A stretch of 64,000 nucleotides of DNA from Bacillus sp. ISL-37 (GTDB lineage Bacteria; Bacillota; Bacilli; Bacillales; Cytobacillaceae): positions 1 to 64,000 of the forward strand of contig NZ_JAGGQL010000003.1 in the NCBI RefSeq assembly GCF_018613315.1, in the 5' to 3' direction. The position numbers and the translations under genes were made by a program. Position 1 is the first letter of the stretch, and every line of letters begins with the position of its first letter. Below, piece after piece: positions 1-64,000 of the stretch. Below the pieces are notes generated by a model. It was not told the origin of the DNA, did not search any database, and saw nothing but the letters and a program-made list of their open reading frames with translations.

Positions 1-1
1 A

Positions 2-205
2 TTTAAGGATGTCAAAAACACAATATGTAATACGTTGTTTTTGGCTAAGCCAATCGGAGGAGAATTAACAACTTCATCAGAGAGTTTAGAAGTAGGGTTC
101 TATCCAATTGAGAAAGCATTAGAAATGGTAACCGTGGGAAACTTTAAACAAAGAATTGAATACTGTCTTGATAATAGCAAACACCCATTTTATATAGAAT
201 TTTAG
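2..205 (+). CDS. NUDIX hydrolase, C-terminal fragment (truncated by window edge)
   Basis: The frame is open from the window edge to TAG at 203-205 and encodes about 67 residues. The segment LFLAKPIGGELT followed by SSESLEVGFYPIEKALEM resembles the C-terminal half of NUDIX hydrolases, where a substrate-side strand is followed by an acidic 'E..W/F.P..EAL' stretch. The NUDIX box itself would lie upstream, outside the window, so catalytic residues cannot be checked and the substrate is unknown. It is followed by the first copy of the dispersed hairpin element. Confidence 0.5.
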   Translation, partial: FKDVKNTICNTLFLAKPIGGELTTSSESLEVGFYPIEKALEMVTVGNFKQRIEYCLDNSKHPFYIEF

Positions 206-247
206 GTAAAAGGAAATGAGAAATTACAGTATTGCTTATTATACTAA

Positions 248-330
248 AGGGTGAGTTGATCCAGGAAGGATTAACCACCTCTTTTGTTGAATTCCTTATT
301 AAACTAAAGAAGTAGTAGTTAGTTCAATAA
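248..330 (+). repeat. Dispersed hairpin-plus-tail element, copy 1
   Basis: The core is GTTGATCCAGGAAGGATTAAC, an imperfect inverted repeat followed by CTTTTG. The shared tail follows (TTGAATTCCTTATTAAACTAAAGAAG). It lies between the NUDIX fragment and the next gene, on the gene strand. The hairpin plus T-run would work as a Rho-independent terminator, but the tail is not needed for termination. Confidence 0.75.
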
Positions 331-383
331 GAAATCACAAAAGTAATGACCATTTACATAAAATAAGATAAACGGAGGTTGTG

Positions 384-846
384 ATGCGAAAAGTTTATCT
401 AGATAGAACAGAATTAACTGGAGCCATAAATGTAAATATAAAAGATACTGAGGTTATACCAGCAGGTACAACAATTTATCCTATGAGTGTTTATCATAAA
501 AATGAAGAGTATCAAAAATATGCTAAAGATTATGATATTCAATTTATCTTTGACGATGATATTCCACATTTAGAATTTTATACGGTTCCATATGTAGATA
601 TTATGGCAAAAGATAGTAAAGGTGGATTTATCGGAACTGTTGGTCAACAATGTGATTTGAAAAGTGACGCACCAATTTGTTATATCAATAGGCATTTAGA
701 GTGCTTGATAATTTCTGAAAACGGAGAAGATTTTCTGAGTAATAGGAACCTGGCAAGACAACTTGAAACCCTATGATAAAATTACGGTTTATCGTTCAAA
801 AGCAGAAGCAGAAATGAAACTGGAGTTTATCGATTTGTCTGTTTGA
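384..846 (+). pseudogene. Hypothetical protein gene with a 3' frameshift
   Basis: ATG 384 is preferred over GTG 381 because GGAGG lies five bases upstream of it. The intact reading frame gives about 130 residues to TGA 774-776. The +1 frame is open across the same region and continues to TGA 844-846 with a charged, natural-looking C-terminus (WQDNLKPYDKITVYRSKAE...). This suggests a small indel near 744-750 in a gene originally of about 155 codons. I do not recognise the family; there is no signal peptide or membrane segment. A sequencing error is possible. Confidence 0.5.
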
Positions 847-878
847 TAGTCCTCCATCATTATAAATTCATATTGAAC

Positions 879-945
879 GGGAGCGTTGATCCAGTAAGGA
901 TTAATGTCTTTTTTGTTGAACTACTTATTGAACTATGCAGGATAC
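879..945 (+). repeat. Dispersed hairpin-plus-tail element, copy 2
   Basis: The core AGCGTTGATCCAGTAAGGATTAATG is followed by a run of T and then the tail TTGAACTACTTATTGAACTATGCAG. A separate perfect 9-bp inverted repeat (AAGAACGCT/AGCGTTCTT) lies just downstream at 964-989. Confidence 0.75.
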
Positions 946-1069
946 TTAACTAGTTATATTCATGAAGAACGCTGAGGATTAGCGTTCTTATTGATGTTGC
1001 TGGAAGGACATTAAGCATAATCTAGCGAATAGTTTATACCAGATAATGTATTTTAAAGGTGGATGTTAT

Positions 1070-1835
1070 ATGAGCATTAGGGAAGCAAGAGATCAAAATA
1101 AAAAAGCCTGGGAACATCGGGCCATATGAATTTTGGATTAAGAGCTATGGTACCCCAAAGGAGTTTGCCAAGCGAATTTCTGAAAATCCATCAGCACAAC
1201 TAAAAAAGCATAAAGCTTATTTTGAAAATATTACAGAAAAAAAGGTTGCAAATCTTTGTGGCTCTAATGGCAGAAAAGCTGTACCTCTTGCTTTATTAGG
1301 AGCAGAAGTGATCGTATTTGACATTTCAAAGGAAAATAAACAGTATGCACTAGAGCTGGCTGAGCACGCGAATACTTCTATCGAATATATTGTTACAGAC
1401 ATATATGAAATCGACACCAAAATATATGGTGGTCACTTTGATATGCTTTACCTGGAGGGAGGCATCTTGCACTACTTCCATGACCTCGATTGCTTCATGT
1501 CAAAGCTATTTTCTATCCTAAAAGCTGGTGGTATGTTGATTCTAAGCGACTTCCATCCATTAAGAAGATGTATTATGAAGACAACAGATGGGCAGTATCA
1601 GGTTCATGCTGCTTATTTTGATGAAGAAATACATAGTGGAGATGTAGCGTTTAAACATACCTTTGAACAACAAGAGCAAGATGCCTTCCCTGATGTTTCT
1701 GTCAGGTACTATACAATCAGCGATATCATCAATTCTTTTATCGGAGCTGGCTTTCAAATTCAAAAATTTGAAGAACATCGTGGCTGGAATGGTGAGAATA
1801 TCCCATGGGAGTTTACCATTGCTGCGAATAAATAA
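1070..1835 (+). pseudogene. Class I SAM-dependent methyltransferase, frameshifted near the 5' end
   Basis: ATG 1070 reads MSIREARDQNKKAWEHRA and then hits TGA at 1127. Dropping one base at about 1124 restores YEFWIKSYGTPKEFAKRI and an open frame to TAA 1833-1835. The restored protein, about 254 residues, has the class I methyltransferase order: motif I region VANLCGSNGRKAVPLALLGA, acidic strand VIVFDIS, then FDMLYLEGG and LKAGGMLILSDFHP. Homologues modify small molecules or unknown acceptors, so no substrate is claimed. As read, only an internal start (ATG 1308) after motif I would remain, which should be inactive. It is a standalone gene in the repeat-rich accessory stretch. Confidence 0.7.
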
Positions 1836-1880
1836 TCTAGCAAGTTACCGGAGTTCAAGTAAGAATTTATACGCTATTAG

Positions 1881-1920
1881 TTGATGTGCTTATTGAACTA
1901 TAGATGCAGTTTAGTTTAAG
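1881..1920 (+). repeat. Tail-only copy of the dispersed element
   Basis: GTGCTTATTGAACTATAGATGCAG with following TTTAGTTTAAG matches the tail of the full copies, without the hairpin core. Confidence 0.5.
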
Positions 1921-2014
1921 AAAAACTTAAATGATAATGGCAAAATTAACTTTAATAGCCTAATTATTAATTGAAGATAGCTATGTCAATTGATTAATGA
2001 ATTGGAGGATTTTT

Positions 2015-2854
2015 TTGAAAATAATTGATACTGTACCGTGTTTTTTGGATAACTATCAACCTTCTATAAATTTCTTGCGGAGCTACTATATGAAGTTTCC
2101 AGGGATTTTCAAAGAGTATTTTTTATATCATTGCAAAGACACCGAAGAAAGACATATTCAGTCAATAAATAGGTATCCTCAAGTCTTGACTTCCATCAAT
2201 TTAATCCACAACGAAATTATCACCATTATAAAAGAAGTAGAGCGAAATTACTTGGGTTTGTATCAAGTGAATTTCCCTATTGATATAAATTTAATTGTCG
2301 GTGGTTTTGGTTCTAATGCCTATTCACACAAACAAATAATACCCAATGTAACATTTGCGTTAGAAAAATTATCGCCAAAAAGTAGCCATTTGCAAGCCAT
2401 TATTGCACACGAATTAGGACACGTTACTCATAATATTATTTCAGATAAAGCGGGAAATGACTGGTCGAAAGTGGAGTGGAATAGTCCTCTTATCTGGCTA
2501 TTTCAAGAAGGGGCGGCTACACACTTTTCAAGGAAAACATCGCCTGGATTGCCCTCTTCCGTATATTTTTCATATGATGATAATGGTGATGAATGGTTAG
2601 AATTTGCATCGTCGCACAAAAAGAAGATTCAATTTGAGTTTGCAAAAGATCTTGTGAAAAGTACCCCTCAGGAAATTTTCCGTGAGTGGTTTTCCATTAA
2701 TGGCGGCAAAACTTTTGGTTTTCCTCGATTGGCATACTTTTTGGGCGATTTATTATTTCAAGAAAAAGTTTTACAAGTTGGAGAAATGAACGCCATTATA
2801 GCTTGGAAAGATCACAATTTTGAAGAAGTCGTTAATAGTTGGTTGAACTATTAA
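2015..2854 (+). CDS. Putative zinc metallopeptidase-like protein (HELGH motif)
   Basis: TTG 2015 is chosen over the upstream ATG 1997 because GGAGG lies directly before it, giving 279 residues. A central AIIAHELGHVTHN segment provides the HExxH zinc site, and a downstream FQEGAATHFS glutamate about 30 residues later could be the third ligand as in gluzincins. The layout resembles the DUF2268/YjaZ-type putative Zn-proteases of Bacillus. There is no signal peptide, so it is probably cytosolic. It stands alone, with a tail-type repeat downstream. Proteolytic activity is inferred from the motif only. Confidence 0.6.
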   Translation: MKIIDTVPCFLDNYQPSINFLRSYYMKFPGIFKEYFLYHCKDTEERHIQSINRYPQVLTSINLIHNEIITIIKEVERNYLGLYQVNFPIDINLIVGGFGSNAYSHKQIIPNVTFALEKLSPKSSHLQAIIAHELGHVTHNIISDKAGNDWSKVEWNSPLIWLFQEGAATHFSRKTSPGLPSSVYFSYDDNGDEWLEFASSHKKKIQFEFAKDLVKSTPQEIFREWFSINGGKTFGFPRLAYFLGDLLFQEKVLQVGEMNAIIAWKDHNFEEVVNSWLNY

Positions 2855-2889
2855 AAAGCACGTATAGATTCTAAGGAATATCAACAATT

Positions 2890-2938
2890 GTGAAACATTC
2901 TACTTAAACAAACGAGGCAGTTTTGTTGAAGAAGAGGC
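2890..2938 (+). repeat. Tail-only copy of the dispersed element
   Basis: The sequence TTAAACAAACGAGGCAG followed by TTTTGTTGAAGAAG matches the tail consensus; no hairpin core precedes it. Confidence 0.5.
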
Positions 2939-2984
2939 TTTTTGATAGAGTAATAACCATCTATATAATAAAGGGGGTATTACG

Positions 2985-3371
2985 TTGGTTCAAAAGTTAT
3001 TTTATGTCTTGATTGCATTAGCATTATTTACGATTAATGGATGCTCTAATGGAGGCGAAACAACAGGAGTAGCGATTGATAATATTGATGCTGAAGAAGT
3101 TTTAACATTGGATCCTAATGCCGATATCTTTCAATATGATGGAGTAATCTACAAAACTAATATCGATTGGGTTGAAGAATTGTCTTTAACAAAAGACGTT
3201 CAAATCGGTGAAATAAAAACAAGAAATGATACTAATACAGATTTCAAAGATGAAATGGCGAATAAACTTCCAATTGGTGCAAAGATTTTCTCAGTCAAGG
3301 GAAGAGGAGATATTATAATCGTTGAATCAGAAGGAAAAATTTTGAAATACCTAGCAATTGTTGAGGGCTAA
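2985..3371 (+). CDS. Hypothetical lipoprotein
   Basis: TTG start preceded by AAGGGGGT. Residues 1-19 form a signal peptide with lipobox TING-C, predicting lipid attachment at Cys20 and exposure on the outer face of the membrane. The mature part is about 109 residues, mixed alpha/beta and charged, without Cys. I do not recognise the family. The pattern (YDGVIYKTNIDWVEE... then PIGAKIFSVKGRGDIIIVE) suggests a compact beta-rich domain typical of small Bacillus lipoproteins. Monocistronic, followed by a full repeat copy. Confidence 0.75.
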   Translation: MVQKLFYVLIALALFTINGCSNGGETTGVAIDNIDAEEVLTLDPNADIFQYDGVIYKTNIDWVEELSLTKDVQIGEIKTRNDTNTDFKDEMANKLPIGAKIFSVKGRGDIIIVESEGKILKYLAIVEG

Positions 3372-3416
3372 TCAATTCAAGATACATGGTTCTTGAAAAA
3401 ATGTACCTACAGTATC

Positions 3417-3495
3417 GGGTGCGTTGATCAGAAGGATTAACGGCCTTTTTTGTTGAAGTCCTTGTTGAACAAACGAGGCAGGTTAGCTTAAGAAG
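3417..3495 (+). repeat. Dispersed hairpin-plus-tail element, copy 3
   Basis: Core GGGTGCGTTGATCAGAAGGA then TTAACGGCC and TTTTTTG. The tail reads GAAGTCCTTGTTGAACAAAC then GAGGCAGGTTAGCTTAAGAAG. It is one of the best-preserved copies. Confidence 0.8.
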
Positions 3496-3549
3496 TAATA
3501 TAAAGAAAAAATTGTAAAAACGTATACTTTTAATAAGGAGAGAGCTTAA

Positions 3550-3846
3550 ATGATTTTAGAAGCTGTTATGATACAAGTTAATCAAGGTATGGAAGAGGAA
3601 TATGAGGACGCATTTCGAGAAGCATCAAAAATCATATCATCAATGAGAGGTTACATATCTCACGAATTACAACGATGTATGGAAGTTAAGGGAAAATATT
3701 TATTGTTGGTGAAGTGGGAAACATTTGAAGATCACACAGTTGGATTTAGACAATCCGAAGAATATCAAAAATGGAAAAAACAACTTCATCATTTCTATGA
3801 CCCGTTTCCAACAGTTGAACACTTTGAAAATGTTCAACTTTCATAG
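3550..3846 (+). CDS. Antibiotic biosynthesis monooxygenase (ABM) family protein
   Basis: 98 residues, the usual length of a single ABM ferredoxin-like domain. The start is MILEAVMIQVNQGMEEEYEDAF, followed by the typical 'I..M.GY.SHEL.R' and 'YLLLVKWETFEDHTVGFRQSEEYQKW' segments that match dimeric ABM proteins. Family members act as small-molecule or haem-degrading monooxygenases or have no known substrate; no haem-binding motif is evident, so no reaction is assigned. AAGGAGAG lies before the ATG. Single gene between repeat copies. Confidence 0.8.
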   Translation: MILEAVMIQVNQGMEEEYEDAFREASKIISSMRGYISHELQRCMEVKGKYLLLVKWETFEDHTVGFRQSEEYQKWKKQLHHFYDPFPTVEHFENVQLS

Positions 3847-3861
3847 GTTATTCAGGTAACT

Positions 3862-3926
3862 GACGCGTTAATCCAGGTACGATTTATAGAATTTCCTTAT
3901 TAAGAAGCAGTTTAGTTAAAGAAGGA
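3862..3926 (+). repeat. Dispersed element, degenerate copy 4
   Basis: GACGCGTTAATCCAGGTACG is the left arm with a decayed right arm. The tail ATTTCCTTATTAAGAAGCAG followed by TTTAGTTAAAGAAG is well conserved. Confidence 0.55.
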
Positions 3927-3949
3927 GCTTTTTATATAGGAATATCCAA

Positions 3950-4096
3950 CTATATATAGTCCTTATTCTTTGGAATGTTTAAGGTTCGTTCCATTTCACT
4001 TAAAAGTCCCCGTAACTTAACTCCTTTAACCCTAGGAGCCATGTTTGAGTTTATTATATTTTCATAAACGGCGTTTATTTGTCTTGGTGTCCTCAT
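3950..4096 (-). CDS. Small unrecognised ORF or gene remnant
   Basis: From ATG (4096-4094) the frame encodes 48 residues (MRTPRQINAVYENIINSNMA...), ending DYI at TAG 3952-3950. The frame also extends upstream to an ATT at 4120-4118 that sits right after a strong GGAGGTGA, giving IPDLPEIK before the methionine. The residue pattern looks like real protein (amphipathic, basic), and it is the only minus-strand gene in this stretch. Either it uses an unusual ATT start or its start codon has been lost. Family unknown. Confidence 0.35.
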   Translation of the reverse strand: MRTPRQINAVYENIINSNMAPRVKGVKLRGLLSEMERTLNIPKNKDYI

Positions 4097-4128
4097 CTTG
4101 ATTTCCGGTAAGTCAGGAATTCACCTCC

Positions 4129-4440
4129 AACACATGTGCCCCGTTGAATGAGGTTTTTATCTCATTTATACAAAAAGCTCAATATGAATTAAAGTTATAG
4201 TATTTCCATGAAGGGTTGAGGCACCTTTCTGCTGAAGCAAATAGAAATACCGGGTGCTGATACTACTTGTAGAGTGTTAAAAAACTTTTTTTAACTCTGT
4301 GTGGTTATGAAATATCTAGTCATTGGGCACACCGGACCTATATTTCTCTAAACATTAAAAATGGGGTTTTGCTTAAGGACAAGTGCCAACACTATAACCC
4401 TCCTTTCTTCATACTTTTATAGTAAATAAGTGAAAGGAGG
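4129..4440. other. Intergenic stretch without a recognised gene
   Basis: I see no convincing coding frame. It holds a degenerate hairpin-like segment around 4250-4300 (GGGTGCTGATACTACTTG, then a T-run), possibly a very decayed copy of the dispersed element, and A+T-rich sequence that presumably carries the promoter of the next gene. Confidence 0.4.
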
Positions 4441-4447
4441 GATAGAT

Positions 4448-5092
4448 ATGGGTTATGATCCTAGAAACTCTGGAGATAACAAGACTTTAGATCTTCTCAA
4501 AGACCTGCTGGGCAATATTAATATTAATCAAACAGTAAGTGTCAACTGTGGAAGTTCTGATGGACACAAGGACAAAAAGGACAAAAAGGATGATGACGAC
4601 AAAGGTAAAAAGTGTGAATGTAAAGGTTTCACAAATGGTCCGACTATTTTTGCGGAAATTTGTCCTGACTGTACAATAAAGGAAAGCTTTGTGGTTATCC
4701 CTGGTCAATTTAACTCTCTTACTGTAAATAAACCAGAATGTTTTCAAGTTGATAATACCGAGTATTTAACAACTTCCGGCAAAGGGATTTTCGACACAAT
4801 AATAGGAGCCTATACTTTAATACTTGCTGACAATCCGGTTATTGGAGAATTTGTTGTTTTAACATTCTTTGCGGTTACTGATGTGGGATTAATATTCATT
4901 TTTATTCTTGTAGAACAAGATGTAGATATCGAGGACTGTAAGAATGAAAAGTGCAAGAAATCACACAAGACTATGCCTGGTAACTTGGCTGGACTCCAAA
5001 ACCTTACTAATAACTCAAAATCATTTGCCAAAAAGATTACACTCCGTCCGGATGGCATCTTAGAAGAAGAAGATTTAAGTAACCTTTTCTAA
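4448..5092 (+). CDS. Hypothetical protein with charged linker and hydrophobic segment
   Basis: ATG 4448 is chosen because AAAGGAGGG precedes it with good spacing; the upstream GTG 4430 has none. It encodes 214 residues. An N-terminal part (MGYDPRNSGDNK) is followed by a lysine/aspartate-rich linker (KDKKDKKDDDDKGKK), a CEC...CPDC cysteine pair region, a hydrophobic stretch (EFVVLTFFAVTDVGLIFIFILV) and a CKNEKCKK pair. The cysteine pattern and low-complexity linker recall spore-surface or exosporium proteins, but I cannot place it in a family. Followed by a strong terminator. Confidence 0.6.
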   Translation: MGYDPRNSGDNKTLDLLKDLLGNININQTVSVNCGSSDGHKDKKDKKDDDDKGKKCECKGFTNGPTIFAEICPDCTIKESFVVIPGQFNSLTVNKPECFQVDNTEYLTTSGKGIFDTIIGAYTLILADNPVIGEFVVLTFFAVTDVGLIFIFILVEQDVDIEDCKNEKCKKSHKTMPGNLAGLQNLTNNSKSFAKKITLRPDGILEEEDLSNLF

Positions 5093-5107
5093 GGTTAAAT
5101 TAATTCC

Positions 5108-5152
5108 AAGAATTAAAGGGTTGCTCTTAAAGCAACCTTCTAATTCTTTATA
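5108..5152 (+). terminator. Rho-independent terminator after the 4448 gene
   Basis: AAGAATTAAAGGGTTGCT and AGCAACCTTCTAATTCTTT form a long near-perfect stem around CTTAA. Confidence 0.75.
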
Positions 5153-5159
5153 AGTTATT

Positions 5160-5395
5160 CAAAACTCCGGAGAAATCTGTAGTGAATGAAAACAAAGTTA
5201 TTAGAACCTTGTGAAATAACGGTCCTTCTCGAAGAGAGTGAATTTTTATCTAAAAGATTGTGTAAACAGTTGCTTCTTCTTTTTAGAGAAAAGGGATAGA
5301 AAAGCAAAATTTGTGAACAAATGCACTTAAACTAACGGGGGCTTATGTTGAATAAGAATTATTTATATCTCAGATGCTAAAGTACTATAAATCAG
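5160..5395. other. Intergenic stretch
   Basis: No gene seen. The segment at 5310-5370 (TGTGAACAAATGCACTTAAAC, then GGGGGCTTATGTTGAATAAG) matches the leader of the variant repeat at 21751, so it is probably a decayed member of the same element family. Confidence 0.4.
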
Positions 5396-5440
5396 AAAAA
5401 TGGCGTGTCAGAACTGATGTCAGTTCACACGCCATTTTCA
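5395..5440 (-). terminator. Terminator of the PAS histidine kinase gene
   Basis: AATGGCGTGT and ACACGCCATT form the outer stem; on the minus strand this is followed by TTTTTCTG. Confidence 0.7.
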
Positions 5441-5536
5441 TTGTCATATATAAGATTCGACCCAAAAACCGAACGGTTTATACACTTATAACCGAACGGG
5501 TTGTTCTCTCCCGTAAGTGGTTTATATTTTGTTTGA

Positions 5537-6976
5537 TTAGTTAAAGTTCTCCTGGTAATTCTCATGTATAGGTAGGGTAATTGTAACGGTTGTTCCTTCA
5601 TCAACGATGCTGGAAAACTCCATTTTGCCGCCATGGTTTTTGATGATTTTCTGGCAAATCATCAAGCCGAGTCCGGTTCCTTTTTCCTTTGTGCTATAGA
5701 AGGGTTCTCCTAGTTTATTCAGACGGTCTTCTGGAATTCCTGCTCCTTGGTCCATTACCTGGATTGAAGCTTGGCCAGTTTCCTTTGATATGATAACGAA
5801 GATTTCTCCGCCTTTTGTCATTGCCTCAATAGAATTTTGGATTAAATTGATTAGCACCTGCTTTATCTTATCCGGCTCACAATCTATGTAAATGCTAGGT
5901 GAATCAGTTTTAATCTTAATAAAGGCATCTGATAGTGTTGCCTGGGGATTCAGCAAATTAACAACGCCGTTCACCAGAGAGATCAAATCTACATTCGATA
6001 GATTGGAAGCCTGAGGCTTGGCCAGAACCAGCAAGTCACCAACTATAGACTCTATACGGGCGAGCTCATCCAGGATGATTTCGGCATAATCTTCTGCTTC
6101 TTCTGCCGGGTGCTCACTCAAAAGCTGGGTAAATCCTTTTATCGCAGTCAACGGATTCCTGATTTCATGGGCGATTCCGGCTGCCATTTGTCCGATTACT
6201 GAAAGTTTTTCAGCTACCTGCAGCTGGTCCTCGGTTTTCCTTTGTTCTGTAATATCTTTAATGATGACAAGGGAAACGTCTCTGTTCTTGAAGACTGTCG
6301 GGATAAGCTGTACTTCAGCTCTCTTCGAATCATTATCTTTTCGGATTAAACTGATTTCAAGGTCACTGGAGTCCCTTGAATCCAGACTGTCTTTCAGCCG
6401 CTTATAGTCTTGTGGGTCAGTATAGTCATACAAAGACGTACCAATTATTTCATCAAAACTGGTAGCGCCCATCAATTTCTTACCCTGTTCATTAATGTAA
6501 GTCCATACACCGTTTTTTGTGATAATCCCCATTGTATCTTTGGAATGTTCAAGGAATAACCGATCTCTCTTTTGATGTTCTTTCAGCTTTTCCTGTTGAT
6601 TTACGCGATGGGTAACATCTCTTGATATGAGAACTACCTCAGTGTGTGAAAGACCCTTCGTGCTGCTGGACTCCAGCCAAAGATAATCACCTTCTTTTCT
6701 CCTGAAACGAAACATTATTTCCCCAGACTGATTAGCAGAAAAAAACTGTTCTAACTTCTCCTGGTCCAACGGATGGCAAAAACTGAAAATGGATTGATCG
6801 AACAGATCGGCTGATGTATAACCAAAGAGAGTTTCACAGGAAGGTGCCGCATATGTAAATCTGCCATCCAGAGAATGGCTGGAGAGAAAATCCTTTGCAT
6901 TCAGCAGTGCTAAGCTTATATCATCTAAGTCTTTTATATCTGGGGTATAGGCTCGTTGAGTTTCTTCTTTAATCAT
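5537..6976 (-). CDS. PAS-domain sensor histidine kinase (sporulation-kinase type)
   Basis: 479 residues, no membrane segment, so cytosolic. PAS domain 1 spans about 20-122 and PAS 2 about 135-247. The HisKA dimerisation domain has the phosphoacceptor His270 in GIAHEIRNPLTAIKGF. The HATPase_c domain follows with N-box NLIQNSIEAM, G1 DQGAGIP and G2 GTGLGLMIC. This layout is that of the KinA/KinE-type kinases that feed Spo0F. No response regulator is adjacent, as expected for an orphan phosphorelay kinase. GGGAGG precedes the ATG. The signal sensed by the PAS domains is unknown. Confidence 0.85.
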   Translation of the reverse strand: MIKEETQRAYTPDIKDLDDISLALLNAKDFLSSHSLDGRFTYAAPSCETLFGYTSADLFDQSIFSFCHPLDQEKLEQFFSANQSGEIMFRFRRKEGDYLWLESSSTKGLSHTEVVLISRDVTHRVNQQEKLKEHQKRDRLFLEHSKDTMGIITKNGVWTYINEQGKKLMGATSFDEIIGTSLYDYTDPQDYKRLKDSLDSRDSSDLEISLIRKDNDSKRAEVQLIPTVFKNRDVSLVIIKDITEQRKTEDQLQVAEKLSVIGQMAAGIAHEIRNPLTAIKGFTQLLSEHPAEEAEDYAEIILDELARIESIVGDLLVLAKPQASNLSNVDLISLVNGVVNLLNPQATLSDAFIKIKTDSPSIYIDCEPDKIKQVLINLIQNSIEAMTKGGEIFVIISKETGQASIQVMDQGAGIPEDRLNKLGEPFYSTKEKGTGLGLMICQKIIKNHGGKMEFSSIVDEGTTVTITLPIHENYQENFN

Positions 6977-7138
6977 ATTAAAAGCCTCCCTAACAATTAA
7001 TTTCTGTATACTATGTACACGCGATTTAAATCCACTTTCTATTTTACTAGACGAAAGAGAAGGGGAACGAATATTATTTTCAATTTTTGAAAAAATAGAA
7101 CTTTTATCCTGTTTTAAAAAGATCGATAAAATGATTAC

Positions 7139-7164
7139 TAAAACCTTTTTTAAAGTGGGTCGTC
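7139..7164 (+). promoter_or_regulatory. Candidate ECF sigma promoter
   Basis: TAAAAC (7139-7144), a 16-bp spacer beginning CTTTTTT, and CGTC (7161-7164) closely match the Bacillus ECF consensus TGAAAC-N16-CGTC, including the AAACCTTT extension. It lies 25 bases before the GTG of the ECF sigma gene, which suggests autoregulation. Confidence 0.6.
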
Positions 7165-7188
7165 TATAACTATGAAGGGGGAACGGTT

Positions 7189-7725
7189 GTGGATGAAATA
7201 ACAGCAGAGATGAATGAAATCGAGAATGCGGCAGAGGCGATTGATGAAATCATGACCAGATATGGGCAAGAGATTCTGCAGCTAACGTTTTCGTATGTGA
7301 AAAATAAACAAATCGCTGAGGATTTGACTCAGGAGATTTTTGTGAAATGTTATAAATCTCTTCATACATACAGCGGGAAGTCGAAGTTCCGCACCTGGCT
7401 TTGGAGGATTGCTTCAAACCATTGCAAGGACTATTTGAAAAGCTGGTACAACAAGAATGTTTTTACGACCGATTATCAGCTTATTTATGATTCAATGCAG
7501 AGTGATAGTGTCGAGCAAACCGTCATCCAGGACGAAGAAGATGGCCAGCTAGCCACCGCGGTCATGGAGCTGCCGGTTAACTACCGGGAAGTGATTTATC
7601 TTTTTTATTTTGAGGAGATGACGATCAAGGAAATCTCGGCGGTGACAGAGGTAAAAGAAAACACAATCAAGACGCGGCTTAAGCGAGCAAAAGAACTCCT
7701 GAAAGAAAGATTGGAGGAAATATAA
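7189..7725 (+). CDS. ECF-type RNA polymerase sigma factor
   Basis: 178 residues, normal ECF size. Region 2 includes AEDLTQEIFVKCYKSLHTYSGKSKFRTWLWRIASN; region 4 includes LPVNYREVIYLFYFEEMT followed by the helix-turn-helix IKEISAVTEVKENTIKTRLKRAK. GTG start with AAGGGGG upstream. It is the first gene of a tight three-gene operon (the next ATG follows the stop directly). No typical anti-sigma gene is present; the third gene's HAAS-SEDS product is the membrane partner by position. The candidate ECF promoter upstream suggests autoregulation. Confidence 0.85.
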   Translation: MDEITAEMNEIENAAEAIDEIMTRYGQEILQLTFSYVKNKQIAEDLTQEIFVKCYKSLHTYSGKSKFRTWLWRIASNHCKDYLKSWYNKNVFTTDYQLIYDSMQSDSVEQTVIQDEEDGQLATAVMELPVNYREVIYLFYFEEMTIKEISAVTEVKENTIKTRLKRAKELLKERLEEI

Positions 7726-8133
7726 ATGGAAGACCGGCTGAATAGGCTGCGAAAATCTATGGAGAAGTCCACTTTTAAAGAGTTAAGTTTTTCAGAAAAA
7801 ATGAGAAAAGAAATTCATAAACAAATAAACATGCCTGATGAAAGTGATGATGTGATTACGGTTGCAATTCTGCAGCTTCTTTTTCATGAAAAAACAGGCT
7901 ACGAATTGACCGGACTCCTAAGGTCGAGGGGCTTCAAGGTGTTTGATGACAACGAAGGCTCGTTGTACACGATGCTGCACACACTTGAACAAAAACGGTT
8001 GATTGTTTCCTGCTGGAATGAAGAAGGTGCGAAGTTCTATCAGCTCACCGACAAAGGGAGGAAGTATCTACGTAGATCGGAGAAGAATTCGGCTGCGGGT
8101 CGTATCGTCATAAAAGGATTGCTGGAGGAGTGA
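7726..8133 (+). CDS. PadR-family transcriptional regulator
   Basis: 135 residues, with a winged-helix PadR core from about 45 (VAILQLLFHEKTGYELTGLL... DDNEGSLYTMLHTLEQKRLI...GAKFYQLTDKGRKYL). The first ~40 residues are an extra charged extension not seen in minimal PadR proteins. PadR proteins are usually repressors. GGAGG overlaps the sigma gene end, so the two are translationally coupled. PadR plus HAAS-domain membrane protein is a recurrent pair in Firmicutes, with the PadR likely controlling its own operon. Confidence 0.85.
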   Translation: MEDRLNRLRKSMEKSTFKELSFSEKMRKEIHKQINMPDESDDVITVAILQLLFHEKTGYELTGLLRSRGFKVFDDNEGSLYTMLHTLEQKRLIVSCWNEEGAKFYQLTDKGRKYLRRSEKNSAAGRIVIKGLLEE

Positions 8134-8140
8134 TAGAGCT

Positions 8141-9412
8141 ATGAAGAATAGATGGAATCATTTTTTAAGTGAAGTGACAAATCATATCCGCTCCAAGGAA
8201 GCAAAGAAGTTTGTGGCATCCGAATTGGAATATCATCTTAATGAGGTGAAAAAAGAATGGGTCGGTAAAGGTTTGAGTGAGAAAGAGGCGGAGGAAAAAG
8301 CGGTTAGCCAAATGGGAAGTCCATCAAAGCTTGGACACGAGTTAAATAAACTTCATAAACCGAGGATTGACTGGTGGCTGATTAGCTTGTTGGCTATAAC
8401 AATGGCATTGAGTTTCCTGCCGCTGATCACATTGGGTGATGAGTTATCAGATGGTTATTTGGTAATGAAAGCTATTCATGTTTTACTAGGTGTGACGATT
8501 GCAGCAGCAATGATGTTTATCGATTACCGTAAATTTGAAAACAAAGGCTGGGTATTTTATTCAATCGGTGTATCGTTTTTATTCTTATTATTAACGATTC
8601 CAAATACAATCATAAATGGAGTCCCATATTTTATGATTGGCCCGTTCCAGATTGAGAGCCACTACGCACTGCCATTCTTGTTTCTGGGCTGGGCTTCATT
8701 TTTCAACAATCCGAAAATCAAACTATGGCAGCACTTTTTATTATTTGCTTTACCACTGCTTCTTTTTATGGCAGTTCCGAACTTAGCAGTTAGCTTCATT
8801 TATATCGTAATGATTTTTGTAATGATGTGGTGGAGCACGATTAGTAGAAAAACTGCAACTCTTATAACGATTACCTCGATAATGGGAGTTGCAGCATTTA
8901 TCACGTTTGCCTGGTTTACTGTTAAAGAATATCAGCTTGCAAGAATATTAGGATTCCTGAATCCTGAAAAATATCCTTCTACCTATGGTTACATGTACCT
9001 GCAGATAAAAGAACGATTGTCTTCCGCCGGCTGGTTGGGTTCTGCCGTCAAAAGTGAAGCATTGCCATTCGAACATACAGATTATGCGTTTGTAAATTTG
9101 ACCTATCATTACGGTTATTTGTTTGCGATTGGATTATTCGTGATTCTCTCACTGTTTGCGGCGAGAATTGTTATGATCTCCACACAAATTAACTCTCGGT
9201 TTGGGAACCTGTTGCTTGTAGGCGGTGTGACACTGTTCCTTGTCCAATTCATCTATAATGTTGGAATGATGATTGGCCTGCTTCCGCTTACGTCCATGTC
9301 TCTGCCATTCATCAGTTATGGATTTATCCCGATGTTATTTAATGCGTTTATTATGGGAGTCGTACTGAGTGTTTATAGGAGGAAGGATTTTATTTTAAAT
9401 AGAGCGGCTTGA
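8141..9412 (+). CDS. HAAS-domain / SEDS (FtsW-RodA-SpoVE-like) membrane protein
   Basis: 423 residues. Residues 1-70 are a HAAS-type cytoplasmic helical domain (FVASELEYHLNEVKKEWVGKGLSEKEAEEKAVSQMG). About ten transmembrane helices follow. The late loop PFEHTDYAFVNLTYHYGYLFAI and the PLTSMSLPFISYG segment are recognisable SEDS signatures. SEDS proteins polymerise or handle lipid II with a class B PBP; no such PBP is encoded here. In the HTD motif the following conserved acidic/glycine stretch of FtsW/RodA is replaced by YHYG, so polymerase activity is uncertain. Third gene of the ECF-PadR operon. Confidence 0.8.
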   Translation: MKNRWNHFLSEVTNHIRSKEAKKFVASELEYHLNEVKKEWVGKGLSEKEAEEKAVSQMGSPSKLGHELNKLHKPRIDWWLISLLAITMALSFLPLITLGDELSDGYLVMKAIHVLLGVTIAAAMMFIDYRKFENKGWVFYSIGVSFLFLLLTIPNTIINGVPYFMIGPFQIESHYALPFLFLGWASFFNNPKIKLWQHFLLFALPLLLFMAVPNLAVSFIYIVMIFVMMWWSTISRKTATLITITSIMGVAAFITFAWFTVKEYQLARILGFLNPEKYPSTYGYMYLQIKERLSSAGWLGSAVKSEALPFEHTDYAFVNLTYHYGYLFAIGLFVILSLFAARIVMISTQINSRFGNLLLVGGVTLFLVQFIYNVGMMIGLLPLTSMSLPFISYGFIPMLFNAFIMGVVLSVYRRKDFILNRAA

Positions 9413-9510
9413 TGAAGGGGGAGGAACTGTATTAATGGTTCCTCTCTTATTTTTTTGTGGAAAGTAATTTAAATTTGGATGTTATTTATACCCTGATTCG
9501 TTGTATTTCC

Positions 9511-9763
9511 GAGATTTAGGTCACCAATAGGCATTATTGGTGACCTGTTTTTCATATTTTAGGAGATTTAGGTCACCAATAGACTGTATTGGCGCCCTGT
9601 TTTTCATATTTTAGGAGATTTAGGTCACCAATAGACTGTATTGGCGCCCTGTTTTTCATATTTTAGGAGATTTAGGTCACCAATAGGCTGTATTGGCGCC
9701 CTGATTTTACGTATTTTTGAGATTTAGGTCACCAATGTAATACAACGGTGACCTTTAAATTTT
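9511..9763 (+). repeat. Tandem array, five hairpin units with an exact 52-bp period
   Basis: Units start with GAGATTTAGGTCACCAAT at 9511, 9563, 9615, 9667 and 9719, all 52 bases apart. Each unit holds an inverted repeat (GGTCACCAATA with TATTGGTGACC or the variant TATTGGCGCCC) followed by CTGTTTTTC. Every unit therefore looks like a terminator hairpin. It lies between two genes on the same strand. Confidence 0.9.
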
Positions 9764-9854
9764 TTAATACAAAATTCACAAAATAAACGTTTACCATTTT
9801 ATTCTTTTAGTGTAAAATTACACTAAATTAAAATAATTAATGGGGGTCTTCGGA

Positions 9855-11327
9855 ATGAAGAAGGATGCCGGGTTTTTGATTATTTATCTAGTACTTATGC
9901 CTCTTTCTCTATCTATATTAGGGATTGCGGTTCTATCAATTGAGAAGTTCGGTCCGCCAGTTATGGTAATGATAATCTCGATTGTGGCCCTGATTATAGG
10001 GTTTCGGTTTGGAAAAAGGCCACAGGCTACCACGTTTTATGGTCGGTATCTGCCGATTTATGCACCGCTTTTGCTGACAGTGCTCCTTGCTGCCGTTGGG
10101 ATGATTATTTCCAGGGGGTTCTTCGGTCATCAGGTATGGGGGATTTTCGTATTTGCGCTATTCCCGTTTTTACCGAATTCGTTTATATCCGCGATGATGG
10201 GCCAATTTATTTACATATTTGCGGTGCCGTTCGCTTATTATTTATTCTTTTTGATTGGGTATATCGTATCCGAACGGAGGACGAAGTCGAAAGTTACCTT
10301 CAGGAAACTGAATCTGTTTGCGGGGATTGGCATCATTATCCTGTTGTTGGCTGTGATTGGTTCAATCCATATTGAGCGGAGCAAGCATATCCTCCCGCCA
10401 TCTTATGGCTTTGATTATGGCAATGGGTTTTCAAGTGTTGACGTAGAGCCGTATTATGTCACGAACCCAAACAACATCCTGCCAAAGCTGAAAGAATCGG
10501 CGAGTTTCAATGTGGAAACTCAAACCGAAATGCCCATTTTGGACGGAGCGGAGGCAGCGTATCCCGTTTATGCTGCATTCGCAAACGCAACTTACATGGA
10601 TATTAAAAACAAAAACGCACTTCCGACTGGTGAAGAGATTGTTAGTTTTACGAATACAATTTATGCTTTTGAAAGACTAGTATCAGGTGAGGTTGACATA
10701 TTCTTCGGAGCCCAGCCATCTGCTTCGCAACAACTCCTGGCAGAGAGCAAGGGGAAGGAGCTCGTTCTCACACCAATTGGCAAGGAAGCATTTGTGTTTT
10801 TTGTGAATGAAAAGAATCCTGTTGAAACCCTGGCTTCTGAGGATATTAAATCCATTTATTCTGGTAAAATCACCAATTGGAATGAAATAGGCGGAGAGGA
10901 TAACAAGATCATGGCATTCCAGCGGCCGGCGGACTCGGGCAGCCAGACGATCATGGAAAAATTCATGGGTGATAGGTCCTTGATGCCAGCCCTGAAAGAA
11001 GAGGTGGCAGGAATGGGCGATTTGATGGAGGAGGTTGCCGGTTATCGCAACTATAATAATTCACTCGGCTACTCATTCCGCTTTTTCACAACTGGCATGA
11101 ATCCTAATGAAAAAATCAAGCTGATCTCACTGGATGGAGTAGAACCCTCACCAGAGAATATTGCGTCAGGTAAATATCCATATGTCGTCAATCTATATGC
11201 AATTACAGTAAAGGACAACCCGAAAAAAACCGTCCAGCCTATGCTTGAATGGATGCAGGGTTCTGAGGGGCAAAAGTTGGTTGAGGAAATTGGTTATATT
11301 CCATTACATGAGGATGCCGCAAGATAA
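9855..11327 (+). CDS. Membrane-anchored PstS-like substrate-binding protein
   Basis: ATG 9855 is preferred over 9840 because GGGGGT lies nine bases upstream of it; 490 residues. Six hydrophobic helices (about 6-28, 33-50, 66-86, 93-112, 116-138, 153-172) precede a periplasmic-binding-protein type 2 domain (about 205-485). PstS-like signatures include SGEVDIFFGAQPSASQ, IKSIYSGKITNWNEIGG and RPADSGSQTIMEKFMG. PstS normally has only a lipobox; here the domain is tethered by a multi-helix anchor and there is no ABC permease or ATPase next to it. It may be a phosphate or anion sensor rather than a transporter part. Strong terminator downstream. Confidence 0.75.
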   Translation: MKKDAGFLIIYLVLMPLSLSILGIAVLSIEKFGPPVMVMIISIVALIIGFRFGKRPQATTFYGRYLPIYAPLLLTVLLAAVGMIISRGFFGHQVWGIFVFALFPFLPNSFISAMMGQFIYIFAVPFAYYLFFLIGYIVSERRTKSKVTFRKLNLFAGIGIIILLLAVIGSIHIERSKHILPPSYGFDYGNGFSSVDVEPYYVTNPNNILPKLKESASFNVETQTEMPILDGAEAAYPVYAAFANATYMDIKNKNALPTGEEIVSFTNTIYAFERLVSGEVDIFFGAQPSASQQLLAESKGKELVLTPIGKEAFVFFVNEKNPVETLASEDIKSIYSGKITNWNEIGGEDNKIMAFQRPADSGSQTIMEKFMGDRSLMPALKEEVAGMGDLMEEVAGYRNYNNSLGYSFRFFTTGMNPNEKIKLISLDGVEPSPENIASGKYPYVVNLYAITVKDNPKKTVQPMLEWMQGSEGQKLVEEIGYIPLHEDAAR

Positions 11328-11337
11328 ATCAATCAAA

Positions 11338-11377
11338 AATGCTAAACCAGGAAAATACTTGGTTTAGCATTTTTTGT
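11338..11377 (+). terminator. Rho-independent terminator
   Basis: AATGCTAAACCA and TGGTTTAGCATT flank a 10-base loop and are followed by TTTT. Confidence 0.8.
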
Positions 11378-11402
11378 CGTCGTCGACTTTGTAATAAAAA
11401 GA

Positions 11403-11507
11403 TTAAAAATAAAGACTAGCTATTCCGCCTACGAGTAAAAGAATGGTACCAGTTAATAGAGCTATTTTAGTTGGACGATTTGATTTATGAAAAATCCTGA
11501 AGAACAT
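11403..11507 (-). CDS. Small single-pass membrane protein (34 aa)
   Basis: ATG 11507-11505 is preceded by GAGGTG eight bases upstream. The product starts MFFRIFHKSNRPTKIALLTG and ends with a hydrophobic helix (TILLLVGGIASLYF). The basic N-terminus places the C-terminus outside. It has a convincing RBS and codon pattern but no family I can name. Confidence 0.5.
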   Translation of the reverse strand: MFFRIFHKSNRPTKIALLTGTILLLVGGIASLYF

Positions 11508-11617
11508 CCGTTAACACCTCACTTATAAAAAGTTTAGCTAATCTTAATACGATTATGTGATTGGGAAAGTTTCATGTATTACAGAAATGGGCTCTTTGCC
11601 CTATTATTCTCAATTGA

Positions 11618-11652
11618 AAAAGAGGATGGATTCCGAGTCGGAATCCATCCCT
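11618..11652 (-). terminator. Terminator after the AIM24-family gene
   Basis: GGATGGATTCC and GGAATCCATCC form a perfect 11-bp stem; the minus strand continues TCTTTTTC. Confidence 0.75.
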
Positions 11653-11664
11653 ATTTGTTCATCA

Positions 11665-12452
11665 TTAATCACCATCAAGCATTCTGAAGACTCCGCCAAG
11701 GACACTGCCTTCGCCTTTGTTTTGTCCTCCGCCTTGTGGTGCGGCTGCAAATACTCTGCTGGCTAGGCGGCTGAATGGAAGTGATTGAATCCAGTTCCTG
11801 GTCCTCTGAGTGTTGCAAAGAAGAGACCTTCTCCGCCAAATAAGGCTGTTTTAATTCCTTTTACCATTTCGATGTCGTAATTCACGTTGCTTGTCATTGC
11901 AACAAGGCAGCCAGTATCGACTTTGATGACTTCTCCTGGTTGAAGTTCTCTTTTATGTATCGTTCCGCCAGCGTGGACAAATGCCATCCCATCGCCTTCA
12001 AGCTTCTGCATGATGAAGCCTTCTCCTCCAAAGAAACCTGCTCCAAGCTTCCTTTGGAATTCAACTCCAACTGAAACCCCTTTTGCCGCAGCCAGGAAAG
12101 CGTCCTTTTGGCAGATGATCTTGCCGCCATTCTCACTCAAATTCATCGGAATAATTTTACCAGGATAAGGGGAGGCGAAGGATACATGCTTTTTATCATG
12201 GCCAGTATTCGTAAATGTTGTCATGAAAAGGCTCTCGCCTGTCAATAATCGTTTTCCCGCACCAAACAGCTTGCCAACTAAACCGCCGCCACTACCGGAG
12301 CCATCGCCAAAAATCGTTTCCATGTCAATTTGTTGATCCATCATCATCAAACTGCCAGCTTCAGCAACAACGGTTTCATTCGGATCCAGCTCAACCTCGA
12401 CAAACTGCATGTCATCGCCATAAATTTTATAATCAATTTCATGGTTCCTCAC
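11665..12452 (-). pseudogene. AIM24 / TIGR00266-family protein with a C-terminal frameshift
   Basis: GTG 12452 (GGAGGG upstream) starts RNHEIDYKIYGDDMQFVEVE. The protein follows the TIGR00266 pattern of glycine-rich beta strands (GLVGKLFGAGKRLLTGESLFMTTF; GGEGFIMQKLEGDGMAFVHAGG). In the reading frame it stops at 11763 after [13 protein letters not shown]. One frame over, the normal family C-terminus appears ([20 protein letters not shown]) and runs to TAA 11667-11665 with [17 protein letters not shown] small deletion near 11795 therefore breaks an otherwise intact gene. The family's biochemical role is unknown. The encoded 229-residue truncated form may still fold. Confidence 0.75.
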
Positions 12453-12540
12453 AGCTTTTCCCTCCAACAAACAGATTAGCTTTTCTATTCCATTTTACAC
12501 ACATTTTGATAATTGCAGAATCCTTTTTAGAGGGATAGAT

Positions 12541-12784
12541 TTCTATAAGCCCGAATTGGGGAAGATGCATGTAAAAGGTCACATTCTATAAGCCCAAAAA
12601 CGAGCAGAAAGCAGAAAAAGGTCACATAGAAAAATTCTATAAGCCCAAAAACGAGCAGGAAGCAGAAAAAGGTCCTATAGAAAAATTCTATAAGCCCAAG
12701 AAAGAATCGGAACCAAAAAAAGGTCCTATAGAAAAGTTCTATAAGACCGAAAAGGTAAAATAGCTAAAAAGGTCACGTAGGAAC
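12541..12784 (-). repeat. Tandem array, five units with about a 51-bp period
   Basis: Units begin TTCTATAAGCCC at 12541, 12584, 12635, 12686 and 12737 (periods 43, 51, 51, 51). Each closes with AAAGGTCCTATAGAA or AAAGGTCACATAGAA, so TTCTATA and TATAGAA can pair within a unit. It lies upstream of the AIM24-family gene and downstream of the 12793 gene. The sequence differs from the 9.5-kb array, but the size, unit number and hairpin design are alike. Confidence 0.85.
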
Positions 12785-12792
12785 AGCCGGAT

Positions 12793-13320
12793 TTAGTACT
12801 CATTCTCATCCGTAATTACTCCATCATCAAATGAAATCTCCCGGTGCTGGGTGTCGCCGAATTTTTTATAGGTAATCCTTAATAAATTTATATCATTTTC
12901 TGGAGTCGTGCCATTGTATTGGACAGTTAAGATTAAATGAAAATCCTTGTCTACTTGGTAATTTTTAATATCGATGAAATCCTCGTTCATTCCTTCTTCT
13001 AGTACAGATTCTTCATCTAGACCGCCAATATTTCGATTTTTTGCTATATAGGGTTCAATCTTGAACTCATCATCATCCTTGGCAACAATAGTTCCGTCTT
13101 TCTTAATGAACTCGACTTTTTCAAGGGTTGGTTTACCGATGCCCTCCCAACTAAAATCATATCCCAAATAGTATTTCTTCCCGTCCTCGTAATGTTCGTA
13201 GCCCATAGTTGTATGGCTCCATTTAGTGAAGTCTCCATCACTGCTGACATAGTCAAATGTCCAAAAGGGTGCAATACACACAATAATAATCACCAGCATG
13301 ATCACGATTAATCTCTTCAT
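12793..13320 (-). CDS. Hypothetical secreted or membrane-anchored protein
   Basis: ATG 13320 has GGGGGC upstream, unlike the longer frame from 13350; 175 residues. Residues 2-22 form an N-terminal hydrophobic anchor or signal sequence (KRLIVIMLVIIIVCIAPFW). The exported part has aromatic-rich segments (WSHTTMGYEHYEDGKKYYLGYDFSW) and an acidic C-terminus. I do not recognise a family. Confidence 0.65.
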   Translation of the reverse strand: MKRLIVIMLVIIIVCIAPFWTFDYVSSDGDFTKWSHTTMGYEHYEDGKKYYLGYDFSWEGIGKPTLEKVEFIKKDGTIVAKDDDEFKIEPYIAKNRNIGGLDEESVLEEGMNEDFIDIKNYQVDKDFHLILTVQYNGTTPENDINLLRITYKKFGDTQHREISFDDGVITDENEY

Positions 13321-13504
13321 AAAAAGCCCCCTAATCAAGCCCAAAGTCAAATTAAATATATTTTTGTGGTAATCAAATATGCCTTGAAGTTGGTATTTTC
13401 TACATCCTTCCAGAATTCTCCTTCTTTTTTGAAATTTATCTAGTAGATATTCGATTCATATGGTAATATCTTCATCAAATTAACCCGAAAAGAGTGTGTA
13501 AGGT

Positions 13505-14251
13505 ATGATGGAAAGTTTCTCAGTGTCACTTTTTGGAGAAGAAAGAAAAATTAGAGTCTATTTGCCTTTAAATAAAAAGGACAAAAAAGACCCTGTTCTT
13601 TACATGCATGATGGGCAGAATGTGTTTGGCAATGAAGAGGCGATTGGCGGTGTGGGGCTAGAACTGGACGACTATCTGGCGAAGAAGGAAGTTGAGCTCA
13701 TCGTTGTGGCCATCGATCAGAACTCAGGGGAGCGTGTGAATGAATATTGTCCATGGGTAAATGGTGATTATACAACAAAGCTTCTTGGAAAAACGAGTTC
13801 TGAAGGCGGAAAAGGCAAGGAATATGTTGAGTTCATCGTGAACGAATTGAAGCCACTTATTGACTCTAAGTATGGCACGAATCCAAACGAAACCTATATG
13901 GCCGGCATCTCTTTGGGCGGGTTAGTCACAACATACGCTGCATGCGCTTATCCTCATATTTTTAAAAGGATAGCAGGGCTTTCATCCGGTTTTTACCGAA
14001 ATCAGGAGGAAATAGAGCAGTTGTTGAAAACTGCAGATCTATCTTATCTGGAAAAAGTATATCTGGATTGTGGCACAAATGAAGGTGGCGAGAAACTTGC
14101 TGGGCCATTCCTGGAAACCAATAAAGCTATCTTCGAGATTATCAGAAAAAAAGGAATCGAGGCAGAACTGAAAGTCATCGAAGGTGCCGAGCATAATTAT
14201 CAAGCCTTCAAAAAACGGATACCAGAGGTTATTTCATATTTATTAGAATAA
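13505..14251 (+). CDS. Alpha/beta-hydrolase esterase (COG2819-like)
   Basis: 248 residues. An N-terminal strand region (VLYMHDGQNVFGNEE) and the nucleophile elbow AGISLGG (Ser about 137) are typical of esterase-D/Fes-like alpha/beta hydrolases such as those acting on enterobactin esters or acyl-CoA. The final EGAEHNYQAFKKR supplies the catalytic His. No signal peptide, so cytosolic. The RBS is weak (AAGGT) and ATG 13508 is also possible. Substrate unknown. Followed by a strong terminator. Confidence 0.75.
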   Translation: MMESFSVSLFGEERKIRVYLPLNKKDKKDPVLYMHDGQNVFGNEEAIGGVGLELDDYLAKKEVELIVVAIDQNSGERVNEYCPWVNGDYTTKLLGKTSSEGGKGKEYVEFIVNELKPLIDSKYGTNPNETYMAGISLGGLVTTYAACAYPHIFKRIAGLSSGFYRNQEEIEQLLKTADLSYLEKVYLDCGTNEGGEKLAGPFLETNKAIFEIIRKKGIEAELKVIEGAEHNYQAFKKRIPEVISYLLE

Positions 14252-14269
14252 AAACCAGCAGCTCTATAT

Positions 14270-14302
14270 AAGACACGCCTCCACCTCAGAAGCGTGTCTT
14301 TT
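14270..14302 (+). terminator. Rho-independent terminator of the esterase gene
   Basis: AAGACACGC and GCGTGTCTT flank a 12-base loop and are followed by TTTGG. Confidence 0.8.
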
Positions 14303-14487
14303 TGGCGTTCCTGGAAAAGTACAAATAGTCCAGCTACATAACCTTGCCACTCGGTTTTATCTAGTTACTATCCAGGAAAATAAACCTGCCCGCCATGCCT
14401 TTTTTTCAGACCTAAGAGGATTTGGGATTATTTCCATAAAATTGGAGATTGTATTAATTAATATGGAATCGTAAGGAGGTCATTTGC

Positions 14488-15498
14488 TTGGTCCAAACTA
14501 AGCCGATCAGTGCTTCTGAAGTTGGGACACTTTGGCAAACATAACAGGAGAAAACCTTGATCATGAGGATTTTAGAATATTTTATTGAAAAAGCTGATGA
14601 TCAGCAGGCTCGAAATATTTTAGGCGGATTGTGGCAAGAGCTTGATTTTTACGTAAAAGAGATGGAAGTTCTTTTTAAGGAGCAAGGAATCGTAATACCA
14701 ATCGGATTTACGCCAGAGGACGTTCATTTGGATGCCCCAAAGCTCTTTGACAATGGATTTGATATCATGTTTGTTCGTGTCTTAAAGCAAGTGAGCATGG
14801 GCTTATATACATTGAATATGAATATGTCATTCGACAATCGAGTGATGACGATTTATGAGGGGCTTACGACAGTTACCCAAAAGATTTACAAACTCGCAAC
14901 ATTTTATCTCCTGGAAAAAGGGATTCTCTCACAGCCGCCAAAGGTGACCATGCCAAAAACTACGGAAATCATCGAGAGCAAAAAGTATATGAAGGGCATG
15001 AAGTTATTTGGAGATAAACGGGTTTTGAACGATCTAGAAATTGGGATCCTTAATCACAATCTTGAATCCAATATTATAGGAATGCAGTTGATTACTGGTT
15101 TTGCGCAATGTGCCCAAAATAAAGAGGCAAAGCAATACTTTTTTAGGGTAAAGAACTGGCTAAAAAAACAGATGAAAGTAGTGGAGGAAATCCTTCGAGA
15201 GAGCTGTCTCCAACCTTCATCTGCTTTAGGGGGAACGATCACTACATCAACCATTCCGCCGTTTTCTGACAAACTTATGATGCACTGCATTTACATTTTG
15301 AATGGTTTTGGGCTTGTCGGAGCGGGGGCGGGAGCATTTTTCACCTTAAGAAATGATTTATCCATGAAATCAATCATGATATCCAAGGATATTTTTTTCT
15401 ATGCGCAAGAAGGAATTGAAATTAAAATCAAGAATGGCTGGTTTGAAGAGCCTCCGCAAATGGAGGATCGGGCGGCCATCATCAAAAAAGGGAATTGA
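14488..15498 (+). pseudogene. DUF3231 family protein with an in-frame premature stop
   Basis: TTG 14488 with AAGGAGGT upstream starts MVQTKPISASEVGTLWQT and then meets TAA at 14542-14544. The same frame continues QEKTLIMRILEYFIEKADDQ to TGA 15498. Homologues read LW.TY at the stop, so a Tyr codon probably became TAA. CAGGAG right after the stop could allow re-initiation at TTG 14557 or ATG 14563, giving a protein lacking about 23 residues. DUF3231 proteins (about 330 residues, two helical repeats, here both present) occur in spore formers; function unproven. Confidence 0.7.
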
Positions 15499-15566
15499 TT
15501 TAAACATCTGGCACAAACTAAGACTAGTGTTAGTTTTAACACTAATCTCAATGTGGGGGGATTTCA

Positions 15567-15686
15567 GTGAATATTCTTCACAGCTTGGTTAAGGCGATCG
15601 TTACCTTATTGATTAAAGCAAGGTTTTTCATGATTATGATCAACAGAAGATTAGAGTCATTAGTAAGGATCCCAAGTTTAACCTAA
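15567..15686 (+). CDS. Possible small hydrophobic peptide (39 aa)
   Basis: GTG 15567 is preceded by GGGGGGATT. The product, MNILHSLVKAIVTLLIKARF then FMIMINRRLESLV, is hydrophobic and basic, consistent with a membrane-associated peptide. No family is recognised and the frame is short, so this is tentative. Confidence 0.3.
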   Translation: MNILHSLVKAIVTLLIKARFFMIMINRRLESLVRIPSLT

Positions 15687-15703
15687 TTAATCTTTTCACA
15701 TTG

Positions 15704-15738
15704 GCAAAAAGGTAAGCGCGTTTTGTGCTTGCCTTTTT
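15704..15738 (+). terminator. Rho-independent terminator
   Basis: AAAAAGGTAAGCGCG and TGCTTGCCTTTTT form a stem ending in T-run. Confidence 0.7.
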
Positions 15739-15761
15739 ATGATGATTAATAAGTGTTTATC

Positions 15762-15799
15762 AAAAGTGCTGGGGCTGTAAAAGTCTCATGCACTTTTTT
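15762..15799 (+). terminator. Hairpin terminator
   Basis: AAAAGTGC and GCACTTTTTTT flank a loop containing GGGGCTGTAAAAGTCTC. Its design matches the terminators at 17889 and 49677. Confidence 0.6.
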
Positions 15800-15881
15800 T
15801 GGTTGTGCAGGTTTTCAATCGATGTAAAAATTAGAAAGAATTTCCATTGATTTTGCGTCTAATTGCAAAAGGGGTGTTTGT

Positions 15882-16089
15882 ATGTGGAAGTGTTTCTAAA
15901 TGGTCATCATGCTTTTTGGACTTTTCCTTGCAGGCTGTTTTAACAATGGATTGTCTGGGTTTAAGCCACCTTATTGGCGTTGAAAAATACGAAACGGATT
16001 TAGGCACTTATTGCTGGAAAGGTACATGTGTAAACTTCGTTAAGGACCGGTATCCTGGAAATTCACAGACTTTTTACTTAATTTTATGA
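15882..16089 (+). pseudogene. Decayed small lipoprotein gene
   Basis: ATG 15882 (AAAGGGG upstream) reads MWKCF then TAA. The same frame goes on MVIMLFGLFLAGCFNNGLSG with a clear lipobox (LAGC) and stops at TGA 15981. One frame over, EKYETDLGTYCWKGTCVNFV continues to 16089, matching the C-x4-C pattern of small Bacillus lipoproteins. So a nonsense codon plus a frameshift broke a lipoprotein gene, and the 3' end also looks truncated. Confidence 0.55.
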
Positions 16090-16114
16090 TAAATTAGTCT
16101 CGAGGGGGGATAAA

Positions 16115-16381
16115 TTGACAAAGGAAAAATTACAGGGTTTTGCCATTATTAGCGCCTTATTAGCTTTGATTGGTGTTATTTTTATTATGTTTAGCGTTGA
16201 ATTCGGAACTTCTCAAGCAGACTCCTGGTTAGCCAGTCGTGGAGGAGCGGATACAGCCTACTATCATCTGATTGTCAAAAGCTACATTAATAATTTCCTG
16301 GTGAGCGGAAGTATTTTGTTAGGATTCGGATTAGTAAGCACGGTGTTCTTTTATTTTAAGATGGTTAATTTTGAGAGGTAA
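16115..16381 (+). CDS. Small membrane protein, two helices
   Basis: TTG start with GAGGGGGGA upstream; 88 residues. Two hydrophobic helices (about 8-28 and 59-82) are separated by a polar loop SQADSWLASRGGADTAYYH. No family recognised. Followed by a hairpin at 16466. Confidence 0.6.
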   Translation: MTKEKLQGFAIISALLALIGVIFIMFSVEFGTSQADSWLASRGGADTAYYHLIVKSYINNFLVSGSILLGFGLVSTVFFYFKMVNFER

Positions 16382-16465
16382 TTTTAGTAGTGAGGTACTT
16401 AGCAGGTTAATGACTGGCATGTTCTTGACTATATGTTATCTAACAGTCTTGTGGTTATCTAGAAT

Positions 16466-16494
16466 GAAAGCTCAGAGCTATTTCTGAGCTTTCT
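16466..16494 (+). terminator. Hairpin terminator
   Basis: GAAAGCTCAGA and TCTGAGCTTTC flank a 6-base loop. Confidence 0.65.
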
Positions 16495-16596
16495 GTTGCT
16501 GCTTATTCTTTGTATTTACTATAAAATACTTGGTGAGTACCCCTTTTTTTTCTACATTTACCGGAAAAGCTAAAGTTTTTTCTTTCTATTCTTTCA

Positions 16597-17358
16597 TTAA
16601 AAAGAGTACGACTCTCCGTCCTCTGGAACAAAAACACTTGCAGAGATTCCTTTTTCATTAATAAAGTTTTTTAGTTCTCTTCTCGATAAAGTCCAGTGGT
16701 TGACAGCTTCCATATGGCTGGTAATGATTTTTGCAGCAGGGGCTGCTTTTTGGACTTCATACACATCATCTTTGCTCATGACGAGGGATCCTCCTTCGAG
16801 GAACTGATTGTCTCCCGCATTCACTACAATAACCTCTGGATTGTGTGTTTCAATGGCTTCTTGAACGCCTTCATACCAAACTGTATCTCCCGCAACATAT
16901 AAGGTTTTCTCTGTGTGGTGTTTAAAGACAACCCCACACACGAGGCCGGCCATTTTCAATATTTCCCCTCTGCCATGCTCGCCTTTTGTCTTAATTAGCT
17001 GGATGTCTTCAAAAACTGTATCTTCCTGCAAAACTTCTACATTTTGAAAACCATCATTTTTGACTGCAGTGGCATCTTCCTCATTTTGTACGAACATTTT
17101 AAGATCCTTCGGAAGTGCCTCTTTGGCAGCTTCATCATAGTGGTCGAGGTGTAAATGAGTTACAATGACAGCATCTACATTATCGATAATCTCGTCAATG
17201 GAGGAAGGCAGGCTGACTAAGGGATTATTTTGATCCTGTCTTAATGAATTTGGGAAAGGAGGATAAGTGCCCTTTTCCGCCAAAAATGGATCAACTAAAA
17301 ATTTCTTTCCCGCGTATTGCACAACTAATGTTGCGTTTCGAATTTGTTGTATATTCAT
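16597..17358 (-). CDS. MBL-fold metallo-hydrolase (UlaG/COG2220-like)
   Basis: ATG 17358 follows AAGGAG with good spacing, whereas the ORF from 17388 has none; 253 residues. Zinc-binding THLHLDHYD (the HxHxDH motif), VAGDTVWYEG and a late ITSHMEAVNH match the COG2220 branch of metallo-beta-lactamase-fold hydrolases. Cytosolic. It is divergent from an Lrp/AsnC-type regulator about 120 bases away, which is probably its controller. Substrate unknown. Confidence 0.8.
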   Translation of the reverse strand: MNIQQIRNATLVVQYAGKKFLVDPFLAEKGTYPPFPNSLRQDQNNPLVSLPSSIDEIIDNVDAVIVTHLHLDHYDEAAKEALPKDLKMFVQNEEDATAVKNDGFQNVEVLQEDTVFEDIQLIKTKGEHGRGEILKMAGLVCGVVFKHHTEKTLYVAGDTVWYEGVQEAIETHNPEVIVVNAGDNQFLEGGSLVMSKDDVYEVQKAAPAAKIITSHMEAVNHWTLSRRELKNFINEKGISASVFVPEDGESYSF

Positions 17359-17476
17359 ATTCTTTAACTCCTTTTCTATAATGTACATATAGTTTATAAT
17401 AAGACCGCTTTTGACTTACATAGTTTAATTCAAGTCTTTTAGCCGTTTCACTTGAATATTGAAAGGATTTGATAAA

Positions 17477-17890
17477 ATGCTGGACTCCACAGATTTGCAA
17501 ATTATAGATGAACTCACCAAAAACAGCCGGATTACAATGAAGGAATTAGGCGAGAAAGTACATTTGACTGGCCAGGCTGCATCAGCCAGAGTGGCGAAGC
17601 TTGAAGAACAAGGGATTATTGAAGGATACACCATTAATGTGAATCAAATGAAAATGGGGTATGCAGTTCACGCAATCATTCATATTTTTACGAAAACGAC
17701 GAATCATCAACCATATCTTTCATTCTTGAAGAAACAAAATGCATTCGTTATGAACAACTATAAAGTCAGTGGAGAAAGTTGTTACCTTTTGGAATGCAGA
17801 TTTCCCTCCAATGAATTATTAGATGAATTTTTAACTAACTTGAGCAATTATGTGAGTTATAAATTATCAATTGTTATAAATAAGTATTAA
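17477..17890 (+). CDS. Lrp/AsnC-family transcriptional regulator
   Basis: ATG 17477 (AAGGATTTGATAAA upstream) gives 137 residues. The N-terminal winged helix (DLQIIDELTKNSRITMKELG...VHLTGQAASARVAKLEEQGII) is followed by a RAM-type effector domain. Divergent from the MBL hydrolase, so local control is likely. Lrp proteins usually respond to amino acids; the ligand here is unknown. Confidence 0.85.
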   Translation: MLDSTDLQIIDELTKNSRITMKELGEKVHLTGQAASARVAKLEEQGIIEGYTINVNQMKMGYAVHAIIHIFTKTTNHQPYLSFLKKQNAFVMNNYKVSGESCYLLECRFPSNELLDEFLTNLSNYVSYKLSIVINKY

Positions 17891-17925
17891 AAGTGCTGGA
17901 GACCTTGTCTCAAAGCACTTTTTTA
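17889..17925 (+). terminator. Rho-independent terminator of the Lrp gene
   Basis: AAAAGTGCT and AAGCACTTTTTT enclose GGAGACCTTGTCTC, itself able to pair. Confidence 0.8.
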
Positions 17926-18069
17926 GTTGGTTTTTAATATAGGTTTATTGAATGAAAATATTTGAACAATTATAACAATGAAGTTGAAGTATTTGGTATA
18001 ATTTGTTAGAAGAATTCAAGCTGGATTTAACTTGAAGAAAACAACTGATGACAACGAATGGAGGACTAC

Positions 18070-18246
18070 ATGAAGGCGTCAGCAAAGGTAAAGACAGTTA
18101 TATTTATAGGGATTTCATTGGTTGTAGTATCGCTATTAGATGTTCTTACAATGAATACCCTTCTACAAGGGAATAATTATATCTTCCTTTTTTTAATAAG
18201 TGTCGTCTTTTTTATTAGAGCTATAATTCTTTATCGGAATGAATAA
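18070..18246 (+). CDS. Small membrane protein (58 aa)
   Basis: The in-frame ATG 18058 overlaps the GGAGG, so ATG 18070 is the real start. Two hydrophobic helices (VKTVIFIGISLVVVSLLDVL; YIFLFLISVVFFIRAII). No family recognised. Confidence 0.6.
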   Translation: MKASAKVKTVIFIGISLVVVSLLDVLTMNTLLQGNNYIFLFLISVVFFIRAIILYRNE

Positions 18247-18334
18247 GTATAGGGTTGATCTTTACTGACTAAGCGGATTAATTTGATATGAAATAGAGTA
18301 AGGATATCCATGGAAATTCAATATGGAGGGGAAT

Positions 18335-18913
18335 ATGAAAAAAACGAGGATCATAGCCATAAGTCTTTTGGCAGCCTTAGGCATAATTCTTTGGATTTAT
18401 ACATCTGAGTTTGAATTCGGAAAATACGATGATTTTCAAGAGGCGATTCAAAAAGGAATTCCGTATGAAGTGAATAATATTATCCATACAGAAGAACAGG
18501 GTGGAATTACAGTTGTTATGTACACGGCCGACCCTGATGAAAAAGACTTTCCTTCAGCAGATTGGGAAGCTCTTGCCGTAGCATTCTTTACAGGCAGTGA
18601 CGAAAATGGCTGGGAGAGTAGAGGCGGTCATGGATGGTCTCATTACGATAACGATAATATGACGCTTTATATTGAACCTTTTCATGACTTTGATAGACAA
18701 GGCAATGCACTTCATGATCTTTACGTGGTGTTCGGGGAAGTTCACAATCCTGAAATTATAAAAGTCGAAACAAAAGGACATTTTGATGAGTCATTTGAAG
18801 AGACTGAAATCATTGAGCATGAAGGAAAACGATATTATTTTCGTACCGGACGAGAGCCTATCGTCAGAGGACTCTCTGAAAGTGGAGAAGTTATCGATAG
18901 ACAAGGTGGTTAA
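18335..18913 (+). CDS. Hypothetical membrane-anchored protein
   Basis: ATG 18335 follows GGAGGGG; 192 residues. Residues 4-21 form an N-terminal anchor (RIIAISLLAALGIILWIY), followed by an exported domain rich in Asp, His and aromatics (ESRGGHGWSHYDNDNMTLYI; EPFHDFDRQGNALHDLYVVF). No Cys or lipobox. Unrecognised. Confidence 0.6.
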   Translation: MKKTRIIAISLLAALGIILWIYTSEFEFGKYDDFQEAIQKGIPYEVNNIIHTEEQGGITVVMYTADPDEKDFPSADWEALAVAFFTGSDENGWESRGGHGWSHYDNDNMTLYIEPFHDFDRQGNALHDLYVVFGEVHNPEIIKVETKGHFDESFEETEIIEHEGKRYYFRTGREPIVRGLSESGEVIDRQGG

Positions 18914-19051
18914 TATAACACTGCACCATAGGCCAAAACTGAGGGAATGTCGTTCATCCAGGGATACAAGATAGAGAGTTTCGATAAATGAAAGGATTCA
19001 AAGCATTTGAACTATAGATAGTAATTATTAACTAAAAGGGGATTGAATAAA

Positions 19052-19180
19052 ATGGAAATGGGAAATGAGATGTTTATACAAGGTACAATAGGTGTTTTTG
19101 CGATTATTGGGTTTATCACTGTTGTGGTCGTTACATTTAGAGTTATTGATGGTCTTTTCCAAAGTTCCAAAGGTGAATAA
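19052..19180 (+). CDS. Small single-pass membrane protein (42 aa)
   Basis: ATG 19052 has AAAAGGGGATTGAATAAA upstream. The product has a short polar start (MEMGNEMFIQGT), one helix (IGVFAIIGFITVVVVTF) and a polar end (RVIDGLFQSSKGE). No family recognised; it belongs to the run of tiny membrane genes at 18-28 kb. Confidence 0.5.
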   Translation: MEMGNEMFIQGTIGVFAIIGFITVVVVTFRVIDGLFQSSKGE

Positions 19181-19222
19181 TCAATAAAGCTTGAGGCTAA
19201 AAAGAAGAGCTGATAAATAGAT

Positions 19223-19299
19223 GGGTGTGCTGATCCATGAAGGATTAACGCATTTTTTGTTTAACTCCTTATGCAACTAGGGGGGCAGGATAGCATCAG
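19223..19299 (+). repeat. Dispersed hairpin-plus-tail element, copy 5
   Basis: GGGTGTGCTGATCCATGAAGG then ATTAACGCATTTTTTG; tail TTTAACTCCTTATGCAACTA then GGGGGGCAGGATAGCATCAG. Confidence 0.7.
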
Positions 19300-19344
19300 T
19301 AAACGGATAATGAATTAGGTGATTTATAAAGTCCGAGGTGAATA

Positions 19345-19662
19345 ATGGATAATAAAGCTGAAAAATCTAATGTTGGATATACGCTTTTTAAATCAACAGG
19401 AGTACAACACAAGTTTTCTCATATAGATTTAGAGAAACGACAAGCAATCGGTATTGTTACATACAAAGAAAAAACTTATATGACCGTCTATGTTGACCTG
19501 AAAACAGATACTGTACAAGTCCAAGGAGATGTGGATGATTTGGGAGATTTAAGTATGGATAGACATTCTTATGTAGACATGTTTAAACATCAGGCTAGAT
19601 TTTTAATTGAAAACAATATTACTAATCCAAAAGAATATTATGATGATTTGATAGGAGATTAA
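19345..19662 (+). CDS. Hypothetical cytosolic protein
   Basis: 105 residues with GAGGTGAATA before the ATG. Soluble and acidic, with no membrane segment and no Cys. The central part (QAIGIVTYKEKTYMTVYVDL then KTDTVQVQGDVDDLGDLSMD) looks like a beta meander followed by helices. It lies between a full repeat copy and a tail-only copy. No family recognised. Confidence 0.55.
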   Translation: MDNKAEKSNVGYTLFKSTGVQHKFSHIDLEKRQAIGIVTYKEKTYMTVYVDLKTDTVQVQGDVDDLGDLSMDRHSYVDMFKHQARFLIENNITNPKEYYDDLIGD

Positions 19663-19700
19663 TTTTCAGAGGGTGTAAAAATGCTTTGTGAGTTGCGATA

Positions 19701-19740
19701 ACCATATGCTTATTGAAGTAAAGGGACAGTTTAGTAGAAG
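19701..19740 (+). repeat. Tail-only copy of the dispersed element
   Basis: ATGCTTATTGAAGTAAAGGG then ACAGTTTAGTAGAAG matches the tail. Confidence 0.5.
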
Positions 19741-19788
19741 AACGGATCTAAAAATACCTTGGTTTGAACCCAATAAGGGGGTAATTAG

Positions 19789-20172
19789 ATGAAAAAGGTT
19801 GGATTTATACTAAGTATAGCAATAGTTATTATAGCTGTGTTCATATTTGTAAATAAATTATTCTATCCCTCTCTTCCAATAGAGAATTTATCAGCAAAAG
19901 AAGCAATTGAAAAACTAAAAGAATCGGAAAGTAAAATAGCAGAAATTGCAGTAGAAGGCGATTCTATTTGGTATATCACAAGTAGTGAGAACAAGGGTAT
20001 ATCGATTGCTGATGAAAATATAAAACAAATGATTGGTTCAAATGGATGGGAATTTAAAGAAAAAGATGGTGCTGGTCTGTTCTTTGAAAAAGACGGAAGG
20101 AGATTAATTGTTACCACTCAAATATGGACAGGGAATTATGTTCTCGTTAAAATCCCAGGTAATTTTAAATAA
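19789..20172 (+). CDS. Small membrane-anchored hypothetical protein
   Basis: AAGGGGGT precedes the ATG; 127 residues. N-terminal anchor (VGFILSIAIVIIAVFIFVNK) then an exported alpha/beta domain. The C-terminal IKQMIGSNGWEFKEKDGAGL stretch is followed by FFEKDGRRLIVTTQIWT, compatible with a small secreted domain. Unrecognised. Confidence 0.6.
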   Translation: MKKVGFILSIAIVIIAVFIFVNKLFYPSLPIENLSAKEAIEKLKESESKIAEIAVEGDSIWYITSSENKGISIADENIKQMIGSNGWEFKEKDGAGLFFEKDGRRLIVTTQIWTGNYVLVKIPGNFK

Positions 20173-20199
20173 TCTTGAGAGGTTTTTTAATGAACTATA

Positions 20200-20286
20200 G
20201 GGTGCGTGTGCGTTAATCCAGGGGAGGATTAACCGCCTTTTGTTGAATTCCTTATTGAACAAACGAAGCAGGTTAGCATAAGAAAG
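20200..20286 (+). repeat. Dispersed hairpin-plus-tail element, copy 6
   Basis: Perfect arms GCGTTAATCC and GGATTAACCGCC then TTTTG. The tail TTGAATTCCTTATTGAACAA then ACGAAGCAGGTTAGCATAAG is closest to the consensus. Confidence 0.8.
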
Positions 20287-20324
20287 ATTGATTAAATAAA
20301 CCCTATTTGTTAGGGAGTGATAAA

Positions 20325-20498
20325 ATGGGTAGATATATTATCGGCATTGTAATGATAATTGCAGGTATCGTGCTTTTAATGATTACTCAGGATAGGAACT
20401 TTAAAGAAGTCGAAGAGTCTATTGTTATAGCATATTCCTTTCTATTTTTCGGTTATATATATATCGTTTATAAATTAATACGTAAGCGAAAGCAATAA
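20325..20498 (+). CDS. Small membrane protein (57 aa)
   Basis: ATG 20325 follows AGGGAGTGATAAA, better than TTG 20307. Two helices (YIIGIVMIIAGIVLLMIT; ESIVIAYSFLFFGYIYIVYK) and a basic C-terminus. Unrecognised. Confidence 0.55.
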   Translation: MGRYIIGIVMIIAGIVLLMITQDRNFKEVEESIVIAYSFLFFGYIYIVYKLIRKRKQ

Positions 20499-20499
20499 A

Positions 20500-20535
20500 T
20501 CCTTATTCAACATAAGAAGCAGGTTAGCATAAGAT
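20500..20535 (+). repeat. Tail-only copy of the dispersed element
   Basis: TCCTTATTCAACATAAGAAG then CAGGTTAGCATAAG. Confidence 0.55.
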
Positions 20536-20724
20536 GGATTCTGGCTTGATATAAGAAATACTAATAAAAGATTCCAATTTGTTATAGGAAAAAGATTTCA
20601 TTGTCTATATCGGTGCAGGTTAATTTTAATGATTAGATATGGTTATAACTTTCGATAAAATTAATCGAATTTTTAAATCACTATAAACGTGATAGGCTTA
20701 AAATGAATGGGAAGGAGAGATAAA

Positions 20725-21690
20725 ATGAAAGCAATAATTCAAAATGAATTTGGTGATGCTAGTGTCCTTACATACACAGATATTGCTTTGCCGAAAATAG
20801 GCGAAAATGAAGTTTTAATAAAAGTGGCTTATACGAGTGTTAACTATGCAGATATTAAACAACGTAAAGGAAATAAAGGTAAAGGTAATTTTCCTTTAAC
20901 ACTTGGATTGGATGTTGCGGGGACAATTGAAGAGGTCTCTCCTAAATCAAACTTCTCAAAAGGAGAAAGGGTTATAGCTTTCCCAAAAGCTGGCGCCTAT
21001 GCAGAATATGTAGTAGCAAATGAGCAATTAATATTTAAAATTCCAGAAAGTCTATCATTTGAACAAGCTGCAACAATGCCAACGGTTTCGATTTTATCTT
21101 ATGTACTTCTTTATGAAATTGGGCAAGTTCAAAAAACAGATACTATTGTTATTCATAGTGCCGCTGGTGGCGTAGGCTCTATGCTTGTGCAATTAGCAAA
21201 ATTAGTTGGTGTTCAAAAAGTTATAGGTACCGTTGGGAATCTAGATAAAGAAAATTATGTGAAAACATTAGGGGCTAATATCGTATGTACCTATGATACA
21301 TTTGTAGAGAAAGGGTTAAAGGAAACAAATAATTTGGGAGCAAATATTATCTTTGATTCTGTTGCTGGTGATGTCTCTAGTAAGAGCTTAGAATGTTTAG
21401 CGTTGTATGGGACACTTGTTCAATATGGCAATAGTAGTGGAAAAACTGGTGCTTTTAAAACGAGCGATCTCCATAGTAGTTGTAGAAATATTAGAGGTTT
21501 TAGCTTAGGGACAACGAGAAAACATTATCCAGAGAGATTAGCTCCTGTCGCAGAAAAAGTTTTAGAACTATTTGCCTCAAAGGTAGTAACTCTTCCTATA
21601 GCACACGTATTCAATTTATGTGATGTAGCACTTGCTCATAAATTAGTTGAAAGCCGTAATTATGAAGGTAAAGTGTTAATTAAAGTTTAA
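20725..21690 (+). CDS. Quinone oxidoreductase-like MDR-family NADPH-dependent reductase
   Basis: ATG 20725 with GGGAAGGAGAGA upstream; 321 residues. The N-terminal GroES-like half (MKAIIQNEFGDASVLTY..., TLGLDVAGTIEEVS) is followed by the Rossmann fold IHSAAGGVGSMLVQLAKLVG. There are no zinc-ligand cysteines of classical alcohol dehydrogenases, so it belongs with zinc-independent quinone/enone reductases. It is the largest protein in the repeat-rich 19-28 kb stretch and stands alone. The physiological electron acceptor is unknown. Confidence 0.85.
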   Translation: MKAIIQNEFGDASVLTYTDIALPKIGENEVLIKVAYTSVNYADIKQRKGNKGKGNFPLTLGLDVAGTIEEVSPKSNFSKGERVIAFPKAGAYAEYVVANEQLIFKIPESLSFEQAATMPTVSILSYVLLYEIGQVQKTDTIVIHSAAGGVGSMLVQLAKLVGVQKVIGTVGNLDKENYVKTLGANIVCTYDTFVEKGLKETNNLGANIIFDSVAGDVSSKSLECLALYGTLVQYGNSSGKTGAFKTSDLHSSCRNIRGFSLGTTRKHYPERLAPVAEKVLELFASKVVTLPIAHVFNLCDVALAHKLVESRNYEGKVLIKV

Positions 21691-21750
21691 ATAATAAAAG
21701 CTCAATTTAAGATTACTGTTATCAAGAACAACAGAAATAAATAATAGTTT

Positions 21751-21815
21751 GTGAAAGAACGCACTTAAACTATAGGGTGCGAATGTTGAACAACAATATT
21801 CGCCTTTCTTTATGG
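21751..21815 (+). repeat. Dispersed element, variant copy 7
   Basis: GTGAAAGAACGCACTTAAAC leads into TATAGGGTGCGAATGTTG, with GCGAAT and ATTCGC arms and CCTTTCTTT after. It shares the start of the family but has a different stem and lacks the tail. Confidence 0.5.
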
Positions 21816-21861
21816 AAGTAAAGAAGAGTGGTGAAGAATATAGTATAAATGGGGTGGTTTA

Positions 21862-22128
21862 ATGGACAATGAAAAATTGAGGACAATCAACAAGTTGCAA
21901 ATCACATCACTGGCTCTAACAATAATCCTTACATTTGTTCCTACAGTTGGTCACGTTGATTCTGGTAAATACTACGGTGTACCATTACAGTCTTTGTCTT
22001 TTCATGATGGAAGGGGATATGGCGCGATTGATGTCAACCTGTGGGCGCTTTTAGTGAACTTCTTTATAATCTACATTCTGTGTAAGATAGGATTAAATAT
22101 ATGGATGTCTTTTATTAAGAGAGCTTAA
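21862..22128 (+). CDS. Small membrane protein (88 aa)
   Basis: GGGGTGG lies before the ATG. Two hydrophobic segments (LQITSLALTIILTFVPTV and LWALLVNFFIIYILCKIG) flank an extracytoplasmic loop of about 35 residues with GKYYGVPLQSLSFHDGRGYG. Unrecognised. Confidence 0.6.
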   Translation: MDNEKLRTINKLQITSLALTIILTFVPTVGHVDSGKYYGVPLQSLSFHDGRGYGAIDVNLWALLVNFFIIYILCKIGLNIWMSFIKRA

Positions 22129-22344
22129 GATCGACACAATCAGGTCGGACTTAAATGAAACCAATTAATTGTTATAGAAATTCCCCATCAAATATTTGAT
22201 AAAACTTGTCCAATTTGAGGCGAGTTTTTTGCTTTTTAAATGGCCAATTACGATTCGACTCTTTCGTTTGTCGAAATTTTACGACTGCAATTTTTAGAAA
22301 ATTATGACATAATTAGAGTATCTTTCATTAAGGAGTGGTGCGGG

Positions 22345-23592
22345 TTGGCTAGTATGTTTCCTATTGAACAGGTGAGGGAGAGATTTCCTGCTTTGAGTCG
22401 TAAGGATGATGGACGACAGGTGATTTACTTTGATGGTCCTGGCGGTACGCAGATGGTGGATTTTGCGTTGGAGTCGATGTATCGGTACATAAGGAATGGA
22501 ATGGCTAATCTTCATGGGACGTTTAATACTAGCGCTGACACGGATGCATTGTTGGACGAAGCCAGGGAGGCTGTCGCTGATTTGCTCGGCTGTCAGCCGA
22601 ATGAGGTGGCGTTTGGTGCAAACATGACCACCCATGCTTTTGCTATCGCTCGGAGTTTAGCCTCTTTTATCAATGAGGGAGATGAAATTGTAGTCACAGA
22701 GCTGGACCACCGTGCCAATGTTGATCCATGGATTACCCTTGCCAGGGACCGGGGGGCCACAGTAAAGTTCATTAAACTGGATCCAGATACTTTCACTTTG
22801 AAATTAGATGGTTTGGAAGAGATTATCACGGATAAAACAAAGCTGGTGGCAACTGGTATGTCATCTAATGTAACTGGAACTGTGACGGATTTAGAACCAA
22901 TAATAAAACGGGCCAGAGAAGTCGGAGCCCTAACAGTTGTCGATGCAGTCCATGGAGTCCCGCACTTATCGATAAATGTTCAGGAACTAGGGGGTGACAT
23001 CCTCCTGTGTTCTGCTTATAAGTTTTTCGGGCCACATGTCGGTATCGCTGTTGTGAGGGAGAGTTTATTTGAAAAACTTCCTGTCTACAAGCTTAAGCCT
23101 GCACCTGTTGAGATTCCTTACAAGCTCGAAACTGGAACTCAAAATCATGAAGGCATCGCCGGGGTAATGGGAGCAATCAAATTCATTGAGGAATTGGGGT
23201 ATGGAGAAACGAGAAGGGATCGGTTGTTGTCCGGGATGCATGCAATCGATGAGTATGAAAATGAACTTGCAGCCGAAGTGGAAAACTTTTTGAGGAGCCT
23301 TCCGGAAGTGAAGCTATTTCGTGCAGCTTCGGGGCGCAGGACCCCAACCTTTGCTTTTACTATAGAAGGTCATCATTCCCGTGAGGTCACAGCATGGCTT
23401 GCGGAAAATTACAATATGTGTGTCGCAGATGGGGATTTCTACGCTTCGACGATGGCTGAGGTTCTCGATGTCTATCCAACAGGCGGTTGGGTGCGAATCG
23501 GCCTGGCACCATATAATACGATGGAAGAAATCCAGCAATTCAAAGAAGCGTTAGCAGCTTTCATTGCGCAACATCAGAAGAATGTTGTTTAG
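22345..23592 (+). CDS. Cysteine desulfurase-like class V aminotransferase (TIGR01976-type)
   Basis: TTG 22345 with AAGGAG nine bases upstream is chosen over the far upstream frame start; 415 residues. PLP fold type I: FDGPGGTQMVDFAL at the start, HGTFNTSADTD, TELDHRANVDPW, VDAVHGVPH, and the PLP-lysine in CSAYKFFGPHVG. This TIGR01976 branch is related to SufS/NifS, but the catalytic cysteine region is not obviously conserved, so sulphur transfer is not certain. It is followed 34 bases later by a LysE-type exporter, suggesting an operon for an amino-acid derivative. Confidence 0.8.
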   Translation: MASMFPIEQVRERFPALSRKDDGRQVIYFDGPGGTQMVDFALESMYRYIRNGMANLHGTFNTSADTDALLDEAREAVADLLGCQPNEVAFGANMTTHAFAIARSLASFINEGDEIVVTELDHRANVDPWITLARDRGATVKFIKLDPDTFTLKLDGLEEIITDKTKLVATGMSSNVTGTVTDLEPIIKRAREVGALTVVDAVHGVPHLSINVQELGGDILLCSAYKFFGPHVGIAVVRESLFEKLPVYKLKPAPVEIPYKLETGTQNHEGIAGVMGAIKFIEELGYGETRRDRLLSGMHAIDEYENELAAEVENFLRSLPEVKLFRAASGRRTPTFAFTIEGHHSREVTAWLAENYNMCVADGDFYASTMAEVLDVYPTGGWVRIGLAPYNTMEEIQQFKEALAAFIAQHQKNVV

Positions 23593-23626
23593 TTGAACGT
23601 TATTTTACTGTAGGGGAAGATGGTTT

Positions 23627-24262
23627 ATGTTTGGGATTAATAATTTCGAAGTGTTTCTGGTAACAGCGATCCTGCTTAATCTAACGCCTGGTACGGATAC
23701 GATGTACATCGTGAGCAGAAGTATATCGCAAGGCAGGGAAGCCGGGATTTTCTCAGCGTTTGGAATTACTTCTGGAATTGTTGTTCATACACTTCTTGCA
23801 GCTTTTGGGTTATCAGTCATATTGACGCAATCAGCATTTTTATTTCAAACCGTTAAAATTGCTGGGGCGATATATCTGGCTTATCTTGGGATTCAAATGT
23901 TAATGGCAAAGAGCAAGACAAATGAACAGAAATCCCTGCCAATCCAGAGCAATAAAAAGATCTTTTTTCAAGGCATGATCACAAATGTAACAAATCCGAA
24001 GGTGGCTTTGTTTTTCCTGGCATTTCTCCCACAATTTATTCAGACCGATGCAGGAGCTGCAAGTCCTATACCATTCATCATCCTGGGAATGACCTTCACG
24101 TTGACCGGGGGGATCTGGTGCCTGCTTACGGCCTATTTTTCCTCGATGGCAACAACAAGGCTAAGGAAAAATGCAAAAGCTGGAACAGTCTTAAACCGTT
24201 TGACCGGCATTGTTTTTATTGGAATGGGCATCCAGCTGCTGAGCACGAAAGCCACTTTATAA
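23627..24262 (+). CDS. LysE/RhtB-family amino-acid exporter
   Basis: 211 residues with about six transmembrane helices and the LysE signature near the N-terminus (LLNLTPGTDTMYIVSRSISQGREAGIFSAFGI). Typical length. It exports amino acids or analogues across the membrane; the substrate is unknown. Short spacing to the PLP enzyme upstream suggests co-transcription. Hairpin terminator follows at 24275. Confidence 0.85.
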   Translation: MFGINNFEVFLVTAILLNLTPGTDTMYIVSRSISQGREAGIFSAFGITSGIVVHTLLAAFGLSVILTQSAFLFQTVKIAGAIYLAYLGIQMLMAKSKTNEQKSLPIQSNKKIFFQGMITNVTNPKVALFFLAFLPQFIQTDAGAASPIPFIILGMTFTLTGGIWCLLTAYFSSMATTRLRKNAKAGTVLNRLTGIVFIGMGIQLLSTKATL

Positions 24263-24274
24263 AATGGAACAAAG

Positions 24275-24300
24275 GAGCCTGGATATTTCCAGGCTCTCGT
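24275..24300 (+). terminator. Hairpin terminator of the LysE gene
   Basis: GAGCCTGG and CCAGGCTC flank ATATTT. Confidence 0.7.
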
Positions 24301-24512
24301 TTGTGTATTTTTAGAAACTTTTCTATCATCTTAACCGTATAAAAAATAGTACATATTTTATTGTGGGTGATAAGAATGTTGGCACAGAGAAACTCTCATA
24401 TTTTAATCCCATACAAAAATGGTAGAGAATCGATATAAAATTTTGGGCTAGGTAAACCAGCGTAAGTTTTGGCATGTGAAACAGGTATTTATAATATGGG
24501 GGATAGAGACGC

Positions 24513-24653
24513 ATGAATAAGGAAAACAAAGATCATAGTAAAAACACTGAAGATGGTTGGAACAGAACCTTTTTTGGAAGTCCAACAATTGGCGGTTTTG
24601 TTGTTATAGGCATTATAATAGCGTTTATTTTGTATAACATCATTTTTAACTAG
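24513..24653 (+). CDS. Small membrane protein (46 aa)
   Basis: ATG 24513 follows GGGGGAT. A charged start (MNKENKDHSKNTEDGWNRTF) precedes one helix (GGFVVIGIIIAFILYNIIF). No family is recognised. Confidence 0.5.
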   Translation: MNKENKDHSKNTEDGWNRTFFGSPTIGGFVVIGIIIAFILYNIIFN

Positions 24654-24705
24654 TGTGTGAATTGATGCTGTCTTCACCAACAATAGGTTGTGCACTAGAA
24701 GGGAG

Positions 24706-25020
24706 TTAGTATTTTTTATATCTGATATATTCAAAGTTTGAGGTGGGGACCTGTTTTAAAATCTTACCATCTTCATCCCTGTGAATCTCATACTCCCGGT
24801 GAGTTTCAACGATATAACCATCCACTTCTTTGTCTTTATCTTTCTCATGTACATATTCAAATTCAGGTATGATTGTTTCGAGAATATCATCAGTTGTGCC
24901 AATTCTGGCATTTGTCTCTAAAGACTCTTTATCAGAGTATTTCTGGGATATTTGTGGACTATTATAGACCAAGTAAATACAGAGTAACAGTAGACCTGAT
25001 AAGGCGATTATTCGTTTCAA
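24706..25020 (-). CDS. Hypothetical membrane-anchored protein
   Basis: TTG 25020 sits just after AAGGAGCTTATAATA, so the upstream ATG 25050 is not needed; 104 residues. N-terminal anchor (RIIALSGLLLLCIYLVYN) then a charged exported domain ending SNFEYIRYKKY. No family recognised. Confidence 0.55.
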   Translation of the reverse strand: MKRIIALSGLLLLCIYLVYNSPQISQKYSDKESLETNARIGTTDDILETIIPEFEYVHEKDKDKEVDGYIVETHREYEIHRDEDGKILKQVPTSNFEYIRYKKY

Positions 25021-25160
25021 TATTATAAGCTCCTTTTGTTGAGGTTTCATTTAATCCATATGCCTGTCCATTGATTTATATAACTATGTAGTGATTAGTA
25101 CCAAAAAAGTACGTAACGTTTTTTGAAAAATATAAGTGGTTTTCTTTTGGGGGGATCTTT

Positions 25161-25361
25161 GTGTCAAAGTATGTTAGCGTTTTTTTCTTAACTCTAATGC
25201 TAAGTCTTATTCTCTTCTTTATATTTGCTTCATTCTTTATGGGTGGTGGCGATCCAGCAGAAGAGATGGTATTAACGTTAGGAACAATAATTGTCATTCT
25301 TCTATCATTTCTAATAACACAGACCTTCTATTTAATCGAATTGGTCAAGAAGAAACGGTGA
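25161..25361 (+). CDS. Small membrane protein (66 aa)
   Basis: GTG start with TTGGGGGGATC upstream. Two helices (VSVFFLTLMLSLILFFIFAS and MVLTLGTIIVILLSFLIT) with GGGDPAEE between them and a basic end. Unrecognised. Confidence 0.55.
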   Translation: MSKYVSVFFLTLMLSLILFFIFASFFMGGGDPAEEMVLTLGTIIVILLSFLITQTFYLIELVKKKR

Positions 25362-25467
25362 CTCTCCTTTTTAATAAATGGCTGCATAGAGCCATGAAGG
25401 AATTACAACCTTCATCGTTAACTTATTGAATCAACAAGGAGAAAGAATTACGAAGAGGTGAATAAAA

Positions 25468-25677
25468 TTGTTTATTGGCCGTGCTTTATATTTATTAGGA
25501 ATGGCTTTTGTTTTCTTTAGTGTATTGGGTGTTATTATGATTCCTTTATCAGATGGTGGTGGAGATATAGCACTTCCGATATTTGCTTTGCTGAATGGAT
25601 TAATTGCAATGGGTGTAGGAGAAATTGTTATTGACTTAAATCATCGGCAGAGGGTTGAAAAGATGAACAAAGAATAA
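25468..25677 (+). CDS. Small membrane protein (69 aa)
   Basis: TTG start with GAAGAGGTG upstream. Two helices (ALYLLGMAFVFFSVLGVIMI; LPIFALLNGLIAMGVGEIVI) and a charged C-terminus. Unrecognised. Confidence 0.55.
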   Translation: MFIGRALYLLGMAFVFFSVLGVIMIPLSDGGGDIALPIFALLNGLIAMGVGEIVIDLNHRQRVEKMNKE

Positions 25678-25757
25678 GGACTGGTTGATCACTGTGATGC
25701 AGTTGTGCATAAAAAGTTGAAGTCGAATTGAAAATATAAGATTTGGAGGTACATATG

Positions 25758-25943
25758 ATGTACGAATATAAATTTGTAGAGACTTCCCTGGGAGGAATTT
25801 TTTCTTCAGCAACACATAGGGAAACTATTAGTGAATATGCAGCTGAAGGGTGGAGATTAGTACAAGTATTACCCTTAGAGTACAATGGGAACGGAAAACC
25901 AAGGTCTTATGAAATCATCTTTGAAAGACTTATTCAGGATTAG
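25758..25943 (+). CDS. DUF4177 domain protein
   Basis: ATG 25758 is seven bases after GGAGGT (ATG 25755 also possible); 61 residues. MYEYKFVETSLGGIF and YAAEGWRLVQVLP are the signature of DUF4177, a short soluble domain widespread in Firmicutes, of unknown role. Single gene with a repeat copy following. Confidence 0.75.
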   Translation: MYEYKFVETSLGGIFSSATHRETISEYAAEGWRLVQVLPLEYNGNGKPRSYEIIFERLIQD

Positions 25944-25961
25944 CGTATTTAGAATGTATGG

Positions 25962-26030
25962 GGGTGTTGGTCCAGAAAGGATTGACGCTCTTTTTTTTAG
26001 AATTAGAGTGTAAGAACTAGTTAAGCAGCT
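25962..26030 (+). repeat. Dispersed hairpin-plus-tail element, copy 8
   Basis: GGGTGTTGGTCCAGAAAGGA then TTGACGCTCTTTTTTTT. The tail is partly decayed (AGAACTAGTTAAGCAGCT). Confidence 0.65.
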
Positions 26031-26096
26031 ATGTTTAAAAGGAACAATAGTATTATGGTAAAATATAACATGTGTGAGGTTATAAGGGGGGGACAT

Positions 26097-26558
26097 GTGA
26101 AGAAAATTGGATTTATTTTTATAGTTTTTTTTTTATTATTGGTTGGCTGTAATAGCAATTCATCAAATGAGCCAGTTAAAGAAGAAAAGAAAACAGATCA
26201 ATTCAGCTTGGTTATAGAGGGAGATAAGAAACTTTACCAAGAAGACGAAAACATACAAATTAGTGCTTACTTAAAATATATTGGTGAAAAAGATATAGAG
26301 TTTACTTCTGAACCTACAATCACAATCGTAATTAGAAATTATGAAGGTGGAAATGTAATTGAAGAAATTGACTTTAATGATATTAAAACAACTATGAAAA
26401 AAGAAGAAAAGTTTTCTCAAACATTAAATGGTATCTATCTTGAAGAAGGAAAATATGATGTATTTGTTCAGACTTCACCTTTCTCGGTTGATTCAAGTCA
26501 GTTCAGTTTAAGTACTGCACCAATTAATTTTGAAGTGAAAAATTATAGGGGATTTTAA
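26097..26558 (+). CDS. Hypothetical lipoprotein with beta-sandwich-like domain
   Basis: GTG 26097 follows GGGGGGGAC; the longer frame from 26031 is not used. 153 residues; signal peptide with lipobox LLVGC at about 18. The mature part (SLVIEGDKKLYQEDENIQIS then AYLKYIGEKDIEFTSEPTIT) has the strand spacing of an Ig- or BsuPI-like fold, but I cannot assign it firmly. Exposed on the membrane outer face. Confidence 0.65.
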   Translation: MKKIGFIFIVFFLLLVGCNSNSSNEPVKEEKKTDQFSLVIEGDKKLYQEDENIQISAYLKYIGEKDIEFTSEPTITIVIRNYEGGNVIEEIDFNDIKTTMKKEEKFSQTLNGIYLEEGKYDVFVQTSPFSVDSSQFSLSTAPINFEVKNYRGF

Positions 26559-26581
26559 ATTCATGATAGGGGACTGATTAG

Positions 26582-26725
26582 ATGGCTGATTTTTCAAAAG
26601 AACTGAATAGAAAAACTGAAGAGCATCCTATCCTCACAACTCTGTTCATTACGTTTTGGATTTGGCATGGATCCTATCGTCTGGGAATTAATGTTGGGGA
26701 GTTCAATGCAAATTTTAACAATTAA
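26582..26725 (+). CDS. Small protein (47 aa), possibly membrane-associated
   Basis: ATG 26582 follows GGGGACTGATTAG, 23 bases after the lipoprotein stop. The product is MADFSKELNRKTEEHPILTT then LFITFWIWHGSYRLGINV. One weak hydrophobic segment. No family recognised. Confidence 0.45.
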   Translation: MADFSKELNRKTEEHPILTTLFITFWIWHGSYRLGINVGEFNANFNN

Positions 26726-26731
26726 ACTTAA

Positions 26732-26800
26732 AGTGCGTTGACCTAGAAGGATTGATGCCTTTTTCTCGTTGAAACGTTTGAATCAATGAGAAGTTAAGTT
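26732..26800 (+). repeat. Dispersed hairpin-plus-tail element, copy 9
   Basis: AGTGCGTTGACCTAGAAGGA then TTGATGCCTTTTTC, with GTTGAAACG as tail remnant. Confidence 0.6.
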
Positions 26801-26820
26801 GCATTATTGGGAGGTACAAA

Positions 26821-27012
26821 ATGAAACTTAAGTTGAGTTGGTTATTTTACACTTTATCTATTATCGGTGTAGTAGCTGTTACTTTGGCATTTTTCAATAT
26901 TGGAAGAGAATTTTTTGATAGTAATAAAAGTTGGTTTTTGGCATCCCTATGGATTGGTTTGATCGGTAATTCAATTTTAAAAAGGAGTAAAAAGAAACAA
27001 AGCACAAACTAG
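26821..27012 (+). CDS. Small membrane protein (63 aa)
   Basis: GGGAGGTACAAA precedes the ATG. Two helices (WLFYTLSIIGVVAVTLAFFN; WFLASLWIGLIGNSIL) and a lysine-rich C-terminus. Unrecognised. Confidence 0.55.
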   Translation: MKLKLSWLFYTLSIIGVVAVTLAFFNIGREFFDSNKSWFLASLWIGLIGNSILKRSKKKQSTN

Positions 27013-27031
27013 TGAGTTAGGGCAATATTAA

Positions 27032-27072
27032 AGCTCCGGCTTTTGCACATCTTTACGTACAAAAGCCGGAAG
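27032..27072. terminator. Bidirectional hairpin between convergent genes
   Basis: CTCCGGCTTTTG and CAAAAGCCGGAAG form a perfect 10-bp GC-rich core stem. It lies between the 26821 gene and the convergent arr gene. Confidence 0.65.
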
Positions 27073-27136
27073 CGAAAACCAATTGAAAAGCAAATTGATT
27101 GGTTCTCTTAAGGCATTATCTTATAGATTTTAAAGA

Positions 27137-27553
27137 TTAATCGTATATTACAGCTTTTCCTTGTTCACGTAACTTTTTTAAGAATGTAAGCATATGATTT
27201 ATTTCTTCATCGCTATGTCTTTCCCATGAACTTAATTCTGCTACTATTTTTAAAGGAGATTTAGACCTGTAAGAACGTGTTGGGTTGCCAGGGAATTTTT
27301 TGTCAGTCAGGTTTGGATCATTTTCAAAATCACCTAATGGTTCTACAATGAAAATTCTTTCTTTGGATTTAGATGTTGCTAATTCAGCACCCCATTTAGC
27401 AGCATCCAATGTTGCAGTGAAGTATATATAGTTAGATTTTTTATCTTGGTAATTTGATAGGTGTTGTGGTTCTAATAAATCTCCAATTGTTAATTCGGCT
27501 TTAGTACCATGAAAAAAAGGCCCATGATCCAAGACATCTTTTTTGTCATTCAT
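27137..27553 (-). CDS. arr: NAD-dependent rifampin ADP-ribosyltransferase
   Basis: ATG 27553 is eight bases after AGAGGTGG; 138 residues, normal Arr length. The family signature is nearly complete: FFHGTKAELTIGDLL, YIYFTATLDAAKWGAELA, RIFIVEPLGDFENDPNLTDK then KFPGNPTRSYRS. Arr transfers ADP-ribose from NAD to the 23-hydroxyl of rifamycins, inactivating them; H of FHGTKA, Y of YFTAT and D of NDPN are the expected active-site residues. It is a single gene on the minus strand within an otherwise plus-strand accessory stretch, with no mobile-element genes next to it. Confidence 0.9.
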   Translation of the reverse strand: MNDKKDVLDHGPFFHGTKAELTIGDLLEPQHLSNYQDKKSNYIYFTATLDAAKWGAELATSKSKERIFIVEPLGDFENDPNLTDKKFPGNPTRSYRSKSPLKIVAELSSWERHSDEEINHMLTFLKKLREQGKAVIYD

Positions 27554-27559
27554 ATTCAT

Positions 27560-27780
27560 TCCACCTCTTAAATTTTTAGATTTGTGAATACCAGTATATT
27601 ATTGGAATTACTAAAAGAGTAGTCTATAAATAATTTATAAATAGTTGTATAATGTAAGTAGAGAGAATGATTTGAACGCTATTTTCTATTATGTATGCAT
27701 TGATTTTGCATTACTATTTTGGGTTATTGCGGATTTTCGGACAACATATGGTTCTATACATATAAAGTGATATTAAGAAA
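27560..27780. other. Intergenic stretch upstream of arr
   Basis: A+T-rich sequence with no gene seen. The arr promoter should lie here, on the minus strand; I could not fix its boxes. Confidence 0.4.
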
Positions 27781-27782
27781 TA

Positions 27783-27852
27783 GGGTGCGTTAATCCAGGA
27801 AGGATTAACCGCCTTTTTTATTGAATTCCATAGTAAACAAACGACGCAGGAA
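27783..27852 (+). repeat. Dispersed hairpin-plus-tail element, copy 10
   Basis: GGGTGCGTTAATCCAGGAAG then GATTAACCGCCTTTTTT: perfect GCGTTAATCC/GGATTAACCGC arms. Tail TTGAATTCCATAGTAAACAA then ACGACGCAGG. Confidence 0.8.
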
Positions 27853-27902
27853 TGTAGAATATGGAGAGTGAAATAAGGATCTGACCTTTAAGGAGGCTTA
27901 AT

Positions 27903-28091
27903 ATGGAATTTTTATACGTCTTAATTTTTTTATTTATTTTTTATTTCATTATCAAAACAGCCGTTACAAAAGGTATAGATGATTCAAGAGCAATCAAAGT
28001 TTTGAAAAAAGAGATTAAACAGTTAAAAAGGCAGATGTCAGAAGAACAAAACGGGGAAGAATCTGAGCACATCATAAATACGAAAGCGTAA
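27903..28091 (+). CDS. Small membrane protein with coiled-coil tail
   Basis: AAGGAGGCTTAAT precedes the ATG; 62 residues. One N-terminal helix (LYVLIFLFIFYFIIKTAV) then a charged heptad-like region (IKVLKKEIKQLKRQMSEEQN). Unrecognised. Confidence 0.55.
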   Translation: MEFLYVLIFLFIFYFIIKTAVTKGIDDSRAIKVLKKEIKQLKRQMSEEQNGEESEHIINTKA

Positions 28092-28195
28092 ACGGTATAA
28101 TAAAGCTAATTCTGTGAAGAAATACACTTAAACATCCAGCACCTTTTCCTTTATAAGATTGCTTATTTTTTTGAAATGGAAAATAATAAGTTGGA

Positions 28196-28228
28196 GTGCC
28201 CAAACTGATGTAAGTTTGGGCACCTATA
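28196..28228. terminator. Hairpin between convergent genes
   Basis: GTGCCCAAACT and AGTTTGGGCAC form a perfect 11-bp stem around GATGTA. Confidence 0.7.
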
Positions 28229-28280
28229 GGAATTACACCATAAAAGGGTACTGCAGGAATTTTGGTTTCACTGTTCCAAA

Positions 28281-28922
28281 CTATTTCTTAAACTTCTCCG
28301 GGAACTGTTTTACAACTGCATCTGAAATGGCATCGGACATCATGATGATATGAGTCAAGCCGTCATCAATTGAGACAATTCTTGCTTGCCAATCTTTTTT
28401 CAAGCTTGCATTTAGGTCATCTGCTACCATTTCCAGGTGAGTATACAGTAACTTTTTTACATCTTCGTTTTTTAGATTTGGGTTTGCTTTGCTGAGGAAG
28501 GCGGCGATATCGTCAGCGTTTCTATACCATTCTTTGTTTAGCTGGTCTAACTTTGCTTTATCTCCACTTTTGGCTGCTTCCACAATGCCGCCGGCAATAA
28601 CGATATGCTCCTTAAGCAAGTCTGTAAGTTTGTTTCCGGCTGCCTCTCCGTATACCGGTTTGATTGAGTTTCCGATATCCTCCTGGTTTCTCAGCAGCCT
28701 CTCAAGCACATCTTTTTGATCCTCCGCACCTGCTGTCGTGGCACTGGTGATATAGTTGCTTGTCCACAATAAATGGTCCACCCACAGTCTGCGGAAGTCA
28801 TTTTCGAACTTCACCTCAGATTGGGAAATACATTTATGATGTGGTTTAGCGTAGGCAGGTGGTGATCCGGCCATATTCATCGACAAAAATAAAATAAAAC
28901 CCATCAACAATAATTTTTTCAT
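28281..28922 (-). CDS. Secreted helical protein of unknown function
   Basis: ATG 28922 follows AAGGAG; the longer frame from 28961 is not used. 213 residues. Signal peptide (KKLLLMGFILFLSMNMAGS) with cleavage near AYA-KP. The mature part is almost all helix (WVDHLLWTSNYITSATTAGA; LLKEHIVIAGGIVEAAKSGD; AAFLSKANPNL). A conserved Bacillus secreted family, but I cannot name its role. Confidence 0.7.
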   Translation of the reverse strand: MKKLLLMGFILFLSMNMAGSPPAYAKPHHKCISQSEVKFENDFRRLWVDHLLWTSNYITSATTAGAEDQKDVLERLLRNQEDIGNSIKPVYGEAAGNKLTDLLKEHIVIAGGIVEAAKSGDKAKLDQLNKEWYRNADDIAAFLSKANPNLKNEDVKKLLYTHLEMVADDLNASLKKDWQARIVSIDDGLTHIIMMSDAISDAVVKQFPEKFKK

Positions 28923-29033
28923 GCTGCACATTCTCCTTCGCAGGTTAATAACATCCTCCATTATTATTAATACATAGCATTTCTTTTATCCAAAACTGCA
29001 AAATAAATAGACCGCCAAATGGCGGCCACTAAG

Positions 29034-29906
29034 CTATTGCAATTTGCTTAAATCATAATACTGAACAGTTTTTCCATCGCGGTCGAACTGGATGATCAAT
29101 TTGTTCTTATTAAATTGATAGATGAATTGTCCGCAAGTCGCGCTTTCGTAGCAGGAGACAGTCTTGATTTGATTAGGGTATCCATATACATCAATAACCT
29201 GGGTTTTGTTTTTCGGAAGGGAGCTAAGTTTTAAATATTCCGGATAGACTTGCAGTCCAAATACGGAGCCATTCTCCATGTTAAAGTTCACGCGAACTCC
29301 TGCACCTTCGCCATTGTAATAGAGAGACCTGACATTCAACTGGTCTTCAGTTTTTACCGGCTTCCCGAATTGCTTTAGGAGCTGGCTGTATGTGGATCCA
29401 ATGTGTACGCCATGAACATGAAGATTGTTACTTGTTACAATGTAGGCATCTTTAATTCCGTTTTTGCGCAATAAATCTTTTTGCTTCTCCGCATTTGCCT
29501 TTTTTGAAAAGACACCAGCCTGGATACGGTAATAAGTTTTATCGTTAATGACTTTTGTAATGACCGTAGCTTCAATTCCTTTCTTTTTCAGATTAGCGAT
29601 TTGCTTCGTTGCATTGTCTTTCTTGGAAAAAGAACCTCCAACAACTGCATACATCGGTTGCGATTCTGTCACGCCAGGGAGCAGCAGTTTTTGGCCAATA
29701 TAGATGGTATTGTTCTTTAATCCGTTGAAATCCTTCAACTCCTGGACAGTCAGGTTGTGTTTCTTTGAAATACTGTATAGTGTATCACCTTTTTTAACAG
29801 TAAGAGAATGATCATCTGCATAACCAAACCCGTTAGCAAAAAAGAGTAATGAAATCATCAACAATATACTCAACCCGAGCTGCATGAAACGTTTTATTTT
29901 CTTCAT
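29034..29906 (-). CDS. Secreted LysM- and SPOR-domain protein
   Basis: 290 residues. Signal peptide to about 30 (ANGFGYA-DD). LysM domain about 34-77 (LTVKKGDTLYSISKKHNLTV...NTIYIGQKLLLPG). SPOR domain about 83-160 (MYAVVGGSFSKKDNATKQIA; YYRIQAGVFSKKANAEKQ). The C-terminal ~130 residues (HVHGVHIGSTYSQLLKQFGK...) form a further domain with a Cys pair. LysM binds peptidoglycan glycan and SPOR binds denuded strands, so it is expected at the cell wall. Single gene. Confidence 0.8.
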   Translation of the reverse strand: MKKIKRFMQLGLSILLMISLLFFANGFGYADDHSLTVKKGDTLYSISKKHNLTVQELKDFNGLKNNTIYIGQKLLLPGVTESQPMYAVVGGSFSKKDNATKQIANLKKKGIEATVITKVINDKTYYRIQAGVFSKKANAEKQKDLLRKNGIKDAYIVTSNNLHVHGVHIGSTYSQLLKQFGKPVKTEDQLNVRSLYYNGEGAGVRVNFNMENGSVFGLQVYPEYLKLSSLPKNKTQVIDVYGYPNQIKTVSCYESATCGQFIYQFNKNKLIIQFDRDGKTVQYYDLSKLQ

Positions 29907-30024
29907 TTTTTATCACCTCAAATAGTTTGACGAGAAGATGTGAGCAGAGTTTCGAAGGGATGAGCCTATTTTTACATGGTGGAAAAAATGGGTGGTGAAA
30001 AGGGGGGAGCCCTTGAAACTACCA

Positions 30025-30121
30025 TTGACATTCCTAACTGTAAAGTTTAATATTACAGTATCGGTATTTTTATATCTAAAAAGATTCTATTGTTGTTTAT
30101 CTGTAATTTTTATTTTTACAG
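30025..30121 (+). promoter_or_regulatory. SigA promoter with two CTGTAA-N9-TTACAG operators
   Basis: TTGACA (30025-30030) and TAATAT (30048-30053) are 17 bp apart, a near-consensus SigA promoter. The inverted repeat CTGTAA-N9-TTACAG (30038-30058) overlaps the spacer and -10 box. A second copy with the same 9-base spacer lies at 30101-30121, just before the RBS. Both would place a dimeric repressor over the promoter and early transcript of the spx paralogue; the adjacent Rrf2 gene is the obvious candidate. Confidence 0.75.
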
Positions 30122-30144
30122 TTAGACGGAGGAGCTGTTGATTA

Positions 30145-30540
30145 ATGGTTACTTTATATATCACATCAAGCTGTGCGTCTTGCCGGAAAGCAAAGGCCTG
30201 GCTTCAAGAACATCAGATTGATTTTATCGAAAGAAACATCGTATCTGAGCCACTTACTGTTGATGAAATCAAATCGATTCTTCGATTGACCGAGGATGGA
30301 ACAGAAGAGATTATTTCGACGAACTCAAAAACCTATAAGCAGCTGGATATGGATATTGACTCTCTTCCGCTGAATCAACTATATGAACTCATCAGAAGAA
30401 ATCCGCAAATGCTGCGCCGCCCGATTATCCATGACCATAAACGGCTGCAGGTTGGCTACAATGAAGAAGAGATTCGCAGCTTCTTGCCGCGCAAGCTACG
30501 TACATTCACTGGCTTAGAGTGGGATAGGATGGCGAACTAG
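30145..30540 (+). CDS. spxA2: Spx-family transcriptional regulator (SpxA2-like)
   Basis: 131 residues, standard ArsC/Spx length. The redox CxxC is C10-A-S-C13 in [55 protein letters not shown] and FLPRKLRTF are typical. Spx proteins bind the alpha-CTD of RNA polymerase to switch transcription under thiol stress. The gene is followed by an Rrf2 regulator, the same order as the spxA2-saiR pair of Bacillus anthracis (from memory). GGAGG lies before the ATG. The C-terminal tail differs from Spx of B. subtilis, so it is a paralogue. Confidence 0.85.
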
Positions 30541-30584
30541 TAGCTTTTGCTTTCAATTGGACTGGATGAAAGGTAATATATAGC

Positions 30585-30599
30585 GTAACAAATTGTTAC
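30585..30599 (+). promoter_or_regulatory. Palindrome upstream of the Rrf2 gene
   Basis: GTAACAAATTGTTAC is a perfect 6-3-6 palindrome 20 bases before the Rrf2 ATG. It differs from the CTGTAA-N9-TTACAG sites, so it may serve a different regulator. Confidence 0.45.
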
Positions 30600-30618
30600 T
30601 TTTGTTAGGAGGCAGGCA

Positions 30619-31041
30619 ATGAACAGCGATTTTACCCTGGCCATTCATAGTTTAACCCTGCTTGCACTGCAGCCGGACAGAATGTCGACAAGCGAAGCCA
30701 TCTCAGAGAGTGCAGGGGTTCATCCCGTGCGGATCCGCAAAGTGCTGGGCTTGTTAAAAAAGCATGGTTTTATTAAGTCAAAAGAAGGAACCGGCGGCGG
30801 CTTCATTTTTGCGCTCGATTTAAATGAAGTTAACCTCTGGGATATATATAAGCTGACCTCCGAAGGTGCACTGCAGCCAAAGTGTCCTGACTCTAATGAA
30901 AAATGCGTGGTCGGCGCGAATATGCACAAGGTCCTGTTTGCTATTTTTCTCGGTGCCGAAGAACACTTGGGAGAATATTTGAAGCATTATTCGATTAAAG
31001 AAATAGTGGATCTGGTAAAAGAAACGAACTGTTGTGACTAA
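30619..31041 (+). CDS. saiR: Rrf2-family repressor (SaiR-like)
   Basis: 140 residues. Winged-helix core with STSEAISESAGVHPVRIRKV then LGLLKKHGFIKSKEGTGGGF, the Rrf2 signature. Two cysteines six residues apart (CPDSNEKC) and a CC near the C-terminus could sense thiol stress, but the three-Cys Fe-S pattern of NsrR/IscR is absent. It lies directly after the Spx paralogue, 78 bases apart. AGGAGG precedes the ATG. Likely represses the CTGTAA-N9-TTACAG sites at 30038, 30101 and 31068. Confidence 0.8.
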   Translation: MNSDFTLAIHSLTLLALQPDRMSTSEAISESAGVHPVRIRKVLGLLKKHGFIKSKEGTGGGFIFALDLNEVNLWDIYKLTSEGALQPKCPDSNEKCVVGANMHKVLFAIFLGAEEHLGEYLKHYSIKEIVDLVKETNCCD

Positions 31042-31067
31042 GGAGTCCACGACTTCTTAGCTGGTAA

Positions 31068-31088
31068 ATGTAATGAAAAATATTACAG
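31068..31088 (+). promoter_or_regulatory. Third copy of the Spx-type operator
   Basis: ATGTAA-N9-TTACAG matches the two spx operators in all but the first base and has the same 9-base spacer. It lies 24 bases before the IDEAL-domain gene. Confidence 0.6.
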
Positions 31089-31111
31089 ATTAAATGAATG
31101 AGGTGACTTAT

Positions 31112-31444
31112 ATGTTTTCCAATAATAATAGTATTTTAAGAGTAGGCGATTGGATCAAAGGGAAATCCCGGGATGGAGAATTATTCATCGGATATATAGA
31201 GTCACTTGAGATACTGGATGAAAAGGTTAATGCAACGATTACATCAAGTGATGACGAATCCATGGTTGGCAAAACCATTCCGATTTCTACAAATGAAGTC
31301 AAAAAACTGCCTGATCCGAAGGTGAAAAACAAAGAACAAATTCAATACCTTATTGACCTCGCGCTAGCCACTGGCGATGAGGAATGGTTCCTGGAGCTTT
31401 CTGGAAAGCTTAATTCCATGAGGGAACTAGTCAAGGGTGTGTAA
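31112..31444 (+). CDS. IDEAL-domain protein
   Basis: ATG 31112 follows GAGGTGACTTAT; 110 residues. An N-terminal SH3-like part (ILRVGDWIKGKSRDGELFIG; GKTIPISTNEVKKL) is followed by the C-terminal IDEAL motif (IQYLIDLALATGDEEWFLEL). IDEAL occurs in several small Bacillus proteins and near the ComK C-terminus. The operator upstream links it to the Spx/Rrf2 pair. Function unknown. Confidence 0.75.
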   Translation: MFSNNNSILRVGDWIKGKSRDGELFIGYIESLEILDEKVNATITSSDDESMVGKTIPISTNEVKKLPDPKVKNKEQIQYLIDLALATGDEEWFLELSGKLNSMRELVKGV

Positions 31445-31450
31445 AAAATA

Positions 31451-31489
31451 AAGACGGTCCTTCCTATATAATGGAGGACCGTCTTTTTG
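31451..31489. terminator. Bidirectional terminator
   Basis: AAGACGGTCCTTC and GGAGGACCGTCTT with TTTT after; minus strand also ends in T-run. Serves the convergent IDEAL and L,D-transpeptidase genes. Confidence 0.8.
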
Positions 31490-32239
31490 CTATTTCATTC
31501 CAAGTGCCTTTTGGGTGGCTGGCCCGGCGACACCGTCCACCTTGAGCTTATTCGCTTTTTGGAATTTCTTTACGGCGGCTTCTGTAGCAGGCCCGAAAAC
31601 TCCGTCGATTCCCTTTGTGCTGTACCCTTTATTCGTCAACGCTTGTTGCAGCTGCTTCACCTCTGCTCCGCGCATGCCTTTTTTGAGGACAGTGCTTGTT
31701 GGTGCAGCGATGACTGGTACTGCAGCCTGGCCTGTAACCTTATATCCGTTAGCGGATGCGATCGCGTTAAAGGACTTTTTAGAAGTAGTGATGACAACAG
31801 GAGTATTGACTTTTACCTGATCATAAAGCCACTGAACCTCGTTATCATACATACGCACGCAACCAGCACTTACATATCCGCCGATTGATTTAGGATTATT
31901 GTTTCCATGGATGGCATACGTTGTTCCCCATGTTCCTCTCGCATTTATGCCGAGCCATCTGTCGCCAAGCGGGTTTTTTGGGTCACCACCTGGGATATTC
32001 CCGCTATAATAAGGGCGATTCTTGATTTTGTTAACGACTTTGAACTTGCCCTCTGGCGTATAAGAAGCTTTCCGGCCAGTTCCCACCTTAAACGTTTTTA
32101 CCAGTTTATTATTTTTGTAATAAGCCAGTTGATTGTTAGACTTATTGATGATAATCATGTCCCCGCCAGCAGCCTCTGCAGGTGCCTCAAAGAACAACAG
32201 CGACAATAAAAGCATCATCGAAACCAGCAACTTTTTCAT
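31490..32239 (-). CDS. L,D-transpeptidase (YkuD) with peptidoglycan-binding domain
   Basis: ATG 32239 follows AAGGGGG; the extension to 32296 is not used. 249 residues. Signal peptide (KKLLVSMMLLLSLLFFEAPA). YkuD domain about 26-160 with the catalytic IHGNNNPKSIGGYVSAGCVR (His and Cys). C-terminal PG_binding_1 domain (VKQLQQALTNKGYSTKGIDG; GVAGPATQKALGMK). Forms or modifies 3-3 cross-links in the wall; beta-lactam-insensitive. Secreted. Confidence 0.9.
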   Translation of the reverse strand: MKKLLVSMMLLLSLLFFEAPAEAAGGDMIIINKSNNQLAYYKNNKLVKTFKVGTGRKASYTPEGKFKVVNKIKNRPYYSGNIPGGDPKNPLGDRWLGINARGTWGTTYAIHGNNNPKSIGGYVSAGCVRMYDNEVQWLYDQVKVNTPVVITTSKKSFNAIASANGYKVTGQAAVPVIAAPTSTVLKKGMRGAEVKQLQQALTNKGYSTKGIDGVFGPATEAAVKKFQKANKLKVDGVAGPATQKALGMK

Positions 32240-32489
32240 TTCCATCCCCCTTGATTTCAATTGCAGGCCTATCTTCCAGAAATGGTCTACGGGCATGCAA
32301 TTTTCAAAAAAATATTTTCACTCTTATAAACGGTTTTTTATCATAAAAGTTACATATTTTACCGTTATATGGAAAGTAAATCGCATGACAAAAAAATCGA
32401 TTTATTTGTCGTTTTATGGAGGTTTTTTGAAGAAATACGATTCAACTTCTGTAAATCTTCCCATAATGGGTAAGGAAGGAGTGGGAGTG

Positions 32490-33182
32490 TTGAATCATTA
32501 TTTATCAATTGCAGTAGAATTGGCGAGTGGATTTGTATTTCTTTTTATCATGACAAAATTGCAAGGGAAAACGCAGTTCTCTCAGATTACGCCGTTTGAC
32601 TTTATTTCGGCAATCATCCTTGGTGAGCTTGTAGGAAATGCCATTTATGACCATGAGGTTAAGATAGGTGAAATCGCCTTTGCCGTGACCTTGTGGGGTG
32701 TGCTTGTTTATGTTACAGAGACGGTTACGCAAAAGTTCCTCGGTTCTCGAAAGCTGCTCGAGGGCGAACCAAACATTGTAATCCGCAAAGGAAAGATTAA
32801 ATTCGAAGCCTTGAAAAAAGCAAAGCTGGATATCAATCAGCTTCAGAGTCTTGTTAGACAGCAAGGCTACTTTTCACTACGCGAAGTAGAATACGCGATC
32901 ATCGAAACGAATGGAATGGTCAGTGTCCTGCCAAAAGCAGATTATGACACACCTAAAAATAGCGATATGAAAATCAAAGCAGCCGACCCAAGCTTGCCAA
33001 TTAACATGATCCTTGACGGGGAAGTGGTTCGCGAAAACTTAAAAGAAGCCGGGTTCGATGAGCAGTGGCTGAAAAATGAATTAGAGAAGCAAAAAATCCA
33101 CCATTTTGAAGACGTGATATTTGCGGAGTGGATGGAGAATGAACCGCTTTTTGTGCTGGAATATGAGAAGAAGGCGAACTGA
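32490..33182 (+). CDS. DUF421 membrane protein (YetF/YrbG-type)
   Basis: TTG 32490 with AAGGAAGGAG upstream is chosen; the open frame from 32133 extends across the neighbour gene and is not believed. 230 residues. Three N-terminal helices (IAVELASGFVFLFIMTKLQG; DFISAIILGELVGNAIYD; IAFAVTLWGVLVYVTETV) and a cytosolic DUF421 domain with VIRKGKIKFEALKKAKLDIN and LREVEYAIIETNGMVSVLPK. Found in spore-formers, often linked to germination or sporulation; role unproven. Confidence 0.85.
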   Translation: MNHYLSIAVELASGFVFLFIMTKLQGKTQFSQITPFDFISAIILGELVGNAIYDHEVKIGEIAFAVTLWGVLVYVTETVTQKFLGSRKLLEGEPNIVIRKGKIKFEALKKAKLDINQLQSLVRQQGYFSLREVEYAIIETNGMVSVLPKADYDTPKNSDMKIKAADPSLPINMILDGEVVRENLKEAGFDEQWLKNELEKQKIHHFEDVIFAEWMENEPLFVLEYEKKAN

Positions 33183-33250
33183 GCAGTAGCTGAGTCAGGC
33201 ACTTGTTGAGTCAGCTTTCTTTTACTCTCTAATTGATTTCGCGAGTAGGC

Positions 33251-33475
33251 CAACGGGGATTAATTTATGTTCAACCGGGATTAAAAATGGGTCAATGGGG
33301 ATTAAATCGTGTTCAACGGGGATTAATAGAGGAGTAACAGGGATAAAGTTGACCTAACCGTTAAAAAATCTTCTGCAACCGTTAAATTATTTCCGCTAAC
33401 CGTATAATTAGATGAGCCAACCGAAGAATTATTGATACCAACCGTTAAATTTCGAATAATTAACTGTAAAAACAC
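33251..33475. repeat. Tandem array, eleven units with a 21-bp period
   Basis: A YAAC motif recurs at 33251, 33272, 33293, 33314, 33335, 33355, 33376, 33397, 33418, 33439 and 33461: steps of 21 with single-base slips. The first five units read CAACGGGGATTAA or similar, the later ones CAACCGTTAAAT. The eight bases between motifs are not conserved. It is in intergenic space between the DUF421 and PAS-STAS genes. Confidence 0.85.
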
Positions 33476-33476
33476 A

Positions 33477-33519
33477 AAAAAGCTGAACCTATGAATGAAA
33501 ATTAGGTTCGGCTTTTTGC
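33477..33519 (+). terminator. Hairpin terminator
   Basis: AAAAAGCTGAACCTA and TAGGTTCGGCTTTTT, with T-run. The same GCTGAACC stem is used at 37461 and 52193. Confidence 0.7.
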
Positions 33520-33714
33520 TGTCTGCTATTCAGTTTACAACAAAGGGGTAGGTTTTGGGTTAAATTACGGGGGATATCTGTAGAGATTAGCAAATTGATT
33601 GCTGGCTTTTGCCTTCTGTCAAATTAGGATAGGTCAATTTTAAATTTTATGCTAAAGTGCTTCTCCTTGTGTACAACGATAAAATGATTTACCCTTTGTC
33701 TAGGGAGTGATGTA

Positions 33715-34473
33715 ATGAGTGAAAACATTGAAGGTATTAATTACAAAGAAGTAATTGAATATGCACTGGATCCGCTAATTGTTCATACGCAACTGAAGAT
33801 AATATATATAAATGAAGCTGCAGAAGAATTTTTCAGAGCCTCTAGAGACGAAGTAATTGGGGCAAGTCCGTTGGATATCTTTAAAGACTCATCTAAACCC
33901 GCAATTACAAAAAGAATATCCGGGGCTTATAGTGAACCAGCAGAGCTTATTGAAGAGACTATATATAAAATGGATGGAACACAAGTTGATGTTGAGTTAT
34001 ATTGTCACCCTATCAAGATAGGGGAAACCAAGGCCATACAAACTTATGTAAAAGACATCACGGAGAGAAAACAACAAGAAAAAGCACAATGTGAAATGAA
34101 TAGACAAATAAATGAGCTAGCGTCAAATATTGTCCCCATTCTAAAAGGCATTGCTGTGCTTCCTTTGTTAGGAGCAATAAATCAAGATAGGGCAGAACAA
34201 CTGTTAGAATTAGTACCAGCCAATGTTCAAGAGCAAGAAGTAAATCGTTTGATTATTGATTGTTCAGGAATATATAAAATTGATAATTTAGTTATTGATT
34301 CTCTTTTCAAAATCAGCAATGTACTAAAATTAATTGGTGTTCAGTGCATTATAACGGGGATAAGGCCCCAATTAGCTATAGAAGCAGTTAAACTTGGCAT
34401 CACCTCAGAAAGCATAATCACTTTTTCCAATGTTAAAGAAGCCTTATACTACTTAGGGGTAAATAATAGATAG
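33715..34473 (+). CDS. RsbR-like PAS-STAS protein
   Basis: 252 residues. PAS domain about 10-117 (DPLIVHTQLKIIYINEAAEE..., VKDITERKQQE) then a STAS domain about 135-248 (IVPILKGIAVLPLLGAINQD; LIIDCSGIYKID; CIITGIRPQLAIEAVKLGIT). This is the RsbR/YtvA-type arrangement of stressosome proteins. At the site aligned with the phosphorylated Thr of RsbRA (VVDTMVA) it has KIDNLVI, and at the second site it has Glu (AIEAV). So phosphorylation control is unlikely or different. No RsbS/RsbT genes are adjacent. Confidence 0.8.
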   Translation: MSENIEGINYKEVIEYALDPLIVHTQLKIIYINEAAEEFFRASRDEVIGASPLDIFKDSSKPAITKRISGAYSEPAELIEETIYKMDGTQVDVELYCHPIKIGETKAIQTYVKDITERKQQEKAQCEMNRQINELASNIVPILKGIAVLPLLGAINQDRAEQLLELVPANVQEQEVNRLIIDCSGIYKIDNLVIDSLFKISNVLKLIGVQCIITGIRPQLAIEAVKLGITSESIITFSNVKEALYYLGVNNR

Positions 34474-34569
34474 TAAAGTATGAGTAACACAATCGTAGTA
34501 AGATAGATTATGAACCAATCATTTGGGTAGATTCAAATTATTTAGTTGTCGAAGATGAGACAATTATGA

Positions 34570-34613
34570 AAAAATGCTCATGCCTTTTAAATAGGTAAAT
34601 GAGCATTTTTTTA
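34570..34613 (+). terminator. Rho-independent terminator
   Basis: AAAATGCTCAT and ATGAGCATTTTTTT enclose an 18-base loop. Confidence 0.8.
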
Positions 34614-34688
34614 TGAGTTGGTGGTATAACTAATTAAATAGAATGTTAAGTTGTATCAGCATTTTAAAAGCCGTAACGGTAAAACCTT

Positions 34689-35465
34689 TTATTCTAAAAC
34701 TACTTCAATCGATTTTTCTGTATGGTCATGTATATTGCCTTTTTCCACATGGATTTTGACAATAAAATGCCCATTGGCAGGGAAGGTGTAATCTGCGGAA
34801 TAGGTGCCTGGTGATGTTTCCTTCCCTTCGATGAACTCATGCTTAGTATCATCCTCGTGCCAGATTTCAAAACGGACGTTTGCAGCAGAAATAGACTGGT
34901 CTCCCTGGGCAACCTTGACTGATAACTCAACTTGTCGGTTGCTTTTTATCGTTGAAGGAGCATGAAAATCGAAGGATACTTCGCTATTATGGTGGTCGCT
35001 ATGTTCGTGATCAGATTGTTGGTCCTCTTTATCATTTACCTCATCAGCAGTGTGGCTGTGTCCTGATTCGCCACCCTCTACAATGACTTCTTTCTTTGGC
35101 ATACTGTGCATCCGGTTTGCAGTCGTGTGAGCCACGATGAAATAATTTCCCCCTTCGCTGAAGCTTTTCTTTATGGAATAGGTGCCGTTATTCTCGTTAT
35201 GTGCCGGGAGCATTTCATGGTCATCCTGGCCAGATTTCCAGATTTCAAATTTCACCTCATCTGCATTAGTGACTTTTTCCTTACCCTGAATTACTTCTGC
35301 TTTGATTATAATTTCTATATTCATCTCGATTTTTTCAGGAGTAATAATTGAGACTTCTAAAAGTTCGGGGACGTCTTCAATAGCATTTTCCTTGGGTTCC
35401 GAACCAGCAGAACATGCTGTTAACAGAAGCATGACTGCAATAAAAAAGAACAATATTTTCTTCAT
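34689..35465 (-). CDS. FixH/YtkA-like lipoprotein with histidine-rich linker
   Basis: 258 residues. Lipobox LLTAC near residue 18. Two repeats of a FixH/YtkA-like beta domain (VKFEIWKSGQDDHEMLPAHN...YSIKKSFSEGGNYFIVAHT and VRFEIWHEDDTKHEFIEGKE...YSADYTFPANGHFIVKIHV) flank a histidine/acid linker (SGHSHTADE; DHEHSDHHN). YtkA-like domains occur in copper handling and cytochrome oxidase assembly; the linker could bind Cu or Zn. Exposed on the outer face of the membrane. Single gene. Confidence 0.75.
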   Translation of the reverse strand: MKKILFFFIAVMLLLTACSAGSEPKENAIEDVPELLEVSIITPEKIEMNIEIIIKAEVIQGKEKVTNADEVKFEIWKSGQDDHEMLPAHNENNGTYSIKKSFSEGGNYFIVAHTTANRMHSMPKKEVIVEGGESGHSHTADEVNDKEDQQSDHEHSDHHNSEVSFDFHAPSTIKSNRQVELSVKVAQGDQSISAANVRFEIWHEDDTKHEFIEGKETSPGTYSADYTFPANGHFIVKIHVEKGNIHDHTEKSIEVVLE

Positions 35466-35589
35466 AAATACTAAACTCCATTCTACAAATTAATTTCTCA
35501 ACAATAATAATGTGTAAATGTGTTAAATGTATGAAAACATGTAGGGATAGTTACTAATCAAATGGGAAAGTTATTCTAGGGTGATGTAA

Positions 35590-36117
35590 ATGTACAAGAG
35601 GTTTTTCCAAGTGTTTTTATTAAGTATCATATTATCTTGGATACATATTGGTACAGTGAATGCGGTAAACGATAAGCCAAGGCCTTTGGAAGAAATCTAC
35701 ACCGAAATAGGCTATAAAGCGGTTGAAGAGGCAGTGCAAGAATTTGAACAGCGTTATAATCAAGATTTAAAATTACCTTCGAAAGTTCCGCCTATTAACT
35801 TTACACATCAATTTGGGAGGTTTAATGACTTAGACGGGGATGTGAATGACTCTTTAGAACTCCAATTTTTAAATGAAAATTCGCCTGAAAGTCACTATAA
35901 AATTGATGTTCGCCCTGCTAACTACAAGATTCCAATGAAAGGCGAAAACGCCTATAAACTAAAGAGCGGTGACAATGCAATATATACAAATGTTAGAACT
36001 TTCAACCTGTTTGTCTTTGAACAAGACGGCTGGCAATATATTCTTAGCATCGATAAAAGAGTATCTAATCAGGTGACGCCAGAAATTTTTGTTGAAATAG
36101 CTAATTCAGTTCAATGA
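35590..36117 (+). CDS. Hypothetical secreted protein
   Basis: GGGTGATGTAA precedes the ATG; 175 residues. Signal peptide to about 25 (NAVNA-like end VNAV). The mature part is charged with a YTEIGYKAVEEAVQEFEQRY helix and beta strands near the end (FNLFVFEQDGWQYILSID). Unrecognised. It sits 43 bases from the next gene, which also encodes a secreted protein. Confidence 0.6.
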   Translation: MYKRFFQVFLLSIILSWIHIGTVNAVNDKPRPLEEIYTEIGYKAVEEAVQEFEQRYNQDLKLPSKVPPINFTHQFGRFNDLDGDVNDSLELQFLNENSPESHYKIDVRPANYKIPMKGENAYKLKSGDNAIYTNVRTFNLFVFEQDGWQYILSIDKRVSNQVTPEIFVEIANSVQ

Positions 36118-36159
36118 AGGATTGAATAAGGACTAAATCCATTTAAGAGGTGGTACTGA

Positions 36160-36639
36160 ATGGTTAAGACATACATGTTATTAGTAGGCGTATTATTGTT
36201 TGCTTTTTCGTCGGTGCCCGGCGTTTTTGCAGAAACTGCGACGGAATTCATAGAAACAGGGGAAGAAGTAGAGGTGAAGGAAAGCGGACCAAAAATCTTT
36301 ATTTATCAGACGCTGGACCCATGGTTGACGCAAGATTCGTCAGACTTGTATTTTAAAAAATACAACGCTAGAAAAAGTGTGGAAATGGAAGGTCCTCTGC
36401 CGGAAAATGTCCGTGTCTGGATTAAAGAAGTTAAATCCATCGACAGAAAATATACCCATCTAATAACAGTCTACTTGCCCCACAAGAAAGTGATTGTTGA
36501 TGGTAAAAAACCAATGAAAACTGCTGATAAATTTACCTATGCAGTCAACGCAACTCAACTTCCAGTATGTCATGATCAAGAGGGTATGAAGGGTTGTGTT
36601 AAGCTGGTTCATTCTTATCATAAAGTGATATCTAAATAA
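36160..36639 (+). CDS. Hypothetical secreted protein
   Basis: AAGAGGTGG precedes the ATG; 159 residues. Signal peptide (YMLLVGVLLFAFSSVPGVFA-ET). The mature part has two Cys near the C-terminus (CHDQEGMKGC), likely a disulphide outside the cell. Probably co-transcribed with 35590. Unrecognised. Confidence 0.6.
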   Translation: MVKTYMLLVGVLLFAFSSVPGVFAETATEFIETGEEVEVKESGPKIFIYQTLDPWLTQDSSDLYFKKYNARKSVEMEGPLPENVRVWIKEVKSIDRKYTHLITVYLPHKKVIVDGKKPMKTADKFTYAVNATQLPVCHDQEGMKGCVKLVHSYHKVISK

Positions 36640-36664
36640 ACAATTCATGCTCTCCTATTTACTA

Positions 36665-36703
36665 AGACTGGGCCAGTTGTTTATGATGGTTCAGTCTTTT
36701 TAG
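36665..36703 (+). terminator. Hairpin terminator
   Basis: AGACTG and CAGTCT close a loop, followed by TTTTT. Confidence 0.55.
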
Positions 36704-36762
36704 GTAGGAAGAAAAAGACTAACAGCAGGGAGCTCAAATCTTTTAACGTTATAAAAGTTGTG

Positions 36763-37011
36763 AAACCGGGATTATAGGTCATAAAACCGGGACGAAAACT
36801 AATGAATTTGGGATTATAATTCAAGAAACTGATTAAAAATCCCGAAATAAGGATTATAACGTTAAAAGTGTAAAAAAACTTTTCCAAATGGCATTGAATC
36901 TGACCCAACTGGTATTAAAATCGGTTTAACTGGTATTAAATTTAATCTAACTGGAATATGAACTGCGCTAACTGGTATTAAAACAGAAACAACTGGAATA
37001 AAAAATGAAGA
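36763..37011. repeat. Tandem array with a 21-bp period
   Basis: Part 1 (36763-36860): a GGG/GAT block recurs at 36768, 36789, 36810, 36831 and 36852. Part 2 (36905-37011): YAACTGGTATTAAA-like units with GG at 36911, 36932, 36953, 36974 and 36995. Steps are exactly 21 within each part. The core YAACyGGkATTAA is shared with the 33.25-kb array. It lies between convergent genes, so it is not a promoter. Confidence 0.85.
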
Positions 37012-37031
37012 CATATCACCTTTTATAGAAA

Positions 37032-37056
37032 AACCCGGCTCTCCATGATCCGGGTT
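37032..37056. terminator. Hairpin between convergent genes
   Basis: AACCCGG and CCGGGTT around an 11-base loop. Confidence 0.5.
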
Positions 37057-37066
37057 CAGGTATTTA

Positions 37067-37312
37067 CTATTTTCTTATTGGTTGCTCCAAGGTTAACATT
37101 TCCTCTTCAATAGAATAATGTTGTTGATTTACAACTTGGATGGCATCTAATACAGCTGCGTTATAAAAGTGGGGTCCTAGTGATTCTTTTATGAAGCCCA
37201 GCACTCTTTCAGCTGCAAATTCCGAAATTTCTTCATCCCTTTCGTCTGAAAAAAACCTCTGGATATCAGATATCATTTCTTGCTGCTGCTCTTTTTTGAA
37301 CTTATAAAACAT
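37067..37312 (-). CDS. DUF2164 family protein
   Basis: 81 residues, normal length. IQRFFSDERDEEISEFAAER, FIKESLGPHFYNAAVLDAIQ and LEQPIRK match DUF2164. GAGAGGAGTGG lies before the ATG. Small helical cytosolic protein of unknown role. Confidence 0.85.
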   Translation of the reverse strand: MFYKFKKEQQQEMISDIQRFFSDERDEEISEFAAERVLGFIKESLGPHFYNAAVLDAIQVVNQQHYSIEEEMLTLEQPIRK

Positions 37313-37460
37313 AGCAGACCACTCCTCTCAAATACATACAAGGAACACTTTATCTTGAAATTTATCTAATTTTAAGTCTTTATTTTTTTCTTCATTTATG
37401 TCAATTGAGAACATTTAGATACAGGGAACAATAGGGCAAAGAATTTTGTGAATAAACTAA

Positions 37461-37492
37461 GGCTGAACCTATTAAAATCTGGTTCAGCCTTT
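37461..37492 (-). terminator. Terminator of the endonuclease gene
   Basis: AAGGCTGAACC and GGTTCAGCCTT stem. It overlaps the end of the reading frame. Confidence 0.55.
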
Positions 37493-38429
37493 ACCATGGG
37501 AAATCAATCTTCTCCGCCAATTCTGGAAAATCAATGAACGGGTTGCGGTTTCCCTGGATATAGTAGATGGCTTGATTGCGGTGCTGTTCGTATAGGGTTG
37601 GTGGGAATTCTTTGTTCCAGCGGACGAGCAGCGGAATATCGACTTTCTTTTTGAATTCGTTTTTTACACGTTTAGGATATCTCAGGAAAAAATAAAGCAT
37701 GGCCCGAGCGGATGCTCCCTTGCCGTGTTCAGGTTCGAACTCAAAGCCTGTTGTGACTCCGCAGTTATTCTGAATTGGCTCATCGTCACGTTCCGGATTG
37801 TAAAAATCAAAATCGGCAAATGGGTAGTTCGAGCGCGAGATGTTGCAATCAGGTTCACAGACAAACAGGTGATGTAGATCACCTTTCATCGGCTCGGCTC
37901 CCTCGAACCAGGACTGCGGCACAATATGTTCTGTGTTCATCTTGAAATGGTCCTCAAAAATCTTCAAATCCTTGATCGAATCAAAGCCATTCACCTGAAT
38001 CTTTCGTGATCGCCGTCTGAACTCATCGTATTTCTCCCTCAGTGTTTCGTTATCCTCAATCAATAATGACTCAGGATCCTTCTTCTGGCTGGAATAAACA
38101 CTCTTCGCGGAACCGTCCGGATATAAATCGACCCATGTGTACAAATACAAATCCTTTGCCAGGAAGTAGGGCAGCTGATTTTTATGAGATTGGAACACGA
38201 TTGTATGGAATTTGTAAAAGAGGGCCAGACCTGACAAATCCAACTTCTCGGCTCCACGGTAATACTCCTTGATGTCGAGCTCATCCTGATCAGGATCATA
38301 ATAGAGCTGCTGATTGTTCTGGATGTTCCTCCGGTTTTCCTTCAGGATTGTCAGCAGCTTTTTCAAATCCAGGGAATCGTATTTATGATCCCAGCGGTCT
38401 TGACGTTGCTGTTTCTTATATTTAGACAT
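37491..38429 (-). CDS. Endonuclease I family nuclease
   Basis: 312 residues. The central NTEHIVPQSWFEGAEPMKGD then LHHLFVCEPDCNISRSNYPF is the beta-beta-alpha-metal nuclease motif of endonuclease I (His of TEHIVPQSW, His-His of DLHHLF, Asn of NISRSN). B. subtilis YurI and YhcR-type nucleases share it. The N-terminal ~90 residues are charged and helical. No signal peptide is visible, unlike secreted homologues, so location is uncertain. Confidence 0.8.
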   Translation of the reverse strand: MSKYKKQQRQDRWDHKYDSLDLKKLLTILKENRRNIQNNQQLYYDPDQDELDIKEYYRGAEKLDLSGLALFYKFHTIVFQSHKNQLPYFLAKDLYLYTWVDLYPDGSAKSVYSSQKKDPESLLIEDNETLREKYDEFRRRSRKIQVNGFDSIKDLKIFEDHFKMNTEHIVPQSWFEGAEPMKGDLHHLFVCEPDCNISRSNYPFADFDFYNPERDDEPIQNNCGVTTGFEFEPEHGKGASARAMLYFFLRYPKRVKNEFKKKVDIPLLVRWNKEFPPTLYEQHRNQAIYYIQGNRNPFIDFPELAEKIDFPW

Positions 38430-38570
38430 AAAAGTCTCCTCGTTCTTGTTATCTTTATAACCATTTTACCCCTTAACAGTATGTCCTTCAAAGTCCTTGA
38501 ATGGGAATGGAAATAATTCAAACAAGAGTGGGAAAAGGGCTCCTTAACCGAATGGAATTCTTCGTTCTAA

Positions 38571-39617
38571 TCACTTGATCAGCTCAAGAATCATTTCCTT
38601 GTTTCTCTCTGAAAATACTTTGTTATGGGATGACACCATCGCCGCTCCTGAAGCTGCCGGTTCGATGAACTGTTTTGCTTTATTGACTGCGTTGGCAGCA
38701 TCCTGGAAAGTCCCTGCTATTAAATTCAATTTTCCTTCGTGCTTTAAAATATCTCCTGCAGCAAATAAGCCGGGGACAGAGGTTTCGCTTGTTGCTGTTC
38801 CATCAATGTAAAAATCATCAATCAACTTCGGTTCAAGCTCACTATTTTGCAGCAATGATGCGTCCTGATCAAAACCATGATTGACTAGTACATCGTCAAC
38901 AGCAAGGCGAAGGACCTCACCTGAATTCTGATTGGTTATTTCGACATGAGCAATTGATGTCCGGCTTTCGTCTGCAATTAAGTTGGTAATGCTCGAATGA
39001 AACATACATTCCACAGTACTGTTTATCAGCTGAGTCACTTGAGATTCATGGCCAGAGAAGCAATCTCTCCTGTGAACCAGATAGATCTTTTTTGCAACAG
39101 GTTCTAGCGCATTCGCCCAATCAATTGCAGAATTGCCGCCTCCGGAAATCACAACCGTCCGATTCTTGAAATATTTGAGAGAATTGACCATATAGTGCAG
39201 GTTTGACACCTCGAATTTTTCCGCACCCTCAAGTTTTAGTTTCTGAGGCTTTAAGATTCCGCTTCCAATGGCAACGATGACAGATTTCGAATAGTGAATC
39301 TCTTCCGAAGCTCCTTTTAGTAAAAATAAATCCTGATCCTTGCTGATGGATTCGATTTTTTCATTCACTACAACCTCTGGTTTGAAGGTCATCGCCTGTT
39401 CTTTTAATTGTTTAATCAAATTCGCGCCTGTAATAGGGCCAATTCCGCCAACATCCCAGATCACCTTTTCAGGATAGACATGAATCTTCCCGCCAAGGTC
39501 GGGCTGTGCCTCAATAATCTTCGTTTTCATCTCACGTAAGCCTGCATAAAACGCGGAATAAAGCCCGGCAGGCCCGCCGCCGATAATGGTAAGGTCAAAG
39601 ATTTCAATTTTTTTCAT
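38571..39617 (-). CDS. FAD-dependent NAD(P)H reductase (YumC/YcgT-like)
   Basis: ATG 39617 follows AGGAGTGTTTCCC; 348 residues. FAD-binding TIIGGGPAGLYSAFYAGLRE, NADPH-binding VVISGGGNSAIDWANALEPV and a C-terminal VPGLFAAGDI...AGTFQDAANAVNKA place it with thioredoxin-reductase-like ferredoxin-NADP reductases that lack the redox CxxC. It is divergent from the siderophore uptake operon over a shared Fur box, so it may reduce ferric siderophores or ferredoxin under iron limitation. Confidence 0.85.
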   Translation of the reverse strand: MKKIEIFDLTIIGGGPAGLYSAFYAGLREMKTKIIEAQPDLGGKIHVYPEKVIWDVGGIGPITGANLIKQLKEQAMTFKPEVVVNEKIESISKDQDLFLLKGASEEIHYSKSVIVAIGSGILKPQKLKLEGAEKFEVSNLHYMVNSLKYFKNRTVVISGGGNSAIDWANALEPVAKKIYLVHRRDCFSGHESQVTQLINSTVECMFHSSITNLIADESRTSIAHVEITNQNSGEVLRLAVDDVLVNHGFDQDASLLQNSELEPKLIDDFYIDGTATSETSVPGLFAAGDILKHEGKLNLIAGTFQDAANAVNKAKQFIEPAASGAAMVSSHNKVFSERNKEMILELIK

Positions 39618-39742
39618 GGGAAACACTCCTATTAGTGTATTGAGTTAGATATTTATAAAAATATGACGGAAAAATAAATAATTCACAAATCTGTCATTGA
39701 CTGAATAAATTAATAGCTTTATAGTATACATTGTAAACGACA

Positions 39743-39759
39743 TTGATAATCATTATCAA
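39743..39759. promoter_or_regulatory. Fur box
   Basis: TTGATAATCATTATCAA is a perfect palindrome containing the 7-1-7 Fur core TGATAATNATTATCA. It lies between the divergent reductase and siderophore uptake genes, 33 bases before the ATPase ATG, so it probably represses both when iron is present. Confidence 0.9.
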
Positions 39760-39791
39760 CGAGAAAATGAAAAACTTTGGAGGAATGATGA

Positions 39792-40637
39792 ATGGTCCGC
39801 TTATACACAGACCAATTGAACGTGGGATACGGGGAAAAAACAATCGTGAATAACCTGACTTTAGAAATCCCCGATCAGCAAGTCACGATTATCATTGGCC
39901 CAAATGGCTGCGGCAAATCGACTTTGCTAAAGTCGATGTCACGAATCATTCCCCATCAGTCTGGATCGATTTACCTGGATGGTTCGAGTATCTCTAATGA
40001 AGATACGAAAAGCCTGGCACGAAAGATGGCCATTCTTCCACAAACACCTGAAAGTGCTGCCGGCCTGACGGTAGGGGAATTGGTGTCGTATGGACGCTTT
40101 CCTTATCAAAAGGGATTTGGGAGGCTGACTAAAAAGGATATGGAGGTCATAAATTGGGCTCTTGAAGTGACAGGAACGGCAAGTTATAAATACGAGGCCG
40201 TCGATTCCTTGTCCGGCGGGCAGAGGCAGCGTGTCTGGATCGCACTCGCTCTCGCGCAGGAAACGGAAATGATATTCCTTGATGAACCAACGACCTATCT
40301 GGACATGGCGCATCAGCTGGAGATTCTCGAACTGTTGCAAAAATTGAACAGGGAGCAGGGCCGGACGATTGTCATGGTGCTCCATGATCTGAACCATGCA
40401 GCCAGGTTTGCTGACCACCTTATCGCCCTCAAGGCAGGAAGGATTGTCAAAACAGGAACAAGCGAAGAAGTCATCAACAAGCCTGTTCTCAGGAAAGTAT
40501 TCCAAATTGACGCTGAAATCGGGAGAGATCCACGTACAAATAAACCGATTTGCATCACGTACAACTTACTAAAAGGAGAAGAAGAAAATGAAGAAATTAC
40601 TTATGCCATTCCTGCTTATGCTGGTGCTCGTTCTTAG
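39792..40637 (+). CDS. Iron-siderophore ABC transporter ATP-binding protein
   Basis: 281 residues. Walker A GPNGCGKST, signature LSGGQRQR, Walker B MIFLDEPTTYLDMAHQLEIL, H-loop VLHDLNHAA. FhuC/FecE/YusV type. First gene of a Fur-controlled operon; its last 50 bases overlap the next gene in another frame. It energises the FecCD permeases downstream. Confidence 0.95.
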   Translation: MVRLYTDQLNVGYGEKTIVNNLTLEIPDQQVTIIIGPNGCGKSTLLKSMSRIIPHQSGSIYLDGSSISNEDTKSLARKMAILPQTPESAAGLTVGELVSYGRFPYQKGFGRLTKKDMEVINWALEVTGTASYKYEAVDSLSGGQRQRVWIALALAQETEMIFLDEPTTYLDMAHQLEILELLQKLNREQGRTIVMVLHDLNHAARFADHLIALKAGRIVKTGTSEEVINKPVLRKVFQIDAEIGRDPRTNKPICITYNLLKGEEENEEITYAIPAYAGARS

Positions 40638-41508
40638 TGCTTGTGGAGGCGGAGAGACCACGGAAAAATCAAGTGACGAAAAGAAAGAAGATACCCCAGA
40701 AACGATCACCTATCAATCTGAAAATGGTGCTGTAGAAGTCCCTGCAAATCCTGAAAGAGTCATTGTTCTTTCTTCTTTTGCCGGAAATGTAATGGCTCTA
40801 GATGTGAACATGGTCGGTGTTGATGCATGGTCAAAAATGAATCCGCGCTTTGAAAAACTGAAGGACGTGGAAGAAGTGACAGATGAAAACCTGGAGAAAA
40901 TCATTGAATTAAATCCAGACCTGATCATTGGTCTCTCTAATATCAAAAATGTCGATAAGCTGAAGGAAATCGCACCTACCGTGACTTTTACATACGGTAA
41001 GCTCGGTTACCTGGAGCAGCACTTGGAAATCGGTAAGGTTCTAAATAAAGAAAAAGAAGCCCAAGAGTGGATTGATAACTTCAAGGCAGACTCTAAAGCG
41101 GCTGGCGAAGAAATCAAGGCGAAAATTGGTGCAGACGCGACCGTTTCTGTTATCGAAAACTTCGACAAGGAACTGTACGTATTTGGCGATAACTGGGCAA
41201 GGGGTACGGAAATCCTTTATCAGGAAATGGGTTTGAATATGCCTGAAAAAGTGAAGGAAGCAGCTCTAGAACCTGGGTACTATGCGATTTCTCCTGAAGT
41301 ATTGTCTGAATACGCAGGTGATTATGTTGTGTTCAGTAAGAATGCAGAGGGAGATACATCGTTCCAGCAAACTGAGACTTATAAAAATATCCCAGCAGTA
41401 AAGAATAACCGTGTATTCGAAGTGAATGCAAAGGAATTCTATTTTAACGATCCTCTAACACTTGAATATCAACTGGAATTCTTTAAAAAATCATTTCTAG
41501 AACAATAA
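40588..41508 (+). CDS. Iron-siderophore substrate-binding lipoprotein
   Basis: 306 residues. Signal with lipobox LVLSAC at 19. TroA/FhuD fold with PERVIVLSSFAGNVMALDVN, LNPDLIIGLS and the late FYFNDPLTLEYQLEFF. AAGGAG lies inside the ATPase gene. Binds ferric hydroxamate or catecholate siderophores outside the membrane; ligand type not determinable. Close to YfiY/YxeB-like proteins. Confidence 0.9.
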   Translation: MKKLLMPFLLMLVLVLSACGGGETTEKSSDEKKEDTPETITYQSENGAVEVPANPERVIVLSSFAGNVMALDVNMVGVDAWSKMNPRFEKLKDVEEVTDENLEKIIELNPDLIIGLSNIKNVDKLKEIAPTVTFTYGKLGYLEQHLEIGKVLNKEKEAQEWIDNFKADSKAAGEEIKAKIGADATVSVIENFDKELYVFGDNWARGTEILYQEMGLNMPEKVKEAALEPGYYAISPEVLSEYAGDYVVFSKNAEGDTSFQQTETYKNIPAVKNNRVFEVNAKEFYFNDPLTLEYQLEFFKKSFLEQ

Positions 41509-41562
41509 CAACTAGCAGGAGGAATTCTCAGGGATTCCTCTTCTTGCTATAAGAAAGATGAG

Positions 41563-42576
41563 ATGCATATGATCAACCAAAACAGCTCGCTTTCCATGCT
41601 TGCCAGATTTGTTGCCGGGATCCTCGTTCTGACCGCAAGCTTCATGACGGCAATGGTCTTCGGAGCAGCAGATACGACCGTCAAGGAGATTTGGCTTGCG
41701 ATTACTTCAACCGTTAAAACAGATACAATAACCATGATCAGGGAAATCAGGCTCCCAAGGGAGGTTGCGGCAATTTTTGTAGGTGCTGCCCTTTCGGTAG
41801 CTGGTGCGATCATGCAGGGCTTGACGAGAAACCCGCTCGCTGACCCGGGCTTGCTTGGTTTGACGGCTGGAGCAAATGCTGCATTGGCACTGACTATGGC
41901 GCTCAGTCCTTCGGCCGGTTACCTCGCCATCACATTTGCATGTTTTATCGGTGCAGCTGTCGGCGTCGTCCTCGTTTTTGGGATTGGTGCCTTGAAGAAG
42001 GGCGGATTCTCCCCATTGCGAATCGTCCTGGCCGGAGCAGCAGTCTCCGCCTTTTTGTTCGCAGTGGCCGAAGGTATCGGTCTGTATTTTAAAATTTCAA
42101 AAGATGTCTCGATGTGGACAGCCGGGGGCCTGATGGGAACATCATGGACTCAACTGAAAATCATTGTTCCGTTCATCCTGGTTGGAATGCTGATTGCTTT
42201 TTACCTAGCAAGGCAACTGACGATTTTGAGCTTGAGTGAAGAAGTAGCAGTAGGACTTGGCCAGAAGACAAGCCTGATTAAATTGGTATTATTCATCGTT
42301 ATTGTATTATTGGCAGGTTCTTCGGTAGCGCTAGTTGGCAACATGGCCTTTATCGGACTGATGGTCCCGCATATCGTCAGGATGATTGTCGGTACCGATT
42401 ATAGATTCGTCCTGCCGATGTCAGCTTTATTTGGCGCGTCGTTCATGCTGATCGCAGATACGCTTGGGCGAACGATCAACGCTCCTTATGAAACACCAAT
42501 TTATGCGATTATTTCCATACTCGGACTGCCGTTCTTCCTGTTCATCGTTCGCAAAGGAGGGAAGAGCTTCACATGA
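41563..42576 (+). CDS. FecCD-family iron-siderophore permease, subunit 1
   Basis: 337 residues with about nine to ten helices. RNPLADPGLLGLTAGANAAL and the GNMAFIGLMVPHIVRMIVGT segment are typical of FecCD permeases. ATG 41569 is an alternative start. Pairs with the next gene to form the membrane channel. Confidence 0.9.
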   Translation: MHMINQNSSLSMLARFVAGILVLTASFMTAMVFGAADTTVKEIWLAITSTVKTDTITMIREIRLPREVAAIFVGAALSVAGAIMQGLTRNPLADPGLLGLTAGANAALALTMALSPSAGYLAITFACFIGAAVGVVLVFGIGALKKGGFSPLRIVLAGAAVSAFLFAVAEGIGLYFKISKDVSMWTAGGLMGTSWTQLKIIVPFILVGMLIAFYLARQLTILSLSEEVAVGLGQKTSLIKLVLFIVIVLLAGSSVALVGNMAFIGLMVPHIVRMIVGTDYRFVLPMSALFGASFMLIADTLGRTINAPYETPIYAIISILGLPFFLFIVRKGGKSFT

Positions 42577-43580
42577 TCCATCCGTCCATTATCAAGAAAC
42601 AAAGGTATATACTGTTGACCTTGTCCATTTTAATTATTTTAACCATCATAGTCAGTCTGGGATTGGGCTATTCCTCCGTATCGTATAATCGGATCTTGCC
42701 GACGATATTCGGAAATGGAACGTTCAAAGAAGAGTTTGTTTTGTTTTCGATCAGAATGCCGCGAATTATCGTGACACTTCTAGCTGGGATGGCGCTGGCA
42801 CTTTCCGGAGCGATTTTGCAGGGACTAACGAGAAACGATTTGGCTGATCCCGGGATCATTGGGATAAACTCTGGGGCCGGATTGGGAATTGCCGTGTTCT
42901 TTCTCTTCTTCCCAATCGATGCCGCCTCGTTTGCGTACATGCTTCCACTGGTCGCGTTCGGTGGTGCTCTGGTGACCGCAATCCTGATTTATTTATTTTC
43001 CTATAAAAAAGGAATAGGACTACAGCCTGTTAGACTGATTCTTGTCGGTATTGGTTTTTCGATGGCACTGTCAGGTGCGATGATTGTCATTATTTCAGCA
43101 GCAGAAAGGCAAAAAGTTGATTTTATCGCCCGCTGGCTTGCCGGCAATATCTGGGGAACAGACTGGCCGTTTATACTGGCACTTTTGCCGTGGCTGCTGA
43201 TCCTGGTTCCGTTTACGCTTTATAAAGCCAATCGATTAAACCTTCTGAGCTTAAGCGATCCGGTCGCGATCGGTGTTGGAGTATCGATTGAAAAAGAAAG
43301 GATCGTCCTGCTTTTGACAGCTGTTGCATTAGCCGCTTCGGCCGTGTCGGTAACAGGCGGGATAGCTTTCATCGGCTTGATGGCCCCGCATCTTGCAAAA
43401 GCGTTGATTGGCCCAAGAAACCAATTATTCCTTCCAATCGCAGTGTTGATCGGTGGGTGGCTGTTATTGTTCGCAGACACCATCGGCCGCAATCTCCTTG
43501 AACCAGAAGGCATACCGGCAGGAATCATGACTGCGTTAATTGGTGCCCCGTACTTTGTGTATTTGCTTCTTAAAAAATAG
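42573..43580 (+). CDS. FecCD-family iron-siderophore permease, subunit 2
   Basis: 335 residues. It starts by a 4-base ATGA overlap with subunit 1, so translation is coupled. RNDLADPGIIGINSGAGLGI and GGIAFIGLMAPHLAKALIGP are the family signatures. A hairpin (GGGCG..GGAAA/TTTCC..CGCCC, 43615-43642) follows. Confidence 0.9.
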   Translation: MIHPSIIKKQRYILLTLSILIILTIIVSLGLGYSSVSYNRILPTIFGNGTFKEEFVLFSIRMPRIIVTLLAGMALALSGAILQGLTRNDLADPGIIGINSGAGLGIAVFFLFFPIDAASFAYMLPLVAFGGALVTAILIYLFSYKKGIGLQPVRLILVGIGFSMALSGAMIVIISAAERQKVDFIARWLAGNIWGTDWPFILALLPWLLILVPFTLYKANRLNLLSLSDPVAIGVGVSIEKERIVLLLTAVALAASAVSVTGGIAFIGLMAPHLAKALIGPRNQLFLPIAVLIGGWLLLFADTIGRNLLEPEGIPAGIMTALIGAPYFVYLLLKK

Positions 43581-43614
43581 ATCGCTGAGACCTGTGCAAA
43601 ACTTAGGAATAGAA

Positions 43615-43642
43615 GGGCGTGGAAACTAGACTTTCCTCGCCC
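43615..43642 (+). terminator. Hairpin after the siderophore operon
   Basis: GGGCGTGGAAA and TTTCCTCGCCC with a 6-base loop. Confidence 0.55.
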
Positions 43643-43752
43643 ATTTGCATATATACGAGAGGGTTTGAAGGGTAGAATCCTGCCATAGGTACTGAACTTT
43701 GCTATACTGGCCAATAAGTAACCTGAAAAATTTATACATAGGTGTGTGGAAT

Positions 43753-44349
43753 ATGGAGAATAACGTATTTGAACAGATGGCCAAAAGATACGATACCGAA
43801 GACAGAATTGAATTAGCTAAAGTTATAGTGAAGGAAGTAAGACAAGAACTACAAAATAACAAATCCAGTTCCTTAATGGACTATGGGAGCGGTACAGGTC
43901 TGGTTAGTTTAGAATTATCAGACCTAGTTGATTCGATCTTGCTGGTAGACTCATCTCAACAGATGTTGGAGGTGGCGAATGCCAAGATTTCTAACAAAGG
44001 GATGACCAACGCAAAAGTAATTTATTCAGATTTCACTCTAGAAACTCCTGAACTTAAGGCAGATATCGTCTTAATGTCTCTAGTCCTTCTTCATATACCG
44101 GATACTCAAAAAATTTTACAAGAAATGTTCAGCATATTAAGTGACGGTGGCAAGCTGATTATTATTGATTTTGACAAAAACGATAAAATATATCATCCGA
44201 AAGTTCATAACGGCTTTTCACATGAAGAACTGAACAAAAGTTTGACACGAGCTGGCTTTAAATCTACTACAATGAAGACATTCTATAAAGGAACTCGTAT
44301 TTTTATGAACCAAGATGCCTCCATGTTTATTTCCAGCAGCATAAAGTAA
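43753..44349 (+). CDS. Class I SAM-dependent methyltransferase
   Basis: ATG 43753 (AGGTGTGTGGA upstream) is chosen over the ORF start at 43699; 198 residues. Motif I LMDYGSGTGLVSLEL, then ILLVDSSQQMLEVA, and ADIVLMSLVLLHIPDTQK followed by LSDGGKLIIIDFDKN match UbiE/Methyltransf_11 enzymes. Intact, unlike the methyltransferase at 1070. Acceptor unknown. A repeat copy follows. Confidence 0.85.
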   Translation: MENNVFEQMAKRYDTEDRIELAKVIVKEVRQELQNNKSSSLMDYGSGTGLVSLELSDLVDSILLVDSSQQMLEVANAKISNKGMTNAKVIYSDFTLETPELKADIVLMSLVLLHIPDTQKILQEMFSILSDGGKLIIIDFDKNDKIYHPKVHNGFSHEELNKSLTRAGFKSTTMKTFYKGTRIFMNQDASMFISSSIK

Positions 44350-44377
44350 GATAAATAACGGTCTGTTCACAAGCAAA

Positions 44378-44415
44378 GGGTGCTTTGATCCATTTTGGGT
44401 TAAGCACCTTTTTGT
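44378..44415 (+). repeat. Dispersed element, copy 11 (hairpin only)
   Basis: GGGTGCTTTGATCCATTTTG then GGTTAAGCACCTTTTT: GGTGCTT/AAGCACC arms. Confidence 0.65.
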
Positions 44416-44666
44416 AGTTATGTAAGAATAGATGAAAAGAAATTGCCTGCTTTCAAATAAAAAAGTTACTTTTACTTTTACTGTTCTAACCGCTTTTTAA
44501 GATATTTTAAATTTCAGCCAACAGAGGAACAAGTTTGCTCCTTTTGACTTGTAATGATTTAAATTTAGAAAAATAATTTATTCGTTTAAGATTATTTCTT
44601 TTCGATACCGTGTATTTCAGTCATTTATGCATAAATTAATTACAAATAATTAAAGATGGTGACTAT
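44416..44666. other. Intergenic stretch
   Basis: A+T-rich, no gene seen. It must carry the promoter of the 44667 operon. Confidence 0.4.
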
Positions 44667-45152
44667 ATGCAAACGGTTGGGCTTTTTTTGATTTTAGCGA
44701 TATTATCACTTATTTCCTTGTATTTCTTGATGAAGAAAATGAACGTCACTAACTTCTTGGGCTGTTATTTTCTATCCAATATTCTTATTACAAATACTGG
44801 TTTGATCATTAATTTAAATTTAAAGCTAACAAAGCAAGACCCATCAAGTGAATTAATATTTTGGACACAAAAAATACCTGAGTTAACACTCAAGCCAGCT
44901 TTACTTTTATGGTTAATTTATATTTTGTTCTCTAATAGAACTATTTTTAGTAAATCAATCTATTCATTCATCTTTTTAACAGCACTTATTTCAATTGAAA
45001 TATATTTCGTTCATATTAAATATTTGGAATGGGTAAATTGGAATGTATTTTATTCATATTTGAGATATAGTCTTATTATTTTTTTATTGGCTATCTACTC
45101 CTTTTATTTAGAAAAACTGATTTATAAAGGCAAAGAGGTGAAAACGATATGA
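44667..45152 (+). CDS. Polytopic membrane protein
   Basis: 161 residues, about five hydrophobic helices (TVGLFLILAILSLISLYFLM; FLGCYFLSNILITNTGLIIN; PALLLWLIYILFSN; SIYSFIFLTALISIEIYFVH). It overlaps the next gene by four bases. Together they look like a membrane pair. No family assigned. Confidence 0.6.
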   Translation: MQTVGLFLILAILSLISLYFLMKKMNVTNFLGCYFLSNILITNTGLIINLNLKLTKQDPSSELIFWTQKIPELTLKPALLLWLIYILFSNRTIFSKSIYSFIFLTALISIEIYFVHIKYLEWVNWNVFYSYLRYSLIIFLLAIYSFYLEKLIYKGKEVKTI

Positions 45153-45646
45153 TTTTACCTCTTCCTGAGAAATTTGACGCGAATGAAATATTTATAATAT
45201 CTTCCACCTTGATTACTTTTGCCCTGATGTTCAAATTACCTAGGCACTTGTCTGCTGTAACCATCACTATCATTTGGACATTTAACATCTTTCTTGCTTT
45301 GACAGCTGACATCACCCTTAGTGTAAAACCTTATGAATTATACTTTACGATCGACCATAAAACCCATGAACTATTTGATGTATTATTGCACTTTGTAACG
45401 TACCCAACCCTACCTTACTTTGTAGTAAACTTTTATCAATATAACAAACCCAAAGGTTTAAAGTGTTTTTCTTATATTGTTTTTTGGTCAGGAGTCGCCA
45501 TAACTATCGAATGGATATCTGTTAAATTTCATGTTTTTACATATACCGGCTGGAACTTGTTTTTATCCTTTTTGGTTTATTTAGTTGTATTTGCCGCTAA
45601 CATTTGGCTTACAAACTTTACTGAAAAAAAACATCCTTCCAAATGA
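45149..45646 (+). CDS. CBO0543-type membrane protein
   Basis: 165 residues, about five helices. IIWTFNIFLALTADITLSVK followed by YELYFTIDHKTHELFDVLLH is the signature of the CBO0543 family of Firmicute membrane proteins with unknown role. Coupled to the upstream gene by ATGA. Confidence 0.7.
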   Translation: MILPLPEKFDANEIFIISSTLITFALMFKLPRHLSAVTITIIWTFNIFLALTADITLSVKPYELYFTIDHKTHELFDVLLHFVTYPTLPYFVVNFYQYNKPKGLKCFSYIVFWSGVAITIEWISVKFHVFTYTGWNLFLSFLVYLVVFAANIWLTNFTEKKHPSK

Positions 45647-45685
45647 CATCAACAAGTTGATACAGATTGATACCAATGGTTTTAA

Positions 45686-45892
45686 CGGCAAAAGAGTATT
45701 GTAAAAAACAAATTAAATAAAATACAACTCACTTTCAATAAAATCAAAAAAATAGAAAGTAATGAATACGGATTAGTGATTCATGATGGAGGTTCTTCAA
45801 GTATAGAAATTCATTTCTGTACCTGGTGTGTTCGAAAGTGTAGGGGGGTCACCCAAGAAGAAATGAATGAAACAGCCGAGTCCTTTAAATAA
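45686..45892 (+). pseudogene. Remnant of a small zinc-ribbon-type protein
   Basis: The frame from 45686 is open to TAA 45892 but has no ATG or RBS. It reads GLVIHDGGSSSIEIHFCTWC then VRKCRGVTQEEMNETAESFK. Bacillus homologues typically have YCPWCG at this place; here Pro and Gly are replaced (CTWCVRKC). The lost start and altered motif indicate a decayed gene. Confidence 0.45.
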
Positions 45893-45919
45893 GAAAAAAG
45901 CAATCTACTTCAACTACTT

Positions 45920-45957
45920 GGTGCGTTGATCTCAATTGATTAACGGCCTTTTTTTAT
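45920..45957 (+). repeat. Dispersed element, copy 12 (hairpin only)
   Basis: GGTGCGTTGATCTCAATTGA then TTAACGGCCTTTTTTT. Confidence 0.65.
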
Positions 45958-45984
45958 ACAAACAGAGATTGGTTGAACAAGCAA

Positions 45985-46395
45985 TTAATCTTCATCGGCA
46001 ATGAGTTTATAAATTGTCTTTGAGTCTTTCTCGGAAAGAAAAGTGTTTTTTTCGAGGTTATTAACCCGAACCCTTATATTATTGTCAGGAGATAGTGTCC
46101 ATATCGAATACTTACTGTTTATCACAAAATCGGGGTAACTACTTTTGCCGCTATCGTCTTCCCAATTTGCGTTACTTAAGACTTTAAAGAAAATATCCAC
46201 TTTTTCTTTGTCAGTTATTTCTTTGTATTGCTGATATTCTCCCAAATTTACATTAGTGAGTTCTTGGATAACAAGTCTTTCTTCAGAATTAAACTTCAAT
46301 CTTTCGCCTCCAAGCTTCGAACTAACTTCCTCCATGCAACCGCCAAGTAAAATAACTGTTAGCATAAAAATGAGTGTTATAAGTCTTTGGGTCAT
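45985..46395 (-). CDS. Hypothetical lipoprotein
   Basis: ATG 46395 follows GGGAGGTAATTCA; 136 residues. Lipobox LLGGC (Cys about 20). The mature part (LKFNSEERLVIQELTNVNLG then EYQQYKEITDKEKVDIFFKV) is a mixed alpha/beta domain. Unrecognised. One of few minus-strand genes in this stretch. Confidence 0.65.
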   Translation of the reverse strand: MTQRLITLIFMLTVILLGGCMEEVSSKLGGERLKFNSEERLVIQELTNVNLGEYQQYKEITDKEKVDIFFKVLSNANWEDDSGKSSYPDFVINSKYSIWTLSPDNNIRVRVNNLEKNTFLSEKDSKTIYKLIADED

Positions 46396-46637
46396 TGAAT
46401 TACCTCCCTGACAACTATTCCTTTTTCTAATTAGACGATTATTCAACTTCATTATAGCAAATTCCAGGAAATTCCTTTAGCGGATGAAAGTATCTATTAA
46501 TCTAAGGGAGCTGATAAAGTAAGGGATTGACGGTTCTTGTCTTTAAATACATCTTATTACAATAATGGGTTATTTTATCAAATTGTTGTTAAGCGTGGTA
46601 TAATATGGATATAAAAAGGGGATTGGGGTGATGTTAA

Positions 46638-46832
46638 ATGAATAATAACCCTAAGATTGGGTTATCTGTATCTTTAATTGTTTTAGCAGGACTTCCAGTT
46701 ATTTTTCTAATAACTTCTCTGCTGACTGGAGAATGGAATTATTTAATATACAGTATTATTCCCTCTCTTTTTGCTGGACTCACGGGTCTTATGATAAGTG
46801 TTCAACAGTTAAAAAAGAAGCAGCGAGTTTAA
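46638..46832 (+). CDS. Small membrane protein (64 aa)
   Basis: GGGGTGATGTTAA precedes the ATG, and TATAAT (46600-46605 region) supplies a likely -10 box. Two helices (GLSVSLIVLAGLPVIFLITS; LIYSIIPSLFAGLTGLMISV) and a basic end. Unrecognised. Confidence 0.6.
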   Translation: MNNNPKIGLSVSLIVLAGLPVIFLITSLLTGEWNYLIYSIIPSLFAGLTGLMISVQQLKKKQRV

Positions 46833-46846
46833 TAAAAGCAATTAAC

Positions 46847-46910
46847 AAGCATTGATCCAGCGCAGGATTAGTGCTTTTTCTTATTATGCAATCGAAGCAG
46901 GTTAACAGGT
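46847..46910 (+). repeat. Dispersed hairpin-plus-tail element, copy 13
   Basis: AAGCATTGATCCAGCGCAGG then ATTAGTGCTTTTTC; tail TTATTATGCAATCGAAGCAG then GTTAACAGG. Confidence 0.65.
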
Positions 46911-47099
46911 GGTTTAATAGTTGAATGTCATTGGAGGCTGCAAGTTAAGAATGAAATTGCAATCCGGTATTCAGTCGGTATCCAATCGCCTGAAACATAT
47001 TGTCATAGAATGTTGAAAAGATTCTAATGGGATATCAATAATGAATAGCCATTCACTTTGTGTTACCATGAAAAAAAGGTGATTAGAGGGGATGATACT

Positions 47100-47924
47100 A
47101 TGCTGTTTAAAAAGAACTTTACCAAAAAATCAGTAAATGGAGTGCAGATGGGCAACGGATCCATCTCATTTCAAGGTGTAAAACTAAATGTCCATTGTTT
47201 TTCCCTCGATGGTGTTCTGATTGATACTGGGGCAAAGTCATTGGAGAAGGAGTTTATCCCATTTTTTAAAGAACTAGAAATTCAGCAAATTGTGATGACG
47301 CATTATCATGAGGATCATACCGGTTGTGCCGCTTTGTTGCAGAAAGAGCTCCAAGTGCCACTTTTAATGAATGACAAGATGATTGAATATTGCACGAAGA
47401 AGCCAGATTATCCGCTGTATCGTCAATTATATTGGGGAAGGCGCAGGCCGTTTAAGGCAGAATCGATTGGAGATTCTTTTTCTTCTGCAAATGCCCTATG
47501 GAAGGTAATCAAGACCCCGGGACACTCTCAGGATCACCTGGCGTTTTTAAACAGTGAAACCGGCCAACTTTTTACGGGCGATCTCTATTGCCAAGAGAAG
47601 ACAAAGGTAGTCTTGCAGGAGGAAAGCATTCCAGACATTATCGAGTCATTGCAAAAAGTACTCACTCATGATTTTACTGATGTATTTTGCAGCCATGCCG
47701 GTTACTTGAATGATGGCCGTTCTGCTATAAAGCGAAAACTGGAGTACCTTCTGGATCTGCAGGGAAATATTTTAAAGCTGTATGATGAGGGCAGGACACC
47801 GAAGCAAATTAATGAAACTCTGTTTCCTAAAAAATATCCTATTATTCGTTTTTCCTCCGGTGAATGGGATTCCCTTCATATTGTTCATTCCGTGCTGGGA
47901 GAATACCAAAAGATATCTTACTAA
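47100..47924 (+). CDS. MBL-fold metallo-hydrolase (glyoxalase II-like)
   Basis: ATG 47100 follows AGAGGGGATGATACT and replaces the ORF start 47058; 274 residues. The zinc motif is THYHEDHTG, followed by TPGHSQDHLAFLNSETGQLF, TGDLY and a late CSHAG. This is the standard MBL hydrolase layout. A helical C-terminus (YLLDLQGNILKLYDEGRTPK) matches the common C-terminal extension. Substrate unknown. Single gene. Confidence 0.8.
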   Translation: MLFKKNFTKKSVNGVQMGNGSISFQGVKLNVHCFSLDGVLIDTGAKSLEKEFIPFFKELEIQQIVMTHYHEDHTGCAALLQKELQVPLLMNDKMIEYCTKKPDYPLYRQLYWGRRRPFKAESIGDSFSSANALWKVIKTPGHSQDHLAFLNSETGQLFTGDLYCQEKTKVVLQEESIPDIIESLQKVLTHDFTDVFCSHAGYLNDGRSAIKRKLEYLLDLQGNILKLYDEGRTPKQINETLFPKKYPIIRFSSGEWDSLHIVHSVLGEYQKISY

Positions 47925-47984
47925 TCTATAAAACAGATTAGTAAATATCTCCTATAAATATAATATAATTCACTCAGAAGCTAT

Positions 47985-48190
47985 AATTGTTGGAAATAAA
48001 GAAAATCTCAGCTCGTGCCAGCATCAATAGAGAAACCCACCCTCACCAATTAAGCCATATCTATGCCACCCATTTATTTAACAATGGAGCACCAGTAGAA
48101 GTTATTCAAAGCCTTTTGAGCCACGTCAACTTGACCATCCTCAGTTCGACCGACCGAAGGCACCAAATCAAACCTATTTCATCCGGATAA
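47985..48190 (+). pseudogene. Tyrosine recombinase (phage-integrase type) remnant
   Basis: The frame reads [20 protein letters not shown] then [20 protein letters not shown] and SHVNL. This is the catalytic C-terminal region of XerC/D-type recombinases (HxLRH...ATHLLNNGA...VIQSLLGH). The box HPHQLSH has Ser in place of the catalytic Arg, and the region bearing the nucleophile Tyr is frameshifted (DRRHQI follows in a wrong frame). The N-terminal two-thirds are missing. It is therefore an inactive fragment within the third repeat-rich stretch. Confidence 0.7.
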
Positions 48191-48334
48191 GTTCGATAAG
48201 TACTTTTCTCTATGTATACATAAAAAGATTTCTGTTCCAGGAATGGATTTTTTTAATTGAAGTATCGACTTAGATTAGTTCATGAAGAAGAGAAACTAAC
48301 TGTTTATATCTTTACATTGGGAGAGGTAATTAAT

Positions 48335-48460
48335 TTGACGATAATTATTGGAATAGCTGTAGTTATAACCATTTTTTCAATAGAAGTACAGCTGAGGAAA
48401 CTAAATAAAACAAACCAAATGATAGTTGAACTATTAAACGAAATTAAGAATAAGGGATGA
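48335..48460 (+). CDS. Small single-pass membrane protein (41 aa)
   Basis: TTG 48335 is preceded by GGAGAGGTAATTAA, better than the frame start 48257. One helix (TIIIGIAVVITIFSIEVQL) and a charged C-terminal helix (RKLNKTNQMIVELLNEIKNK). Unrecognised. Confidence 0.5.
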   Translation: MTIIIGIAVVITIFSIEVQLRKLNKTNQMIVELLNEIKNKG

Positions 48461-48474
48461 CTAAGTTAATTAAC

Positions 48475-48550
48475 TGGTGCTTTGATTGAGATGGATTAAC
48501 GGACTTCTTGTTAAGTCCTTATTAAAATAACAGGCAGTTTAGTTGAATAA
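48475..48550 (+). repeat. Dispersed hairpin-plus-tail element, copy 14
   Basis: TGGTGCTTTGATTGAGATGG then ATTAACGGACTTCTTG; tail TTAAGTCCTTATTAAAATAA then CAGGCAGTTTAGTTGAATAAG. Confidence 0.7.
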
Positions 48551-48587
48551 GCATTTGTCTTCACAAGAGGTTTGGAGGTTTAAACAA

Positions 48588-49217
48588 ATGAATCTCAATG
48601 GTGTTAGTGGTTTAATTTTAAGCCCTTCAGCTACTGAAATTGATATTGAAATAGTAGAAAAAAGGTTGAATACTATACTTCCTATTTCATATAAAGAATT
48701 ATTACAGGCTTCTAATGGTTTAGCAACTAATGAGGGAATAATCATTTACGGTACCAATGATATTCTCGAACGTAATGAAACATGGGAAACACAGGAGTAC
48801 GCACCTGATTTTGTCTCTATCGGTGATGATAGTGGTGGAAGAGTTCTTCTGATGTCTCTGAGTGATAAAGAGGAAATATTGATTGTAGATTCTGGAGACA
48901 TGACTCCTGATCATGCCGAATTAATTTCAACAAATCTAATTCAATGGGTTACTAATGGTTTGAGAATTGATTTAAAAGAAACATCATGTATCGATTGGTC
49001 AGAAAATTGTAAATTAGTTGTTGTAAACATTCAAGACGGAGGATTAAAAGACTTAATTAAAATTAAAGCGATATTGGGAATAAATATGCCTACTTCTGAA
49101 TTACTTAAAATGTCTAAAAGTTTACCATTTGTACTTACCCAGGAAATTCCTTATGGTAAGGCAAAGAAATTAATTGAGAAATTGGGAGACCTTAATGTAA
49201 AACTAGAATTCCTATGA
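48588..49217 (+). CDS. SUKH (SMI1/KNR4) protein with L7/L12-like C-terminal domain
   Basis: ATG 48588 follows GGAGGTTTAAACAA; 209 residues. The N-terminal ~130 residues carry the SUKH-1 pattern (EIDIEIVEKRLNTILPISYK then ELLQASNGL..., IGDDSGGRVLLMSL). The last ~55 (KDLIKIKAILGINMPTSELL then KMSKSLPFVLTQEIPYGKAK and KLIEKLGDLNVKLEF) resemble the ribosomal L7/L12 C-terminal fold. SUKH proteins are often immunity proteins against polymorphic toxins; no toxin gene is adjacent. The fusion itself is a known theme in immunity-type small proteins, but I infer it by eye. Confidence 0.65.
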   Translation: MNLNGVSGLILSPSATEIDIEIVEKRLNTILPISYKELLQASNGLATNEGIIIYGTNDILERNETWETQEYAPDFVSIGDDSGGRVLLMSLSDKEEILIVDSGDMTPDHAELISTNLIQWVTNGLRIDLKETSCIDWSENCKLVVVNIQDGGLKDLIKIKAILGINMPTSELLKMSKSLPFVLTQEIPYGKAKKLIEKLGDLNVKLEFL

Positions 49218-49250
49218 CTATTAAACTAAAGAAGCAGTAATGTTTAACAA
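49208..49250 (+). repeat. Tail-only copy of the dispersed element
   Basis: ATTCCTATGACTATTAAACT then AAAGAAGCAGTAATG resembles the tail of copy 1 at 281-320. Confidence 0.4.
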
Positions 49251-49301
49251 GGAATTTGGATTTAAATGTTAAAATTAGGTTATTAGGTGGGAGGTATAGT
49301 T

Positions 49302-49586
49302 ATGTGGGTAATATTAGGAGTTATTGCCATAGTAGTAACTGTTATAAATCTTTCTATGTATGCAGCAGGAAAGGATTATAAGCTTGCTATGGCGATGGCG
49401 TTATCATTTACAGCATTAACAATTTGTGCAGATTACAGCTATCTAACTCGGTGGGTAAAAGCAGAAGATTGGGCGGCTTTATCGGATGTAGTACCTGGTA
49501 TGGCAAGGGCATTTTGGTTTTTGACAATTGTTTCTATCTTACTAAATATAGCACCTGTATTTTTAGAACGAAAACGTAAGAAATAA
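49302..49586 (+). CDS. Small membrane protein (94 aa)
   Basis: ATG 49302 follows GGGAGGTATAGTT; 94 residues. About three helices (WVILGVIAIVVTVINLSMYA; LAMAMALSFTALTICADYSY; RAFWFLTIVSILLNIAPVFL) and a basic end. No family assigned with confidence. Confidence 0.6.
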   Translation: MWVILGVIAIVVTVINLSMYAAGKDYKLAMAMALSFTALTICADYSYLTRWVKAEDWAALSDVVPGMARAFWFLTIVSILLNIAPVFLERKRKK

Positions 49587-49676
49587 TAACTTAGTAGCAC
49601 ATCATTTATTTAATATTCAATTATTGTGCAAATCTTTATGTATAACGGGTGCTAATCTTCAATAAGTCAGATAATA

Positions 49677-49715
49677 AATGCTTGGAGCCAAATGTCGGTC
49701 TCGAAGCATTTTTGT
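49677..49715 (+). terminator. Hairpin terminator
   Basis: AAATGCTT and AAGCATTTTTG enclose GGAGCC...GGTCTC, the same design as the terminator at 17889. Confidence 0.7.
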
Positions 49716-49773
49716 GCTAATTTACTTTTCAAATTCTGAAGAGACGACGAGATCCGAATGTAATAATTAAAGT

Positions 49774-50214
49774 CTACGGTGTGTAGTTCCTCGGGATCGT
49801 TGGTACTTGTGAGAAAATAAAATGTGTAACCGTATGGGCATAAGGATTAACTTCTTCAATAAATTTCTCTGCTTGTGAAAAGGTTTCGAAATGCAGCTTA
49901 AGCATAAAACAAGCATTTCCTGCTATCCGATAACAAAACTCTACATTAGGAAGGTTTTGAATATAGTTCTTGAATGATTTGTAATCTCCGTTTTTAACGG
50001 TAGCTTCAACAATACATTGGATGGGCAGTCCTAATTTCTCATAGTCGATTTCTAATGTATAGTTTTTAATAATTCCAAAAGACTCCATTTGCCTGACCCG
50101 TTCTGTTACGGATGGTGATGATAAGTTCACTCTTCTCCCGAGCTCACTCATGGAAAGTCGGCTGTTTCTGTTCAATTCATCTAAAATTTTCCGGTCAGTA
50201 TCATCGATTTTCAT
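49774..50214 (-). CDS. Lrp/AsnC-family transcriptional regulator
   Basis: 146 residues; AAGGGGAAATTCATTAAAT precedes the ATG. Winged helix (DDTDRKILDELNRNSRLSMS; RRVNLSSPSVTERVRQMESF) then a RAM domain. Divergent from the AhpD-like gene 120 bases away, so it probably controls that operon. LrpC-like by size. Confidence 0.85.
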   Translation of the reverse strand: MKIDDTDRKILDELNRNSRLSMSELGRRVNLSSPSVTERVRQMESFGIIKNYTLEIDYEKLGLPIQCIVEATVKNGDYKSFKNYIQNLPNVEFCYRIAGNACFMLKLHFETFSQAEKFIEEVNPYAHTVTHFIFSQVPTIPRNYTP

Positions 50215-50337
50215 ATTTAATGAATTTCCCCTTTAATTCCTTAAATCAGTTAAAAATATCTTTATTTTTAATTCTTGGTTTAATGTGAAATCAGCATTTA
50301 ATTTTCTATAATTAAATATAGCAGAGGGGGAATTTTG

Positions 50338-50769
50338 ATGGCAAGAATAAATGAATCAAATATTGGAGATACACCATTTCAACGTCTTTTAGGTCATAAC
50401 GCAGATGTAATGCATGGCTGGATTCAGCTAGGGAATGTATTAGAAAAAGATGGACTCCTTACATCCGAATTAAAAGAACAGGTGCGAAGAACACTGGCTC
50501 AGCGCAATGGATGTGAGTATTGTAAAGCAAAAGGCAGACCGGATCCAGAAAAGTTCGATGAAAAAACGTCGATTGCAGTCGGTTTTGCTGAAGTTTTTTT
50601 AATGCAGAGGGGTGATATACCTGATTCAATCTTTCAAGTATTGCAGGACAGCTTGACTGAGGAAGAAATTAGCGAGCTCATTGCCTTTATTTCCTTTACT
50701 ACAGCTTCACAATATTTTGGTGCGATTATGAAACTGCAATTCGAATCAGATATGATAAATTCTATATAA
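50338..50769 (+). CDS. Carboxymuconolactone decarboxylase (AhpD-like) family protein
   Basis: ATG 50338 follows AGAGGGGG; 143 residues. AQRNGCEYCKAKGRP provides the CxxC of AhpD-like members, with the downstream family helix ELIAFISFTTASQYFGAIMK. These proteins act as thiol peroxidases or decarboxylases. Controlled probably by the divergent Lrp gene, and followed by a small membrane gene. Confidence 0.8.
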   Translation: MARINESNIGDTPFQRLLGHNADVMHGWIQLGNVLEKDGLLTSELKEQVRRTLAQRNGCEYCKAKGRPDPEKFDEKTSIAVGFAEVFLMQRGDIPDSIFQVLQDSLTEEEISELIAFISFTTASQYFGAIMKLQFESDMINSI

Positions 50770-50808
50770 GGTCTTGGATTGCAGTTCATTACAATAAGGA
50801 GGGCTATC

Positions 50809-50985
50809 ATGTCGGATAAAAAGCCTATTAATGATGCAATGGAACATATGAGCAGAATCGAAGGAATACCAACTGATGTGAATCTGAAAAAGTTGCCTAA
50901 GCCACTAAGGTATTTTGGTTATTTCATGATTGGCTTCTTTACTCTTTCCATACTCTTTATCATGATCGCTAATCTTTTGAAATAA
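50809..50985 (+). CDS. Small single-pass membrane protein (58 aa)
   Basis: ATG 50809 follows AAGGAGGGCTATC. A soluble N-terminal half (DKKPINDAMEHMSRIEGIPT) precedes one helix (YFGYFMIGFFTLSILFIMIA). Probably co-transcribed with the AhpD-like gene (39-base gap). Unrecognised. Confidence 0.6.
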   Translation: MSDKKPINDAMEHMSRIEGIPTDVNLKKLPKPLRYFGYFMIGFFTLSILFIMIANLLK

Positions 50986-51167
50986 CAATAAAGGTGATCG
51001 ATCAGAAGGTAACTAATTGTTCTGTGCTAGTAAATGCATTTAAGCTAGTTAATATAGGTAAATGGTACGTTCTTTTGCTTCCTCCTGAATTTCAGACCAG
51101 CAAATTGGCATTCTATTATTGTTTTAGTTAGAATGGAACTAATTCATACAATTGAGGGAGTATTAAA

Positions 51168-52187
51168 ATGGGACATTCTAACCATCAGATAAAAGTGAAC
51201 AAAAATGAATTCATATGGAATAGCCAGGAAGGGGAGCTGACTTTTGATGGCGCACCTGCTTTGCTTTTCTGGGATTCGGCGATTGAGTTGTTCCTGAATA
51301 CGATTGAAGAAATTTCCGGAAGTGATGTGTCAACTACTGTCTATGAAGTGACCGGATTCCGCATGGGCAAGCTTGTTAGCTCTTATTATGAGGGCAGGAC
51401 CGATGTGGTTGAGTTGCTGAATGAATATAGTGATATCTACAAAAGCGCAGGCTGGGGAGTTTTCGAAATTCATGAGTACTCTTATGAAGAGAAAAGAGCT
51501 GTCTTGAGAATTCGCAATAGCTGGGAACACCGCATTTTCAAGCTGGCTGGTAAAAATAAGGCCGGAGTATTGCTGCCAAGTCATTGGGCCGGTATTTTCA
51601 GCGTACTATTCAAGCAAGACATGTGGTATAAAATGACCAAAAGCCAACAGGAAGGCCATGAATATGATGAGGTTGAAATCTTCCCATCTGCAGTGACCAT
51701 TTCGCATAACATTCATGAACTTGCAAGAAAAAAAGAGCAGGAAAGCATCATGGAATTGGAAAAGAAGGTAGAGGCCCGAACAGAAGAGCTCTCCTCCTTG
51801 ATACAAGAGCTCTCCTCGCCAATCATTCCGGTTCTGAAGGGGATCCTCGTCCTCCCGTTGATTGGTAAATACAACGAAGAGCGGCTTACCAACATGATTG
51901 AAAAATCATTGGTTGAACTCACAAGGCTAAAGGCAAAATATCTTTTGATTGATTTAACAGGAATTAAGAACGTAGATCCCTACACCATCCATGGAATCCA
52001 AAAATTGATTCAGTCAATCCGCCTGATCGGGGGTCATTGCTTTATTGTCGGTGTGTCTGCGGAACTAAGCATCCAAATCTTAAGTTCCAACGTTAAAATC
52101 GAGGGCATCCAATCCTTCTCAAGCCTGCAGCAAGGCGTTGAATATGCCATCCAACAGAATGGGTATGAATTGGTGGAGAAGAAATAA
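51168..52187 (+). CDS. RsbR-like STAS protein with unusual N-terminal domain
   Basis: 339 residues; GAGGGAGT precedes the ATG. An N-terminal ~190-residue domain (GELTFDGAPALLFWDSAIEL; VYEVTGFRMGKLVSSYYEGR...) of V4R/heme-NO-like size is unlike the globin domain of RsbRA. A helical linker (SIMELEKKVEARTEELSSLI) and a STAS domain (about 210-335) follow. In STAS the segment aligned with the RsbRA Thr171 is NVDPYTI, and the Thr205 position is Gln. Expected in the stressosome as a sensory scaffold. Strong terminator follows. Confidence 0.75.
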   Translation: MGHSNHQIKVNKNEFIWNSQEGELTFDGAPALLFWDSAIELFLNTIEEISGSDVSTTVYEVTGFRMGKLVSSYYEGRTDVVELLNEYSDIYKSAGWGVFEIHEYSYEEKRAVLRIRNSWEHRIFKLAGKNKAGVLLPSHWAGIFSVLFKQDMWYKMTKSQQEGHEYDEVEIFPSAVTISHNIHELARKKEQESIMELEKKVEARTEELSSLIQELSSPIIPVLKGILVLPLIGKYNEERLTNMIEKSLVELTRLKAKYLLIDLTGIKNVDPYTIHGIQKLIQSIRLIGGHCFIVGVSAELSIQILSSNVKIEGIQSFSSLQQGVEYAIQQNGYELVEKK

Positions 52188-52192
52188 AAATG

Positions 52193-52229
52193 AGGCTGAA
52201 CCTAGGAATTCCTGGTTCAGCCTTTTTCT
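52193..52229 (+). terminator. Rho-independent terminator
   Basis: AGGCTGAACC and GGTTCAGCCT with TTTTC after. Confidence 0.8.
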
Positions 52230-52445
52230 TCTAGTAAGTTTCCCAAAGGAAGTACCTAATCATAGCCTAGTGCATTATCTTTTTTCGGCTAACAATAAGA
52301 AATGACCTATCCCACATAGCCAAATGATGGAGTGGATCTATTTTGAATCAACCTATGGCCACTGAATTTCAGATGGGTGTTTATGTCCCTTCATAAGGGG
52401 AAAGAAATGAAGGAACATACATCCTAGAATAGGAGATGATAGAAA

Positions 52446-52673
52446 ATGAAATTCAAAAATGTACTATTGTCTATCCCATTAGGTGCAGGAATTATGTTGG
52501 CCGGTTGCGCTGCGGATGAAGAGCCGCCACCGGAAGATGAAAATAACATGGAAAACATAGAAGAGCAGGAAGATAACCAAGAACCAGACGTAACTGAAGA
52601 GCCTAGTGAAGAAAATCCTGATGAAGAAGAACCAGATTTAGATGAAGAGCCTAGCGAAGAAAATAACAATTAA
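52446..52673 (+). CDS. Small acidic lipoprotein
   Basis: 75 residues; GGAGATGATAGAAA precedes the ATG. Lipobox MLAGC at 21, then almost only Glu, Asp, Asn and Pro (ADEEPPPEDENNMENIEEQE, with EEPSEEN repeated twice). Such proteins are surface-anchored polyanions with no known role. Terminator at 52682. Confidence 0.7.
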   Translation: MKFKNVLLSIPLGAGIMLAGCAADEEPPPEDENNMENIEEQEDNQEPDVTEEPSEENPDEEEPDLDEEPSEENNN

Positions 52674-52681
52674 TACTGAGG

Positions 52682-52714
52682 AAAACGCCTTTCATTATAC
52701 AGGCGTTTTTTAGC
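52682..52714 (+). terminator. Rho-independent terminator
   Basis: AAAACGCCT and AGGCGTTTT with TT following. Confidence 0.8.
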
Positions 52715-52814
52715 GTTTTGAAACAAATATAGTTAGTTTTAGGACATATGTCCTTCCCGAACCCTCTTGTTCTGTCATTTAATTAATACAAACATGAGAT
52801 TTGGGGAGAGAGAA

Positions 52815-53240
52815 ATGAAAGGTTTAATTTTTGCTTTTTTAGGGGGAGCTTTTATCACGCTGCAGGGAGTGGCTAATGCGAGGATCAGCCAGGATATCGG
52901 TACATGGCAGACGGCTTCGATTACCCAACTTACCGGGTTTTTAGCTGCTCTGTTGGTCTTGATTTTTGCTGTAAAAGGACAATGGCAAGGACTCAGAAAA
53001 GTGAGGCCGCTTTATTTGATTGGCGGTACCTTTGGGGCGATTGTTGTCTTTAGTAACGTTACTGCAATCCATTTTATTGGTGTCACTCTAACAGTTTCTG
53101 CGATGTTGATCGCACAGCTTGGGATGACGTTCCTGATTGACCGGAATGGATGGTTCGGGGTAAAGAAACAAAAAATGAGGATACCACAGCTGATTGGCAT
53201 TACAATGATGGTAGCAGGTGTAATAATCCTGGGTTGGTAA
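52815..53240 (+). CDS. YdcZ-type (DUF606) DMT-superfamily protein, first copy
   Basis: ATG 52815 follows GGGGAGAGAGAA; 141 residues, four to five helices. LIFAFLGGAFITLQGVANAR and the SAMLIAQLGMTFLIDRNGWF segment match YdcZ proteins, half-sized members of the drug/metabolite transporter superfamily. Together with the second copy at 53989 it may form a heterodimer. Confidence 0.8.
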   Translation: MKGLIFAFLGGAFITLQGVANARISQDIGTWQTASITQLTGFLAALLVLIFAVKGQWQGLRKVRPLYLIGGTFGAIVVFSNVTAIHFIGVTLTVSAMLIAQLGMTFLIDRNGWFGVKKQKMRIPQLIGITMMVAGVIILGW

Positions 53241-53278
53241 TCGAAGGATTTAACAAGATTAAAGGGGCATGAAAGCTT

Positions 53279-53977
53279 ATGAAAGAATTAAAAGCAAGGG
53301 AACAGATTGAAACGTATTTGAAGTCTCACCAGATCGAATCATTATTTAATGAGGAGATCATCCCTTACTTAACACTATTTGAATTTGAAAAAGGGGAGAA
53401 AATCTGTTCCCAAGATGAGGCTGTTGAGTATCTATATATACTGGTTAAGGGGAAAGTGAAGATTTTTACCACGTCCGAAGAGGGTAAAACATTGATCCTG
53501 TCCTTTAAAACTCCGCTTGAAGTCATTGGGGATATTGAATATGTGCAGGAAATTGATACGATCAATACAGTTGAGGCAGTTTCTTCTGTCGTCATGATCG
53601 GAGTCCGGCAAACTGTGCTGCGAAGATTTTTAAAAGATTACTCTCCATTCCTGCAATTTTTGCTGAAAATCATAACAAGGAAATTCTATATCAAATCACA
53701 GTTCATGCGTCATAACATCCTGTACCCGGTAGAGACTCGATTAGCCAGCTATCTCGTATCTGTCGCCTATGATGAAAACAAAGCGCTGGTCAATGGGAAG
53801 GTAAGTACATCGAATCTCACTGACATTGCCAATTTAATTGGAACAAGCTACCGCCATCTCAACAGGGTCATTAAGGAATTCTCCTTAAATGGCCTGGTTG
53901 AGCGTAACAACGGCTCAATAGTAATCAAGGATTTGGAAGGACTCAAATCTCTTGCCAAGGAAAATCTTTATGAATAG
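53279..53977 (+). CDS. yeiL: Crp/Fnr-family regulator (YeiL-like)
   Basis: 232 residues. Cyclic-nucleotide-binding-like beta roll (FEKGEKICSQDEAVEYLYIL then VKGKVKIFTTSEEGKTLILS) and a C-terminal winged helix (VSTSNLTDIANLIGTSYRHL then NRVIKEFSLNGLVERNNG). YeiL of E. coli is a stationary-phase regulator. No Cys pattern for an Fe-S cluster is visible. It sits between two YdcZ genes and is likely their regulator. Confidence 0.8.
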   Translation: MKELKAREQIETYLKSHQIESLFNEEIIPYLTLFEFEKGEKICSQDEAVEYLYILVKGKVKIFTTSEEGKTLILSFKTPLEVIGDIEYVQEIDTINTVEAVSSVVMIGVRQTVLRRFLKDYSPFLQFLLKIITRKFYIKSQFMRHNILYPVETRLASYLVSVAYDENKALVNGKVSTSNLTDIANLIGTSYRHLNRVIKEFSLNGLVERNNGSIVIKDLEGLKSLAKENLYE

Positions 53978-53988
53978 GAGGGTAAACG

Positions 53989-54483
53989 ATGCTTTTAGGC
54001 TTACTATTTGCATTAATGGCTGGCACGCTTGTCGGCCTGCAGAATATTTTTAACAGCAAGGTCAATGAAAAAGCGGGCTCATGGACGACAACGACCTTAG
54101 TATTAGGGTTAGGATTCGTGGCATCCTTCATCCTCGGCCTGTTCTTTGAAGGAAGCAAAATGTTCGATCTGCAGCAAATGAAAGGTTGGTACTGGTTCAG
54201 CGGCTTGCTCGGAATCGGAGTCGTTGCAGGCATCGTACAGGCTATAAGGTATCTCGGGCCGACCTTCGCGATCTCAATCGTGTTGACTTCACAGCTCGGT
54301 TTTGCGGTATTATGGGATTCATTAGGCTGGATGGGATTGGAGAAGGTACCGTTTACTTTCCAGCAATTCCTCGGTGTTCTCGTCATAATAGCAGGAGCGA
54401 TTGTCTTTAAGTGGAGCGAAAGCAGGGAAGAAAAAGCTGAGGTTATACCTTCCCGACATGATCCAAAAGCAGAAGTATTATAA
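53989..54483 (+). CDS. YdcZ-type (DUF606) DMT-superfamily protein, second copy
   Basis: 164 residues; AGGAGGGTAAACG precedes the ATG. LLFALMAGTLVGLQNIFNSK and SIVLTSQLGFAVLWDSLGWM match YdcZ; it is longer at the C-terminus than the first copy. The 12-base gap to yeiL makes one operon with it. Confidence 0.8.
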   Translation: MLLGLLFALMAGTLVGLQNIFNSKVNEKAGSWTTTTLVLGLGFVASFILGLFFEGSKMFDLQQMKGWYWFSGLLGIGVVAGIVQAIRYLGPTFAISIVLTSQLGFAVLWDSLGWMGLEKVPFTFQQFLGVLVIIAGAIVFKWSESREEKAEVIPSRHDPKAEVL

Positions 54484-54520
54484 TCAATCATATAGTGAAA
54501 AATTATAAGGAAATTGTAGA

Positions 54521-54546
54521 CGGCAGGTGATAACTGCCGTTTTTAA
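54521..54546 (+). terminator. Hairpin terminator
   Basis: ACGGCAG and CTGCCGT with TTTT after. Confidence 0.65.
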
Positions 54547-54661
54547 TTTGTAGTCATTATGCCAATAAGTTGATTTGAAATAGTTGAAATTATATAAATC
54601 TATATAATAGTGTTATAATCTATAAAAAGAAAAAATGGATCTACTTATAGGAGTTGAACTT

Positions 54662-55489
54662 GTGAATCCAATCGAAAGATTTTCAAAATACCTACTGGAT
54701 AATGCGGATAAAATCAGTAAGGAAATTACCGATTATAATGTGAAAAAACTTGAAATTGATCTGCCTGCAGAAATCATTGATCAATCGAGGAAAACGAATA
54801 AAGCATTCATGGAATTCCTCGGTAATACTCTGAATCTTTCCAAGGAAGATGCGGCTGAGACGTTCATTGCCTGGCATAAAGAAAGACAACAAAACCAACG
54901 AGAATATCAATTCAGCTATGAGGAGCTCGCCAGTATTCTGAAGCCCTATGCAGAAACTCGACTTCAGCTAATTGAAATGCTGACGAAAGTTTCAGTTGGT
55001 GAGGGGCTGTCAACCGAAGAAGTAGTTTTTGTCAATAATCGAATCAGCTACCTGCTCGATTTAAGTATCACGGAAACAATGATGGAGCGGGAAAGGCTCG
55101 CAAACGAACAGAACAAAAGGAACCAAAAAATCATCACTGAGCTATCATCGCCAATCGTTCCGCTCGAAGAGGACATGGCCATCCTGCCATTGATTGGCGA
55201 GTTCGATTTCGAACGCAGCGACCATATCATGACCCATGTCATTCCAAAGATCAGCGAACTCAGAATCAAGAAACTGATCATCGACTTCTCAGGAATCGCC
55301 ATGATCGATGCAGAAATCGCAGCGCGCATCTTCAATATCAATAAAGTCCTAAGGCTGATCGGAATCGAAACGATGCTGACAGGAATTCGCCCTGAACTTG
55401 CAGTCGATGTCATCAACACCGGAGTCGATTTCTCTAAATTGAACACATACGGAACAGTACAGCAAGCCATTTTGGCTAATGAAAAATAA
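54662..55489 (+). CDS. RsbR-like STAS protein with globin-like N-terminus
   Basis: GTG 54662 follows AGGAGTTGAACTT; 275 residues. A helical N-terminal domain of ~150 residues (ERFSKYLLDNADKISKEITD...; EFLGNTLNLSKEDAAETFIA) matches the non-haem globin domain of RsbR proteins. The STAS domain (about 165-270) has LIIDFSGIAMIDAEIAARIF and LTGIRPELAVDVINTGVDF. The position aligned with RsbRA Thr171 is Ala (MIDAEIA), and the Thr205 position is Asp. Stressosome subunit without its usual phosphoacceptors. Confidence 0.85.
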   Translation: MNPIERFSKYLLDNADKISKEITDYNVKKLEIDLPAEIIDQSRKTNKAFMEFLGNTLNLSKEDAAETFIAWHKERQQNQREYQFSYEELASILKPYAETRLQLIEMLTKVSVGEGLSTEEVVFVNNRISYLLDLSITETMMERERLANEQNKRNQKIITELSSPIVPLEEDMAILPLIGEFDFERSDHIMTHVIPKISELRIKKLIIDFSGIAMIDAEIAARIFNINKVLRLIGIETMLTGIRPELAVDVINTGVDFSKLNTYGTVQQAILANEK

Positions 55490-55638
55490 ACATGAGCATA
55501 CAAGGCGGCAGTATAAAAACTGTCGACTTATTGCATGAATAATCAAAGGGACGCCTTTCCATTGGAAAATTGCAGTAGGGTAGTTCTCTTCTCATTCAAT
55601 GAATCACCGGTTGGGAGTTACTGCTGTCAGTGTGTTTC

Positions 55639-55665
55639 GAAGCATAAGGTACTTCCCTATGCTTC
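55639..55665. repeat. GAAGCATA hairpin repeat, copy 1
   Basis: GAAGCATAAGG and CCCTATGCTTC flank a 4-6 base loop. Same family as at 57773, 60248, 60345 and 61079. Confidence 0.65.
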
Positions 55666-55729
55666 TATTGAATTACTGCGAAAAACTTGTTATATTATTT
55701 TTATAAATATGGAATCAATGATGTGATTA

Positions 55730-55945
55730 AGTAAATAAGGATTGTGAATCCAGAGAATATAGCCATGGCTGAAAGCTATATCACCCCTCCTTATTGAAAC
55801 CTGCCACGGAGATGTTAGTGAAAAACTAACCGGGTCGTTCCGATACAAACTTTAGAGGGCATTCACAATGAATGTCGAACTAAGGTGGTACCACGTCTAT
55901 TAGCATAAAGACGTCCTTATCAAGGACTCTTTATGCTTTTTTATG
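55730..55945 (+). promoter_or_regulatory. T-box leader of proS
   Basis: The T-box sequence AAGGTGGTACCACG lies at 55882-55895, with UGGU able to pair with a tRNA ending in ACCA. A stem I is formed by AATAAGG (about 55733) with CCTTATT (about 55789). The CACCCCTCC just before its closing strand (55782-55790) holds CCC/CCU triplets, which fit a proline specifier. A terminator (GCATAAAG...CTTTATGC, 55903-55936, then TTTTTT) follows and competes with the antiterminator. Uncharged tRNA-Pro would allow read-through into proS. Confidence 0.9.
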
Positions 55946-55976
55946 TTTATATTTGATTTTTCAGGAGGAAAAGAAC

Positions 55977-57413
55977 ATGTCACAGCAAACAAATGATTTT
56001 ACAAAATGGTATATTGATACGATTCAGAAAGCGGAATTATTTGATTACACGCCTGTTCGCGGCTGTATTGCTTTTAAGCCGGATGGCTATGAAATCTGGG
56101 AACATATTCAGGGGGAAATGGACAAGCGGTTCAAGGAAACAGGCCACCGCAATGCTTATTTCCCAATGTTGATTCCAGAAAGCTTCTTCCAGAAGGAAAA
56201 GGACCATATTGAAGGCTTCTCTCCAGAACTTCCATGGGTTACGGAAGCTGCAGGAGAGGAATTAGAAGAACGTCTGGCCTTGAGGCCAACTTCGGAAACG
56301 ATGATTGGGCATTTGTATTCAAATTGGATTAAAAGTTATCGGGACCTTCCAGTTCTGATTAACCAATGGGCAAATGTATTCCGCTGGGAAAAGAAAACTC
56401 TCCCATTCATCCGCACCTCTGAGTTTTTATGGCAGGAAGGTCACACGGCTCATGTCGACGAGGAAGATGCGCGCAAGGAAACGATGCAAATGTTGAATAT
56501 TTATAAGGAAGTGGTCGAAGGATTGCTCGCGATTCCAGTTTATGATGGCCAAAAAACGCCGTCTGAACGATTTGCCGGTGCTGTTGACACCTATTCGATC
56601 GAAGCAATGATGAAGGATGGAAAAGCCGTCCAGGCAGGAACATCCCACTACCTGGGTACGAAGTTTGCGGAAGCATTCGATATTAAATACCTGAATAAAG
56701 AAAATAAACACACATTTGTGCATACAACATCCTGGGGTACGTCCACTCGTTTGATTGGTTCCGTCATCATGGTCCATGGTGACGAACAGGGTCTCGTACT
56801 GCCGCCAAAAATCGCGCCAACTCAAGTGGTTCTAATCCCAGTTGGCCCATGGAAAAAGAACCCGGCCATCGTCGAGAAACTGGATGAGATCTTTGCCGCT
56901 TTAAAAGCAGAAGGCATTCGCGTTCGACTTGATGATTCCGATCAATCACCAGGATATAAATTCAATGAGTGGGAGTTAAAAGGTGTTCCTGTCCGTATTG
57001 AACTAGGTCCTCGAGATTTAGATCAAAATCAGGGTTTGATGAAGGCTCGAGATATGGACGAGAAAATTTCTGTTCCATTGGAATCTATGGTCGAAAAAGT
57101 TAAAAACGAACTTGAAACGATGCAATCTCGTCTGTTTGAAAAAGCAAAAGCGTTCCGTGAAGAAAATTCCCATACCCATATTGAGACCTTGGAACAGCTG
57201 GAACAACATATTTCAGAGTCCCAGGCAAGTGAAAATATCCCGGGATGGGTATTGGCAGGCTGGTGCGGAGACGATGATTGTGAAGCAAGCGTAAAAGAAA
57301 AAACAAAATTCACAACTCGAAACATACCATTCAACCCACCAGCAGAAAAACAGACTTGCATCCATTGTGGCAGCGAATCAAAACACACCGTTTGGTTTGC
57401 GCGCGCTTATTAA
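55977..57413 (+). CDS. proS: Prolyl-tRNA synthetase, short archaeal/eukaryotic-type
   Basis: ATG 55977 follows AGGAGGAAAAGAAC; 478 residues. Class II motifs: FPMLIPESFF region, motif 2 NQWANVFRWEKK then FIRTSEFLWQEGHTAH, motif 3 GSVIMVHGDEQGLVLPPKIA. The anticodon-binding domain follows, and a C-terminal zinc-type part has CGDDDCE and CIHCGS. The insertion (INS) editing domain of bacterial ProRS is absent, so it belongs to the ProS_3 type found beside or instead of bacterial ProRS in Bacilli. Regulated by the T-box upstream. Confidence 0.95.
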   Translation: MSQQTNDFTKWYIDTIQKAELFDYTPVRGCIAFKPDGYEIWEHIQGEMDKRFKETGHRNAYFPMLIPESFFQKEKDHIEGFSPELPWVTEAAGEELEERLALRPTSETMIGHLYSNWIKSYRDLPVLINQWANVFRWEKKTLPFIRTSEFLWQEGHTAHVDEEDARKETMQMLNIYKEVVEGLLAIPVYDGQKTPSERFAGAVDTYSIEAMMKDGKAVQAGTSHYLGTKFAEAFDIKYLNKENKHTFVHTTSWGTSTRLIGSVIMVHGDEQGLVLPPKIAPTQVVLIPVGPWKKNPAIVEKLDEIFAALKAEGIRVRLDDSDQSPGYKFNEWELKGVPVRIELGPRDLDQNQGLMKARDMDEKISVPLESMVEKVKNELETMQSRLFEKAKAFREENSHTHIETLEQLEQHISESQASENIPGWVLAGWCGDDDCEASVKEKTKFTTRNIPFNPPAEKQTCIHCGSESKHTVWFARAY

Positions 57414-57521
57414 GGGAAGCGGCCATTTTAGGCGGAATAAGGAAGTAAAGTGAGGCTACCGCAATTAAGGTTTCCGGTATGGTCGAAAAGCAGAAGTATC
57501 TTGAAGGATAAGGTAGACATT

Positions 57522-57552
57522 TAACGGCAGTTCAAAGACTGCCGTTTTTTCT
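57522..57552 (+). terminator. Terminator after proS
   Basis: AACGGCAGT and ACTGCCGTT flank TCAAAG, then TTTT. Confidence 0.8.
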
Positions 57553-57621
57553 ATACTTGATATACTGTTTCCATTACAGTACGTACTTTCATTTTTTGAA
57601 AAACTCTTTTGGTGAACTTTG

Positions 57622-57762
57622 ATGTTTTCTCAAGGACCATATGATGGCAATCCTTATTACAAAGAGCGACGATACATTAATAAAGCGAATACAAGGCCAT
57701 GTTCAAAATGCAACAATCACTGCAAAACCGCTTTGAAAAAGAAACCGAACAACTGCTTCTGA
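57622..57762 (+). CDS. Possible small cysteine-containing protein (46 aa)
   Basis: ATG 57622 (GGTGAACTTT upstream, weak RBS). The product starts MFSQGPYDGNPYYKERRYIN and continues KANTRPCSKCNNHCKTALKK with a final C near the end. It is basic, has four Cys (CxxCxxxC plus one), and reads like real protein rather than noise. It could be a small zinc-binding or spore-associated protein. No family recognised. The gene would otherwise be a gap between proS and the PBP gene. Confidence 0.4.
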   Translation: MFSQGPYDGNPYYKERRYINKANTRPCSKCNNHCKTALKKKPNNCF

Positions 57763-58085
57763 AAGTGTTTTGGAAGCATAGGGGCCGCCTCTTTGCTTTA
57801 AATCGGTTTCGTTTTTGGAAAATTTGGGTATTTTCCTTTAGCTTTGAATGATCGTTATTTGAGACCGGTATATTTTATATGTCTGGAAAAATGGGTAGTT
57901 GATAGGTGCATTTTTTTCTTTGCATGCTTCAACAATCCATCAGTTTGGACTATAACCTTTTATTATAGTGTTTATCTTAATTATTGGCTTGAATCATTAT
58001 TTAAAATATACTATTTTAGTACTCTTTTATACATAAACATTAAATACAGCATGATGATCAACATTAGACAATAAGGTGGTAAACA
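57763..58085. other. Intergenic stretch before the PBP gene
   Basis: No gene seen. It contains a member of the GAAGCATA hairpin family (57773-57799) and A+T-rich sequence with the presumed PBP promoter. Confidence 0.4.
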
Positions 58086-58087
58086 AA

Positions 58088-60247
58088 GTGGGAAGAATGG
58101 AAAGAAGACAGCAACGAGAAGCATCAAGGAGGGGCTGGAATGATTTTAAAACGAAAGGCATCAAGTTTAAAGTTGCAGCTATTGGTATTGCATTATTCCT
58201 ATTGGGGCTTCTAGTACTGAACATCATGATATGGAGCAGTGATGTCAGTAAGCTAGAAGATCCTGCTCCACAGCCGACGATCATTTTTGATCAGAATGAT
58301 GCGATCGCAAGCAAGGTGGCAGCGTCGAACATTGAAGGTGTAAGCATTGAGCAAATACCGGAACATTTGATCTATGCTGTCATTGCTACAGAGGACCAGA
58401 GGTTTTATAAGCATGACGGAATAAACTATTTTGCAATAGCAAAGGCATTTGTGCAGAACACGTTAAAAGGGGAAATTGTCGCTGGCGGCAGCACTCTTAC
58501 CCAGCAGCTTGCGAAAAATGCTTTTTTAACACAGGAACGGACTTATAATAGGAAGTTTAAAGAACTGATTATTACGAAAAAGATCGAACGAAAATACACC
58601 AAAGATGAGATTATGGAGCGGTATCTGAACCAGATTTATTTTGGCGAAGGTGCCTGGGGAATTCAGCGAGCAGCTCAAACGTATTTTGGTAAGGACGTCA
58701 GCGAGCTGACAATAAGTGAATCCGCGATGATCGCAGGATTAATAAAAGCCCCATCGCTTTTGTCACCTTTTAAAGACATGGATAAGTCGATAGATCGCAG
58801 AGATATCGTTTTAACACTGATGAAAAATGAAGGCTATATAAGCCAACAGGATCTACAAAAGGCACAGGAGCAGCAAATTGTGCTGCAAGGCAAGAAGATT
58901 GATGATTATAAAGGTAAATACCCTTATTACGTTGACCATATTATTGAAGAAGCAATAAAGGAATATGATTTGACAGAAAACGAGATTCTTTCTGGCGGCC
59001 TGCGAATTTACACCGAGATGAATCCCGATGTTCAAGCAGCAGTTGAAGAAGTTTACAAGAATAAAAGTTTGTTTCCGGAGGGCCAACCTGATCAGCTGGT
59101 CCAGAGTGGTGCTGTTTTTATCTCGCCAAAAACTGGCGGTATAGCGGCGATTGTAGGCGGCAGAGGTGAACATACCTTTCGCGGGTTTAATCGCGCCACT
59201 CAACTGAAGCGACAGCCCGGCTCCACCATGAAGCCATTGGCCGTGTATACTCCTGCCCTTGAACAAGGTTACGATATGTTTGACAGGTTGGAGGATTCTC
59301 CTATTAATATAGATGGTTATCAGCCAATGAACTATGATAAGCAGTTCCGAGGGGAGGTAACCATGTACGATGCGCTGGTAAACTCCTATAATGTCCCTCC
59401 TGTTTGGCTTCTTGACAAAATGGGGATTAAGTATGGAATAAATGCGGTAGAGCGTTTTGGAATAAAACTGGAGGAAAAAGATCATAACCTCGGCCTGGCA
59501 CTGGGCGGTATGGACGAAGGTGTATCTCCATTATTAATGGCTCAAGCATTTTCTGCATTCCCTAATAAGGGACTGATGGCAGAAGCTCACTCTATCAAAA
59601 GGATTGAGGATGCGGAAGGAAATCTGATTGGCAAATGGAATAACAACGCAACCAGAGTAATGGATGAGAAGGTTGCTGATAAAATAACGTATATGCTCCG
59701 AGGAGCTGTCCAGGAAGGAACAGGCAGAAACGCCAGAATCGATGGCTGGGAAATCGCCGGTAAAACGGGAACAACAGAAGCTCCTGGTAATAACGATGGA
59801 ACCAAGGACCATTGGTTTGTCGGGTACTCACCAGAGATCGTCGGAGCCGTCTGGATGGGCTATGACAAAACTGATGAAAAGCACTATTTAACAGAATCAA
59901 GCAGCTCCACCGTTACAGTTGTATTTAAAGAAATCTTCTCTAAGTCTATAAAGCAATACTCGCAAAATGAATTTGATCTGTCATCGATTGCAAAGCAGAT
60001 AAAAGAACAGGAGAAAAAAGAAGAACAGGCAGAGAAGAAGCGAAAGGATGATGAGAAGAGGAGGGAGCAGGAGGAGAAGAAGAGAGAGAAAGAACAGGAA
60101 AAGAAGCGAGAGGAAGAAGAAAAGAAACGCGAAGAAGAGGAGGAAAAGCGCGAAGAAGAACAGGAAAAGAAAGAGGAAGAAGAAGAGAAGAAGCGTGAGA
60201 AAGAGGAAAAGAAACGAGATAAAAAAGAGAAAAAAGATGACGACTAG
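58088..60247 (+). CDS. Class A penicillin-binding protein (PBP1A-type) with charged tail
   Basis: GTG 58088 follows AAGGTGGTAAACAAA; 719 residues. One N-terminal anchor (FKVAAIGIALFLLGLLVLNI). Glycosyltransferase domain with ATEDQRFYKHDGINYF, GGSTLTQQLAKNAF and RKFKELIITKKIERKYTKDE. Transpeptidase domain with SXXK in QPGSTMKP, SxN in VNSYN and KTGT in IAGKTGTTEAPGNN. The last ~75 residues are almost only Lys, Glu, Arg and Asp. Polymerises and cross-links peptidoglycan. The tail would be extracellular, as the anchor is N-in, and could bind wall polymers or ions. Confidence 0.9.
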   Translation: MGRMERRQQREASRRGWNDFKTKGIKFKVAAIGIALFLLGLLVLNIMIWSSDVSKLEDPAPQPTIIFDQNDAIASKVAASNIEGVSIEQIPEHLIYAVIATEDQRFYKHDGINYFAIAKAFVQNTLKGEIVAGGSTLTQQLAKNAFLTQERTYNRKFKELIITKKIERKYTKDEIMERYLNQIYFGEGAWGIQRAAQTYFGKDVSELTISESAMIAGLIKAPSLLSPFKDMDKSIDRRDIVLTLMKNEGYISQQDLQKAQEQQIVLQGKKIDDYKGKYPYYVDHIIEEAIKEYDLTENEILSGGLRIYTEMNPDVQAAVEEVYKNKSLFPEGQPDQLVQSGAVFISPKTGGIAAIVGGRGEHTFRGFNRATQLKRQPGSTMKPLAVYTPALEQGYDMFDRLEDSPINIDGYQPMNYDKQFRGEVTMYDALVNSYNVPPVWLLDKMGIKYGINAVERFGIKLEEKDHNLGLALGGMDEGVSPLLMAQAFSAFPNKGLMAEAHSIKRIEDAEGNLIGKWNNNATRVMDEKVADKITYMLRGAVQEGTGRNARIDGWEIAGKTGTTEAPGNNDGTKDHWFVGYSPEIVGAVWMGYDKTDEKHYLTESSSSTVTVVFKEIFSKSIKQYSQNEFDLSSIAKQIKEQEKKEEQAEKKRKDDEKRREQEEKKREKEQEKKREEEEKKREEEEEKREEEQEKKEEEEEKKREKEEKKRDKKEKKDDD

Positions 60248-60281
60248 AAGCAGGGGAATAATCCCTTTGCTTTTTTTTGAG
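60248..60281 (+). terminator. Terminator after the PBP gene (GAAGCA family)
   Basis: GAAGCAGGGG and CCCTTTGCTT then TTTTTT. Confidence 0.75.
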
Positions 60282-60344
60282 GAAAAAGCTGATAAACAGG
60301 ACTACTTCTGGAAGATAGGAAAGTGATCCTTTTGTAAACAGTGT

Positions 60345-60374
60345 GGAAGCATAAGGTCCGTGCCCTATGCCTCC
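60345..60374. repeat. GAAGCATA hairpin repeat between convergent genes
   Basis: GGAAGCATAAGG and CCCTATGCCTCC pair. The right arm encodes the last codons of the 60365 gene. Related copy at 61079-61104: GAAGCAAAGGG / CCCTTTGCTTC, the terminator of the anti-sigma gene. Confidence 0.65.
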
Positions 60375-60880
60375 ACCTTTTTTAAGAAAGATTGTAATGC
60401 ATCGTTTAATTCTTGAGTTAATACCTTTGAATCCGCTTCTTCTACTTTTTCGAATGAATCCTTGCTAATATCCCCCGGAGCAACACGGACTGCTTTGACA
60501 CAGTAAGGGTAGAGGTTCTGTTCTTCGGCAGGTAAAACTTTTTCCGTCAGAATTTCAAGCTCCCAAAACTCGAAAAAATTATAGGTGTAAACAGACCGAT
60601 CCTTTTCCATTACGAGCCAGTCACCAATTTTCTCTATAGATTCATCATAATCATAATCCTTCGGATCATCATGATCAGTCAAGCCGATGGTTATTGGATT
60701 GGTCAGTCGCTTTTTTCTCGTCTGGTGGATATCAAAGCTATGCAGATTAAAATCCAGCCAATCAAAAGCAACCTGCAAAATTTCATGCAGTTGATGGAAT
60801 GTCATCTCTCCACCCACTAAGAAACGTCTCCAGACGGGAGGAGTTGCTCCCTTTAAAGAAACCTTTAACTGTAAAATCAT
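60365..60880 (-). CDS. Plasmid pRiA4b ORF-3 family protein
   Basis: ATG 60880 follows GGAGGGTGAAATC; 171 residues. ILQLKVSLKGATPPVWRRFL and FHQLHEILQVAFDWLDFNLH then SFDI are the signature of the pRiA4b ORF-3 (IS1096 passenger-type) domain. Function unproven; single gene. Confidence 0.85.
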   Translation of the reverse strand: MILQLKVSLKGATPPVWRRFLVGGEMTFHQLHEILQVAFDWLDFNLHSFDIHQTRKKRLTNPITIGLTDHDDPKDYDYDESIEKIGDWLVMEKDRSVYTYNFFEFWELEILTEKVLPAEEQNLYPYCVKAVRVAPGDISKDSFEKVEEADSKVLTQELNDALQSFLKKVEA

Positions 60881-61078
60881 GATTTCACCCTCCACATTTC
60901 ATACTTAAGATAAGATTATCATAGATTCCATTTTATATCCTTTTGGTTGCAGAAAGAGGAAGGTATTATTGGACCGAGGAAATCGAAGGAAGCATGGTAG
61001 AATAATTGTGAAAGTTGTTAAGTAAAACAAAAATTAAGAAAATCAATTCACTCTAAAAAGACTAACGGGTACCAATTA

Positions 61079-61104
61079 GAAGCAAAGGGTACGTCCCTTT
61101 GCTT
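61079..61104 (-). terminator. Terminator of the DUF4030 gene
   Basis: GAAGCAAAGGG and CCCTTTGCTTC form a perfect 11-bp stem around TACGT; member of the GAAGCA hairpin family. Confidence 0.6.
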
Positions 61105-61118
61105 CACTTCCGATACCG

Positions 61119-62228
61119 TTATTTAAATTGTTTTTCCTCGATATTAAATTCCTTTTTATCCTTTGTCCTTACGACGATTCTATATGGGTCTTGCTTTACT
61201 TTTGGCCATATTTCGTCTGATTTGATGAATTCTTCGGCCATTGTGTAAAGGTCTGTGGCGTGAGCGGCTGCTTCTTTGTCAGTGCTTTTCATTTTCATCG
61301 TGATGAAAATGGTCATCAACCCATCTTTACTTTTATAGCCCACACCAGAAACTTTGTATTTTTTATAGGTCTTGAATTCATGCCCAATTCCTGAAACCGC
61401 ATCACTCCAGCGGGCGTATTGGTCTCGTTTGACCACATCAAACTTTCTGATTTTGACCTCTACATAACCCTTGTCGTTTGCAGCGAGGGCATCCTCTACA
61501 GCCTTTTTGATTTGATCCACTTTTTCCTGCTTTTCGATACTTGGGATTTCGATTTCAACTTCATCTTTCATATAACCGACAGAGTTCTGGTAATCAAATG
61601 GTTCCAGGGCAGCCTGGACGATTTGGAACACTTCATCCGTTTCCTTTTCGATTTCTGCTTGTTCCTGTTTCCATTCTTCAGAAGGCTCGCGATGCTGTCT
61701 TACTTTTACAAAATAATCCTCGATTCTCGTACCTTTGAATTCCTTGCTCCTGACCATGGAATGTCCGATTTTTATAACATCGTTTTGCATCTCCTGATAC
61801 TGTTTTTCTGAGGCATCCAATGTAATGATGATGCCTTCATTTTTGCCGCCGACAAACTCGTTCACTTGCTTTACAGGATATCCTTCTTTTTTCAAGGCCT
61901 GAGTCAGTCTTTCTGACAAGTCTTGCTCGGGGCCATTAAAGATTGCGCTTAACGGAGGAATCTTTGATACCACTTTCGCCATTGTCGGAGAAACGAACCC
62001 TGAACCAACGAATAACATGAAGCTGGCTGCGATCGCGGCAGTCGTTACACCTGCTTTTTTCCAGAATGTCCACTGCTTTTTAAAAGCTTTATTGAAACCG
62101 TCAAGCTCCCGGTCAACTCGATCACTCCGCTCATCATCAAATTCACCAGCTGCAAATCTGCCAGGCAACTCCTTTGTAAACTTTTGCAGCGAATCAGGGA
62201 TCTGCATTTTATCCTTATCATATCCCAT
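61119..62228 (-). CDS. DUF4030-type membrane anti-sigma-like protein
   Basis: ATG 62228 follows GGAGGGAAATACTT inside the sigma gene; 369 residues. An N-terminal cytosolic part (~55 residues, LPGRFAAGEFDDERSDRVDR) binds the sigma factor by analogy. One transmembrane helix (about 58-80, VTTAAIAASFMLFVGSGFVS) and a ~290-residue outer domain with DUF4030-type strands follow. It overlaps the ECF sigma gene by 11 bases, the usual sigma/anti-sigma arrangement. Confidence 0.75.
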   Translation of the reverse strand: MGYDKDKMQIPDSLQKFTKELPGRFAAGEFDDERSDRVDRELDGFNKAFKKQWTFWKKAGVTTAAIAASFMLFVGSGFVSPTMAKVVSKIPPLSAIFNGPEQDLSERLTQALKKEGYPVKQVNEFVGGKNEGIIITLDASEKQYQEMQNDVIKIGHSMVRSKEFKGTRIEDYFVKVRQHREPSEEWKQEQAEIEKETDEVFQIVQAALEPFDYQNSVGYMKDEVEIEIPSIEKQEKVDQIKKAVEDALAANDKGYVEVKIRKFDVVKRDQYARWSDAVSGIGHEFKTYKKYKVSGVGYKSKDGLMTIFITMKMKSTDKEAAAHATDLYTMAEEFIKSDEIWPKVKQDPYRIVVRTKDKKEFNIEEKQFK

Positions 62229-62796
62229 AAGTATTTCCCTCCATCTGAAAGTGGCTATGCTTTTTCATCAGTTCTCCGAGCTTTTTCCTGCCCCGTGACA
62301 ACCTTGTTTTTACGGTATTGCGGTTTTCATTGAGAATGACGCTGATCTCTTTCACTGATAAATCTTCAAAGTAAAACAGCAGTAAAGGTATACGCTGTTC
62401 ATCCTTTAAACGGGTGATGAGCTGCAGCAGTTCTTGCTTTGTTTCACTTTCAACAGCCATTTCCTGAGCTGATCCAGATCGCATCTTGGAGATCGCTTCT
62501 GGATTTTCCTCAATATCAGAAAAATGATTTCGCTTTTGCTTTCGGTAAACATCGATCGAACGGGTATAGACGAGCCGGTAAAACCAGGCTTTGAAATGGC
62601 GGATTTCCACATCTCGCATAATGCTGAGATAGCAGTCCTCCAGGGCAATCTGGACAGCATCTTCAGCCAGCTCCCGTGAACCAAGTATGAGGTAAGCCGT
62701 CCGATATGCAGAAGAAAGCAGACTTTCAACCAGCTGGCTGAACGCTTCTCCATTACCCGCCCGGATTTGATTAATTAGTTTCTGTTCCTCACTCAC
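62218..62796 (-). CDS. ECF-type RNA polymerase sigma factor
   Basis: 192 residues, GTG start with GGGAGGTTGCCCA. Region 2 includes AEDAVQIALEDCYLSIMRDV then EIRHFKAWFYRLVYTRSIDV; region 4 includes RIPLLLFYFEDLSVKEISVI then LNENRNTVKTRLSRGRKK. Coupled to the DUF4030 gene. A candidate ECF promoter lies upstream (62830-62857). Confidence 0.85.
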   Translation of the reverse strand: MSEEQKLINQIRAGNGEAFSQLVESLLSSAYRTAYLILGSRELAEDAVQIALEDCYLSIMRDVEIRHFKAWFYRLVYTRSIDVYRKQKRNHFSDIEENPEAISKMRSGSAQEMAVESETKQELLQLITRLKDEQRIPLLLFYFEDLSVKEISVILNENRNTVKTRLSRGRKKLGELMKKHSHFQMEGNTYGI

Positions 62797-62829
62797 TGGG
62801 CAACCTCCCTATGTTATTTTCACTAGTAT

Positions 62830-62857
62830 GTCGTTCAGAATGGGTATGTTGGTTTCA
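62830..62857 (-). promoter_or_regulatory. Candidate ECF promoter of the sigma gene
   Basis: On the minus strand TGAAAC (62857-62852) and CGAC (62833-62830) are separated by 18 bases, one or two more than the usual ECF spacing. Suggestive of autoregulation, not decisive. Confidence 0.4.
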
Positions 62858-63080
62858 TTTTTCGCAAAAAAAAATAACTGAATCAATTTAACCTTTAGGC
62901 CGACCGACAGGCATACGCTATGCTAGAGCCAGATATTGACGGGAAGTGGTATGTGTTGTCTGTCCTTTACTATTATATAATGAAACAACTCATTAACTTG
63001 GATAACTATGCTAAAATCAATCTTGGATATCTTCGTTATCTTGTGTCTTTCAAGACAATCGAATGAGGGGAATGAGTTAC

Positions 63081-63863
63081 ATGTTAGATAAAATACTTGA
63101 GTTAGAGTTTGCTTACCTTGCTACCTTTACTGCTCGTCACGACCGGGAGTGGGGTTTTCTATTTATAAATGAGAATCAGCCTGTATACTATGATGCTAAT
63201 CATGCCCATGTGCGCAAACCAGTTGAACATCCAGCAAATGTTGTGGAAGAAGTCATTTCCTTTTATCAGGAAAAGAATATTATTCCGCGGTTTTATATAT
63301 ACACTCCAGCTGAACAACCTGCTTTACTGCGCGAATTAAAATCAAAGGGGTTTGGATATGAGGAATTGCCAAGTCCTGTCCAATTATGGGATCAAAAAGT
63401 GATGAACCTGGAAAGAAATGATGCTATTTCGATTGAAGAAGTTACGGAAGCAAACTATCAAGAAGCATTAGAAATCGAATGCAGCATCAAAGAGATTGGC
63501 GGCCGTGAAGTTCGAGAAAAAGCTTTGAAGGAAGAGTTCGATCATCCCGCATATCAACACTTTTTGTTAAGGTACAATGGTGTCGCCTGTTCCACTGCCT
63601 GTATTTTTGCTCACGGCAGACAAGCGCGAATGGAGAGTGTGGCTACATTAGAGGAATACCGAGGAAAAGGATTAATTGGCTACATCATTCAACATATTCA
63701 ACAAGTAGTTGAAAAACAGGGCTTTGAAAACCTATGGGTGTTTCCTATTAATGAAAGGGTTGAAAAGGTATATAATCGTTATGGCTTTGATACGGTCATG
63801 ACACTGACGACAGGACATGCCTTTTTAGGCGGAAAAAGTATTATCGAGCTTCAAAATCGTTAA
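63081..63863 (+). CDS. GNAT-family N-acetyltransferase
   Basis: ATG 63081 follows GAGGGGAATGAGTTAC (ATG 63063 and 63072 are in frame but poorly spaced); 260 residues. The C-terminal half has the acetyl-CoA segment ARMESVATLEEYRGKGLIGY (Q/RxxGxG type) and VEKQGFENLWVFPINERVEK then VYNRYGF. The N-terminal half is a second, degenerate GNAT-like part. Acceptor unknown. Confidence 0.8.
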   Translation: MLDKILELEFAYLATFTARHDREWGFLFINENQPVYYDANHAHVRKPVEHPANVVEEVISFYQEKNIIPRFYIYTPAEQPALLRELKSKGFGYEELPSPVQLWDQKVMNLERNDAISIEEVTEANYQEALEIECSIKEIGGREVREKALKEEFDHPAYQHFLLRYNGVACSTACIFAHGRQARMESVATLEEYRGKGLIGYIIQHIQQVVEKQGFENLWVFPINERVEKVYNRYGFDTVMTLTTGHAFLGGKSIIELQNR

Positions 63864-64000
63864 ACCTAAGTCGCGTTAGGATTTTTTCGTAAAAAAAGAC
63901 CTATCCTGCAGCTCCCATTGTTTAGATGATTTCATAATTATTCTAACGGGAACTTCACTTGAAGTAACTAGCTGTCCAAAGAGCTTCCGGTTCCAGCCGG

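Follow-up and report, generated by a model that had tools for sequence, protein, structure and literature searches.

The attC sites of integrons fold as single strands, carry R and L boxes and follow the GTTRRRY rule. In the pdif or Xer modules of Acinetobacter, small genes lie between short tyrosine-recombinase core sites, each made of two arms and a spacer. The integron integrase IntI is described as having a specific insertion in its catalytic domain (PMC8138268). IntegronFinder 2.0 found one complete integron (Limnochorda) and a few CALINs in Firmicutes, where integrons are called very rare (PMC9024848). Our repeat shares with bcr1 and other Bacillus families the nature of a short stem-loop repeat (72-167 bp in those families); the cited description of those families, on which this comparison rests, mentions no link to gene cassettes (PMC2267715). 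Here we describe repeats which, judging from sequence comparisons and with a probability of about 0.8, are the recombination sites of a mobile gene-cassette system with a dedicated Xer-like integrase. Our literature search found no cassette arrays or such repeat described for Bacillaceae, which is weak evidence of novelty, because it covered titles and abstract openings, with preprints and most subscription journals outside its coverage.

The window is a stretch of 64,000 nucleotides from Bacillus sp. ISL-37 (GCF_018613315.1, contig NZ_JAGGQL010000003.1, positions 1 to 64,000, forward strand). An original prediction from the bare sequence had proposed a dispersed element in three intergenic clusters with a single orientation, and our searches agree with it. 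The core GCGTTGATCCAGGAAGGATT has 6 matches at up to 3 mismatches and the tail pattern has 8, each against 0.02 expected, and a 21-mer tail pattern gave 7+2 matches against 0+0 for the reversed control. An iterated profile search found about 12 full or near-full copies, together with hairpin-only and tail-dominated ones, and every match with E <1 lies on the + strand; the elements may also be co-oriented with replication. Tail-dominated copies are at 1855, 2898, 19706, 20497, 49211 (E 0.13) and 48253, the last not significant in the profile scan with its E of 6.1, and two more weak matches are at 4205 (E 0.28) and 46508 (E 0.26). The regions predicted to be free of copies are so: no profile match at 5.5-19, 28.2-44.3 or 49.3-64 kb was better than E 2.9. 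Related end motifs absent from the earlier list lie at 5312-5342, 21750-21780 and 28113-28133. A T-box is the sole match to known RNA families in the window at gathering scores. The features are given below; a full element is a putative terminator hairpin with a palindromic core site, found by profile and covariance search unless stated otherwise, and the cassette genes are candidates.

248..335, +, full element
381..776, +, cassette gene without Pfam match; block recurs in other genomes and has a second own-genome copy on contig 49
877..962, +, full element
1308..1835, +, cassette gene, methyltransferase-like (Pfam search)
1884..1922, +, tail-only junction: core site, no terminator module recognisable (profile match at 1855)
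1997..2854, +, cassette gene without match in the Pfam search
2889..2933, +, tail-only junction: left-end motif TGTGAA..CTTAAAC fused directly to spacer and right arm (profile match at 2898)
3417..3499, +, full element, the genome's best match
3550..3846, +, cassette gene with ABM domain (Pfam search)
3860..3928, +, full but shortened element
5312..5342, +, left-end motif TGTGAA..CTTAAACTAACGGG, closing the first array on its 3' side; return to backbone synteny
19221..19306, +, full element
19704..19742, +, tail-only junction (tail pattern; profile match at 19706)
19789..20172, +, cassette gene within block 19709-20271, which other genomes also have
20198..20289, +, full element (profile match at 20207)
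20497..20535, +, tail-only junction (profile search)
21750..21815, +, element whose left end is the shared one but whose hairpin sequence differs, GCGAATGTTGAACAACAATATTCGC
25379..25439, +, degenerate full element (profile search)
25959..26046, +, full element
26723..26815, +, full element (profile match at 26733)
27137..27559, -, Arr-family gene (rifampin ADP-ribosyltransferase model); block also in two other genomes
27783..27867, +, full element
28113..28133, +, left-end motif, 3' end of the second array
44376..44414, +, hairpin-only copy (profile search)
45920..45958, +, hairpin-only copy (profile search)
46849..46907, +, full element, shortened
47987..48190, +, broken remnant of a putative cassette integrase, C-terminal part, tyrosine recombinase (PF00589, 37.2 bits)
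48248..48286, +, weak tail-only junction (profile match at 48253, E 6.1; covariance E 0.95)
48474..48555, +, full element
48543..49217, +, cassette gene, SUKH-1 (SMI1/KNR4) family (Pfam search)
49211..49250, +, tail-only junction, end of the third array (tail pattern; profile E 0.13)

A covariance-model scan had been proposed as a check. Over the whole genome (62 contigs, 4,739,322 bases) it gave 34 matches at E<=1, of which 16 fall in the window. With the threshold set to E<0.01 there are 26 matches, 14 in the window and the other 12 on contigs 33 (161-182 kb), 16, 60, 26, 18, 55 and 1. Weak copies may be missed in these counts, because 150 of 3157 candidates were scored. Among 249 genomes of the order, 105 have element matches, 41 have three or more elements and 52 have the integrase at E<=1e-60. 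The arrays of one genome, G135, reach 40 element matches within about 30 kb, partial ones counted, and in one fetched set all copies inside each locus share one strand. The longest ORF follows the element direction in 171 of 201 inter-element intervals (median spacing 647 bp); it is on the opposite strand in 27, which counts against a cassette model. No Pfam match was found for 12 of 20 proteins examined. Near-identical cassettes, at raw identities of 92-98%, are found in different genera: Psychrobacillus and Ferdinandcohnia share one at 93% over 538 bp and Paenisporosarcina and Psychrobacillus one at 92% over 1070 bp, both with both ends in elements, and Viridibacillus and Psychrobacillus share one at 98% over 369 bp, of which a single end falls in an element.

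The sequence of the conserved tail, CTTATTGAACTAAC-GAAGCAG-GTTAGTTGAAGAAG, forms an imperfect palindrome, in which a 7-bp spacer GARGCAG (model positions 63-69) separates the left arm TTRAACTAAC from the right arm GTTAGTTGAAGAAG. The arms are complementary at 0.64 within a copy and equally at 0.64 between copies, against 0.22-0.41 when shifted. We rejected an RNA structure under pairing selection, because pairing within copies is no better than between them; a conserved palindrome without covariation fits a protein-binding site. The terminator module consists of GGGTGCG-hairpin-TTTTTT-GTTGAATTCC-left arm. That the hairpin can terminate transcription, as was predicted, is plausible: the region 19.0-28.5 kb has 15 terminator-like sites where 5.0 would be expected, and four of the 15 sit at elements.

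Comparison of genomes at the repeat borders, which the original prediction had proposed, shows single genes, each with one repeat, in differing neighbourhoods, with homology that starts or stops in the repeat. At elements, 32 of 382 comparisons preserve the neighbours on both sides; at positions of the same loci without an element, 1009 of 1435 do so, counted over our genome and 13 related ones with pairs taken from both sides and locus edges included in both groups. In direct flank alignments of 188 full copies, 137 pairs have a homologous flank and 17 keep both. Elements reach over 3.6% of the DNA, and 126 of 277 oriented HSPs begin or stop inside an element in each of the two loci; many of the remaining ends are backbone or locus edges. 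Copies were dropped when they did not span model positions 12-72 (12-64 in other genera) or had a flank of <120 bases, pairs when <60 flank bases aligned, and BLAST matches below 80-82% identity or 200-250 bases. The HSP count also leaves out matches of >3000 bases and two of opposite orientation. The pairs compared here and below are not independent.

Where the downstream gene is shared, homology changes inside the 7-bp spacer or immediately behind it. The optimum is model position 71 (43 pairs scored; 18 gene families among 44 pairs), and the log-likelihood falls from there by 13 at position 70, 16 at 72, 30 at 65, 35 at 73 and 143 at 62. The hairpin module goes with the downstream gene in none of the 43 pairs, and in 40 the similarity of the module is at family level. 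When the upstream gene is shared (29 families among 76 pairs), positions 70-82 are not carried in 58 of 74 pairs, and the hairpin module is carried in 27 and replaced in 32. The upstream switch is mixed, which counts against our reading: the summed optimum is position 4, or 19 when the closest pairs are taken, which is close to the first spacer and not the second. The same holds for 5' BLAST ends, 32 of 72 of which lie around the first site too, although similarity within the element family can cause these. A set conditioned on BLAST ends, with 31 upstream borders and 65 downstream ones that are likewise not independent, shows the change of identity across 63-69; positions 64-65 agree with neither side, as expected of an exchanged overlap. 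In genera outside Mesobacillus the switch is blurred, a further point against: the best downstream column is 73 with columns from 56 within 14 log units (25 pairs; the R2 arm starts at 61), and the downstream gene takes the hairpin module along in 2 pairs and not in 18. The best upstream switch there is column 12 (28 pairs). The best-resolved recombining site appears to be the tail and not the hairpin; with its palindrome around a 7-bp spacer, the tail has the form of a recombinase core site. A crossover at the GGGTGC spacer, the left edge of the hairpin module, is real in the counts. Since some upstream-shared genes switch there, the terminator hairpin itself would be exchangeable. The predicted cassette-like layout is supported by the neighbour breaks, with the key site moved from the hairpin to the tail. 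A point against the cassette model is that the first site (GGGTGC) has a right half unlike the right arm, which leaves its recombination without an explanation.

The arrays are accompanied by Xer-like tyrosine recombinases of about 284 aa. The remnant in the window has two uninterrupted relatives elsewhere in the same genome, and a 284-aa integrase copy is on contig 49. The 39 rows of this clade (38 loci) separate with support 100/100 from the two Xer proteins of housekeeping type that these genomes also encode, in a tree that contained no IntI. The clade belongs to the tyrosine recombinase superfamily, with a PF00589 match and the catalytic R-K-H-H-Y in 39 of 39 aligned sequences and the second R in 37. 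An element (E<0.05) lies within 2.4 kb of the integrase in 21 of 28 loci, a count that leaves out, from 32 loci, one duplicate and three relatives at 33-40% identity with no element nearby; in the control, 4 of 37 own-genome DNA pieces had an element near, three of the four from loci fetched for a match. The other 7 of 28 loci count against the link. Of these 21 loci, 19 carry the integrase antisense to the elements and 2 carry it in line with them. In one sub-clade an element begins about 25 bp or less past the end of the integrase gene in 3 of 5 loci, and the array continues in the same direction. Among 24 rows, 14 (from 13 distinct loci) have GGGTGC after the integrase 3' end, and the DNA beyond differs between most loci. 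The integrase occurs in 22 of the 41 genomes with three or more elements against 30 of 208 others (Fisher p 2.6e-7). Against the link, 19 of the 41, G016 among them, have no integrase detectable at E<=1e-60, and G010 has arrays and yields none even at E<=1e-40. Integrase loss, as in integrase-less attC clusters, or another enzyme would fit these genomes.

Like integrons, these loci line up small genes, mainly one by one and in a common orientation, with a site of the same family behind every gene, and the single genes are shuffled with borders at the right part of the site. Both systems have an integrase gene at the array, integrase-less arrays, large arrays and cassettes common to different genera. 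The sites and enzymes differ. The site described here is a palindromic core with a 7-bp spacer and no covariation of its arms, and these arms (AACTAAC/GTTAGTT) are each one base off the GTTRRRY rule; the original prediction had noted a misfit to this attC rule for the core. Its statement that no integrase of the integron class is present holds for IntI (TIGR02249 scores 89.6 bits against a cut-off of 265, and the protein aligns to XerD 1a0p without a long insertion), but an integrase of the Xer-like kind is in the genome. It is mostly antisense to the elements, and the cassette genes carry terminator-like hairpins, which argue against a common promoter Pc. The closest curated models are XerA (206 bits), XerC (199) and XerD (199), and XerD 1a0p is among the closest solved structures (E 6e-31); the protein falls below the curated cut-offs of all three. 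With pdif modules the loci share the pattern of small genes bounded by arm-spacer-arm core sites; they differ in the dedicated recombinase clade in place of host XerC/XerD, the long one-direction arrays, the terminator module and an apparently different site.

Other explanations have to be weighed. One is a MITE-like non-autonomous element: the mobile entity would be the ~90-bp unit alone, with GGGTGC and GARGCAG as its ends, derived by deletion from an integrase-bearing unit that takes the same slot. It would explain why integrase unit and hairpin module both begin with GGGTGC after a CTTAAACTAAC-type arm, and why the module is replaced independently of the upstream gene. We nevertheless consider it unlikely, as no locus among those fetched has its flanks joined without an element, and insertion of a short unit alone does not make whole genes swap neighbours at the GARGCAG spacer. 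It could hold alongside a cassette system, as the hairpin module may be a gene-less mini-cassette.

The two housekeeping Xer proteins could also recombine the sites in the manner of pdif modules, with the third recombinase a passenger. The array genomes lacking a detectable dedicated integrase speak for this, as do the two Xer genes in all eight genomes examined (one is broken in G015; the labels XerC and XerD are our own assignments). The 7-bp spacer, arms that seem unlike the Bacillus dif arms and the array-linked clade with its catalytic residues kept make it quite unlikely. The spread of terminators by recombination, also raised originally, is very unlikely in the form of ordinary terminator repeats that anchor RecA recombination and so shuffle the genes between them. 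Element interiors are intergenic, about 75% identical on average and could serve as anchors, but general repeat recombination predicts no borders at fixed spacers. Nor does it account for a tail palindrome conserved where termination has no need of it, for the single strand within each locus of the one fetched set or for the linked recombinase clade.

We favour the cassette system. A cassette would consist of the right arm GTTAGTTGAAGAAG, usually one small gene, an optional terminator module and the left arm TTRAACTAAC, and adjacent cassettes would join at the GARGCAG spacer, with the arms on either side forming the imperfect palindrome. The integrase, encoded in or heading the arrays, is the probable enzyme that binds the arms and exchanges strands across the spacer, and cassettes would be excised as circles and inserted at other sites. 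Separate exchange of the terminator module through an additional crossover spacer, GGGTGC, at its left edge would explain the full and tail-only copies. As many genes end in a terminator, the cassettes probably have their own promoters and not a shared one.

It is fairly likely that the order Caryophanales/Bacillales has evolved its own, independent counterpart of integrons, in a phylum considered nearly free of them. Its integrases would form a separate Xer-derived clade, encoded on chromosomes as well as plasmids; its core sites would be double-stranded and tolerant of heterology, its terminators would act as mini-cassettes open to exchange, and its cassette pool would be common to several genera. 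Plasmids carry integrase relatives at 62-76% identity, and mercury-resistance genes lie about 3 kb from one of these. Together with the Arr-family cassette gene, this suggests that the pool bears on accessory-gene movement among Gram-positive bacteria. The site and integrase models allow direct searches for the system. If the reading is true, nature has a second way of capturing genes, built on another recombinase, and the system would account for part of the small-gene accessory content of bacilli.

Each of the three small-gene arrays in the window carries copies of one repeat family, all on the plus strand and between genes, as the original prediction had claimed. Backbone DNA lies between the arrays and shows synteny with related genomes; the window is bases 1-64000 of contig 33 in a 4.74-Mb genome assembled in 62 contigs. 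A Pfam scan of the cargo finds methyltransferase, ABM, zinc dehydrogenase, class V aminotransferase, LysE, Arr, metallo-beta-lactamase fold and SUKH proteins, and leaves 12 of the 20 window proteins scanned without a match. Arr genes are known as integron cassettes too.

Features of the window
About 0-5.3, 19.2-28.1 and 44.4-49.3 kb: small-gene arrays
381-776: gene without Pfam match; its block has a further copy on contig 49 of the ISL-37 genome and is also present in six others
2889-2933: element copy without hairpin, one of several such; the left-end motif TGTGAA..CTTAAAC directly joins spacer and right arm
5310-12467: backbone, syntenic with related genome G018
9454-9765: 52-bp unit in five tandem copies
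12540-12753: tandem repeat with a unit of about 51 bp that starts with ATTCTATAAGCCC
21750-21815: element copy with a different hairpin behind the same left end, as in some other copies
27137-27559, strand opposite to the surrounding cassettes: Arr-family gene (157 bits); its block also occurs in two other genomes
28197-34478: backbone, syntenic with related genome G005
33251-33347: CAACGGGGATTAA, repeats spaced 21 bp; related pair at 36906
47987-48190: integrase remnant of 67 aa
55709-55921: T-box leader (104.8 bits)

The element consensus derives from 344 profile matches in the fetched loci, some of them overlapping; 216 are full-length and 184 were profiled after duplicate removal. Its left part consists, in order, of TTAAACTAAC, GGGTGCG and a hairpin such as TTGATCC-AGGAA-GGATTAACGCC. 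The hairpin is followed by a T-run, GTTGAATTCC and CTTATTGAACTAAC-GAAGCAG-GTTAGTTGAAGAAG, an imperfect palindrome with a 7-bp asymmetric spacer at its centre. Complementarity between the arms of this tail amounts to 64% of positions, whether the two arms come from one copy or from different copies, and to 22-41% when they are shifted. This speaks against a stem under pairing selection and for a conserved palindrome as a putative binding site. All copies lie on one strand within every fetched locus of the related genomes that has matches; in other genera both strands are present in part of the loci. Along the single-contig chromosomes of G018, G015, G016 and G019 the element strand switches between chromosome parts with few exceptions (in G018, plus at 0.19-2.0 Mb and minus at 2.65-3.5 Mb, with two exceptions), which suggests that the elements are co-oriented with replication.

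The strain comparison at repeat borders that had been proposed for this DNA shows that neighbours change at the elements. The comparison covered 57 loci, either arrays or their neighbours, from the ISL-37 genome and 13 relatives, plus the window. Both neighbours were kept in only 32 of 382 comparisons at elements versus 1009 of 1435 at randomly chosen sites without an element in these loci, with pairs counted from both sides and locus edges kept in both groups. In G005, for instance, a cassette whose gene we read from its sequence as lipoprotein-like lies between two cassettes that have only a short gene-less stretch between them in G018. When the flanks of 188 full copies were aligned directly, the common gene was the upstream one alone in 76 pairs and the downstream one alone in 44, and 17 pairs had both in common. 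In 13 of these 17 the identity of the element interior reaches 90% or more, which argues against simple fast decay of the elements.

Where the downstream gene is common, the best-supported point at which identity rises from family level to gene level is position 71 of the element model, just past the spacer at 63-69, and support drops steeply before 65 and after 72; pair by pair, the switch falls at 63-69 in 15 of 44 and at 70-73 in 21. The hairpin module moves with the downstream gene in none of 43 pairs. Of 74 pairs with a common upstream gene, 27 have kept the module with it and 32 have had the module replaced, and positions 70-82 are left behind in 58. From these switch positions and module counts we conclude that there are two crossover regions, at the spacers GARGCAG and GGGTGC, and that the putative terminator module is exchangeable alone. 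In another set, one conditioned on BLAST ends, positions 64-65 match neither flank, which would fit a spacer that serves as the exchanged overlap. In other genera the switch position is blurred, and both neighbours are kept in 5 of 94 pairs, each of which lies within a single locus.

Searching eight genomes with PF00589 yielded two housekeeping-type Xer proteins (which we label XerC and XerD), phage-type integrases and a third type, about 284 aa long, which lies at arrays in five of them (G000, G018, G015, G019 and G008). This search did not find the third type in G016, G010 or G007, and G007 has no elements either. One housekeeping-type Xer gene (G015:C1:1206808-1207328) appears to be in two pieces with in-frame stops, by mutation or sequencing error. 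Besides the window remnant, the ISL-37 genome has two uninterrupted copies of the third type, on contigs 18 and 49. Among NCBIfam models this integrase scores nearest XerA/XerC/XerD, below every cut-off, and falls far below that of the integron integrase model. In a tree built without IntI, 39 integrase rows from 38 loci form one clade (support 100/100) with retained catalytic residues, apart from the two housekeeping-type Xer proteins of G000 and G018.

An element lies nearby in 21 of 28 integrase loci, and by our own reading integrase and elements lie on opposite strands in 19 of the 21; near three relatives of 33-40% identity no element was found. The 3' end of the Mesobacillus-type integrase abuts the GGGTGC spacer, and the DNA beyond differs between most loci. 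Another sub-clade has the integrase heading the array in the same direction; the distance to an element is about 25 bp or less in three of five loci and 2.9-4.3 kb in the remaining two. One array of this sub-clade (L216-L217, G135:C1:3012000-3048000) is very large, with 40 element matches, partial ones included, on one strand over about 30 kb.

Elements occur in 19 of 21 genomes of the genus set, which we take as Mesobacillus, and an integrase match (E<=1e-40) in 15, several broken and one only 40% identical. Order-wide, with at most 17 elements scored per genome, 105 of 249 genomes have an element match (E<=0.001) and 41 at least three elements; the integrase is present in 52, and together with at least three elements in 22 (odds ratio 6.9). 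Where a distant genome has a lone element match, this may be a terminator that matches by chance. A 26-base exact pattern was found in 67 stretches, in Psychrobacillus, Sporosarcina, Paenisporosarcina, Viridibacillus, Neobacillus, Mesobacillus and others. Different genera contain near-identical cassettes, at a raw DNA identity of 92-98% across 369-1070 bp. Plasmid-borne integrase relatives of 62-76% identity are found in Sporosarcina, Cytobacillus, Niallia and Peribacillus and on one plasmid labelled Arthrobacter citreus; a phage collection gave only remote relatives (<37%). On the 266-kb plasmid pSP10-266k of Sporosarcina psychrophila (L226), about 3 kb separate the relative (75.6%) from merA/merR; GNAT and peptidase genes are also near.

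We propose that the integrase, as the probable enzyme, would bind both arms of two core sites and exchange strands across the 7-bp spacer, by which a cassette would be excised or inserted, presumably with circular cassettes as intermediates. Mismatched spacers are apparently tolerated. The hairpins would insulate the cassettes, and promoters should therefore lie within them. Integrons in Firmicutes are called very occasional in one published survey (PMC9024848) and are merely given as detected in another (PMC8618304). The cassette system probably works like an integron, but it differs from integrons in those of their defining enzyme and site features that were tested.
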